Part shown: positions 1-64,000 of the stretch, piece after piece | Numbering within the stretch: position 1 is the first letter of the stretch | How the letters are laid out: every line of letters begins with the position of its first letter | Origin: Hirudinaria manillensis | Lineage: Eukaryota > Annelida > Clitellata > Hirudinida > Hirudinidae | Direction: 5' to 3' | DNA: 64,000 bases | Assembly (NCBI GenBank): GCA_034509925.1 | Contig: CM067527.1 | Span: 7,812,501-7,876,500 of the forward strand | Made by a program: the position numbers and the translations under genes | The notes under the pieces: generated by a model | What the model saw: only the letters and a program-made list of their open reading frames with translations | The model's database searches: none | Told to the model about the DNA's origin: nothing

Positions 1-490
<490 letters not shown>

Positions 491-3284
491 GTGTACCATG
501 TGAAATGACGGTGATGATGATCATGATCGTGATTATGATAGTGAAAACAATGCTGAGGTGATATCACCTTTGCGACGATATAAGTGTTATAACTGACAGT
601 CGTTATAACCACAGCTTTAGTGTCAACAATAATTTTTAATATAACTATTACATTATTAAATCTTTTAAAGATGATGATGGTGGTGTGTCATTTCAAGAAT
701 GATCAATTTTAATAAATTGAAGTTTATATGAACATATCAAGCAAATATTATTTTAATTAATAAAATTCTTCATAATCCCAAATATAAAATTATTTAAATA
801 TTTAAGCTAGAATTTCATTTATTTATTTAGTAAAAATATTGACTTAATGTTGCAATTATTCATCATTTCTGATCAAACCTTGCTCTCGATGAATGGACGA
901 ATAGATATTTTCTCACACAATTACAATTAGAAATAATGAATTTAATATTAACAACAATAGATTCAAGAAACAGAGAAGTGACTGAGAATAACAATATAAT
1001 TTATTTTATATATTTATAATCACCACGTGACCAAATATTTTTTCAAAATTTTTATGCAATAATCCATAAAAAATAAAAATTAAATTCCACTCAAAATCAA
1101 TTTAAAATTAAAATTGAGATGAAAATAAAAAGAAAGAAAAAGATTTGAAATCTGAATATTTTGTTATGAAAGACTTGGCGTTAAGAAGTCTAATTTCAGA
1201 CGAATTTCCGGGAATTAATTTAATATTTTTAATAACTTTTCCCTTAATATTAAGTAGGATTTATCCTGTTTGCGAGATTAAAATTATATTTTAAATTGAG
1301 AAAAGTTTGGAAATGTTTTTATTTTTTATTTTTATTTTTATTATTTTTTTTTATCTTTTAAAGGAAGATTTTAATTTCGTGAGTGAAACTAAAATAAGTT
1401 AAAATGAATTAAAACTCTCGCACTAATTATGTTTGCCGAGCAAATGTCGCGAATTGTAACTAAAAACGTTTTAATTAAATTTTTTTCAAGACAAATATTT
1501 AAAAGAAGTTTCGTCGGAAACGAGAATTGATTGATTTATTGTTTTATTTCTTAAAAAAAACAAAATAAAAAACAAAATCTGAAAATTAATTGCTGAAGAA
1601 TTAATTAAAATTTTAAAAGCTTATCGTAAGAAATGCAAAGAAATGCAAATTTTGGATTAAAAAGTTCATTTTTAACTATTATTATTTTTTCAATAAAATG
1701 ATTAAGGCATAATTCAGTAAAATAAATTTAATAATAATAATAATAAAAATTATTATTGAATTAATAAATCATCATCATCATCATCATCAATACCATTATC
1801 ATCTTTCACCAGAGGTCACCCGAGACGGCACATAAAGTTCACGAAGGTCACAAAGTTCATTCTCACCCGGAGCTTTGTAACCCCTTTCCCCTTTCATTCA
1901 TTCATCCATCCATTCACTCACTCACTCGTTCGTTCATTCATTTCTTCCTTCATTTCTACCTTCCATTATTCATTCACTCACTCTGTCAGTCACCGCTCGT
2001 AAAAAAAAGAAGAAAAATGTTGGATTTATTTTAAGCATCTCTGCTTAACAAACGAGCAATAAAAGATTAAACATGCAAAATTGAAAAACAGGATGACGAA
2101 CGAATTTCAAGCAAATGGAATAATTTTTTAAAAATATTTTTATTAAGTAAAGTAAAAATATAATTCAGATTGGAGAGGATTATCAGGGTGTTCATTAATG
2201 CAGCAGCAAATTTTTCTTGGGAGTTTGTTTTTACACATTTATTATGATAATATATATTAAGATAGTTATAATCTTATTATTACAATTATAATAGTATTTT
2301 AGGCATATATATATATATTATTTATTATATATTATTATAATTGCATTTATATATTTATTAGATATAATTATTATAAATATAATTATTAATAATTAATATA
2401 ACTAATTATAATAATTATTATTATTATTAATTATTATAATAAAGTAATAATAATAATAATAATTTATATTATTATAATAAAATGATGATAAGTTAAAGTT
2501 AGTAACAACAATAGATTGGCATCATAAAGTTTTATTAAAATATAATAGGACACGAATACGTGTTTAAATTGATGGAAGCATTTTTAATGAAAGAAACATG
2601 TACCCGTGAATTGATATTTATACTTTTATATTATTCAATTCCACCATAACCATAAGCACCATCATCACCATCATCGTCATCATCATCATCGTCGTCGTCA
2701 TCATTTTCATTACTACCGACTTTGTGCTTGGATAAAAACAATCGAATGCAAAGAAAAATACTTTGAAAATTAAAAACAAATTACAAATTTTCTAAAATAA
2801 TATTCGAAAGAAATAAAAAAATATTTTATATTTATTTGTAATTAATTAATTATTTTCGTTATTTTTTTTCGTAATCATTCAAATTTATATCAAATGAACT
2901 TCATATGTCGCTGCGGGTCTTACTCGAGGAGTCGTTAAGCATTTAAAAAGAAATAATTTAAAATTATTTATAAATGTTTTTATCAGAAATAAATCATTTG
3001 TTGGAATAAAAATTGAAAACCACAGCTCATATTTCATCAGGGCTGAAAAGATTTTCAGCGTCCAGCGAAGGACATCTTATTTATTCATCATCGTAGTCGT
3101 CATCATCACCTCAGATGATGACGATGACGACAACGATGGTCAACGACTATTATCAAATGATAACAATATCATTAACGTGTAAATGTAATTTTTATTTTTT
3201 AAATATTCTTTTAAAAGTCACTTTAAAAGTCGCGTTTCAAGTTTTTTTACTTTTTTTAGGAAGACAAAAAAATTCATTTTTAGG
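491..3284. other. AT-rich non-coding stretch
   Basis: No reading frame resembles a protein. It holds short ATC/GAT clusters (about 1770-1800, 2650-2705, 3085-3140), an ATTC/ACTC-type pyrimidine patch (about 1890-1985) and a very AT-rich block at 2225-2480. It may be intron of the plus-strand gene whose last exons lie at 4080-5499, since no upstream exon of that gene was found here. Confidence 0.6.
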
Positions 3285-3430
3285 TTAAAAAAATAAAAAT
3301 TGCAAAATTTCGTGATGAAAACGAAAGGAAAGAAAAATATTCATCATTTGCGGGAGATGAATCCACCAGGCATCAATTCTGAGTGTCCTTGTCCGCTCAC
3401 TTTTAACTGCATGCGAGGCACGAAGTATCG

Positions 3431-3640
3431 CTCCATCCATCCATCCGTCCATCCATCCATCCATCCATCCATCCATCCATCCATCCATCCATCCATCCAT
3501 CCATCCATCCATCCATCCATCCATCCATCCATCCATCCATTCACTCGTTCATCCGTCCATCCGTCCATCCATCCATCCATCCATCCATGCATCCATCCAT
3601 CCATCCATCCATCCATCCATCCATCCATCCATCCATCCAT

Positions 3641-3673
<33 letters not shown>

Positions 3674-3692
3674 TATCCATCCGTCCACATGT
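3431..3692. repeat. (CCAT)n tetranucleotide array
   Basis: CCAT repeat of about 260 bp, interrupted by a TTCACTCGTTCATCCGTC patch near 3540-3560 and by degenerate units at the right end. It produces spurious Ile-His-Pro-Ser and Trp-Met-Asp-Gly frames on the two strands. Confidence 0.97.
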
Positions 3693-4079
3693 TTGTCCCT
3701 CCATCTGTCCTTCGCCATCAGATCAGTAGGCTTAACACATGATGCTGAAGATTATTATTATTCTTATAATTGGATTGATCAGTATAAATCACTTAATATT
3801 ATTATTATTATCAATATTATCAATAATATTAATATTATTTATTATTGTTATTATTATTATTATGATATGACGAAGTGTATTAGTGATCATTTGATGATTT
3901 TCTATGTTCTTTTGTAAATATTTATTTCGTAAGTAATTTTTATTTGTTGTACTTATGAATAATTAGATAACAAATATGACTATGCTCTCATGCATAAATA
4001 CAATTATATATAATCTTATTTAAAATAAAATAATTTTAATCCGCTACCATAATTTTCCGAAAACTTGAACACTTTTCAG

Positions 4080-5499
<1,420 letters not shown>

Positions 5500-8400
5500 T
5501 TACGTGTCTATTCATTGTCAAGCGGATGTATTTTGTCGATATTTTGAGTGAATTGTCGTCATATTTCATAGTCGAATGTTCATGGCAAATAGTTTATTTT
5601 TATTTTTGAACTTTAAATTCCCACTTAGAACATATGGTTAAGGCATTTAAGAGATAATTAATGTGTATTTTGCGGTCTAATTAAATATCGTGAGGTTCCT
5701 GAATATGCATCAGCAGTACTTCATTGAAGGTTAATCTGTTAGTTTACCACCGATTAGCATAATTTAATCTCAACAGTCTATTTATAAACAACATTAATTT
5801 TACCATTTATTAGTAAATGAATATAATTATGTAAACTTTAAATGTAAATATAAGGTTAAATCTGAAAAATTAACGCAACATATTGATATTGATGAACACA
5901 AACTCACAAGTCAACAGAAGAAGATGACAAATTCATTGTTTAAGTTTTAATAACAATATATTAGTCGTGCATAATTACTGTAATTACAACCGCATTACAA
6001 CAATAATTATTGCATGTCAATAATAATTACAATAATATAATTACGACAATTTATAAGTTATAATAATAGCAGCTGTTTACAATGTAGGTTTTTATTCTTT
6101 AATTCTCATAATCTTAAGTTCAACAGAGGGTTGACTTTATAGCATTAGTTTTAATTAAAAAATAATCTGGAAATATTATTATGTTTGTATCATTACATTA
6201 TTATAATAATAATATTATTATTATTAATTTTATTGATATCATTGTTATTATTTCTACTCACGATGATGTTATTGAGGTGTAAAACAAAGAATAATAATAA
6301 TTATTATTATCATTTTAATTAATTATTCTTTAGACACCTCAGAGATATTTTTAAAGCGTTACAAAAACAGAAATACTAACCATTATTAAATACAATATGT
6401 ATATCGAAACAATTATTATTGTTTACCAATGTTGCAGTTTTAATTATTATCGTTATTATTATTATTATAAGATGATGATGATGATTGTTATAATTATATT
6501 ATTATTATTATCATCATCATCACCATCATCACGCTGACATTGAAAGTTGTCGTCGTCATTATTTGGCAGTATTTATTACGGAATGTTTGTTATTTCTTTC
6601 ACTGGAGATGATGACAACATGTTCTGCTTCTTTGCTTCAAAGGTTTTTGAATAGAATGGAATAAATTATTTAGGCACAAATTCATCTTGTTCTTCTTCTT
6701 TTCCTCCTTCATTTTGAAATAAAAATTTAAAGGATAAAAAATGAATAAATTTATGAGTCACCAAGCAATTAATTAACATTCCTGTTTGAAATTATAATAT
6801 TACGATTTTAAAATAAAAGTTATGGAATAAGTTAGTGATTTAAAGAAATATATATATATATATAAATATGTATAAAGAAATAAATAAAATAATATAAAAA
6901 TGTTAGATATTAATATTTAAAATAATATTTAACAATAGCATAAACGTATTTCCTGAAATTGAAAACACCATTTCAAATAACCTCAGAATGAATAATAAAT
7001 GTTAATAAGAAATAGTTTTTACAACATTTTAATACGAAACATTGCATAAATCCTCGTTGAATTATGAAGCACAGGAGAGTCTCAGAAGTTCTTTGAACTG
7101 ACGATCAAATATTTGTTAACCTCGTGACACCTCCTGCCTTCGTGTCTCCTTCCATGATGACCACAGCAACAACATCAACAGCATTGGGACGACAAAACAT
7201 TATCATAAAATATCTCTTACAAATAAAAATAACCACCAAAATAAAACAAAAAAAGCTGGAATTATTGGTGATTTTTATCCAAATATTTCTTGAAAGTTAC
7301 AGTTCAATTCGTAATTTTGAAATCGTAAAATTTTAAACGGTTGAAAAACGGTGCAGAGACGGGAGCAACGAAACTTCATTTACGTAAATTAATCTAACAT
7401 TTCTCCAACAATACCTCAATAAAAATAACCCAATTGATGTCCTAATTGATGACCAATCGATACCCCAAGGTATTATTTTAGCCCATTAAACAATATCTCC
7501 TTAATACCCCATCAATACCCTGTGATACCTAATGATACTCCATTGGTAGCCCATTGATGCCCCGTTGATACCCGTTTGATAAGCAGTCTCCATCCACCGA
7601 GAAGTTTGTCTTGTGTACGATCGGATGTTCCACATCAACTTTAAACGATTCCCCTTCCACCATTTCTCGAATTTTCTTTTCTTTTGCTCGTGTATAAAAC
7701 ATCATCAAAACATTAAAACAGCGAAACACTGAGCAGACTTTTTATGATGAATTCAAACTTTGTTTGCCGATGAGACATCAGACGCAGTGGACGCAATGAT
7801 GATCAGAAGATGCTATAAATTAAAGCGACGACGACGATGACGATGATGATGATGATGATGTTAACATTGACGACGACGACGACGATATTGGTGATCACGA
7901 TTATTGTGAAGATAACGCTATGTTACACGTTATTATAGAACATAACATTAAGATACAATTGCGTCCAATGACGTTCAATACCATTTCGTAATATTTTACC
8001 ATATTTCAAGGAATATTTTTTTTATCTTTTTAAAGTTTATTTCATTTCCATTCCATCATTCAACAGTGACTTCCCAATAGAAATCTATTTTTGGCATCCC
8101 ACGAATGAACAGGTTGAAGATGACTGATGACGTCACAGCGGAGCAGTCACATGACCTCTCGAGTGACACGAAGTTGGTTCGATGGAGTTTGAATATTCAT
8201 GAGGGAAGCCACGCCCACGATTTCGATTCCACCCTAATTGTCATTCAAAGGGGAATCCTTGATTTTTGTCTCTCATCTTTTAGAATTGAAAATGATAATA
8301 ATATTTAAAACATTTTTAACATGTTATAAACTTTGTATTGTTCTAATAATTAGTTTAATAATTTATGGAAATTACTGAATATTTTTTGCTGAAAACGATA

Positions 8401-8725
8401 AAAAAAAAATTAATTAAGCAGTTTTTAGTACAACCATAACAAACGACTTTAACAATTAATAAATATAAATAAAATAAAAAATAAACAATTGGTTGATTTG
8501 TCAAACGATGACACAATTGTATGTTTGCTCGAAAAGAAATTCTGAGATAATTTTACAAATTAAGAGTAATATTATGAATTAAATATTCAATTCATTTAAT
8601 TTCTTTCTGCTTCTTTTCCCTGAGGATTCTGCTTTGAAATTGAAAAATGAAATTAATTTTTTGGAAGCCCGAATGATGGATAGGTGGACGGATAAATTTA
8701 TGGATGAATAATTTGGTGGAAACAA
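5500..8725. other. 3' flank and AT-rich non-coding stretch
   Basis: Follows the stop of the Gln/His-rich gene, so the first few hundred bases are probably its 3' UTR. After that I see only AT-rich sequence with short TTA, GAT and GAC clusters (about 6440-6540, 7835-7890). Short open frames at 7124-7336 and 8105-8308 show no domain or splice logic and are not called. A palindromic TGACGTCA lies at 8128-8135. Confidence 0.55.
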
Positions 8726-8726
8726 T

Positions 8727-8893
8727 GATGGATGGATGGATGGATGGATGGATGGATGGATGGATGGATGGATGGATGGATGGATGGATGGATGGATGGA
8801 TGGATGGATGGATGGATGGATGGATGGATGGATGGACGGACGGACGGACGGGCGGATGTATAGATGGATGGACGGACGAATGGATGAATGGAT
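8727..8893. repeat. (GGAT)n tetranucleotide array
   Basis: Uninterrupted GGAT repeat to about 8836, then GGAC/GGGC variants. It is the same motif family as the CCAT tract at 3431, in the opposite orientation. Confidence 0.97.
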
Positions 8894-9428
8894 GAACAGA
8901 AGGATCTGAAGGATTGACAACCATGATGGTTTTAGGATTCGTGACTCTGCATGATAATGATATTCATGCCACGCCCCTTGGGGGTTCCTGGGTGGAGACA
9001 TCAACTCAATCAGGCCACTCGAGGTGCTTGTAGGTATCACGTGACTAGAATTATTGTTGAAATCAAATTATTAGTATTAATTTAATTTTTTTCCGTTATT
9101 AATAATTTTTGCCATTAATTGAGATTTGTCATTAATTTATGCAAACTACTGATTGTAAAACAACTATTTCTTTCAAAACTGAATTTTTTTTTTGTATATT
9201 TCTGAAATACAAATTCAATAATTGTTTAATTCTATGATTTTCTAATAAATTCAGAGAAAATGTAACACGAACCTCTTGTTATCTCAAAACATGTCCTTTC
9301 AAATCAGTATTTCAAACTAAATAATTTTCACAATACCTTCTGTTATCATAAACTAAATTATAATCATAAAGAATTATTTTAGTTATTGGTAATCCACCCA
9401 GATATATGTTTATGTGTAAATCCATTGA

Positions 9429-9620
9429 ACTATCCATCCATCAATCCATCCATCAAACCATATCTTGATGGAAACTGGCGGACAAGCCAGTTTGTCCTTC
9501 TGTTCGTCTATCCATTCATCCATCCATCCATCCATCCATCTGTCCATCCATCAATCAATCAATCCTCCACTGGAGCCATTAGTCCATCCATCAACCCTTC
9601 AGGCCATCCATCCACCCATT
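9429..9620. repeat. imperfect (CCAT)n tract
   Basis: Degenerate CCATCCAT and CCATCAAT units in two blocks separated by unique sequence at about 9460-9505. Confidence 0.85.
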
Positions 9621-9734
9621 AACCCTGGAGCCCTTGCTGGGGCGTCAAGCAATCGCGTGAGGTGAATTATGGCGCCCCACTTAAAGTTGACCTGAGAACA
9701 CTCATCAGTTCACAATGGAGTCATCTCATTCTAT

Positions 9735-9785
9735 ACTCATTCACTCACTCACTCACTCACTCACCCACCCACTTGTTCCCTCGCT
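9735..9785. repeat. (CTCA)n short array
   Basis: Several CTCA/CCCA units. CTCA is a rotation of the complementary strand of the very long GTGA tract at 19.8 kb. Confidence 0.85.
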
Positions 9786-10255
9786 CACTCATTCTGCATT
9801 CATTGATTCACTCATTTTTTGATAAAGTTTCACTCACTTTCCAGTGATTCAATTTCATTCACAGCTTACTTTTTAATTTATTTAAATATCTATCGGTACA
9901 AAAAAAATTAAACCAATTTAAATCTCAATAAACTGCAATAAACAATTAAAAGTGCTTTCAAAAATATTGTTGGACTTCAATGTTCGTCTATTATAATCTC
10001 ATAACCAGCATGATGACGACGACGACGATGATGATGATGATATTTTATGACGAAGTGATGACATTTTTATATTACTATTTATATTACATTTATATTAAAT
10101 TAAACTATTTATAAGATAATAGATTGTATTACAACATATTTCTAGTTATTAGCACTATTTAATAAGCTTTAGTGGTTTGCTTTTCCTATTGTTTTTAATT
10201 GGTCGGATTTTTTAAACAAGTTGTTCTGAATTTAGTTAACACGGGAATGTTCTGA

Positions 10256-10277
10256 TGACGTCAAAAACCGGAAGTGG
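10256..10277. promoter_or_regulatory. CRE palindrome next to an ETS-type motif
   Basis: TGACGTCA (10256-10263, ATF/CREB consensus) followed four bases later by CCGGAAGT (within 10267-10277, ETS/GABPA core). The pair is typical of animal promoters, but no gene was found beside it, so function is inferred from motifs only. Confidence 0.35.
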
Positions 10278-10472
10278 TCAGTCAATTCTTATGAATAACC
10301 AAAAATCTCTGCAGTTTTTCACTAAGACTGTATCACAAAATTATAAAATTCCAAAAATTTGAACGGTTAATGTTTCTAATGGAAAAAGGAAAAATTTCAT
10401 TCAACCGATTATCTTTAGATGAAAATAATAAAAATAATAATATCAACAACAACAATAATAATAACAGCAACG

Positions 10473-10521
<49 letters not shown>
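10473..10521. repeat. (AAT)n microsatellite, 5' side of retroelement fragment
   Basis: Uninterrupted AAT repeat directly abutting the 5' end of the truncated retroelement at 10522. A matching AAT repeat lies at its 3' end (11169-11278). Confidence 0.95.
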
Positions 10522-10522
<1 letters not shown>

Positions 10523-11168
10523 TGAAGCAGCAGTTAGATGGCAGAATCTGTTGCAAGGCTCAAGAAACGATAAGCCACATAACGTCGGGTTGCACAGTGT
10601 TAGCAGCACTGAATACTGAATATTTGCATCGACATAATAAGGTGGCCGCTGGGTTGTATGACGTGAGCTAGGATGTGAAGTTCCAGAGAAATGGTACGAA
10701 CACACACCCCAAAGTGTGACAAATATAAAGGATTGCACCATCTTATGGGACTACGCAATTATCAGGGACAGGAAAATATTGGCCAACAGACCTGACATTG
10801 TCATCCATGACAGGAGATCCATGCTTGCCATGCTAATTGATATTTCAGTCCCGGATGATAAAAACATCACGCTTAAAGAAGATGAAAAAAATAGCAAATA
10901 CAAGGACCTGGAGATAGAAATTAACCGGATATGGAACGTGAAGTCTAAAATGTTACCGGTAATTGTAGGAGCGCTCGGAACGCTAAGAAAAGACTTTACA
11001 AAGTGTGTAGAGTTAATACCAGGACGACCAAAGACTTCGGAGATTCAGAAGATCTTGCTGGGCACTGCCCAAATTCTTCGGAAAGTTCTTGGGTGAATCG
11101 CTGAGAGCACTGGTAGTGCTCAGCATTCATTCCTGACCGGCAATGAAACCGAGAAGAAGGAAAAATGT

Positions 11169-11170
<2 letters not shown>
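10522..11170 (+). mobile_element. 5'-truncated, broken non-LTR retrotransposon with restriction-like endonuclease domain
   Basis: C-terminal remnant of a retrotransposon polyprotein. The first part (10522 to about 10685) reads a degenerate zinc-knuckle region, ETISHITSGC followed by a RHNKVA motif, and contains an in-frame stop. The frame then shifts to one that reads KWYEHTPQSV and runs to the stop at 11094-11096. That part holds RPDIVI and, 13 residues after its Asp, LIDISVPDDKNI. This order (CCHC, RHN, RPD...D) is that of the restriction-enzyme-like endonuclease of the R2/R4/NeSL group. The 3' UTR has an imperfect palindrome, GCTGAGAGCACT with AGTGCTCAGC, at 11100-11125. No reverse transcriptase is left, and the frameshift and stop make it inactive. 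AAT microsatellites on both sides suggest insertion into a TAA repeat, as known for Dong/R4 elements. The family assignment is inference. Confidence 0.75.
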
Positions 11171-11278
<108 letters not shown>

Positions 11279-12600
11279 GCAATAAAGATTTATCATAAAT
11301 GAATGTACGTGCACGAAGCTTGACTATTTATTCACAATGCAAAGATATAAATATAAATATATTTTATTCTTTGAAGAAAAGGAAAGCAACTTGAAAGTGC
11401 ATTTTATGCTTACGTCTTCATCAAAGCCGTTTTTTAAACATCCGGTCTCGAATAAATAATTGAATTAATTCTTAAAATGTGCTTATCCTTTACATTTTCC
11501 CTACGGTTAAATACGCAACTTAATAGTAATATTATTTTTGTTATTATTATTATTATTAACAATATTGTAGTTATTAGTTATAATTACGAACAAATTATGG
11601 CATTTTCTTGTAAATAAATTATATTACAATCGATGATGATTATGATCATTGTGATGATGACGACATTATAAGCTGCAGTCCCATTATTAAGTAATTGATG
11701 TTACAAACATTGAAAAGCTAAAAACAAATAGAAAGCATAATTTCATTCGTAAAATATTATGAAACAAAATAAATATTTTATGAGCACCGAAAGTTTATTA
11801 TACTTCGTAAGAAATTGTCATCTTCCATCTTGTCCGCCATGTTGAACTCAGCTTTTTACGCCATCTTGATTATAATTTCGCCTTCTTGTGCACTTAATGT
11901 TTTCATCAAACTCTCAGTTCAAATAATTTTATTCCAACTCAGGTTTCTTTTACGTTGCTGCCTTGAAAATAATTTTATGACGACAAAAGTATTTATATGA
12001 TATTTATAAATTTCGTGCTTTTATTATTTACAATATTATTCAAAATGAAAATATTTACATTATAATGAATAATGAAGATGTAAACATGATACTAATTCAA
12101 GATGTTTATGATGTAAAATATTTATTCGGTAATAATATTTTGAGGTTTATTTGAGATTCAAAGGGTAAATTTTAATATTTTGAAGACAAAAACGAGAATT
12201 AATTTTTAATCAAAACTTACAAATCCTGTAAATTGCAAAAATATTTTCTGACACGATGACCTGACTTCTTACACTTTAATGAATATTTTGTCAAACATAT
12301 GATATCTTTTATTGTTTATTTGCATCATAATTCATTTTTTTATGTTTTTTTTTCTTTTTGACAACAAATTGCTTAAATGTTAATCACTTTCCAATTTGAT
12401 GGAAACCTTCTTGAGACATTTGTGCTTTATTGGAACTTCATTTCAACGCATCGTTTGGTGCAAATTTTGCATTGCATTTATTATATTATTCATTCATTCA
12501 TTAGAAATATAACAAAATATTACTATAAATTATAGATAAATTATTATAAATTGCGAAGAAATTACAAAATAGCCGAAACTTCAAAAGAGATTCTCCAACC
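11279..12600. other. AT-rich non-coding stretch
   Basis: No supported gene. The short open frame at 11815-12000 has no recognisable domain or splice context. Confidence 0.55.
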
Positions 12601-12630
12601 GCTGGCATCGATTCAAACTTCACACCCTGA

Positions 12631-12720
12631 TGACGTCATGCGTCACGTGATGAGTAATTCCACGTGACAAAACCCCGAGAACAGCTGCCCACTTTCCCGC
12701 CATTCATCTTGTGACGTCCA
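12631..12720. promoter_or_regulatory. cluster of CRE, E-box and E2F-type motifs
   Basis: Within 90 bp there is TGACGTCA (12631-12638), CACGTG (12644-12649), CACGTG (12661-12666), CAGCTG (about 12682-12687), TTTCCCGCC (12693-12701, E2F consensus) and TGACGTCC (about 12712-12719). A GGGCGGG box follows near 12825. The patch is clearly richer in G and C than its surroundings. It looks like an enhancer or promoter, but no adjacent transcript start was found. Confidence 0.45.
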
Positions 12721-13145
12721 ACTTATTTACTGTCTTTGGGAATTTTCGTCAGGTTAATTTGTATCTATTTATAGTCGTTTCCTTCGTTTTGAGCAGCCCG
12801 TGAATATTCATTGTTTGTCATTGTGGGCGGGTCTTTGAATAATTTATGAGCGATCACATGACATATGAAGTTGAACTTCCTGTTATTATCCTATAATATC
12901 ACTTATAATAGTCACGCATAATAATTATTTTTTATAATTATAAATTATTTTAATTACTTCAAATAATTGTTTATTTAGTAATTAATATTTAATGTGACTT
13001 ATTATTTATTACTAAATCAATAAAATGCTTTTTACAAAATAAAACTTAATGCCACGTTATAAAATTATATTATTAATAATGTTATTATTTTTAAATTTAA
13101 ATATTTCCAATGCTACTAATATAACAACCGTGAGAATTTAAATGA

Positions 13146-13146
<1 letters not shown>

Positions 13147-13186
<40 letters not shown>
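13147..13186. repeat. (TTA)n microsatellite
   Basis: About 13 TTA units in AT-rich sequence. Confidence 0.95.
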
Positions 13187-13188
<2 letters not shown>

Positions 13189-13480
13189 ACTATTATTGTG
13201 ATATTTAAAATTTATCATAAAAATAAGAATTTTAATAATATTTAATCATTTATTTTAACAATTACTTTCTTTGTGAGAGAAATAATATTTGTAAACTGTT
13301 TTAAAACTTCCAATGAAGACCAAAAATAATTTCTGCTAAGAATTATTTCAATTGTTTTTAATTCATTTTTAAGTTTCTTCATGGATTTTAAACACTCAAT
13401 TTTTACGAAATATATTTGTTTACATCAGTTTTTATATTTGTCCAGCCATTTCTATTCTAGTTCTTACATCCACTACAAAC

Positions 13481-13514
13481 GCACGCACACACACACACAT
13501 ACACATACACACAA
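13481..13514. repeat. (CA)n dinucleotide tract
   Basis: Short CA repeat with CG and TA interruptions. Confidence 0.9.
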
Positions 13515-13799
13515 GCAAACTGGAAGCAGTAGGAAGAACCATGGCGATCATTTCGAGATCATCTGAGCAGACAAGAATGCGAGAAAATGAATACATCAAC
13601 TCGGCGCATAAATGGCTCCATGAAACGAAGCTCATGCGCCAAAGACGGAGTCGTTCGATGCCTCGGCGCCACTTTTCAACGCCTTAGCGCAGTTTCTGAG
13701 CGCAGCTTCCGCGAGAATAAAACAAAGATAAAAATAAGGTAATGTCTCTCCTCACGATTCATTGCCTTATTGAGGGAGGGTGGACATAAATAGAGGAGC

Positions 13800-13905
13800 A
13801 TTTCATTCATTCATTCATTCGTTCGTTCGTTCATTTATTCGTCCATCTGTTCATCCGTCCGTTTATCCATCTATTCGTCCATCTATTCACTCCTTCACAT
13901 CCCTT
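13800..13905. repeat. degenerate CATT/CGTT/CCAT tetranucleotide tract
   Basis: Runs of CATT, CGTT and CCAT/CCGT units. They look like a decayed member of the tetranucleotide family seen at 3.4, 8.7 and 9.4 kb. Confidence 0.75.
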
Positions 13906-14040
13906 CATACCCAACAAATATTCTGCCAAACATTTACAAAGTATTTAATGGTTTCAACTTGGTAATAACTGAGATATTTGCCCGTTCAGGAAGCATTGCA
14001 TTTATTTATTTGTTTATTAAAACTAACATTAAAACGTGCT

Positions 14041-14200
14041 TCACTATTATTATTATCATTACCATCATCATCATCATCGTCCTCGTCGTCGTCGTCATCA
14101 TCAGCCGCGACCATGACCACGACCACCACCATCATCAACATCACAACCACCATCATCATCACCATCACAACCATTATCATCACCATCATCCCCTCAAATT
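14041..14200. repeat. imperfect ATC/ACC trinucleotide region
   Basis: Mixed ATC, GTC and ACC triplets give poly-His, poly-Asp and poly-Ser shadows in different frames. No protein is called. Confidence 0.75.
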
Positions 14201-15779
14201 GTGATCATCACCGAGTCTTCCTCTCAGTTCCATTCAACTTCCTCCGAGCACATTTTGCACAATTTGATTTCCATTCATTATTCACGACATTTTCACCATT
14301 TTCTGTTTTTTTTTTTGTTTCTTTTATCACAAAAAAGGCCCATCAAAATTTAAAATCGTGCGTTTATTTGATTAAATTATTTTATATTAGGACTATTGAA
14401 TTCAGAGATTAATTCGTTAGCACATTTAATATGTTTTTATTTTGCATTTATTTATTTAATGTGCGTTTATTCTGTTTTTATAATTTTTTTAATTTTTTAG
14501 CATATTTATTATGTTTTTATTCGGCCCAGGAAACTTATAAAGTTCTCAAGTACTTGAGACATTTTTTTCAAAACAAGTTGCTAACAATTAACTTAAAGAA
14601 ATTAAATTTCAACAAGTGTTAATAAACGTTTAAAATATTATATTTATTTATTTATTATTATATTATTAAGTTGTAACTTCATTTATTTAATTTTATTATT
14701 TAATATCAATTTATTTCCATTAATAATCATTTGATGCTTCATTAATATTAACTTAACTAAATAATGTTCCATCAACGTCAATTTAATTTATTAATATTAA
14801 TATTATTTTCATATTAAATTTCACTTTCCTTAATTACACTTTCAATGGGATTTTCAAGAAAATATATTTTAAAGAAGATAATTTCTCAAATCCCTCTCAA
14901 TAATCATATTGAAATTAGTTTCCATGGCAACGAACAATTTTTCCCGCGCAAAAGAAACGTGAGTCGCCTCTCAAACTGGGAATCATTATCAGGAGTCGTC
15001 TTCTTTCTTCTTTCACTCTCATGTCTCGTGTCATACTTCGTTTCTGTGTGTTTCTTTGTCTTTGTTCTGATTCTAATATTCAATTAGAACTACGCAACCA
15101 CGTACAACCACGTTGTTTTTTTTAATTATTATAAATATTTTTATTTAATTCTGTTTATTTCAGGAAGTTTTACTTCGTGCCTCGAAGTTCGAAGTTCTCA
15201 TCTGTTCAAATTGTGAAATTAATTTTTGTCAGGAAATTTTAATGAATTGTTGAATTGAATAAACTCATAAAATCGAAAACAAGATAATTATTTTATCGGA
15301 AAATGACATTTAATTGATGGTTATCTGGTTTGTTCGAGATGTATTGAAATATCACATTCAAGAAATATCGTCATCAAAGAAAGATTATTAATTAAAAAAT
15401 TAATTAAATATTAATTAATTTATTTATTTATTTAAAAAAGGCACATGATGAGTTTAATTCCGTTGTTTTGTTATTCCTTGTGCCGACTAATTAAACATAA
15501 TTGAAGACATTGTCAATAAAATGAAATTTCCACGACAACTCCTTTACTGAGCCTACCATCATTTTTTGCTTTCTTTGTTTCTTCACTTCATCTTTCCAGG
15601 ATTAGCAGCGTGGAAATAACTTCAACGGATTGCCTGGAGCCGTTGAAGTTGTGTTGTTGAGCCGATGGTTCAGTGTTCAACTCCCACTAACAACTGCCAT
15701 GATTACAACATTACAAAATAACTATAATGATAATAAATATATTATATACACAATATTATATATTGTATTTATATTATAA
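14201..15779. other. non-coding stretch
   Basis: AT-rich, with no frame that looks like a conserved protein and no tRNA or rRNA recognised by eye. Confidence 0.5.
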
Positions 15780-16156
15780 ACTAGTGGTGCCCATCCACGC
15801 GTTGCTGTGGCTCAATCTGCTTAATTTTATAAGAAAGAAGTTTTCTAATATGTTTATTTTTACAATTTCACAAATTTGCGTGAGGGTTACGATAGTTTGA
15901 GCTTTTTAATGTCTCGCTAAAGTTTATTTACATAGATCAGGCCGTGATGTTATCGTCCCTGGCAACATGGCCGGATTTTCGAAAAAAAAAGCGTATTTTT
16001 ACATGATGTAGTTGTGGCACATATATGAAACCTATATACAAACACTCCCCTGATCGAGCACTATGTTGTGTCAAAATTTCAAAGCAATTGGTCAAGTACT
16101 TTCAGAGAACATTTGCATGTTACAAACACACATTGCATTTTTATTTATATAGATTG
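15780..16156 (+). mobile_element. 3' tail of a dispersed RTE-like non-LTR retrotransposon or derived SINE
   Basis: Starts actagtggtgccc with a GCGTTGCTGTGGC motif and ends with an ATTGGTCAAGTACTTTCAGAG segment, ACAAACACACATTGC and a terminal TATATAGAT. This start and end resemble a common type of RTE-like 3' tail in invertebrate genomes. No coding part is present. Naming rests on recall of the pattern; a repeat library search would settle it. Confidence 0.5.
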
Positions 16157-17389
16157 AATTTCATTGGAATGTTGTAAATTAAAAATTTTTTGTGGATGAA
16201 TATAATTAACTTATTATAATGGATTTTCAAGCAAGCTTCCTTGAAATATATCATAATAACATATTATTAAGAGAAATACTAAAATAATACTAATTACTTG
16301 ATAAAACATTACTAACAATTTATCAGAAATTTTTTGGTTATAACAATAAAAGTTTATTTAGAAATTTTCCAGGATTTTTATCCTGTCATGTCATCCATTT
16401 TTCTGCCATCCATCCTCATAGCTCGGAAGATAATGAAATTAAATTGGAATTACTGTTTTTATTACACCGCGTGTATTTAAATAAATTGAATTAATATTTT
16501 AGTAAAATAATTAATTACTAAAATAATGAAATTATTCTTACAAGCCGAATCTCCCAGGTCTTAATATATTTTCTTTTTCATTCTCTTTTATTTTCATCAC
16601 TGAAAGAAATATTTCGCCAAAAATTAGAAAAAGAATTTGCAAAAAAATAATAATAATTTTGTTTATTTAAAGTATAATTCCGTGAAATTGTCCTCATTAA
16701 TATTTTATTGAAGTTTCTCCACAAGGAATAAAACACAGCAAATTGAATCGTCCGTAACATGGCGATGATGAGGAAAAAGAAAACTTTTTTATTTGAAATT
16801 TAATTCATTTTTTCGAAAAAATATCCAATTTAACATAATTTAATTATTAAATAATCGCTTTTTAAATAATTTGTTTCAAAACAATTTTCTAATATATTAT
16901 AATATTTACAAACATTTTATTACAATAATTATTACTATAATAATTAGCGTTGTATTTTAAAGATATTATTGATAAAATTCGTTGAATATAAAAACTCGAT
17001 TTTTCATCTAATTATAAAATTCACATGGACGCAAAAAAAAAATCCGCCATTTTTATTTAAACCTCCTTGGCGCCATCACTCTTTCTTCCTCCGATCGTCT
17101 GCTCAAAAATTCTGGCGGGAAGTGACAAGTTATGACTTTGTTCCAGGGATGAGGCATTCAAAATCTCACAGGAACCAGAAACCCGTTCATCAGCATGTGC
17201 CCGTAACAGGACATTATTAACATCCTACTTATTATTGCATCATAATTTATTCACTTATTGCTGATTATAATAATTTATTCACATTTTATATTCCATAGGA
17301 TATTCACGAACGATGACAACCTCGTCATTATCATTAATGTTATTCATATTGATTTACATATTACAATAACTGATTATCTCAGTTGATAA
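16157..17389. other. AT-rich non-coding stretch
   Basis: No gene supported. A G+C-richer patch at 17045-17160 holds TTGGCGCCATC and TGGCGGGAAGTGAC (E2F/ETS-like), inside a short open frame (16969-17220) that has no recognisable domain. Confidence 0.5.

Positions 17390-17433
<44 letters not shown>
17390..17433. repeat. (AAT)n microsatellite
   Basis: About 14 AAT units. No retroelement fragment abuts this one. Confidence 0.95.
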
Positions 17434-17435
<2 letters not shown>

Positions 17436-19818
17436 TCATCACCTGCAGCTACCTCTCCTCAACCTTTGGCAAGGTCATTTTGTTCTCCAACTTTACTCAC
17501 TTTGATGAAAGTATTTAAACAATCAATTATAACGATATTCTGCTATCAACTATTATTATCAGAGACATCGTGTCTATCACTATCATTATCTTCATGATCA
17601 CCATCGTCGTCATCTTCATCGTCCTACAAATCACTGCTCAGTTTTCATCAAGAAATACTTGCATCATGAGTCATCTTTCTGATTGAGTACTTTCTAATAA
17701 CAGGCGCCCTAGCCGGTATAATAACATATAATAATATTCATCATGACCTGCTATTATCGTCTGCTTACTGTCGTCATCATCATTATCACCATCAATTTGT
17801 CGTCATCATCATCAACATCATCATCATCGGCAATTCATATCTCTTCGGCCATCTTGGATCGACGCCATTATTGATCCTGTGATAATAAGTAGAAGTCAGT
17901 CTTGCGTGGTTTTCCTTATGGGGAATAGTCGGCAGTCTTGATGATAGTCAGATGATGATGATGATGACGATGATGATGACGACGACGACGATGTCGTCGA
18001 TGGTAATGCTGGAGAGGAATAGATGAGGAGGAGGAGGAGGAGAATGATGGCTCAATTGTTGTTGTTGAGAGTTTCAATTGTCTTTAATAATGAGATTTCA
18101 CAAATTTGTAATCTTCAAATTTCTTCACTTGCTGTGCCTGACCTTAAATGGTGGAAAGTGCCGCGAAACAATTCAAATGCATTTTTTTACCGTAGGTGTT
18201 CGAAAAGTTGGAATTATTTAAAAAATTAAAAGTGCATTCAGCTTCAAATTGGTTCATTTAGTTTCAGTTTCAGAGAATTCCTAGAAGATTCTCTTGAAAA
18301 TAGCTCCATCGCCATGAAAGGAAGCGGATATGACGTGAAAATCTCTGAGAAAAAAAAATGTCTTTGAGCTTCCTATTCTGGTGTTTGTTGTCAGTCAACT
18401 AACAGCCACCCACTCATTCATCTAACTAACCAGCCTCAGTCCATCCATCTCTCCATCCATCCGTCCGACCATCCGTCCATCCATCGTATGGATACGTCCA
18501 CCAATAAATCTGCTCATGTGGCCCATTTCCACCTGGATCCATTAGGGCAGAGGATGTTTTTGAGATTTCAAGTTCTAATCGCAAAAAGTTAAACCGCAGA
18601 AAGAATTTTGAAAGATTTCAATTCGATACATGACTATAACTATAACGCATGTAATTATCTATGCACAGACAGTCATTAAATATTTAACCCTTGATTTTAG
18701 AAAATTTAATTTTTAATTGTAAAGTAAACATTATTTCGTTAATTAAATTGCTTAATTTTTCGATTATTTCTTTTTAATTTTAATAAGTTTCTTCATCAAC
18801 TCTTTCTTAAACTTTGTTCCCTATTTCCTTTGACTCAGTTTTGGTCCTTTTTTTGTTCTCACGTTTTGTTCGAACAATAATGCCCACATGCCCACTCAAC
18901 TTCACCTCTTCTTGGCAGTTTGCTCGGTCCATCGTCTCGACCATCAATTCATCCACTCATTCATTTTTTTCGTTCATCCGTCACTCCACCAATCTGCAGT
19001 CAAACTTCAACTTTTCGCAATCTCTCAAATCACCATCCGCTCATTAACCATCTGTCCATCCATCCATATATATCCACGGTAACACCGGTTTCACAACCCC
19101 AATGTCCATCCATCCGTCCATTCATCCATCCATCCGTCCGCCCATTCTCACGGTTTTCTTGGCGAGAGAGATCTCAAAGTGTTTTTTAAGTGCTAATGAC
19201 ACGCGGTCATATTGCCTCCTCTCGAGAACAGACGAAGCAGTAAATTGATCCTGAAGGTCCCCACGCATGGGGCGTCACAACTTGGCCCTCGTTTGTCGGC
19301 CCACTGCGAACCAATCAGAACTTCGATTCCACGCAGTGATTGTGAACGGTGTTGCTTGATGTTTTATCTTTTCTGGCATTTTAATAGTATTTGTTATATT
19401 TTTCTTTTCAATTTTAAATCTTTTACTTTCAAGGGCTGTTGGAGTTTTTTTTTTTTAGGTCTTAAAGGTTATTAGGCCTTTATCTGAAATGAAGTCAAAA
19501 TAACAACGAAATTATTAATAAATCAATATTTCTTAATGTTTAACATTTAATCACATGAAATTAGAACAATGTACAATCACACTGTCAGCACTTTCAGTGT
19601 CATTTGGAAAACATTCTAAACCATTCGATTTCATAAAAGAACGAATTATTGTGACATAATAATATGACATAATCGCGTCCACGGTTTTTAAATAATTTTT
19701 TTTTATAAAAAATGTTTTCAAAGCAACACTCACATATTAATGAAACTCTTTCTTCTTAACATCAAAAGATGAAACTTTCGAGAAACATAAAGATGGCGTG
19801 AGACTAGGCAGCGAGAAA
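17434..19818. other. non-coding stretch with GAT/ATC clusters
   Basis: ATC/GAT patches (17570-17630, 17770-17830, 17950-18000), CCATCC fragments (18435-18485, 18930-19140) and AT-rich sequence. No gene was recognised. Confidence 0.5.
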
Positions 19819-20701
19819 GTGAGTGAGTGAGTGAGTGAGTGAGTGAGTGAGTGAGTGAGTGAGTGAGTGAGTGAGTGAGTGAGTGAGTGAGTGAGTGAGT
19901 GAGTGAGTGAGTGAGTGAGTGAGTGAGTGAGTGAGTGAGTGAGTGAGTGAGTGAGTGAGTGAGTGAGTGAGTGAGTGAGTGAGTGAGTGAGTGAGTGAGT
20001 GAGTGAGTGAGTGAGTGAGTGAGTGAGTGAGTGAGTGAGTGAGTGAGTGAGTGAGTGAGTGAGTGAGTGAGTGAGTGAGTGAGTGAGTGAGTGAGTGAGT
20101 GAGTGAGTGAGTGAGTGAGTGAGTGAGTGAGTGAGTGAGTGAGTGAGTGAGTGAGTGAGTGAGTGAGTGAGTGAGTGAGTGAGTGAGTGAGTGAGTGAGT
20201 GAGTGAGTGAGTGAGTGAGTGAGTGAGTGAGTGAGTGAGTGAGTGAGTGAGTGAGTGAGTGAGTGAGTGAGTGAGTGAGTGAGTGAGTGAGTGAGTGAGT
20301 GAGTGAGTGAGTGAGTGAGTGAGTGAGTGAGTGAGTGAGTGAGTGAGTGAGTGAGTGAGTGTGAGTGAGTGAGTGAGTGAGTGAGTGAGTGAGTGAGTGA
20401 GTGAGTGAGTGAGTGAGTGAGTGAGTGAGTGAGTGAGTGAGTGAGTGAGTGAGTGAGTGAGTGAGTGAGTGAGTGAGTGAGTGAGTGAGTGAGTGAGTGA
20501 GTGAGTGAGTGAGTGAGTGAGTGAGTGAGTGAGTGAGTGAGTGAGTGAGTGAGTGAGTGAGTGAGTGAGTGAGTGAGTGAGTGAGTGAGTGAGTGAGTGA
20601 GTGAGTGAGTGAGTGAGTGAGTGAGTGAGTGAGTGAGTGAGTGAGTGAGTGAGTGAGTGAGTGAGTGAGTGAGTGAGTGAGTGAGTGAGTGAGTGAGTGA
20701 T
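19819..20701. repeat. (GTGA)n tetranucleotide array, 883 bp
   Basis: About 220 near-perfect GTGA units. The only visible interruption is an extra GT near 20360, which shifts the phase once. Because four is not a multiple of three and there are no stops, all three minus-strand frames read Thr-His-Ser-Leu repeats; these are not genes. Confidence 0.99.
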
Positions 20702-22825
20702 GAAACAATGTGCTGGCTGAGTGAGCAAAGAAGGTGTTTTAATAACGTGTCAATCATGTGGACGTAGAGCATTTAATTTCAGCTTCAAGGAAGCGTTTCG
20801 CAAAGTGGTGACGCTTAGGAAAAAAAGAAGAATTCTAGATAAATATTATTTGCTTTCTTACTGTTAATATTTTATTATTTGAATTTGATTGCATCTTAAT
20901 AAAGTTATTATCCTTTAATAAAATACTCTTTAATTTGCTACAACTGGTGAATATATATCTTCTAGTTTGTATGCAATGCATGGATCATTTCATTCAATAC
21001 ATACAAGGCATCCATGCATGGATTGAATGGACGATCAAACGTCTGAGTCTCCATGGAGTCGTTAGGGTGAAGGTACATTTTGAAACACTACCATTGTTTG
21101 CTTTCAATTTCAAATAAGCACGTTGATGATGATGGTGATGGTGACGAAGACGATGATGATGATATTATTGTTGAAGGTGATGCAGAGGGCGTTGTTGTTT
21201 TTGAAATTGATGATAATACTTATGCTAATGTACAAAATGTCGTTACGAATTGATGATGTGATAATGACAAGGTCAGTGTTGATGACGACACGTGACCTAA
21301 TTGTCTCAGTATTTATGTATTTGTATTTAGCCAATCGTATCGAATATAATGGTGAAGTTCTGCAATGTGTAGTTCCTTTGTCCATGGGCGCTCTTCGATA
21401 CCCCAGTTACCGACTTGCCGTTACTTGACCAATTAATTAATATTTTGTAAATATTTACTAACTTAACCCATGCATTTATATCTTAACATTATCAAAGTGG
21501 TTACTAAAGAACTATTTGCGACAAGTTCATAGCACATGCTCAGCCTCTGCAAAGTCATCAACATTTTCGTCGTCATCAGTTGCTATTCCAAACCGTGATA
21601 GTACGACTAGGGTTAGCAGTGGAAGTTGTAATAATTTCTGGTAGAATTCTTTATTATAATAATTAATATTATTATCGACTTTATGGCGGCCAAATGGCTT
21701 CATAAAGCCAAAAATTCCTGCACCGCAACGCATTCTGCATCACCGTCGAATGACGTCATAAACGCCCCGGATGATTGACATGCGACGTCATCGTCGCCTG
21801 GCCACGCCCCTCTTCCACCCCATCCCCACCCAATGTCATCGTCGTCGTCGTCATCCTCGTGCCACCTCAAATGTCTCTCTGGCACCGATCATCATTAAAG
21901 GGTAGCACTGGTGATGCGAGGAAAAGTTTACATTTTATTGGCGTCCTATATTTGCCTCCATCAACGACTCCCCGTCGTCTTCATCGTCGTCGTCGTCACA
22001 GCTGGCAGCCATTGTTGCCATTATGATAATCATTATTCATGTTTGGAGTAATAATAATTTTTTTAAATTTAATTTTTATTATTATATGTTAGTGCTAATA
22101 TACAATTTGTTATTACTATATATAATAAATTAAGAATATACATTAATATATAAATATATTGTAAATAAAAAACTTTAATTATATTTTTACTTTCTAAAAA
22201 CTGATGTTATTGTGCTGGTTTAGAAATCGCCATTGCTATCTATAGGACTATTTATTTGGTCATTTTAATATTAATTAACCACTTCATAGTAATAAGAAAT
22301 ATGATTTTTTTTATATTTTTATGAGATAAACAATGATCAAAATCTAAAAATCCCTTGTTTTGTTAAAGTACGTTGTTAATACTTGTATATGAACCATGAC
22401 TTCATTTTATTGCATTTTACGAAGGTACAAAGGAAGTTCTGACTGAAAATGGGAGTCTGAAGCAAAGGACATATTGAAAGAATATTTGGAAAGAATATGA
22501 AGAAAGCATGTTAACCCAATACCTGATAATTAATATTCAACCTACTTATTATTACTATTACTTAAGCTTACTAACTACTTAATAACTTAAGCGCCAAGTT
22601 ACAAATATTTATGAGCCATTTGTTATCATTATCATTACTATTATTATTATCATCAATCAGAAATCATTTTTCTCGAAATCAACGAAGCGTGAATAAAGAC
22701 TCACGAAGCCATAAAAAAAAAAAACGATTGCAAAAATAAAACGATGCTTCGACCTCGATTTCTCAAGATCATGACCTCCGAAAAAAAGTCCAAAACGCCA
22801 CCCAATGAAAATCGCAGAAAGTTGG
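20702..22825. other. intergenic stretch downstream of IPK
   Basis: Contains GAT/GTC triplet patches (21125-21165, 21835-21855, 21965-22000) and a TGACGTCA palindrome at 21751-21758. No protein-coding feature is supported. The 3' UTR of the minus-strand IPK gene should lie just below 22826. Confidence 0.5.
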
Positions 22826-25399
22826 TCATGCGTCTATGAAGACAAGTTCAGTCATTAATTGGTCATCATTCAATTCGCCGGGGTCACAGAGGGCTCTCAG
22901 GGTTTCCCCCGCCGGACAGAAGAGCACTGAAATCGAACCCCTGGACTTTCTGGCAATGGAAATGGCTGCCCCAACTTTTCCCTTTATTCCGCCAGAAGCA
23001 TCTGGAACGAGTGATTTCATCTCCAGGCTCCTGAATGAATCATCATCCTTCGATACTTGCAACCTCCTGATTGGTTTGGACTCTTCGGATTAAAATATCG
23101 TTTAATAATTAAACATAAGAAACAAACTCGTAAAATATTTAAAATACACCTAAAATATTTTTGGAAATAATATTTTTCAGGATGTTTGACCTAATGGTCT
23201 AATGAAGTAGTAATTTATGTAATATTAAGGCTGTGTAATATTTCAAAAAATTAATAAACATATTAATTATTAACAATTATTTATAAATATAAATAAATAG
23301 GTAATAAATAATTAGGTAAATACTTAACAATGAAGTATTTTCATCATAATATTAAAGCCAAACATTATCTACATCAACTTGTAATGTAATGTTGTATTTG
23401 TATTTGCATTTACATGAATATTAATTAATTAATGCAAATGTTATTCTAACCAGGATGACCTGGCGGATGTGACAGTATACATCCGCAGTCCAAAGCAAAG
23501 ATCACCTTCCTTGGATGAAAAAGTTCACATAAAACCTGATTCGATGGAAGGGTGGAATAATAAATTAATTAATAACAAATCCTTTATTAATGAGCTACAA
23601 TAATTAGCAAATAATTCCTGTATTTCCAGTATTATTGGAAGAGAAACGTGTGATTAAATAAAAAGTATTGGTAATACGTATGTCGGTAACACCATATTCA
23701 TTTGTAAAAAATATAAATAGTGCATTAATTAAGTTCTTAATGATTAACAATCGTAATTTACCTCCATAACTGCATCGCTACTCAAAATACCACAGCCCTG
23801 TGCATCATCAAAGACCCAATCCCCGTGAAGAACAGGTAGAAATCCATTGTCCAACAACCTTTTAACTTCCCACGTTGAATGTTTGGAAACCTTACCTTTC
23901 AATGTTCTCCAATCTTCACATGTCTTTGTCAAATAGACGAATTAACGTGCATAAATGAATTAACAACTATTACAACTTTGCCAATTAAATTATTAAATTT
24001 ATAATCACGAAAACAAACAATGAAGAAGCCAACTAATTCTTGTTCTTACCGAAACAGTTACGGCGGGTACATTACATTTGAGGAATTCTTCAACTACTTG
24101 CCTGTTCAACTTCAAGATAAATTATAAAATAAATAAACTTTATTCGCTAATCCATTTCATGAGTTTACCTTTAGAACTGAGGACCTGATTTTTGCTAAAA
24201 CCAGAGGAATGTCTTTGTCACCTTCGTTGTAACCTGCATTAATTTTGTGTCTGGCGGCAAGATGGTGACCAAATGACCTGCTCAAATAAAATAATTTATT
24301 GATCGAATTGTTGAAGTTGGCTCGATATTCTATAGGCTAAAACAGGAATTGATTTAGATCTGAGACTTCCAAATAGATAGATCTTCTGTGCCAGATAGTT
24401 TTTGGAAGGTTCAGTAAAAGATTTTGGCAGGAAAATATCAAACATAGATTTCAATCACTTTATCATGGACTGGCATTTCTGGTTCACACCAAAGAACAAT
24501 TACATTTTTCTAGAGGTCGTCTAATAATAAGGTTTGTCGCTTGAGGGGGGAATTTGTGACGAACTGTCACGAATCTGGGTCCGAAATTTACGAGGACCTT
24601 TTATGGGAGTGTGAACTTTGTGACGAGGGCATAGCCAAAAATAGTCAAAAAAAGTGCTAATGCCACTTATTACCCCCTTCCCCTTTCTGCGGGAGAAAAC
24701 ATTTACCTGGTTTCGATCGATTGCTTAACGATTAACATTTAAATAATTCCTATATATTACTTACAACGAAATATGTTTGTATTGTCATAACTTCATTACG
24801 AAAAAAAAGAGGTTTTGTTGCCAAGACCTTTTAGTTAGCGTTTGGATTTCCAAACTTATGCTTATTGCTTTCTAATAAAGAACCCTGCTTTTTTTATAAT
24901 CGTTATCCTTTATTGAACTATTTTAAACCAATTCATCTAAGCGAAACAAAGTTTTAATGACAAATTTTCAGGAGAGACTCTAGCGAACGATTTTGAAAAT
25001 ATCTAACACATTAAAGACAGTATAGAAAAACATCGACAATAAATTGATTTGCGCAGTTAAGAGCTTGAAAAGGTTGCAGAAGTTCTCACAAAATGTAAAA
25101 AAAAACTTCGTTGTAAGTACAGGATAAGCCTCTAAGCCGCTAAGCAATGCGACTTTTTAAGTCTTGAAATTACTAATTTAAAGCTCTTTAGCATAATTAA
25201 AACTAATAAACTGATCAAGCATTTGTACAGACCCCACGCCATGGAGGACGATAAATTTCTTGCCAGACTTGAACGATTCGCTCAGAATGTTTACATTTTC
25301 TTCAATGGCCTCAGTTCGTGCTGTTTCTTCGATCGCTTTGTTAGTCAGTACACTCCCACCGAGTTTCACAATGAAGTCCACCATTTCGACCGAGCTCAT
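22826..25399 (-). CDS. IPK: isopentenyl phosphate kinase
   Basis: ATP-dependent kinase of the amino-acid-kinase fold that converts isopentenyl phosphate to isopentenyl diphosphate, feeding isoprenoid synthesis. Six exons (high to low): 25399-25233, 24277-24169, 24109-24050, 23923-23762, 23535-23451, 23055-22826. They join in frame to 270 residues, close to the family length. Visible motifs are FIVKLGGS near residue 10 (nucleotide-binding Gly-rich strand), VLHGVGSFGHHLAARH across the exon 1/2 join (the histidine-containing loop that binds the phosphorylated isoprenoid in this family), NEGDKDIPLVLAK, GFLPVLHGDWVFDD, ILSSDAVMEV, KVIFALDCGC and ASGGIKGKV near the C-terminus. The acceptor of the last exon (gcaag) was chosen because it keeps the phase; its pyrimidine tract is weak. 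The start is the Met at 25399; a second Met five codons later is possible. IPK is patchy in animals. Identification is firm from the motif series. Confidence 0.9.
24540..24625. repeat. possible dispersed-element fragment with a GTGAC/GTCAC inverted repeat
   Basis: In the first intron of IPK, TTGTGACGAACTGTCACGAA forms a short inverted repeat and TTTGTGACGAG recurs about 60 bp later. The patch is compositionally unlike the intron. No family was identified. Confidence 0.25.
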
Positions 25400-25830
25400 G
25401 CCAGTAACTAAATCGAACGCGTAATTACACTTTGCGACTAGCTGTGTATCGCGGGGTGTATCACGATCTCTAACCCCATTTTTGTTGAAAATGTTGACTA
25501 AAAACCATATTAACGCAACACTTTGTTGATTTTACTTAAATGGCTTTGCCAAACTCACGTGAAGCTACTATTTTTTTTAACATCATCATACGATGATGAC
25601 AAATTCAACCAAAAACGACAAATTCCCGGTCATTAAGGAATCGATTTGTGGTAAACTCTTCAATGTTATGTCTAGGAAATATCCAATACCAGCACAATGA
25701 TCCATATACCATCAATTTCGTTGTGACTGCAATCTTCTAGAAGCATAAATGCAAACATTGTGGCAACAAATTCTAAGATCTTTTAATAAAACACTGTTCA
25801 CTTATGTTAAACCCAAAGAATATCAATGAC

Positions 25831-27139
25831 CTATGTCATGAACTTAGATCTGACGTCATCGCCATCATTGAAATAGGCTTTCAAAACTTTATCGACTTGT
25901 GCAACAAAAGAAGGAAAACTGCTGTCACAGAGACAAAGACTTAAAACAGTTTCTAGTTGCTTCTCATTGAGTTGATCTGGTTGGGTAAGTTGTTGGTAAG
26001 CAAGTGGAAGTATGGCTTCCTCTTTTCCTGTAGCCAACTGCAAGAAAAAAGGGAAACCATCATAAGTTACACTTCAAGTGATTAATTCCCCGTGGATAAT
26101 CAGAATTACATTTGAAAGGTCTTACTTTGGACATAGTGCTGATTGGAATAACTCCACTGATATGGGAAACCAATTTGTTTCCCCTGTCACCAGTCTGTTA
26201 TAAAAGAATGATGTTTTACTATATCCATATTTCGTTTAACAGTATCCATATTTCAAGTGACTGTTTATATGATGTTAAATTCAAAAAATTTTGGTTTGAA
26301 AAAGATTCTCATCAAAAAAAAATTACTTCATTTGATTTGGAATTTTTGGCTATGTCTTTCACAGGAACATAAGTTATCAACACCTTGCAGCAATTTCGGC
26401 AATGCTCGGGACCCGTTGCAGAATCACTAGAAGCAAATTTGATCCTGAACTTGTGCATATGGGCCTTTTTGAGAATTAAAAAGAAATCAGTTGTCTGTTC
26501 TGTTCTGTTAACTACCAATCATCACTTACATATCTGTCTACTTTTAAAAGCATGAACTTCAAATAAATAAAATTTTAAGAAGCCTCATTTTTTAGAATTT
26601 TCCACAAACTTCCACTAATTTGAATTCCAGTTTTAAATGTAAACAGAATTTTCACAGACCTGGTACCTTACATGGATTTGTAAATTATCTTCATGGCAAA
26701 GGACTTGTACATGATCCTGGGCATTTGATAAGCAAACATTTTCCTGGAAAGATTAATGTTATGCAAAACATGTAGCAAATTCATTTTTATATGTTCTCTT
26801 GCAATAAGTCTTCATCACAATTATTTTGTAATTTCTATTTTGTAAGGGTCAATATATATTTTTTTTTGATCGGTAGAGTAATATTTCAAAGTAATTGTAT
26901 ATGAAAAAACCTGAACTGTTCTGTTAGAGCTAACAACGAGGTGATGACTGCTATATAAAATCAACCTGAGGTCTTCATTTGTCCCATCGATTTCCTTCAG
27001 ATAAATTAAGTGGCTAATCTTTTAGTTTACCAATATCGCGACTTGATAACTAATAAAATACCTTCAGGGCCCCCTTTTCATTCGAAGTTATTTTCCACAG
27101 CGCATATTTCTTCAATTTGTATTGAAACACGACGCTCAT
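25831..27139 (-). CDS. REC114: meiotic recombination protein REC114
   Basis: Nuclear meiosis protein that, with MEI4 and IHO1-type partners, promotes SPO11 double-strand breaks. Six exons (high to low): 27139-27062, 26994-26911, 26743-26672, 26464-26363, 26194-26126, 26037-25831. All junctions are phase 0 and give 203 residues, shorter than the roughly 260 of mammals. Residues 1 to about 115 form the expected PH-like beta domain: KKYALWKI, LRLILYSSHHLVVSSNRTVQ and HKFRIKFASSD, then the helix HCRNCCKVLITYV. The C-terminal exon has the conserved helical segment (LTQPDQLNEKQLETVL and PSFVAQVDKVLKAYF) that in family members binds MEI4. Its stop lies 432 bp from the IPK start on the same strand. 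Start at the first Met of exon 1; an in-frame upstream exon cannot be excluded. Identification rests on recognised family pattern over both conserved regions. Confidence 0.82.
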
Positions 27140-27789
27140 TTCGGGAAATGCGGGCAGACGACTTTCGGGCACAATATCGCAACAAAAGAATTTAATCAAA
27201 GAAAATGTTGACGTTAAGATCTTCTTTTTAAATAAAAAAAAAACTTAAAAATGAGACTACTTCGTTAATCTTCCGGAGTTAACAGGTGAACAACCCCAGA
27301 ACACAAAGTGCCAACAAATAAAAAATGTCATCTGAGCAGATCGTGCGGCAATGTCTCAATGTCAGTACACATAGAATAAACATGTGAAAGATGCTCTCTA
27401 CAGGTCCTTTAGATGTCAGACGCCGCTTGGCTCAAGACACGACACAAATATTACTCTTTAATTCAAAATAATTTAATTCCGTCACCACTTTAAAGAGGAG
27501 ATCGTAATAAGTAAAATTCATGATAATTTCAAAACCAAGTGCCATTGGTGAGAGCTTTAAAACAAGAAATAAATTGCACTGTCATAGGTCAGTTTCCAAG
27601 GCACATCTTTAAAGCAAGAAAAGGATTAATATAATGCAATAATAAAAGGAACCAAAATTGCAATTTGATAAAAAAAAATAAAACCAATTAGCAATGGCAT
27701 GGTAATAATTAAACCACCTTCAATTGAGTCTCAATCATAAATATGCTTTACTTTAAAAAAAAAGACAGAAAAAAAATTAACAATTCAGA

Positions 27790-29349
27790 TCACATTGCAA
27801 GGAGACCATCATCAATATCAACGTGATCACTAGCATTCTCAAGCAGGCCTTCTGATCTGCTTCTGTGACCTCTGTCATCCAAATAGCTATCTCTTTCTCT
27901 ATCACACCTACATACCAGGTCACAACCATCCTGGAGAAATAATGAAGTTATGAGTGTAAACACAGTGATACAGAATTTAATCAAATTAGTAATGTACAAA
28001 ATGTTACATTGCAAGATTATTCTTGCCATTATTCACGCCATAAAGTAATCTCTATCAATTTTTTCAGAATTTCTCACCGCTACTAGATTCCCAAGTTCTT
28101 GCCAGAATCTAATGTTGGGAATCTGGTCGACTCCTCTCGCTCCCCGAATGCAACGCTGGATGACAAAACCTCCGACAAGATAAATGGACAAAATGGAAAA
28201 GAACCTGCAGACATAAGACAATTTAAAAATGCTGAAATCTTGCTCTTCACTTCTCCATTCACAATTAATTTATGAGATCAGTTAAAACTTTTAATATAAA
28301 ACCTAAATCATAATTTAAATTTGTTAGAATTCAATATTATTTATACCTTTACATAATTGTTTAAAGGTTAAGGCAGACAGTGTCTAAATAGCTATGAAAT
28401 TTATTTCTTAATTAAATTAAAGGAAATGTTTCTTTCTATTGATAATTAAAACAGGGATAAACAAATCATAATTTAATGTCTAGAAAATATGTTGGAGAAT
28501 AAGATAAATTTTGAAAACCTATAAAGGTTTTAAAATGGATTAAAACCATGACCTATAGTGACCAGATCAAACCATTGCATCAATTGTTTCAAGCACATTT
28601 AGAAAGAATAAGCAAGAAGTTTCAAGACACTCACAGGATGCAAAGGATCGACCCGGCACTGAGGTACGAGATCGGAGCTTCGGGAGGTGCACAGACGGAA
28701 GCATCTTCCATATGGAAGAGATAGAAGCAGTCATCGGGTTTGCCATTGTTCTCCTTGACGAACTTCATCTCTGCTGGCTGCAGTGGATGACAGTTTTAAG
28801 TAAGTAAGAGTTCAGAAGAGACAAACATCAGCAGGATGCATCATTAATAATAAATTACCATTTGGTCATTGACATTTCTATAGGATAAGTCAGTTAGTAA
28901 TTATAATGATGGTTAGCATATTCATCTTCCACTTACAAATGCATTTAATCAAATGCAATGCAAGAAATTTGTTCAGGTATGTTTATGACCACTAATTGTA
29001 AATGAAAGTGAATTATTATTCAGAGCGAATGAGTATTCAATGACATTTTGAATTCAGGACATCATAAAGTCAAGACTCATCTATTTATTTCCTCAGAGAA
29101 AACTTTAATAAATCACCATTAAAGGCATTAAAGGTACATAAAAAAGTTTGAAATATAAGTCATTACCCGAGGGGCACCTTGATCACAAGTGATCAATATC
29201 GTGACCTTTCTCTGTGACTCCCCACAGATCTGCGAATAATTGCCTCCTCCCTCATAACGCAACATCACCCAATTGGCTGCACAAAATAAATTTTAATTTG
29301 AGCAATAAACCAATAAATACTTTCACAAGTAAGTAGCTACAACAACAAC

Positions 29350-29380
<31 letters not shown>

Positions 29381-31984
29381 TCACTACACAATTAATATGT
29401 TTATATATGCAAGTCTAATTTTTTTCAACTAATTTGGACTGCACCTCATATACATTTTTGCAACACTAGCCAAAGCCTTCTGTATGCATGTTAGGTCACT
29501 ACTGGAACACTTCCCACCTGTTGGAATCCATATCATAAATACCTAATAATATAATAAGAAATAAAAAGAATTTGGAGGACATTTTCCAATGCAATACCAT
29601 CTCTGAGAAGCCATCCCTGCCTCACTAAGTTAAAAATACCGAGATATCCTACGCCCAAATATGGCTGTTAATAATGTAAGTGGCTTCAGCCCTTATATCA
29701 CTTTGTAAACAAATAAATACAAATTGCATATTAGGAAGTCAATGTTCAAAATTCAGATCAGAAACTTCTACCTCTTTGAACTTCTAGAATGCTCAGTGTT
29801 AGGGATAACTATCTTTAGAATCTAACAGTAATTGGTCATCACAACCACATTCCAATAATATCCTGATGCTTGGTCTCCATCTTTTTTTCTATCCTGTTAA
29901 ATCTCTTTTCATACTTGTCTACTTACTCATTGATGCCAGATTTTCAGGAAACAGATTCACTCACAAGCATATGTAATGCATCTTGACCTCATGTTGAATT
30001 CATGTTTTCTGAAAGCAGTCATCATTTATCATTGGTGATCAGCTCTGCAAAGTTCCTACCAAGTAAGTACTCATAACCAGAACAAAAGCATTCCATGCCT
30101 CCAATCCAATTTCAGTCAGTGAGTTTTCAAATTCTGTAAGTCTGATGAGCAAACAACGTATTTGTGGATCATCAAAAATGCCAACTTTCAGCAACTCCGT
30201 GACCAATTCCAGAGTGAAACAGCAACCATCTTGCCCAGAGTTGTTGGATCAAGCCAAGCTTGAAATACAACATTGGGAAAATTATTCTGCCTCATCCATG
30301 CCCAGTGAATCCAAAATTATTCTCTCATCCATGCCACTCCACAATGGATCCAAAAGGACCAAATTTTTTAAGCATGGCAAATAGGGAAGACAAACTCAAA
30401 CTTTAAATCATTATATATTCATACATTTTGTTCAATCCTGTCCCCTTCCATTTTTAAAATTTTCTCCAACCAACAGATCCATTACTGTTTGTTTCTGTCT
30501 GCTAGGATTGTTTATGAGATTCTTTGCTTTGAAAAGGTACTGATTCCAAATTATTGCATATTTTGTTTTCTAAACCAGGATAAAACATTCTCAAACTGAC
30601 AAAACCTTTGTAAACCTAAACTAGATGTCAATATTGAAGACAACTCACTGCCAGATACCACATCAGCATAAGACAAGTCTCCAAGAACATCATTTTTGCC
30701 TTCACCTATTTGAAGAGCCTGTTGATTTAATAATTAATTTAAATAAATAAATTTAAATAAATAAATTAATGCTATAACTAAATAATTATAACATATTAGA
30801 CTTGAACCAGTCTATCAATTTCCAAAGCAGATTAATCAATGTGTAATCATAGCATAGAATGAAACTTGTGATTTATTAGGAATATTTAAGTAACACTTAG
30901 TCAATATATTAAATAAATAAAATTACAGAAAAATATTTAGAAATAAAAATGTATAGTCCAAATTATATAATAAATTTATTAATTAACCCCATGCTGTATG
31001 CATGCATAATAGTATGTAATTTAAATAATTCTATTCTCATTAAAACCTTATCAGACTACTTATATCCTGGGCTTTGATTCTTTGACGAGCACATTATTAA
31101 TTTTTCACTATATTCTGCTAATTACAATGCTTTATTTCAAATAATTAATAATTATTAAGCATTTTGTATAGCCACAGGCAACACAAATGGTTAAGCAACT
31201 CTGAAGCCTATGGTGCTATAAAATTCTTATTATTATCACCATTATCAATAACTGCTAATAAACCAGGCCATTGCCTTTCAAAAGAATTGATTAATTAAAA
31301 TGCAATGTGTTTATTATATTCATTTAATGGTGACAATTCTCAGAATCTGTCATCATCAGCAATGAGTTAAATTATTTAAGTTATTGATTAAACACTATTT
31401 CCTTAAATATAAAATAAAAATTGATCATTTAAAAATGCATCTCGAGAATGACAGACCCCTGCAGTTTCATTTGGCATAAGTGACGCAACCTTGGTACAAA
31501 TCCCTACAACGTACTTCAAATAGCTTCTCCCTGGAGGCCCTTCCATTGTAAATCTAAAAATACATGCATTACCTTTTAGTTAATTCAGTAAGTTCATTTT
31601 TTTTATTTTGTTTTTGTGATTAAAATATAACTCAAATGATTCGATTTTAAATTCTTGTTCACAAAAACCAAAGATGGCTGGAAAATACAAAATGAGTGTT
31701 TAAAATTGCTAGTTCTTAATGTTTCTAACTTCTATCATATGTTGCAAAAATGTCTAAATACTCTGAATATATGAAAGCAGATCTTTTTTAATCACTTGAA
31801 CAAACAAGAAATAGAAAAACCAACTCAACCTCCGTTCACAATAAGGTTCCAACTTTGCTTTCGCCTCGGAAAGGTGTCGATGGTTATAAAAGGTACATTG
31901 TGAACAATTTCCTGCTAAACACAACTGTGACCGAAGAATAATAAACAGTATGCCTGAGCTCAGTACCTGGCTTAATTTGGTCAT
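27790..31984 (-). CDS. M6PR: cation-dependent mannose-6-phosphate receptor
   Basis: Type I membrane receptor that carries mannose-6-phosphate-tagged hydrolases from the Golgi to endosomes. Seven exons (high to low): 31984-31830, 31553-31457, 30718-30649, 29276-29167, 28777-28635, 28204-28078, 27930-27790. Phases agree and the product is 280 residues (vertebrate about 277). It has a signal peptide (hydrophobic SSGILFIILRSQLCLA), then the MRH lectin domain with paired cysteines and segments TNWVMLRYEGGGNYSQICG and CFYLFHMEDASVCAPP. The single transmembrane helix spans the exon 5/6 join (SILCILFFSILSIYLVGGFV), followed by GARGVDQIPNIRFWQELGNL and a cytosolic tail. The tail ends DDGLLAM, an acidic-cluster dileucine (DxxLL type) of the sort bound by GGA adaptors. 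The tail order and the FWQ-LGNLV motif are diagnostic. Confidence 0.95.
29341..29381. repeat. (AAC)/(AAT)n microsatellite in M6PR intron
   Basis: Short AAC then AAT run, in the third intron of M6PR. Confidence 0.9.
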
Positions 31985-32623
31985 ATTTCCTAAAAAATAT
32001 TTAAGATAATAACTGTCAATAAAATATACTCCAGCAAGTGCTATGAGAACATGCATTAACTCATTACTAAGCAAATCTTTGCTTCCTAAGAAGAGACTGC
32101 TACTAATTCTTTAACGTGCTTTTAAATTGATGACTACAAAAATAAAATGACAAGTTAACACCGCAAATATTAATTATTTCACCGTAAGCCTTCTGCCGGT
32201 CACAAGATGTAAACAAAACAAGTGAAATCTATGTGTGTCATCATTAGTAAAAGTAAATTTTTGATTTGAGCTAGAAATTCATGTAAATTCTTTCCATTAT
32301 GCTTTTACCTAATTTTATTTCTCACTGTTATGTTTATTTCATTACCGCTTACTTTTAAAAGTAAAACTAGGCTCCCCAGGTAAATCAATGAATTCAAGAA
32401 CAATATTTCGGTGTACTTTTGATCACAGTTGTTAAAGTAAGTTTTCGAAAATTATTTTTTTAATCGTTGCTTTGGGCGGAGCTAATCGATGAATGTAATA
32501 AAGTAATAGTAAAAAAAAATTCATCTAAATGTTTGCGGGGAGAACCAATACCCGTACATGCATAAATAATCTGACCAGAGAAATAAATTAGTTAATTAAA
32601 TTGGTTGGCGCTGATTACCAGTT

Positions 32624-34799
32624 TTAAAGAACCGTTATTTCGGCTAGCAGCCAATCTTGGCCATAGGTCACATATCCGCCCAAAGGCTCAGTAGATGATC
32701 TGGCTATCTCGCAATTGCCTTGGTCACTTTTATAATCTGAAGAAATACAATTTTCCTTAAAATATTCCAGACATTTGACGACGCATTCCAAGTTGCTTCT
32801 GACTCTGATGAGATGATAAGTTATAGAATTACTCAGCGTTGTAGGGTTTCCATTGCTTCTCATGAACATTGGATGATGGCTTTCCACTTGGGCTGTGTAC
32901 AAATTTATTTTTATAAATTACCAAATTAGGCTTTCAATCGAATCTTTATTTACAAAATAACATGGTATTTTCAACCTTAAATGAGACCTTCAAAAGAAAT
33001 TATTTTTAAACAATTTATAGTTTACACATAATAAGCATAAATAAATGCCATCATTATAATAAAGCAGAACCTTCTCGTCGTTATTAAGTAACACTGGCGT
33101 GGAGAGGACATTTAGCGCCCAGGGCAAAACGCTTATATTTGCTCGTCGCGCAGTTATATGTTATGTAACATATTACCTTATTTACAAAATAACCTGGCCG
33201 TGTGCATTCCAGTTTTCATTAATGGGTTCAATATGTAATTCATTAATAATAAATTTAATAATAAAATTTCAATAAAATTCAACAATTCATCGTTGATGCA
33301 TTGAGCCCTTTGGTAGCCCCTCCTTCGCTATGTCGCCCTTCATTAATAAAACGTTACCACAACAAAATTAACCAACTAATATTGTTAGTATAACATTACT
33401 AAAAACAATATAAATTAAATTAAATTTCCTTATAAGCTTAACCTGAAGTGCTGGTAGGCTTTGCAGATGTCGAAAGAGTTGTTGCTTCTGACAATTAATC
33501 CATTAATATTGTCAGTATAACATTACTAACAAACAATATCAATTAAATTTCCTCATAGCTTAACCTGAAGTGCTGGTAGGCTTTGCAGATGTTGAAAGAG
33601 TGGTTGCTTCTGATACTAAAAAACTTTCATATTACACTAACTTATCAATTTCAAACTAAGTCATTATTGTATTAATCATCATACTTTTTATGGCTGACGC
33701 TTCGCTAGAGGTTTGATCATCGCTTCACTCACCGTTAACTTCTGTCATGGTCACATCTAGTTCACAGATGGTCAGATATCCTCCCATATCTACTGCCTGT
33801 TGAACGATCAAGTATCTTGCAGGTGATAAGTTGGGATAACAGCCTATAGTAATGGAGCTGGTCGATGGCGTTATAGACTTTCCATAGGTTCCACAAATCC
33901 GGTATGAATTCAGACGAGGTGTTACAGCTATAGGCGAACTGTTAGTTACGCCTATCGTGGCATTTATCAGGTTACCGAAAGCATTGAGCTTCGTGTGTAC
34001 TAAGGAAGATAATTTTTATATATGTTATCAGTGGTTGTGATCATCCTTTAATGTGGTTAAAACAAGCATGTGCATAAATTTTTGATTCCGTTGTATAACT
34101 TCGTTATCTATCGAATTATAACTTTTGATATTTTGAAGAATTCCTGTCAACTCGTGAGCGGTTTCGAGACCTGCGTCTTCGTCATTTGAAGTGATAGAAT
34201 CATTGAACTTCCGTTCAAGAAATCACGAAGAAAGTAGAATGAATTTAAGAATAAATTTAACAATTCATTTAAACACTCAACTAGAAGCACATGCTTATGT
34301 TCAGCAGATACAAATACTCAGTCGTCACTGCTCTCCATAGAAAGTAACTATAACTGTTCAAGGTACAAGCTTTGAATTTGCTTAAATGTTTATTTATGAT
34401 AAAAAATTATTCTATGCACGATGAAATTTTAAAAAAATAAGTAAACTTACTCGCACTGAAGTAACTGAGGGCAATCGTAATGCTTGATACTTTGTACAGT
34501 TTGTCCATATCCACTGCAAACCAGCACGTTTCTCCACCCATTGTGTGGTTGCTCGTCATGAAACATTGCTGGTCGGCAGGCTGATTATAATCATATTGTA
34601 TTTCGTCCACTGCCAGTTCTGGAACCGAGGTAATGGAGAAAAGAGGCAAGCTGCTATAGGCCGTTTTGTTCACCAAGGAATTCTGTGCTTCCGCCAATCT
34701 CGATCCTAAAATGATCAGGACTCCAACTTGTAGATAAGCAATATTCGACTTGCCTACTCTGTTTCTTTTTGCACTTGAAATCTGAAACATCTTTCGCAT
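32624..34799 (-). CDS. secreted F-lectin-like (F5/8C-type) and PAN/apple-domain protein
   Basis: Predicted extracellular protein of 324 residues from five exons (high to low): 34799-34451, 33999-33733, 33609-33565, 33487-33443, 32892-32624, all joined in phase 1. The N-terminus is basic then hydrophobic (YLQVGVLIILGSRLAEA), a signal peptide. Residues about 40-205 form a galactose-binding, fucolectin-type fold: CWFAVDMDKLYKVSSITI in exon 1, then YRICGTYG, GCYPNLSPARYLIVQQ and GGYLTICELDV in exon 2, which is the usual C-terminal signature. Two small 45-bp exons encode near-identical Ser/Thr-rich linkers (EATTLSTSAKPTSTS twice), probably O-glycosylated. The last exon holds a PAN/apple module (LECVVKCLEYFKENCISSDY, then NCEIA). 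A glycan-binding, immune or adhesive role is inferred from the domains. The arrangement gives no basis for a gene name. Confidence 0.8.
33088..33350. mobile_element. possible decayed hAT-type MITE in intron
   Basis: In the last intron of the lectin-like gene. It opens CACTGGCGTGGAG and TTTAGCGCCCAGGGCAAA and closes with TTTGGTAGCCCC and TATGTCGCCC. Such ends resemble non-autonomous hAT elements that start CAGTGGCGTA, but the inverted repeats are poor and no target-site duplication was confirmed. Confidence 0.3.
33421..33609 (-). repeat. tandem duplication of a 45-bp exon with flanking intron
   Basis: The exons at 33443-33487 and 33565-33609 and their neighbouring intron bases (ttaatattgt-agtataacattac and aattaaatttcct) are near copies with a period of 122 bp. 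Both keep acceptor and donor sites (cag and gttaagc), so the linker was lengthened by genomic exon duplication. Confidence 0.85.
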
Positions 34800-35095
34800 G
34801 TTGCAATATTTCTACAGAATTCCAGGAACGAGCGTCGATGGCGCGACTATATTTGGAGCGAATTTGGACAATCGGTCGCATTTTACAGCCAAGTAGTTGT
34901 CAAACTTTTGTACGGAAAGGACTGAATCGATAGCCAGCTGACAGGCCCTTGTCCTGGTAAATGATTTTTCAATAAATCATCAAAAATTTTATCCTGAACG
35001 TGCAATTATTTTCCGGTGACTTTTCAGCAATGACTCGCATTTCAGTCAAGTTTGTCCAAAGGATTTTAATGAATGAGAACATCAATGTACAAATT

Positions 35096-35544
35096 TCACT
35101 GAATGCGGGATGGGAGGCTAGAAACATCGATGGACTGATAACTGGAAAAGAAAATAATAATATAAAAAATGTGTTTATAAAGCATTTGCCTTATTAAAGT
35201 ATTTAAAATATTATTAAGAAGATTTATGAAATAGATGGGACTTGTAAGGAGATGAATCACAAATGTTTCTTCAAATATAATATCTGGCATTTAAGCATAA
35301 TTTATCTCCAAATCAAATAGAAAAAAATCAGGACTCACCTGAAATATAATTCACTGGAAAAGTACCTGCCATCCTGGTACCGAACAATAGGGATCTGTAT
35401 TTCCGGCAGCCATAAACATTCATCAATGATATCGGATATCCCCTCCACCACTAGCAACAATACTTGAAGCCTTAAACGTAACCACTGGTTACCGTTACTC
35501 TGTGGGACATCGCAGTTAACACAAATTTTATCGTAAAACTTCAC
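35096..35544 (-). CDS. small hypothetical protein, two exons
   Basis: Exon 35544-35339 ends in phase 2 at a strong GTGAGT donor. Exon 35141-35096 follows a ttttccag acceptor and reaches a TGA. Together they encode 83 residues with a hydrophobic centre (LRLQVLLLVVEGISDII) and no domain I recognise. The good splice signals and matching phase are the only support. It may be a partial transcript or a chance frame. It lies upstream of the lectin-like gene on the same strand. Confidence 0.3.
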
Positions 35545-35569
35545 CGCGGGCTTGTTCCACTCGAAACCC

Positions 35570-36921
35570 TGACCATTTCACTCCCAGTTTTACAAACCAC
35601 TAAAGTCTCGGCGATAAATTCTTCGGATCACTCTGCGGGAGCTCCCCCAGCCCGAGTTGATTGGCAGCCAGACTGGGACTCCCACATCGATTTATCACTT
35701 TCACGAACTCAATCGAAAGTCGATGTCTCCATGTGGCTACTCACTCATTTGCTGCAAAGTTTCCTCTGATTCTCAAATCCTAACAAACTCGGGAGCGAAC
35801 CTCGACACTTACGCCTCCGACTTGAACCAATTCAACCATGCAACTATTTCGAATCTCATCTGACACACGAAGATTGCCGAGGTTGTGACAAACCACGCCC
35901 TTTAAAACCGTGGCATTCTAGAGCTGGAGGGCGGACTCGACAAACGAAGATTATCGCATACCAAGTAACAGCAACTCCAGACTCAAATCGCGTCCATCAT
36001 GCTATAACACCGTTATCTCAACTCTACATTGTAATAAGCCGACTGACCCAATACATAAGTAAAGAGTGACTGTCAACCAATGTTACGAGTAGTTTGTTCC
36101 GACTTTTGCACCAAAGACACGTGTATGCAAATTAAGCACTCAGTCTTAATGTGGAATCCAATCGTGTCGACGAGAACAACAGGTCGAGGAATGAACATCG
36201 AATAGCAGAATCGACGAAACACGAGGAAATGGATACACGGAAAGGCCTGGAGAGAGAGACTTGCGCCCGAAAAGGTGGAAAGCAAAACTGGAACGAAACG
36301 ATCTGGCAATGAAGCAGTACGAAGGAACTTCTTGAGCCTATCATGGTTCAAGTCTACACATAGGATTCAGATGGTTAAAGTGTGCTCGTGGCCTGGGTGA
36401 CTGATGTCGTCCTCTGAGCAACGACAGACTTATCCGTCTCTCTGTCCACATATTCAAGATGGTCGAAATCAAATGCATGGAATATTTGCAAACCACGTGA
36501 ACATCCTAGGCATAAGCACGGGTACAACCAAGCCATACGCACATTCACACGTACGTATGTACTGCACTGCGTACTGCTACATATTTATTTATGCGAGCGA
36601 CCTCATAGAAACCGTGATGCAGAGATAAACATAGAAAATCTTAGGAAAACATAATTTGCCAATTAGATGGAAATGATCAAAAATTTCTTTCATCTGAGCA
36701 ACGATGACGACGACGACGATGATGATGGTATCAACTGAAATAGAATGTTGGCACCAACACATCCTGGCCCATCCATCCATCCATCCACAAATTGGATAAT
36801 TCCCTACATCCACCTCAGGTAATTAGCTTAAAGAAATGAGTTTTTCAATTTATTATCTGAAAAAAAAAACAAGCTCTACACGAGGGGCGCCTTCCTCGGG
36901 ATTGCTTATCGGCCCGAATGC
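35570..36921. other. intergenic region and CAPZB 3' flank
   Basis: No gene supported. A GAC/GAT triplet patch (36705-36728) and a short CCAT run (36770-36788) are present. The 3' UTR of CAPZB should occupy the right-hand end. Confidence 0.45.
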
Positions 36922-45306
<8,385 letters not shown>

Positions 45307-45796
45307 ATTCTCGACTACCATCGTCCAGACGTTGTCGCAGAATCTATAGCCCTTCATATTGCCTTTGAAAGAAATGCTTTTCTTGGCACCCTTTTCTATG
45401 GCTTTGTTCGCGGCCTTGTCAAACTTTTCGACGATTTTCATGGCCAAATCCGCCGACATCTGACCACTTAGAATCAGTTCGTCGATAGTTTCGACGAGGC
45501 TTTTGCACAGAGTCGTATTTCGATACAATTTCTCACTCATGCTGACAATTACGTGCTTCGGTGCGATAGGAATAGTGCGCTGCTCAGATTTCGACCCGTC
45601 ACGAGGCTCACTTTGGCAATAATGACGAGTAGAACCGAACTCTCTACTTATATAGATTCTGGCAGCCACCCAATTTGCATATGCTACTGTGCGCTATTGT
45701 TTGGCGCACGCGTGCTATTGTTTAGAGCGCGCCTGCTACAGCCCCGGAGCGCCAGTGTCACGTGATGCGTTTATTTTATTTTTATTAATTACTTAA

Positions 45797-45924
45797 GCGA
45801 ATATCTATTTTTGAGGATTTATTTTCATCTATTGCGTCCAATAAAACGCGATTTTTTATTTTATTTAATACCCATCCTAATTTTGTTTTTAATTTTACGA
45901 CTTGCGAATATCTATTTTTGAGGT
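45797..45924. repeat. direct repeat inside each spacer
   Basis: The 20-mer GCGAATATCTATTTTTGAGG occurs twice per unit, here at 45797 and 45904 (period about 107 bp). Each is followed by related TATTT-CA-CTATT and ATGCCC...TTTTT sequence, so the spacer itself contains an old internal duplication. Confidence 0.8.
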
Positions 45925-46021
45925 TTTACTAACACCTATTTCATCTACTTAAATTCTAAATGCTAATTTTTTTATGCCCTTTCGAATAGGGGCGATTTTT
46001 CTTATATCTACGCGAATCGCA

Positions 46022-46330
46022 TCACTGCTTTGCGTCGTACGCGACGATTTTGACTTTGTCGACGTGAGCGACACTGTTATTCTCCCTAAATTCTGCATTC
46101 TCGACTACCATCGTCCAGACGTTGTCGCAGAATCTATAGCCCTTCATATTGCCTTTGAAAGAAATGCTTTTCTTGGCACCCTTTTCTATGGCTTTGTTCG
46201 CGGCCTTGTCAAACTTTTCGACGATTTTCATGGCCAAATCCGCCGACATCTGACCACTTAGAATCAGTTCGTCGATAGTTTCGACGAGGCTTTTGCACAG
46301 AGTCGTATTTCGATACAATTTCTCACTCAT
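46022..46330 (-). CDS. GTF2A2: TFIIA gamma (small) subunit, array copy 2, reference copy
   Basis: Small subunit of general transcription factor TFIIA, which binds TBP and upstream DNA and stabilises TBP on promoters. 102 residues (human 109). Residues 3-50 are the N-terminal helical part (KLYRNTTLCKSLVETIDEL, then FDKAANKAIEK). Residues 51-102 are the beta-barrel half with SFKGNMKGYRFCDNVWT and VDKVKIVAYDAK, all hallmark segments of the family. The Met at 46330 is chosen because it matches the family start. A longer open frame beginning with GTG at 46459 runs through the TATA box and would be untranslated. No introns. Downstream of the stop, AATAAA occurs on the minus strand within the AT-rich spacer. 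Whether this is the only TFIIA-gamma in the genome or a paralog of an intron-bearing gene elsewhere cannot be told here. Confidence 0.95.
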   Translation of the reverse strand: MSEKLYRNTTLCKSLVETIDELILSGQMSADLAMKIVEKFDKAANKAIEKGAKKSISFKGNMKGYRFCDNVWTMVVENAEFRENNSVAHVDKVKIVAYDAKQ

Positions 46331-46436
46331 GCTGACAATTACGTGCTTCGGTGCGATAGGAATAGTGCGCTGCTCAGATTTCGACCCGTCACGAGGCTCA
46401 CTTTGGCAATAATGACGAGTAGAACCGAACTCTCTA

Positions 46437-46555
46437 CTTATATAGATTCTGGCAGCCACCCAATTTGCATATGCTACTGTGCGCTATTGTTTGGCGCACG
46501 CGTGCTATTGTTTAGAGCGCGCCTGCTACAGCCCCGGAGCGCCAGTGTCACGTGA
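46437..46555 (-). promoter_or_regulatory. array-unit promoter: TATA box, octamer, two SOX-like sites, E-box
   Basis: Given for copy 2; the same block lies 107-225 bp upstream of the ATG in every copy. Reading towards the gene on the minus strand: TCACGTGA palindrome (46548-46555), AAACAATAG (46505-46513), AAACAATAG (46484-46492), octamer ATGCAAAT (46463-46470) and TATATAAG (46437-46444). Octamer and TATA are 18 bp apart. A start site about 30 bp below the TATA box would leave a 5' UTR of roughly 75 bases. The octamer is the POU-factor site of histone H2B and snRNA promoters; AACAATAG resembles SOX sites. Binding is inferred from motif identity only. Confidence 0.75.
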
Positions 46556-46818
46556 TGCGTTTATTTTATTTTTATTAATTACTTAAGCGAATATCTATTT
46601 TTGAGGATTTATTTTCATCTATTGCGTCCAATAAAACGCGATTTTTTATTTTATTTTATGCCCATCCTAATTTTTTTTTAATTTTACGACTTGCGAATAT
46701 CTATTTTTGAGGTTTCATTTACACCTATTTCATCTACTAAAATTCTAAATGTTAAATTTATTTTTATTTTATGCTCTTTCGAATAGGGGCGATTTTTCTT
46801 ATATCTACGCGAATCGCA

Positions 46819-47127
46819 TCACTGCTTTGCGTCGTACGCGACGATTTTGACTTTGTCGACGTGAGCGACACTGTTATTCTCCCTAAATTCTGCATTCTCG
46901 ACTACCATCGTCCAGACGTTGTCGCAGAATCTATAGCCCTTCATATTGCCTTTGAAAGAAATGCTTTTCTTGGCACCCTTTTCTATGGCTTTGTTCGCGG
47001 CCTCGTCAAACTTTTCGACGATTTTCATGGCCAAATCCGCCGACATCTGACCACTTAGAATCAGTTCGTCGATAGTTTCGACGAGGCTTTTGCACAGAGT
47101 CGTATTTCGATACAATTTCTCACTCAT
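46819..47127 (-). CDS. GTF2A2: TFIIA gamma subunit, array copy 3 (K42E)
   Basis: Same as copy 2 except for one codon: Lys42 is Glu (FDEAANK), from a single base change. It is the only amino-acid difference seen among the intact copies. The 3' spacer has ATGCTCTTTCG instead of ATGCCCTTTCG and a ttcatttacacc variant shared with copy 4. Confidence 0.94.
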   Translation of the reverse strand: MSEKLYRNTTLCKSLVETIDELILSGQMSADLAMKIVEKFDEAANKAIEKGAKKSISFKGNMKGYRFCDNVWTMVVENAEFRENNSVAHVDKVKIVAYDAKQ

Positions 47128-47615
47128 GCTGACAATTACGTGCTTCGGTGCGATAGGAATAGTGCGCTGCTCAGATTTCGACCCGTCACGAGGCTCACTT
47201 TGGCAATAATGACGAGTAGAACCGAACTCTCTACTTATATAGATTCTGGTAGCCACCCAATTTGCATATGCTACTGTGCGCTATTGTTTGGCGCACGCGT
47301 GCTATTGTTTAGAGCGCGCCTGCTACAGCCCCGGAGCGCCAGTGTCACGTGATGCGTTTATTTTATTTTTATTAATTACTTAAGCGAATATCTATTTTTG
47401 AGGATTTATTTTCATCTATTGCGTCCAATAAAACGCGATTTTTTATTTTATTTTATGCCCATCCTAATTTTTTTTTAATTTTACGACTTGCGAATATCTA
47501 TTTTTGAGGTTTCATTTACACCTATTTCATCTACTAAAATTCTAAATGTTAAATTTATTTTTATTTTATGCTCTTTCGAATAGGGGCGATTTTTCTTATA
47601 TCTACGCGAATCGCA

Positions 47616-47924
47616 TCACTGCTTTGCGTCGTACGCGACGATTTTGACTTTGTCGACGTGAGCGACACTGTTATTCTCCCTAAATTCTGCATTCTCGACT
47701 ACCATCGTCCAGACGTTGTCGCAGAATCTATAGCCCTTCATATTGCCTTTGAAAGAAATGCTTTTCTTGGCACCCTTTTCTATGGCTTTGTTCGCGGCCT
47801 TGTCAAACTTTTCGACGATTTTCATGGCCAAATCCGCCGACATCTGACCACTTAGAATCAGTTCGTCGATAGTTTCGACGAGGCTTTTGCACAGAGTCGT
47901 ATTTCGATACAATTTCTCACTCAT
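47616..47924 (-). CDS. GTF2A2: TFIIA gamma subunit, array copy 4
   Basis: Protein identical to copy 2. A base change just below the TATA box (GAGGGTTCGG for GAGAGTTCGG) is shared with copy 6. The 3' spacer is of the 797-bp type, as for copy 3. Confidence 0.94.
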   Translation of the reverse strand: MSEKLYRNTTLCKSLVETIDELILSGQMSADLAMKIVEKFDKAANKAIEKGAKKSISFKGNMKGYRFCDNVWTMVVENAEFRENNSVAHVDKVKIVAYDAKQ

Positions 47925-48400
47925 GCTGACAATTACGTGCTTCGGTGCGATAGGAATAGTGCGCTGCTCAGATTTCGACCCGTCACGAGGCTCACTTTGG
48001 CAATAATGACGAGTAGAACCGAACCCTCTACTTATATAGATTCTGGCAGCCACCCAATTTGCATATGCTACTGTGCGCTATTGTTTGGCGCACGCGTGCT
48101 ATTGTTTAGAGCGCGCCTGCTACAGCCCCGGAGCGCCAGTGTCACGTGATGCGTTTATTTCATTTTTATTAATTACTTAAGCGAATATCTATTTTTGAAG
48201 ATTTATTTTCATCTATTGCGTCCAATAAAACGCGATTTTTTATTTTATGCCCATCCTAATTTTTTTTTTTAATTTTACGACTTGCGAATATCTATTTTTG
48301 AGGTTTTATTTACACCTATTTCATCTACTAAAATTCTAAATGCTAATTTTTTTATGCCCTTCGAATAGGGGCGATTTTTCTTATATCTACGCGAATCGCA

Positions 48401-48709
48401 TCACTGCTTTGCGTCGTACGCGACGATTTTGACTTTGTCGACGTGAGCGACACTGTTATTCTCCCTAAATTCTGCATTCTCGACTACCATCGTCCAGACG
48501 TTGTCGCAGAATCTATAGCCCTTCATATTGCCTTTGAAAGAAATGCTTTTCTTGGCACCCTTTTCTATGGCTTTGTTCGCGGCCTTGTCAAACTTTTCGA
48601 CGATTTTCATGGCCAAATCCGCCGACATCTGACCACTTAGAATCAGTTCGTCGATAGTTTCGACGAGGCTTTTGCACAGAGTCGTATTTCGATACAATTT
48701 CTCACTCAT
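48401..48709 (-). CDS. GTF2A2: TFIIA gamma subunit, array copy 5
   Basis: Protein identical to copy 2. One T is missing in the conserved ATGCCCTTTCG element downstream of the stop (48354-48363), and the adjacent T run is longer than usual. Confidence 0.94.
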   Translation of the reverse strand: MSEKLYRNTTLCKSLVETIDELILSGQMSADLAMKIVEKFDKAANKAIEKGAKKSISFKGNMKGYRFCDNVWTMVVENAEFRENNSVAHVDKVKIVAYDAKQ

Positions 48710-49183
48710 GCTGACAATTACGTGCTTCGGTGCGATAGGAATAGTGCGCTGCTCAGATTTCGACCCGTCACGAGGCTCACTTTGGCAATAATGACGAGTA
48801 GAACCGAACTCTCTACTTATATAGATTCTGGCAGCCACCCAATTTGCATATGCTACTGTGCGCTATTGTTTGGCGCACGCGTGCTATTGTTTAGAGCGCG
48901 CCTGCTACAGCCCCGGAGCGCCAGTGTCACGTGATGCGTTTATTTTATTTTTATTAATTACTTAAGCGAATATCTATTTTTGAAGATTTATTTTCATATA
49001 TTGCGTCCAATAAAACGCGATTTTTTATTTTATGCCCATCCTAATTTTTTTTAATTTTACGACTTGCGAATATCTATTTTTGAGGTTTTATTTACACCTA
49101 TTTCATCTACTAAAATTCTAAATGCTAATTTTTTTATGCCCTTTCGAATAGGGGCGATTTTTCTTATATCTACGCGAATCGCA

Positions 49184-49492
49184 TCACTGCTTTGCGTCGT
49201 ACGCGACGATTTTGACTTTGTCGACGTGAGCGACACTGTTATTCTCCCTAAATTCTGCATTCTCGACTACCATCGTCCAGACGTTGTCGCAGAATCTATA
49301 GCCCTTCATATTGCCTTTGAAAGAAATGCTTTTCTTGGCACCCTTTTCTATGGCTTTGTTCGCGGCCTTGTCAAACTTTTCGACGATTTTCATGGCCAAA
49401 TCCGCCGACATCTGACCACTTAGAATCAGTTCGTCGATAGTTTCGACGAGGCTTTTGCACAGAGTCGTATTTCGATACAATTTCTCACTCAT
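49184..49492 (-). CDS. GTF2A2: TFIIA gamma subunit, array copy 6
   Basis: Protein identical to copy 2. It shares with copy 4 the change below the TATA box and a TTTATTTCATTTTT variant beyond the promoter, so 4-5 and 6-7 look like a two-unit duplication. Confidence 0.94.
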   Translation of the reverse strand: MSEKLYRNTTLCKSLVETIDELILSGQMSADLAMKIVEKFDKAANKAIEKGAKKSISFKGNMKGYRFCDNVWTMVVENAEFRENNSVAHVDKVKIVAYDAKQ

Positions 49493-49968
49493 GCTGACAA
49501 TTACGTGCTTCGGTGCGATAGGAATAGTGCGCTGCTCAGATTTCGACCCGTCACGAGGCTCACTTTGGCAATAATGACGAGTAGAACCGAACCCTCTACT
49601 TATATAGATTCTGGCAGCCACCCAATTTGCATATGCTACTGTGCGCTATTGTTTGGCGCACGCGTGCTATTGTTTAGAGCGCGCCTGCTACAGCCCCGGA
49701 GCGCCAGTGTCACGTGATGCGTTTATTTCATTTTTATTAATTACTTAAGCGAATATCTATTTTTGAAGATTTATTTTCATCTATTGCGTCCAATAAAACG
49801 CGATTTTTTATTTTATGCCCATCCTAATTTTTTTTTTAATTTTACGACTTGCGAATATCTATTTTTGAGGTTTTATTTACACCTATTTCATCTACTAAAA
49901 TTCTAAATGCTAATTTTTTTATGCCCTTTCGAATAGGGGCGATTTTTCTTATATCTACGCGAATCGCA

Positions 49969-50277
49969 TCACTGCTTTGCGTCGTACGCGACGATTTTGA
50001 CTTTGTCGACGTGAGCGACACTGTTATTCTCCCTAAATTCTGCATTCTCGACTACCATCGTCCAGACGTTGTCGCAGAATCTATAGCCCTTCATATTGCC
50101 TTTGAAAGAAATGCTTTTCTTGGCACCCTTTTCTATGGCTTTGTTCGCGGCCTTGTCAAACTTTTCGACGATTTTCATGGCCAAATCCGCCGACATCTGA
50201 CCACTTAGAATCAGTTCGTCGATAGTTTCGACGAGGCTTTTGCACAGAGTCGTATTTCGATACAATTTCTCACTCAT
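49969..50277 (-). CDS. GTF2A2: TFIIA gamma subunit, array copy 7
   Basis: Protein identical to copy 2. The spacer on its promoter side has TTTTTGGGGATT where other units have GAGG or GAAG. Confidence 0.94.
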   Translation of the reverse strand: MSEKLYRNTTLCKSLVETIDELILSGQMSADLAMKIVEKFDKAANKAIEKGAKKSISFKGNMKGYRFCDNVWTMVVENAEFRENNSVAHVDKVKIVAYDAKQ

Positions 50278-50756
50278 GCTGACAATTACGTGCTTCGGTG
50301 CGATAGGAATAGTGCGCTGCTCAGATTTCGACCCGTCACGAGGCTCACTTTGGCAATAATGACGAGTAGAACCGAACTCTCTACTTATATAGATTCTGGC
50401 AGCCACCCAATTTGCATATGCTACTGTGCGCTATTGTTTGGCGCACGCGTGCTATTGTTTAGAGCGCGCCTGCTACAGCCCCGGAGCGCCAGTGTCACGT
50501 GATGCGTTTATTTTATTTTTATTAATTACTTAAGCGAATATCTATTTTTGGGGATTTATTTTCATCTATTGCGTCCAATAAAACGCGATTTTTTATTTTA
50601 TTTTATGCCCATCCTAATTTTTTTTAATTTTACGACTTGCGAATATCTATTTTTGAGGTTTTACTAACACCTATTTCATCTACTAAAATTCTAAATGCTA
50701 ATTTTTTTATGCCCTTTCGAATAGGGGCGATTTTTCTTATATCTACGCGAATCGCA

Positions 50757-51065
50757 TCACTGCTTTGCGTCGTACGCGACGATTTTGACTTTGTCGACGT
50801 GAGCGACACTGTTATTCTCCCTAAATTCTGCATTCTCGACTACCATCGTCCAGACGTTGTCGCAGAATCTATAGCCCTTCATATTGCCTTTGAAAGAAAT
50901 GCTTTTCTTGGCACCCTTTTCTATGGCTTTGTTCGCGGCCTTGTCAAACTTTTCGACGATTTTCATGGCCAAATCCGCCGACATCTGACCACTTAGAATC
51001 AGTTCGTCGATAGTTTCGACGAGGCTTTTGCACAGAGTCGTATTTCGATACAATTTCTCACTCAT
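50757..51065 (-). CDS. GTF2A2: TFIIA gamma subunit, array copy 8
   Basis: Protein identical to copy 2. The 3' spacer carries the ttttactaacacc variant. The spacer on its promoter side has an unbroken T run (51378-51387). Confidence 0.94.
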   Translation of the reverse strand: MSEKLYRNTTLCKSLVETIDELILSGQMSADLAMKIVEKFDKAANKAIEKGAKKSISFKGNMKGYRFCDNVWTMVVENAEFRENNSVAHVDKVKIVAYDAKQ

Positions 51066-51545
51066 GCTGACAATTACGTGCTTCGGTGCGATAGGAATAG
51101 TGCGCTGCTCAGATTTCGACCCGTCACGAGGCTCACTTTGGCAATAATGACGAGTAGAACCGAACTCTCTACTTATATAGATTCTGGCAGCCACCCAATT
51201 TGCATATGCTACTGTGCGCTATTGTTTGGCGCACGCGTGCTATTGTTTAGAGCGCGCCTGCTACAGCCCCGGAGCGCCAGTGTCACGTGATGCGTTTATT
51301 TTATTTTTATTAATTACTTAAGCGAATATCTATTTTTGAGGATTTATTTTCATCTATTGCGTCCAATAAAACGCGATTTTTTTTTTTATTTTATGCCCAT
51401 CCTAATTTTTTTTTAATTTTACGACTTGCGAATATCTATTTTTGAGGTTTTATTTACACCTATTTCATCTACTAAAATTCTAAATGCTAATTTTTTTATG
51501 CCCTTTCGAATAGGGGCGATTTTTCTTATATCTACGCGAATCGCA

Positions 51546-51854
51546 TCACTGCTTTGCGTCGTACGCGACGATTTTGACTTTGTCGACGTGAGCGACACTG
51601 TTATTCTCCCTAAATTCTGCATTCTCGACTACCATCGTCCAGACGTTGTCGCAGAATCTATAGCCCTTCATATTGCCTTTGAAAGAAATGCTTTTCTTGG
51701 CACCCTTTTCTATGGCTTTGTTCGCGGCCTTGTCAAACTTTTCGACGATTTTCATGGCCAAATCCGCCGACATCTGACCACTTAGAATCAGTTCGTCGAT
51801 AGTTTCGACGAGGCTTTTGCACAGAGTCGTATTTCGATACAATTTCTCACTCAT
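51546..51854 (-). CDS. GTF2A2: TFIIA gamma subunit, array copy 9
   Basis: Protein identical to copy 2. Going rightward, it is the first copy with GTGATGCCTTTATT (not GCGTTTATT) next to the E-box. Confidence 0.94.
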   Translation of the reverse strand: MSEKLYRNTTLCKSLVETIDELILSGQMSADLAMKIVEKFDKAANKAIEKGAKKSISFKGNMKGYRFCDNVWTMVVENAEFRENNSVAHVDKVKIVAYDAKQ

Positions 51855-52330
51855 GCTGACAATTACGTGCTTCGGTGCGATAGGAATAGTGCGCTGCTCA
51901 GATTTCGACCCGTCACGAGGCTCACTTTGGCAATAATGACGAGTAGAACCGAACTCTCTACTTATATAGATTCTGGCAGCCACCCAATTTGCATATGCTA
52001 CTGTGCGCTATTGTTTGGCGCACGCGTGCTATTGTTTAGAGCGCGCCTGCTACAGCCCCGGAGCGCCAGTGTCACGTGATGCCTTTATTTTATTTTTATT
52101 AATTACTTAAGCGAATATCTATTTTTGAAGATTTATTTTCATCTATTGCGTCCAATAAAACGCGATTTTTTATTTTATGCCCATCCTAATTTTTTTTTTA
52201 ATTTTACGACTTGCGAATATCTATTTTTGAGGTTTTATTTACACCTATTTCATCTACTTAAATTCTAAATGCTAATTTTTTTATGCCCTTTCGAATAGGG
52301 GCGATTTTTCTTATATCTACGCGAATCGCA

Positions 52331-52639
52331 TCACTGCTTTGCGTCGTACGCGACGATTTTGACTTTGTCGACGTGAGCGACACTGTTATTCTCCCTAAAT
52401 TCTGCATTCTCGACTACCATCGTCCAGACGTTGTCGCAGAATCTATAGCCCTTCATATTGCCTTTGAAAGAAATGCTTTTCTTGGCACCCTTTTCTATGG
52501 CTTTGTTCGCGGCCTTGTCAAACTTTTCGACGATTTTCATGGCCAAATCCGCCGACATCTGACCACTTAGAATCAGTTCGTCGATAGTTTCGACGAGGCT
52601 TTTGCACAGAGTCGTATTTCGATACAATTTCTCACTCAT
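52331..52639 (-). CDS. GTF2A2: TFIIA gamma subunit, array copy 10
   Basis: Protein identical to copy 2. The 797-bp spacer between copies 10 and 11 matches that between 20 and 21. Confidence 0.94.
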   Translation of the reverse strand: MSEKLYRNTTLCKSLVETIDELILSGQMSADLAMKIVEKFDKAANKAIEKGAKKSISFKGNMKGYRFCDNVWTMVVENAEFRENNSVAHVDKVKIVAYDAKQ

Positions 52640-53127
52640 GCTGACAATTACGTGCTTCGGTGCGATAGGAATAGTGCGCTGCTCAGATTTCGACCCGTCA
52701 CGAGGCTCACTTTGGCAATAATGACGAGTAGAACCGAACTCTCTACTTATATAGATTCTGGCAGCCACCCAATTTGCATATGCTACTGTGCGCTATTGTT
52801 TGGCGCACGCGTGCTATTGTTTAGAGCGCGCCTGCTACAGCCCCGGAGCGCCAGTGTCACGTGATGCGTTTATTTTATTTTTATTAATTACTTAAGCGAA
52901 TATCTATTTTTGAGGATTTATTTTCATCTATTGCGTCCAATAAAACGCGATTTTTTATTTTATTTTATGCCCATCCTAATTTTTTTTTAATTTTACGACT
53001 TGCGAATATCTATTTTTGAGGTTTTACTAACACCTATTTCATCTACTAAAATTCTAAATGTTAATTTTATTTTTATTTTATGCCCTTTCGAATAGGGGCG
53101 ATTTTTCTTATATCTACGCGAATCGCA

Positions 53128-53436
53128 TCACTGCTTTGCGTCGTACGCGACGATTTTGACTTTGTCGACGTGAGCGACACTGTTATTCTCCCTAAATTCT
53201 GCATTCTCGACTACCATCGTCCAGACGTTGTCGCAGAATCTATAGCCCTTCATATTGCCTTTGAAAGAAATGCTTTTCTTGGCACCCTTTTCTATGGCTT
53301 TGTTCGCGGCCTTGTCAAACTTTTCGACGATTTTCATGGCCAAATCCGCCGACATCTGACCACTTAGAATCAGTTCGTCGATAGTTTCGACGAGGCTTTT
53401 GCACAGAGTCGTATTTCGATACAATTTCTCACTCAT
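53128..53436 (-). CDS. GTF2A2: TFIIA gamma subunit, array copy 11
   Basis: Protein identical to copy 2. The spacer to copy 12 has AATTTTTCGACTT (T for A), a variant seen again beside copies 16, 18, 21 and 23. Confidence 0.94.
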   Translation of the reverse strand: MSEKLYRNTTLCKSLVETIDELILSGQMSADLAMKIVEKFDKAANKAIEKGAKKSISFKGNMKGYRFCDNVWTMVVENAEFRENNSVAHVDKVKIVAYDAKQ

Positions 53437-53912
53437 GCTGACAATTACGTGCTTCGGTGCGATAGGAATAGTGCGCTGCTCAGATTTCGACCCGTCACGA
53501 GGCTCACTTTGGCAATAATGACGAGTAGAACCGAACTCTCTACTTATATAGATTCTGGCAGCCACCCAATTTGCATATGCTACTGTGCGCTATTGTTTGG
53601 CGCACGCGTGCTATTGTTTAGAGCGCGCCTGCTACAGCCCCGGAGCGCCAGTGTCACGTGATGCCTTTATTTTATTTTTATTAATTACTTAAGCGAATAT
53701 CTATTTTTGAAGATTTATTTTCATCTATTGCGTCCAATAAAACGCGATTTTTTATTTTATGCCCATCCTAATTTTTTTTTTAATTTTTCGACTTGCGAAT
53801 ATCTATTTTTGAGGTTTTATTTACACCTATTTCATCTACTTAAATTCTAAATGCTAATTTTTTTATGCCCTTTCGAATAGGGGCGATTTTTCTTATATCT
53901 ACGCGAATCGCA

Positions 53913-54221
53913 TCACTGCTTTGCGTCGTACGCGACGATTTTGACTTTGTCGACGTGAGCGACACTGTTATTCTCCCTAAATTCTGCATTCTCGACTACC
54001 ATCGTCCAGACGTTGTCGCAGAATCTATAGCCCTTCATATTGCCTTTGAAAGAAATGCTTTTCTTGGCACCCTTTTCTATGGCTTTGTTCGCGGCCTTGT
54101 CAAACTTTTCGACGATTTTCATGGCCAAATCCGCCGACATCTGACCACTTAGAATCAGTTCGTCGATAGTTTCGACGAGGCTTTTGCACAGAGTCGTATT
54201 TCGATACAATTTCTCACTCAT
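53913..54221 (-). CDS. GTF2A2: TFIIA gamma subunit, array copy 12
   Basis: Protein identical to copy 2. The spacer to copy 13 has TTTAATACCCATCC and AATTTTGTTTTT, otherwise seen only between copies 1 and 2. Confidence 0.94.
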   Translation of the reverse strand: MSEKLYRNTTLCKSLVETIDELILSGQMSADLAMKIVEKFDKAANKAIEKGAKKSISFKGNMKGYRFCDNVWTMVVENAEFRENNSVAHVDKVKIVAYDAKQ

Positions 54222-54702
54222 GCTGACAATTACGTGCTTCGGTGCGATAGGAATAGTGCGCTGCTCAGATTTCGACCCGTCACGAGGCTCACTTTGGCAA
54301 TAATGACGAGTAGAACCGAACTCTCTACTTATATAGATTCTGGCAGCCACCCAATTTGCATATGCTACTGTGCGCTATTGTTTGGCGCACGCGTGCTATT
54401 GTTTAGAGCGCGCCTGCTACAGCCCCGGAGCGCCAGTGTCACGTGATGCCTTTATTTTATTTTTATTAATTACTTAAGCGAATATCTATTTTTGAAGATT
54501 TATTTTCATCTATTGCGTCCAATAAAACGCGATTTTTTATTTTATTTAATACCCATCCTAATTTTGTTTTTAATTTTACGACTTGCGAATATCTATTTTT
54601 GAGGTTTTATTTACACCTATTTCATCTACTTAAATTCTAAATGCTAATTTTTTTATGCCCTTTCGAATAGGGGCGATTTTTCTTATATCTACGCGAATCG
54701 CA

Positions 54703-55011
54703 TCACTGCTTTGCGTCGTACGCGACGATTTTGACTTTGTCGACGTGAGCGACACTGTTATTCTCCCTAAATTCTGCATTCTCGACTACCATCGTCCAGA
54801 CGTTGTCGCAGAATCTATAGCCCTTCATATTGCCTTTGAAAGAAATGCTTTTCTTGGCACCCTTTTCTATGGCTTTGTTCGCGGCCTTGTCAAACTTTTC
54901 GACGATTTTCATGGCCAAATCCGCCGACATCTGACCACTTAGAATCAGTTCGTCGATAGTTTCGACGAGGCTTTTGCACAGAGTCGTATTTCGATACAAT
55001 TTCTCACTCAT
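54703..55011 (-). CDS. GTF2A2: TFIIA gamma subunit, array copy 13
   Basis: Protein identical to copy 2. The spacer to copy 14 is of the common 785-bp type (GCCTTT, GAAGAT, CTACTTAAATTC). Confidence 0.94.
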   Translation of the reverse strand: MSEKLYRNTTLCKSLVETIDELILSGQMSADLAMKIVEKFDKAANKAIEKGAKKSISFKGNMKGYRFCDNVWTMVVENAEFRENNSVAHVDKVKIVAYDAKQ

Positions 55012-55487
55012 GCTGACAATTACGTGCTTCGGTGCGATAGGAATAGTGCGCTGCTCAGATTTCGACCCGTCACGAGGCTCACTTTGGCAATAATGACGAG
55101 TAGAACCGAACTCTCTACTTATATAGATTCTGGCAGCCACCCAATTTGCATATGCTACTGTGCGCTATTGTTTGGCGCACGCGTGCTATTGTTTAGAGCG
55201 CGCCTGCTACAGCCCCGGAGCGCCAGTGTCACGTGATGCCTTTATTTTATTTTTATTAATTACTTAAGCGAATATCTATTTTTGAAGATTTATTTTCATC
55301 TATTGCGTCCAATAAAACGCGATTTTTTATTTTATGCCCATCCTAATTTTTTTTTTAATTTTACGACTTGCGAATATCTATTTTTGAGGTTTTATTTACA
55401 CCTATTTCATCTACTTAAATTCTAAATGCTAATTTTTTTATGCTCTTTCGAATAGGGGCGATTTTTCTTATATCTACGCGAATCGCA

Positions 55488-55796
55488 TCACTGCTTTGCG
55501 TCGTACGCGACGATTTTGACTTTGTCGACGTGAGCGACACTGTTATTCTCCCTAAATTCTGCATTCTCGACTACCATCGTCCAGACGTTGTCGCAGAATC
55601 TATAGCCCTTCATATTGCCTTTGAAAGAAATGCTTTTCTTGGCACCCTTTTCTATGGCTTTGTTCGCGGCCTTGTCAAACTTTTCGACGATTTTCATGGC
55701 CAAATCCGCCGACATCTGACCACTTAGAATCAGTTCGTCGATAGTTTCGACGAGGCTTTTGCACAGAGTCGTATTTCGATACAATTTCTCACTCAT
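55488..55796 (-). CDS. GTF2A2: TFIIA gamma subunit, array copy 14
   Basis: Protein identical to copy 2. The 3' element reads ATGCTCTTTCG as in copies 3 and 4. Confidence 0.94.
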   Translation of the reverse strand: MSEKLYRNTTLCKSLVETIDELILSGQMSADLAMKIVEKFDKAANKAIEKGAKKSISFKGNMKGYRFCDNVWTMVVENAEFRENNSVAHVDKVKIVAYDAKQ

Positions 55797-56272
55797 GCTG
55801 ACAATTACGTGCTTCGGTGCGATAGGAATAGTGCGCTGCTCAGATTTCGACCCGTCACGAGGCTCACTTTGGCAATAATGACGAGTAGAACCGAACTCTC
55901 TACTTATATAGATTCTGGCAGCCACCCAATTTGCATATGCTACTGTGCGCTATTGTTTGGCGCACGCGTGCTATTGTTTAGAGCGCGCCTGCTACAGCCC
56001 CGGAGCGCCAGTGTCACGTGATGCCTTTATTTTATTTTTATTAATTACTTAAGCGAATATCTATTTTTGAAGATTTATTTTCATCTATTGCGTCCAATAA
56101 AACGCGATTTTTTATTTTATGCCCATCCTAATTTTTTTTTTAATTTTACGACTTGCGAATATCTATTTTTGAGGTTTTATTTACACCTATTTCATCTACT
56201 TAAATTCTAAATGCTAATTTTTTTATGCCCTTTCGAATAGGGGCGATTTTTCTTATATCTACGCGAATCGCA

Positions 56273-56581
56273 TCACTGCTTTGCGTCGTACGCGACGATT
56301 TTGACTTTGTCGACGTGAGCGACACTGTTATTCTCCCTAAATTCTGCATTCTCGACTACCATCGTCCAGACGTTGTCGCAGAATCTATAGCCCTTCATAT
56401 TGCCTTTGAAAGAAATGCTTTTCTTGGCACCCTTTTCTATGGCTTTGTTCGCGGCCTTGTCAAACTTTTCGACGATTTTCATGGCCAAATCCGCCGACAT
56501 CTGACCACTTAGAATCAGTTCGTCGATAGTTTCGACGAGGCTTTTGCACAGAGTCGTATTTCGATACAATTTCTCACTCAT
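56273..56581 (-). CDS. GTF2A2: TFIIA gamma subunit, array copy 15
   Basis: Protein identical to copy 2. The spacer to copy 16 has the ttttactaacacc and AATGTTAATTTTTTTT variants. Confidence 0.94.
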   Translation of the reverse strand: MSEKLYRNTTLCKSLVETIDELILSGQMSADLAMKIVEKFDKAANKAIEKGAKKSISFKGNMKGYRFCDNVWTMVVENAEFRENNSVAHVDKVKIVAYDAKQ

Positions 56582-57059
56582 GCTGACAATTACGTGCTTC
56601 GGTGCGATAGGAATAGTGCGCTGCTCAGATTTCGACCCGTCACGAGGCTCACTTTGGCAATAATGACGAGTAGAACCGAACTCTCTACTTATATAGATTC
56701 TGGCAGCCACCCAATTTGCATATGCTACTGTGCGCTATTGTTTGGCGCACGCGTGCTATTGTTTAGAGCGCGCCTGCTACAGCCCCGGAGCGCCAGTGTC
56801 ACGTGATGCGTTTATTTTATTTTTATTAATTACTTAAGCGAATATCTATTTTTGAGGATTTATTTTCATCTATTGCGTCCAATAAAACGCGATTTTTTAT
56901 TTTATGCCCATCCTAATTTTTTTTTTAATTTTACGACTTGCGAATATCTATTTTTGAGGTTTTACTAACACCTATTTCATCTACTAAAATTCTAAATGTT
57001 AATTTTTTTTTATGCCCTTTCGAATAGGGGCGATTTTTCTTATATCTACGCGAATCGCA

Positions 57060-57368
57060 TCACTGCTTTGCGTCGTACGCGACGATTTTGACTTTGTCGA
57101 CGTGAGCGACACTGTTATTCTCCCTAAATTCTGCATTCTCGACTACCATCGTCCAGACGTTGTCGCAGAATCTATAGCCCTTCATATTGCCTTTGAAAGA
57201 AATGCTTTTCTTGGCACCCTTTTCTATGGCTTTGTTCGCGGCCTTGTCAAACTTTTCGACGATTTTCATGGCCAAATCCGCCGACATCTGACCACTTAGA
57301 ATCAGTTCGTCGATAGTTTCGACGAGGCTTTTGCACAGAGTCGTATTTCGATACAATTTCTCACTCAT
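57060..57368 (-). CDS. GTF2A2: TFIIA gamma subunit, array copy 16
   Basis: Protein identical to copy 2. It begins a block (16-18) whose spacer variants match copies 21-23. Confidence 0.94.
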   Translation of the reverse strand: MSEKLYRNTTLCKSLVETIDELILSGQMSADLAMKIVEKFDKAANKAIEKGAKKSISFKGNMKGYRFCDNVWTMVVENAEFRENNSVAHVDKVKIVAYDAKQ

Positions 57369-57843
57369 GCTGACAATTACGTGCTTCGGTGCGATAGGAA
57401 TAGTGCGCTGCTCAGATTTCGACCCGTCACGAGGCTCACTTTGGCAATAATGACGAGTAGAACCGAACTCTCTACTTATATAGATTCTGGCAGCCACCCA
57501 ATTTGCATATGCTACTGTGCGCTATTGTTTGGCGCACGCGTGCTATTGTTTAGAGCGCGCCTGCTACAGCCCCGGAGCGCCAGTGTCACGTGATGCCTTT
57601 ATTTTATTTTTATTAATTACTTAAGCGAATATCTATTTTTGAAGATTTATTTTCATCTATTGCGTCCAATAAAACGCGATTTTTTATTTTATGCCCATCC
57701 TAATTTTTTTTTAATTTTTCGACTTGCGAATATCTATTTTTGAGGTTTTATTTACACCTATTTCATCTACTTAAATTCTAAATGCTAATTTTTTTATGCC
57801 CTTTCGAATAGGGGCGATTTTTCTTATATCTACGCGAATCGCA

Positions 57844-58152
57844 TCACTGCTTTGCGTCGTACGCGACGATTTTGACTTTGTCGACGTGAGCGACACTGTT
57901 ATTCTCCCTAAATTCTGCATTCTCGACTACCATCGTCCAGACGTTGTCGCAGAATCTATAGCCCTTCATATTGCCTTTGAAAGAAATGCTTTTCTTGGCA
58001 CCCTTTTCTATGGCTTTGTTCGCGGCCTTGTCAAACTTTTCGACGATTTTCATGGCCAAATCCGCCGACATCTGACCACTTAGAATCAGTTCGTCGATAG
58101 TTTCGACGAGGCTTTTGCACAGAGTCGTATTTCGATACAATTTCTCACTCAT
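57844..58152 (-). CDS. GTF2A2: TFIIA gamma subunit, array copy 17
   Basis: Protein identical to copy 2. It has a GGTAGCCACC change between TATA and octamer (GGCAGCCACC elsewhere), shared with copies 3 and 22. Confidence 0.94.
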   Translation of the reverse strand: MSEKLYRNTTLCKSLVETIDELILSGQMSADLAMKIVEKFDKAANKAIEKGAKKSISFKGNMKGYRFCDNVWTMVVENAEFRENNSVAHVDKVKIVAYDAKQ

Positions 58153-58632
58153 GCTGACAATTACGTGCTTCGGTGCGATAGGAATAGTGCGCTGCTCAGA
58201 TTTCGACCCGTCACGAGGCTCACTTTGGCAATAATGACGAGTAGAACCGAACTCTCTACTTATATAGATTCTGGTAGCCACCCAATTTGCATATGCTACT
58301 GTGCGCTATTGTTTGGCGCACGCGTGCTATTGTTTAGAGCGCGCCTGCTACAGCCCCGGAGCGCCAGTGTCACGTGATGCGTTTATTTTATTTTTATTAA
58401 TTACTTAAGCGAATATCTATTTTTGAGGATTTATTTTCATCTATTGCGTCCAATAAAACGCGATTTTTTATTTTATTTTATGCCCATCCTAATTTTTTTT
58501 TAATTTTATGACTTGCGAATATCTATTTTTGAGGTTTTACTAACACCTATTTCATCTACTTAAATTCTAAATGCTAATTTTTTTATGCCCTTTCGAATAG
58601 GGGCGATTTTTCTTATATCTACGCGAATCGCA

Positions 58633-58941
58633 TCACTGCTTTGCGTCGTACGCGACGATTTTGACTTTGTCGACGTGAGCGACACTGTTATTCTCCCTAA
58701 ATTCTGCATTCTCGACTACCATCGTCCAGACGTTGTCGCAGAATCTATAGCCCTTCATATTGCCTTTGAAAGAAATGCTTTTCTTGGCACCCTTTTCTAT
58801 GGCTTTGTTCGCGGCCTTGTCAAACTTTTCGACGATTTTCATGGCCAAATCCGCCGACATCTGACCACTTAGAATCAGTTCGTCGATAGTTTCGACGAGG
58901 CTTTTGCACAGAGTCGTATTTCGATACAATTTCTCACTCAT
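58633..58941 (-). CDS. GTF2A2: TFIIA gamma subunit, array copy 18
   Basis: Protein identical to copy 2. The spacer between 17 and 18 has AATTTTATGACTT, found otherwise only between 22 and 23. Confidence 0.94.
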   Translation of the reverse strand: MSEKLYRNTTLCKSLVETIDELILSGQMSADLAMKIVEKFDKAANKAIEKGAKKSISFKGNMKGYRFCDNVWTMVVENAEFRENNSVAHVDKVKIVAYDAKQ

Positions 58942-59422
58942 GCTGACAATTACGTGCTTCGGTGCGATAGGAATAGTGCGCTGCTCAGATTTCGACCCGT
59001 CACGAGGCTCACTTTGGCAATAATGACGAGTAGAACCGAACTCTCTACTTATATAGATTCTGGCAGCCACCCAATTTGCATATGCTACTGTGCGCTATTG
59101 TTTGGCGCACGCGTGCTATTGTTTAGAGCGCGCCTGCTACAGCCCCGGAGCGCCAGTGTCACGTGATGCGTTTATTTTATTTTTATTAATTACTTAAGCG
59201 AATATCTATTTTTGAGGATTTATTTTCATCTATTGCGTCCAATAAAACGCGATTTTTTATTTTATTTTAATGCCCATCCTAATTTTTTTTTAATTTTTCG
59301 ACTTGCGAATATCTATTTTTGAGGTTTTATTTACACCTATTTCATCTACTTAAATTCTAAATGCTAATTTTTTTATGCCCTTTCGAATAGGGGCGATTTT
59401 TCTTATATCTACGCGAATCGCA

Positions 59423-59731
59423 TCACTGCTTTGCGTCGTACGCGACGATTTTGACTTTGTCGACGTGAGCGACACTGTTATTCTCCCTAAATTCTGCATT
59501 CTCGACTACCATCGTCCAGACGTTGTCGCAGAATCTATAGCCCTTCATATTGCCTTTGAAAGAAATGCTTTTCTTGGCACCCTTTTCTATGGCTTTGTTC
59601 GCGGCCTTGTCAAACTTTTCGACGATTTTCATGGCCAAATCCGCCGACATCTGACCACTTAGAATCAGTTCGTCGATAGTTTCGACGAGGCTTTTGCACA
59701 GAGTCGTATTTCGATACAATTTCTCACTCAT
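59423..59731 (-). CDS. GTF2A2: TFIIA gamma subunit, array copy 19
   Basis: Protein identical to copy 2. The spacer from copy 18 has a unique TTTTAATGCCC. Confidence 0.94.
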   Translation of the reverse strand: MSEKLYRNTTLCKSLVETIDELILSGQMSADLAMKIVEKFDKAANKAIEKGAKKSISFKGNMKGYRFCDNVWTMVVENAEFRENNSVAHVDKVKIVAYDAKQ

Positions 59732-60207
59732 GCTGACAATTACGTGCTTCGGTGCGATAGGAATAGTGCGCTGCTCAGATTTCGACCCGTCACGAGGCTC
59801 ACTTTGGCAATAATGACGAGTAGAACCGAACTCTCTACTTATATAGATTCTGGCAGCCACCCAATTTGCATATGCTACTGTGCGCTATTGTTTGGCGCAC
59901 GCGTGCTATTGTTTAGAGCGCGCCTGCTACAGCCCCGGAGCGCCAGTGTCACGTGATGCCTTTATTTTATTTTTATTAATTACTTAAGCGAATATCTATT
60001 TTTGAAGATTTATTTTCATCTATTGCGTCCAATAAAACGCGATTTTTTATTTTATGCCCATCCTAATTTTTTTTTTAATTTTACGACTTGCGAATATCTA
60101 TTTTTGAGGTTTTATTTACACCTATTTCATCTACTTAAATTCTAAATGCTAATTTTTTTATGCCCTTTCGAATAGGGGCGATTTTTCTTATATCTACGCG
60201 AATCGCA

Positions 60208-60516
60208 TCACTGCTTTGCGTCGTACGCGACGATTTTGACTTTGTCGACGTGAGCGACACTGTTATTCTCCCTAAATTCTGCATTCTCGACTACCATCGT
60301 CCAGACGTTGTCGCAGAATCTATAGCCCTTCATATTGCCTTTGAAAGAAATGCTTTTCTTGGCACCCTTTTCTATGGCTTTGTTCGCGGCCTTGTCAAAC
60401 TTTTCGACGATTTTCATGGCCAAATCCGCCGACATCTGACCACTTAGAATCAGTTCGTCGATAGTTTCGACGAGGCTTTTGCACAGAGTCGTATTTCGAT
60501 ACAATTTCTCACTCAT
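60208..60516 (-). CDS. GTF2A2: TFIIA gamma subunit, array copy 20
   Basis: Protein identical to copy 2. It sits 7877 bp (ten units) from copy 10, whose promoter-side spacer it repeats. Confidence 0.94.
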   Translation of the reverse strand: MSEKLYRNTTLCKSLVETIDELILSGQMSADLAMKIVEKFDKAANKAIEKGAKKSISFKGNMKGYRFCDNVWTMVVENAEFRENNSVAHVDKVKIVAYDAKQ

Positions 60517-61004
60517 GCTGACAATTACGTGCTTCGGTGCGATAGGAATAGTGCGCTGCTCAGATTTCGACCCGTCACGAGGCTCACTTTGGCAATAATG
60601 ACGAGTAGAACCGAACTCTCTACTTATATAGATTCTGGCAGCCACCCAATTTGCATATGCTACTGTGCGCTATTGTTTGGCGCACGCGTGCTATTGTTTA
60701 GAGCGCGCCTGCTACAGCCCCGGAGCGCCAGTGTCACGTGATGCGTTTATTTTATTTTTATTAATTACTTAAGCGAATATCTATTTTTGAGGATTTATTT
60801 TCATCTATTGCGTCCAATAAAACGCGATTTTTTATTTTATTTTATGCCCATCCTAATTTTTTTTTAATTTTACGACTTGCGAATATCTATTTTTGAGGTT
60901 TTACTAACACCTATTTCATCTACTAAAATTCTAAATGTTAATTTTATTTTTATTTTATGCCCTTTCGAATAGGGGCGATTTTTCTTATATCTACGCGAAT
61001 CGCA

Positions 61005-61313
61005 TCACTGCTTTGCGTCGTACGCGACGATTTTGACTTTGTCGACGTGAGCGACACTGTTATTCTCCCTAAATTCTGCATTCTCGACTACCATCGTCCA
61101 GACGTTGTCGCAGAATCTATAGCCCTTCATATTGCCTTTGAAAGAAATGCTTTTCTTGGCACCCTTTTCTATGGCTTTGTTCGCGGCCTTGTCAAACTTT
61201 TCGACGATTTTCATGGCCAAATCCGCCGACATCTGACCACTTAGAATCAGTTCGTCGATAGTTTCGACGAGGCTTTTGCACAGAGTCGTATTTCGATACA
61301 ATTTCTCACTCAT
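61005..61313 (-). CDS. GTF2A2: TFIIA gamma subunit, array copy 21
   Basis: Protein identical to copy 2. It matches copies 11 and 16 in spacer type. Confidence 0.94.
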   Translation of the reverse strand: MSEKLYRNTTLCKSLVETIDELILSGQMSADLAMKIVEKFDKAANKAIEKGAKKSISFKGNMKGYRFCDNVWTMVVENAEFRENNSVAHVDKVKIVAYDAKQ

Positions 61314-61789
61314 GCTGACAATTACGTGCTTCGGTGCGATAGGAATAGTGCGCTGCTCAGATTTCGACCCGTCACGAGGCTCACTTTGGCAATAATGACG
61401 AGTAGAACCGAACTCTCTACTTATATAGATTCTGGCAGCCACCCAATTTGCATATGCTACTGTGCGCTATTGTTTGGCGCACGCGTGCTATTGTTTAGAG
61501 CGCGCCTGCTACAGCCCCGGAGCGCCAGTGTCACGTGATGCCTTTATTTTATTTTTATTAATTACTTAAGCGAATATCTATTTTTGAAGATTTATTTTCA
61601 TCTATTGCGTCCAATAAAACGCGATTTTTTATTTTATGCCCATCCTAATTTTTTTTTTAATTTTTCGACTTGCGAATATCTATTTTTGAGGTTTTATTTA
61701 CACCTATTTCATCTACTTAAATTCTAAATGCTAATTTTTTTATGCCCTTTCGAATAGGGGCGATTTTTCTTATATCTACGCGAATCGCA

Positions 61790-62098
61790 TCACTGCTTTG
61801 CGTCGTACGCGACGATTTTGACTTTGTCGACGTGAGCGACACTGTTATTCTCCCTAAATTCTGCATTCTCGACTACCATCGTCCAGACGTTGTCGCAGAA
61901 TCTATAGCCCTTCATATTGCCTTTGAAAGAAATGCTTTTCTTGGCACCCTTTTCTATGGCTTTGTTCGCGGCCTTGTCAAACTTTTCGACGATTTTCATG
62001 GCCAAATCCGCCGACATCTGACCACTTAGAATCAGTTCGTCGATAGTTTCGACGAGGCTTTTGCACAGAGTCGTATTTCGATACAATTTCTCACTCAT
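61790..62098 (-). CDS. GTF2A2: TFIIA gamma subunit, array copy 22
   Basis: Protein identical to copy 2. It shares the promoter change GGTAGCCACC with copy 17, 3946 bp away. Confidence 0.94.
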   Translation of the reverse strand: MSEKLYRNTTLCKSLVETIDELILSGQMSADLAMKIVEKFDKAANKAIEKGAKKSISFKGNMKGYRFCDNVWTMVVENAEFRENNSVAHVDKVKIVAYDAKQ

Positions 62099-62578
62099 GC
62101 TGACAATTACGTGCTTCGGTGCGATAGGAATAGTGCGCTGCTCAGATTTCGACCCGTCACGAGGCTCACTTTGGCAATAATGACGAGTAGAACCGAACTC
62201 TCTACTTATATAGATTCTGGTAGCCACCCAATTTGCATATGCTACTGTGCGCTATTGTTTGGCGCACGCGTGCTATTGTTTAGAGCGCGCCTGCTACAGC
62301 CCCGGAGCGCCAGTGTCACGTGATGCGTTTATTTTATTTTTATTAATTACTTAAGCGAATATCTATTTTTGAGGATTTATTTTCATCTATTGCGTCCAAT
62401 AAAACGCGATTTTTTATTTTATTTTATGCCCATCCTAATTTTTTTTTAATTTTATGACTTGCGAATATCTATTTTTGAGGTTTTACTAACACCTATTTCA
62501 TCTACTTAAATTCTAAATGCTAATTTTTTTATGCCCTTTCGAATAGGGGCGATTTTTCTTATATCTACGCGAATCGCA

Positions 62579-62887
62579 TCACTGCTTTGCGTCGTACGCG
62601 ACGATTTTGACTTTGTCGACGTGAGCGACACTGTTATTCTCCCTAAATTCTGCATTCTCGACTACCATCGTCCAGACGTTGTCGCAGAATCTATAGCCCT
62701 TCATATTGCCTTTGAAAGAAATGCTTTTCTTGGCACCCTTTTCTATGGCTTTGTTCGCGGCCTTGTCAAACTTTTCGACGATTTTCATGGCCAAATCCGC
62801 CGACATCTGACCACTTAGAATCAGTTCGTCGATAGTTTCGACGAGGCTTTTGCACAGAGTCGTATTTCGATACAATTTCTCACTCAT
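62579..62887 (-). CDS. GTF2A2: TFIIA gamma subunit, array copy 23
   Basis: Protein identical to copy 2. The 3' spacer has AATTTTATGACTT, as for copy 18. Confidence 0.94.
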   Translation of the reverse strand: MSEKLYRNTTLCKSLVETIDELILSGQMSADLAMKIVEKFDKAANKAIEKGAKKSISFKGNMKGYRFCDNVWTMVVENAEFRENNSVAHVDKVKIVAYDAKQ

Positions 62888-63363
62888 GCTGACAATTACG
62901 TGCTTCGGTGCGATAGGAATAGTGCGCTGCTCAGATTTCGACCCGTCACGAGGCTCACTTTGGCAATAATGACGAGTAGAACCGAACTCTCTACTTATAT
63001 AGATTCTGGCAGCCACCCAATTTGCATATGCTACTGTGCGCTATTGTTTGGCGCACGCGTGCTATTGTTTAGAGCGCGCCTGCTACAGCCCCGGAGCGCC
63101 AGTGTCACGTGATGCCTTTATTTTATTTTTATTAATTACTTAAGCGAATATCTATTTTTGAGGATTTATTTTCATCTATTGCGTCCAATAAAACGCGATT
63201 TTTTATTTTATGCCCATCCTAATTTTTTTTTTAATTTTTCGACTTGCGAATATCTATTTTTGAGGTTTTATTTACACCTATTTCATCTACTTAAATTCTA
63301 AATGCTAATTTTTTTATGCCCTTTCGAATAGGGGCGATTTTTCTTATATCTACGCGAATCGCA

Positions 63364-63672
63364 TCACTGCTTTGCGTCGTACGCGACGATTTTGACTTTG
63401 TCGACGTGAGCGACACTGTTATTCTCCCTAAATTCTGCATTCTCGACTACCATCGTCCAGACGTTGTCGCAGAATCTATAGCCCTTCATATTGCCTTTGA
63501 AAGAAATGCTTTTCTTGGCACCCTTTTCTATGGCTTTGTTCGCGGCCTTGTCAAACTTTTCGACGATTTTCATGGCCAAATCCGCCGACATCTGACCACT
63601 TAGAATCAGTTCGTCGATAGTTTCGACGAGGCTTTTGCACAGAGTCGTATTTCGATACAATTTCTCACTCAT
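63364..63672 (-). CDS. GTF2A2: TFIIA gamma subunit, array copy 24
   Basis: Last complete copy in view. Protein identical to copy 2, promoter complete. The spacer beyond it (63900-64000) continues as normal array sequence to the window edge. Confidence 0.94.
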   Translation of the reverse strand: MSEKLYRNTTLCKSLVETIDELILSGQMSADLAMKIVEKFDKAANKAIEKGAKKSISFKGNMKGYRFCDNVWTMVVENAEFRENNSVAHVDKVKIVAYDAKQ

Positions 63673-64000
63673 GCTGACAATTACGTGCTTCGGTGCGATA
63701 GGAATAGTGCGCTGCTCAGATTTCGACCCGTCACGAGGCTCACTTTGGCAATAATGACGAGTAGAACCGAACTCTCTACTTATATAGATTCTGGCAGCCA
63801 CCCAATTTGCATATGCTACTGTGCGCTATTGTTTGGCGCACGCGTGCTATTGTTTAGAGCGCGCCTGCTACAGCCCCGGAGCGCCAGTGTCACGTGATGC
63901 GTTTATTTTATTTTTATTAATTACTTAAGCGAATATCTATTTTTGAAGATTTATTTTCATCTATTGCGTCCAATAAAACGCGATTTTTTATTTTATGCCC

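Follow-up and report, generated by a model that had tools for sequence, protein, structure and literature searches.

Five tandem arrays of intronless genes in this genome are best explained, with a probability that we put at about 0.58, as the amplification, in the manner of histone genes, of genes for an alternative initiation complex of TLF, TFIIA, and TFIIB that most likely serves germ cells. Single or low-copy genes are the usual expectation for general transcription factors, and here the interacting core of an initiation complex has been copied as a set and made into arrays. Together, the products of the five arrays would form the part of an alternative RNA polymerase II initiation complex that recognizes promoters, namely, a TLF/TRF2-type relative of TBP, the two subunits of TFIIA, TFIIB, and a protein in which a kinase is joined to a TFIIB-type cyclin fold. 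In the mechanism that we propose, each unit would be transcribed independently from a TATA/initiator promoter of its own, and copy number would provide high output over a short period or in one cell type, as it does for histone genes. The products would assemble into a TLF-TFIIA-TFIIB complex that assists transcription from promoters of another class, TATTCAGAATCTTTT; this motif precedes single-copy intronless paralogs of the gene-expression machinery and occurs also in LTR retrotransposons.

A tandem array of 83 TFIIA-gamma-like genes

The window, that is, the whole stretch of 64,000 nucleotides that was analyzed, ends inside a TFIIA-gamma-like tandem array on the minus strand, units u01 to u24 of which occupy positions 45307 to 64000. 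The complete array comprises 83 head-to-tail units over 65.4 kb (C2:7857807-7923185), its far end lying 46,685 bp past the window. A sequence-only reading of the window had counted 24 copies, 23 of them with a complete frame, and had noted that the array runs on beyond it. Both points were borne out: u02 to u24 each carry a complete 102-codon frame, and in the edge unit u01 (45307 to 46021, minus strand) the coding sequence is cut after residue 78 by the array edge. Units measure 783 to 798 bp, only those at the edges being shorter (715 and 772 bp), and are 97.9 to 100% identical to the reference unit. The 102-residue frame is intact in 82 of the 83 units, and 80 of them encode one identical TFIIA-gamma-like protein, the exceptions being u01 (cut), u03 (K42E), and u83 (V16I).

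Chance is no explanation for the array. It is also very improbable that the assembler inflated one or a few units into an artefactual array: 64 of the 81 inner units have distinct sequences and non-array sequence flanks the array on both sides, both points counting against a simple duplication by the assembler, and in addition unit length varies and similar arrays are present at four other loci. Searching the window with Rfam at the gathering threshold returned no match.

Near-invariant genes and promoters, variable spacers

The reference unit (789 bp, 50757 to 51545, minus strand, as are all of its parts) consists of a coding sequence, a 5′ untranslated region (UTR), a promoter, and a spacer behind the upstream neighbor. 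An intronless frame at 50757 to 51065 encodes the 102-amino-acid TFIIA-gamma-like protein (PF02268, PF02751, 1nvp_D). The core promoter at 51144 to 51180, CTATATAAG ... TCATTAT, is present in 82 of 83 units, and from position alone we predict the transcription start site near 51148, which would give an 83-nucleotide 5′UTR. Upstream of it lies a GC-rich promoter region (51181 to 51292, approximate limits) with the words CACGTGAC (82/83 units), two copies of AACAATAG (83/83), and the octamer ATGCAAAT (83/83). The remainder, at approximately 51293 to 51545, is a variable A/T-rich 3′ spacer containing two diverged subrepeats and AATAAA words.

Among the 81 inner units we counted 31 substitution sites, 26 of which fall in the spacer. 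This corresponds to 26 sites per 252 spacer positions versus 5 per 536 positions of promoter, 5′UTR, and coding sequence (Fisher P = 1.7e-9), and the coding sequence itself contains one synonymous and one nonsynonymous change. The scarcity of changes may stem from recent homogenization instead of selection on the protein, and the A/T-rich spacer may have a higher mutation rate than the rest of the unit.

Replication-dependent histone arrays and 5S rDNA consist of many short, promoter-complete units with an invariant gene and promoter and a variable spacer. The anatomy found here is the same, with head-to-tail, promoter-complete units, an invariant gene, and a variable spacer, although the products are general transcription factors and the arrays are five separate ones. 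The support for the earlier suggestion of promoter-complete units amplified for dosage in the manner of histone or 5S genes is thus anatomical, namely, the near-invariant promoter and coding sequence, the variable spacer, and the arrayed partner genes.

The array encodes a diverged TFIIA-gamma paralog

The array protein matched both Pfam domains of the small subunit, TFIIA_gamma_N (PF02268; E = 2.4e-14, 53.6 bits against a cutoff of 33) and TFIIA_gamma_C (PF02751; E = 8e-18, 64.8 bits against a cutoff of 27), and aligned with human TFIIA-gamma (PDB 1nvp_D, residues 3 to 100) over 98 residues at E = 2.8e-28. Judged by its sequence, the domain assignment is secure. Residues Y65 and W72, which we take to be functionally important in TFIIA-gamma, are retained. 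A protein-level search of the genome, a check that had been asked for, located the array, two single intronless paralogs, and an intron-bearing gene on C6. The array protein is 56% identical to the C6 product and 51% identical to one of the single-copy intronless paralogs (L015). The initial description of the units as genes for the TFIIA small subunit therefore holds for the domains and not for the gene: they are not extra copies of the ordinary gene but encode a paralog that has diverged and is part of an initiation machinery that was duplicated.

We considered whether the array was the X-linked TfIIA-S-2 array of Drosophila and rejected this identity. The mitochondrial contig uses code 5, and both its gene order over the part read (cox1-N-cox2-D, followed by G, Y, and a cox3-like frame) and its COX1 sequence are annelid-like, perhaps leech-like.

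Four further arrays of initiation-factor genes

Further tandem arrays of intronless genes encode TFIIA-alpha/beta (13 units), a TLF/TRF2-type relative of TBP (14 units, of which four were read), TFIIB (19 units, 4 of them inverted), and a kinase-TFIIB fusion (26 units), whose product, according to the domains of the one unit read, is a kinase joined to a TFIIB-type cyclin fold. With the gamma array these make five arrays on four contigs, of unequal unit number (83, 13, 14, 19, and 26), a mismatch that counts against our proposal. Broken units are few: 1 of 83 in the gamma array (the edge unit), 1 of 13 in the alpha/beta array (72 codons, the remaining units having 263 to 265), and at least 1 of 19 in the TFIIB array. 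Elsewhere in the genome there are intron-broken genes for TFIIA-gamma, TBP, and TLF and, for TFIIA-alpha/beta and TFIIB, intron-broken matches. Arrays were found in four of the five initiation-factor families searched. TFIIF-beta has six dispersed intronless paralogs and no array, which also counts against the proposal, and the proteasome, our single control family, gave 30 matches and no array. No report of arrays of such genes appeared among the literature matches listed, which comprised titles and the beginnings of abstracts and included few subscription journals.

Small clusters of CPSF2-like and E2-enzyme genes also exist, so tandem multiplication is not limited to initiation factors. We chose these genes for their clustering and read a single unit per cluster.

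The TLF/TRF2-like array lies at C2:12753116-12766256. Its protein grouped with an intron-bearing gene on C3 and with paralogs on C6 (FastTree, support of 1.000), and it is 47% identical to the C3 gene, 52% to C6a, and 32% to the TBP of C1. The C3 gene, whose exons were joined by eye for this comparison, we take by its sequence to be TLF. The array protein has W and H at two phenylalanine positions of TBP, as the C3 gene does, and these are presumably the DNA-contacting ones. Critical phenylalanines of TBP are absent from TRF2, according to the accessible text of PMC5006001. Neither the gamma nor the TLF array protein is a clear offshoot of the single-copy intronless paralogs.

A core promoter common to four arrays

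A CTATATA-box/TCAT core promoter is common to four of the five arrays, being present in 82/83 gamma, 14/14 TLF, 13/13 alpha/beta, and 14/15 forward TFIIB units. It is absent from the kinase-TFIIB array and from all four inverted TFIIB units, which tells against our proposal, and from all 13 single-copy intronless paralogs in the test set. That set took in half of the six TFIIF-beta copies and excluded the C6b copy of TBP, whose upstream sequence is masked. The pattern has 123 matches in all, at least 41 of them in arrays, versus 31 for the control. Matches outside the arrays exceed the control, many of them being microsatellites (AT-rich or ATC). Among the matches listed, which reach C2 in one search and C11:2229007 in the other, only the four arrays contain more than two same-sequence matches in a run, and the pattern with other spacing is at background (35 matches versus 27).

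These results bear on two explanations that do without a shared function. In the first, retrogenes became arrays through unequal crossing-over and gene conversion, and copy number is a neutral by-product. The genes are intronless, the units are homogenized, and other intronless genes form small tandem clusters, all of which agree with such a process; we nevertheless regard it as unlikely, given arrays in four of five initiation-factor families against none in the control family, a promoter type common to four arrays, and variation mostly confined to the spacer. In the second, amplification was selfish or driven by conflict, the arrays distorting transmission or taking part in an arms race. In Stellate of Drosophila, as in the gamma array, the tandemly repeated gene is a paralog of one for a conserved regulatory subunit; Stellate differs in having a single gene type and a Y-linked suppressor. 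Stellate is silenced by Su(Ste) piRNAs, according to the accessible text of PMC8412364. Many copies, near-identical units, and diverged paralogs of regulators agree with this second explanation. Against it, the five arrays, which lie on four contigs, all specify components of a single kind of complex; four of them have a common core promoter, and broken units are few in the gamma, alpha/beta, and TFIIB arrays. Clitellates are described as simultaneous hermaphrodites in the portion of PMC6443171 that we consulted, and if the animal is a clitellate, this would remove the X-Y form of drive. A Stellate-like selfish amplicon, which the sequence-only reading had offered as its second option, could account for single arrays and is insufficient for five related ones; as an explanation of the set we consider it quite improbable.

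A second promoter class at intronless paralogs and retrotransposons

The TATTCAGAATCTTTT motif is carried by single-copy intronless paralogs, some RNA-processing genes, and an LTR retrotransposon, and is absent from the array loci examined. Nine of the 13 single-copy intronless paralogs have it 91 to 213 bp before the ATG, and the pattern TATTCANNATCTTTY has 739 matches in the genome versus 30 for the reversed pattern. Open reading frames (ORFs) of at least 180 amino acids follow 8 of the first 10 matches listed (the other two, L060 and L062, have no long ORF), compared with 0.6% of 2000 random window sites. Host-type genes preceded by the motif include CPSF4-, SF3A3-, SF3B3-, and CPSF2-like genes, and presumably ataxin-10 (L058, with no Pfam match) and PSMD5 (L061, with no PDB match).

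Transposons make up another part of the class. Five matches from the end of the listing, hand-picked to exclude pairs 4 to 6 kb apart and a known gene, comprised one host-like ORF (302 amino acids) and four transposon-like sequences. On C1, 24 of 46 matches form same-strand pairs 4 to 6 kb apart, 4 of the 24 within the CPSF2 cluster; a large share of the 739 matches may therefore be LTRs, and many are probably transposon ends. The LTR retrotransposon that carries the motif has 239-bp ends that are 100% identical, and a second motif-bearing repeat family (L067 to L069) looks transposon-like by eye.

Such elements raise the possibility that the complex is a dedicated germ-line one for transcribing piRNA precursors or transposons, in the manner of Moonshiner, and would read heterochromatic or LTR promoters. 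Moonshiner pairs with TFIIA-S and TRF2, and we know of no arrays and no TFIIB variant in that system. In the accessible text of PMC8412364, it is a Drosophila TFIIA-L paralog recruited for piRNA clusters, so that the likeness lies in a germ-line TFIIA large-subunit paralog used for noncanonical initiation and the difference in the clusters that it serves. The same types of subunit are amplified here (TLF and the large and small subunits of TFIIA), and the retrotransposon and the L067 to L069 family share the start-site motif of the intronless paralogs. The motif precedes the host-type genes too, however, and TFIIB and the kinase fusion are likewise arrayed, and we hold this explanation to be unlikely.

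For the histone-style amplification that we prefer, the germ line is the likeliest site of action, judging from the literature and the retrotransposon, because retrotransposons need germ-line expression to be inherited and because variant TRF2/TFIIA complexes act in germ cells. We tentatively consider a more specific, two-tier form of a second gene-expression machinery. TATA-driven arrays might mass-produce a TLF-TFIIA-TFIIB-kinase complex that reads TATTCAGAATCTTTT as the private initiator of a large class of intronless paralogs (TFIIF, TFIIB, CPSF, SF3, and others), with LTR retrotransposons that carry this initiator expressed likewise. If so, histone-style arrays would encode the initiation complex itself.

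Comparison with known germ-line initiation systems

The components of mouse TRF2-TFIIA/ALF are encoded by single genes. According to the accessible text of PMC5006001, TFIIA/ALF of mouse testis has TRF2 as a subunit, and this spermatid system resembles ours in using a TLF-type TBP relative and a TFIIA variant as an initiation module. In the same text, mouse spermatid TRF2 accompanies TBP at every active promoter and makes DNA contacts that are probably nonspecific, and this weighs against the idea that TLF reads a private promoter code; here, by contrast with a factor that works beside TBP, diverged TLF, TFIIA-subunit, and TFIIB paralogs are encoded by intronless arrays. Binding of TLF to both TFIIA and TFIIB is described in the part of PMC3142196 consulted. 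TBPL2/TFIIA of mouse oocytes serves oocyte genes and endogenous retroviral elements, according to the accessible text of PMC7755920, and shares with our proposal a TBP paralog acting with TFIIA, a specific start-site code, and some retroviral elements; TBPL2 is, however, of the TBP2/TRF3 type, not TLF, and prefers TATA-like promoters.

Should the arrays prove to be expressed in a single cell type, they would be a natural setting in which to study why some cells, especially germ cells, exchange their core promoter machinery, how promoter codes coevolve with possible reader factors, and in what way retrotransposons follow. For TFIIA-gamma and TLF, the two cases compared, about half of the residues differ between the array protein and the canonical one, and the prediction is therefore directly testable by ordinary tissue RNA-seq.

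A tandem array of TFIIA-gamma-like genes

Within the window (C2:7812501-7876500), the TFIIA-gamma-like array occupies the minus strand from 45307 to the window end. We counted 24 units there, 23 with a complete 102-codon frame, the same numbers as the sequence-only reading had given for its head-to-tail copies. With the sequence beyond the window included, the array comprises 83 units in 65.4 kb and ends at C2:7923185. An intact frame is present in 82 of the 83 units, and 80 encode an identical protein, which is TFIIA-gamma by both Pfam domains and aligns with human TFIIA-gamma over 98 residues.

We then searched the genome (148.4 Mb, 23 contigs) for relatives. Contig C6 carries a TFIIA-gamma gene that, on visual inspection, is interrupted by two or more introns; over 97 residues its product shares 77% identity with the human protein. 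Because the array protein shares only 56% identity with this separate, intron-bearing gene, the ordinary TFIIA-gamma gene is not what the array multiplies. C2 also carries two intronless single-copy paralogs, L015 at 9.41 Mb and L016 at 2.00 Mb. Beyond the array, the C6 gene and these two paralogs, the search gave no match at E 0.001, and the counts are therefore lower bounds.

Of the 788 bp in the consensus unit, 309 bp are coding sequence, 83 bp a predicted 5'UTR, 144 bp promoter and 252 bp spacer, with the transcription start site predicted by position alone. In 82/83 units, a TATA box and a TCATTAT initiator are spaced about 30 bp apart; the octamer ATGCAAAT and two AACAATAG words are found in all 83 promoters, and CACGTGAC in 82. 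Outside the spacer, variation is low. The 81 inner units (all except the edge units u01 and u83) have 26 substitution sites in the spacer, two in the promoter, one in the 5'UTR and two in the coding region, one of the latter synonymous (spacer versus rest, Fisher P=1.7e-9), and the spacer holds all 30 indel columns. Sixty-four of the 81 sequences are distinct, and adjacent units are scarcely more similar than units far apart. The variation follows the pattern of a functional array that is homogenised, and a higher mutation rate of the A/T-rich spacer may contribute to it. The left part of the window carries long microsatellites (1-539, 3432-3687, 8727-8894 and 19818-20700) with the motifs GAT, TCCA, GATG and AGTG, the last in 221 copies.

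Partner subunits are arrayed in the same genome

The main result is that partner subunits of TFIIA-gamma form arrays in the same genome. The TFIIA-alpha/beta array (C3:6.770-6.784 Mb) has 13 promoters and 13 start sites; 11 of its frames run to 265 codons, and the other two have 263 and 72. An intronless single copy lies elsewhere (L028), and matches on C1 appear to be canonical-gene exons. A TBP-family array of 14 units (C2:12.753-12.766 Mb) contains intronless 180-aa frames in the four units examined. The TFIIB array (C10:5.075-5.103 Mb) has 19 units, 15 forward and four inverted; the frame is broken in one or more of the 19, and the 315-aa protein of one unit matches human TFIIB at E=7.8e-68. 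A further 26 units turned up in the TFIIB search at C8:3219606-3267299; the one examined in full (L045, C8:3230401-3234400) encodes 434 aa, with a kinase domain ahead of a TFIIB cyclin fold. This fusion has three single-copy relatives (L051, L052 and L053), and we know of no other protein kinase joined to a TFIIB-type cyclin fold.

For TFIIF-beta, the genome search found no array among its matches, which are an intron-broken pair on C10 and six dispersed intronless paralogs (C8 at 0.552, 0.602, 0.709, 1.134 and 5.497 Mb; C1:10.325 Mb). One close pair has dN 0.010 against dS 0.109 over 242 codons, and thus at least these two copies look constrained. The proteasome family, the sole control for the array search, gave 30 matches in the genome and no array. 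Histone and 5S genes are familiar tandem arrays; among the open-licence papers listed in a literature survey, none was seen to describe genes for general transcription factors so arranged.

The TBP-type array resembles TLF/TRF2

Judged by its sequence, the TBP-type array is TLF/TRF2. In a tree, its protein forms one group (support 1.000) with two C6 paralogs and an intron-bearing C3 gene, which we take from its sequence to be TLF. At two positions where TBP has phenylalanine, the array protein carries W and H. Canonical TBP exon matches are near-identical at C1:7377391 and at C15:106227, on a 180-kb contig, the latter perhaps a haplotig.

PMC5006001 describes TRF2 as lacking critical phenylalanines, as not selecting TATA, as binding TFIIA more strongly than TBP does, and as belonging to TFIIA/ALF as one of its subunits in mouse testis. 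PMC3142196 names TFIIA and TFIIB as partners of TLF and states that germ cells require TLF. On this published binding, the arrayed factors are of mutually binding kinds.

Arrays and single-copy paralogs have different start-site motifs

Four arrays have similar promoters, with CTATATAW followed 17-22 bases on by TCAT[CT][AC]T: 82/83 gamma, 13/13 alpha/beta and 14/14 TLF units, and in the TFIIB array 14/15 forward and 0/4 inverted units. The kinase array keeps the TATA box and has a different initiator. In a post hoc comparison, made once the sequences had been inspected, the gamma, TLF and kinase arrays had ACAAT(A/G)G close to the TATA box; 13/13 alpha/beta units had it in reverse orientation, and the TFIIB array lacked it.

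We also examined the upstream regions of 13 single-copy intronless paralogs (TFIIA-gamma, two; TFIIA-alpha/beta, one; C8 TBP, two; C6 TLF-type, one; TFIIB, one; TFIIF-beta, three; kinase-TFIIB, three). None had the TATA/TCAT pattern. A distinct motif, TATTCANNATCTTT, precedes most of them, lying 91-213 bp upstream of the ATG in 9/13, where L051 contributed only 155 bp of upstream sequence. Elsewhere in the 329 kb examined, TATTCANNATCTTT was found only in L001, which overlaps L015.

Genome-wide, TATTCANNATCTTTY had 739 matches, compared with 30 for the reversed pattern. Among the first 10 matches listed, eight were followed by an ORF of at least 180 aa starting 100-242 bp downstream; for 2000 random sites drawn from window positions 1-45000, the figure was 0.6%. 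These ORFs include CPSF4-like, SF3A3-like and SF3B3-like genes, a kinase, a Fuseless-like protein, two more genes with presumptive names, and a frame with a SAP domain that we took for a retrotransposon gag. An LTR retrotransposon of about 5.3 kb (C1:8882670-8888029, L071 and L072; also L063 and L070) is bounded by 239-bp ends of 100% identity, both with TATTCAGAATCTTTT. In a second sample of five matches, one had a host-like ORF and four were transposon-like. Given this element and these four loci, a large share of the 739 matches may be LTRs, the host-gene share being estimated from few loci. By eye, L067-L069 resemble a second transposon family bearing TATTCAGAATCTTTT. Two clusters of four matches, with one unit examined in each, contain a CPSF2-like intronless gene with a 2547-bp period (L064, C1:9374865-9377600) and a ubiquitin-conjugating enzyme gene with a period of about 1.65 kb (L065, C2:6348885-6350700).

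A possible dedicated initiation complex

We suggest that the five arrays would be expressed jointly and strongly in a single cell type, that their products could assemble into a TLF-TFIIA-TFIIB complex, and that this complex might act at TATTCAGAATCTTTT promoters. Counting against such a private promoter code, PMC5006001 reports TRF2 together with TBP at all active promoters in mouse. For the proposed complex we favour the germ line as the site of array expression, because retrotransposons with TATTCAGAATCTTTT need germ-line transcription for inheritance, and because TRF2/TFIIA, TBPL2/TFIIA (PMC7755920) and Moonshiner, a TFIIA-L paralog (PMC8412364), serve germ cells. Alternative germ-cell initiation complexes as such are already known.

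Mitochondrial sequences

The mitochondrial contig C23 uses genetic code 5, and the portion examined has the order cox1, tRNA-Asn, cox2, tRNA-Asp, tRNA-Gly, tRNA-Tyr and a cox3-like frame. These features are annelid-like and perhaps point to a leech. A COX1 copy on a nuclear contig (L018, C9:3026446-3027786) differs from C23 at five positions in 1341 bp, and on one side the identity extends 1061 bp more.
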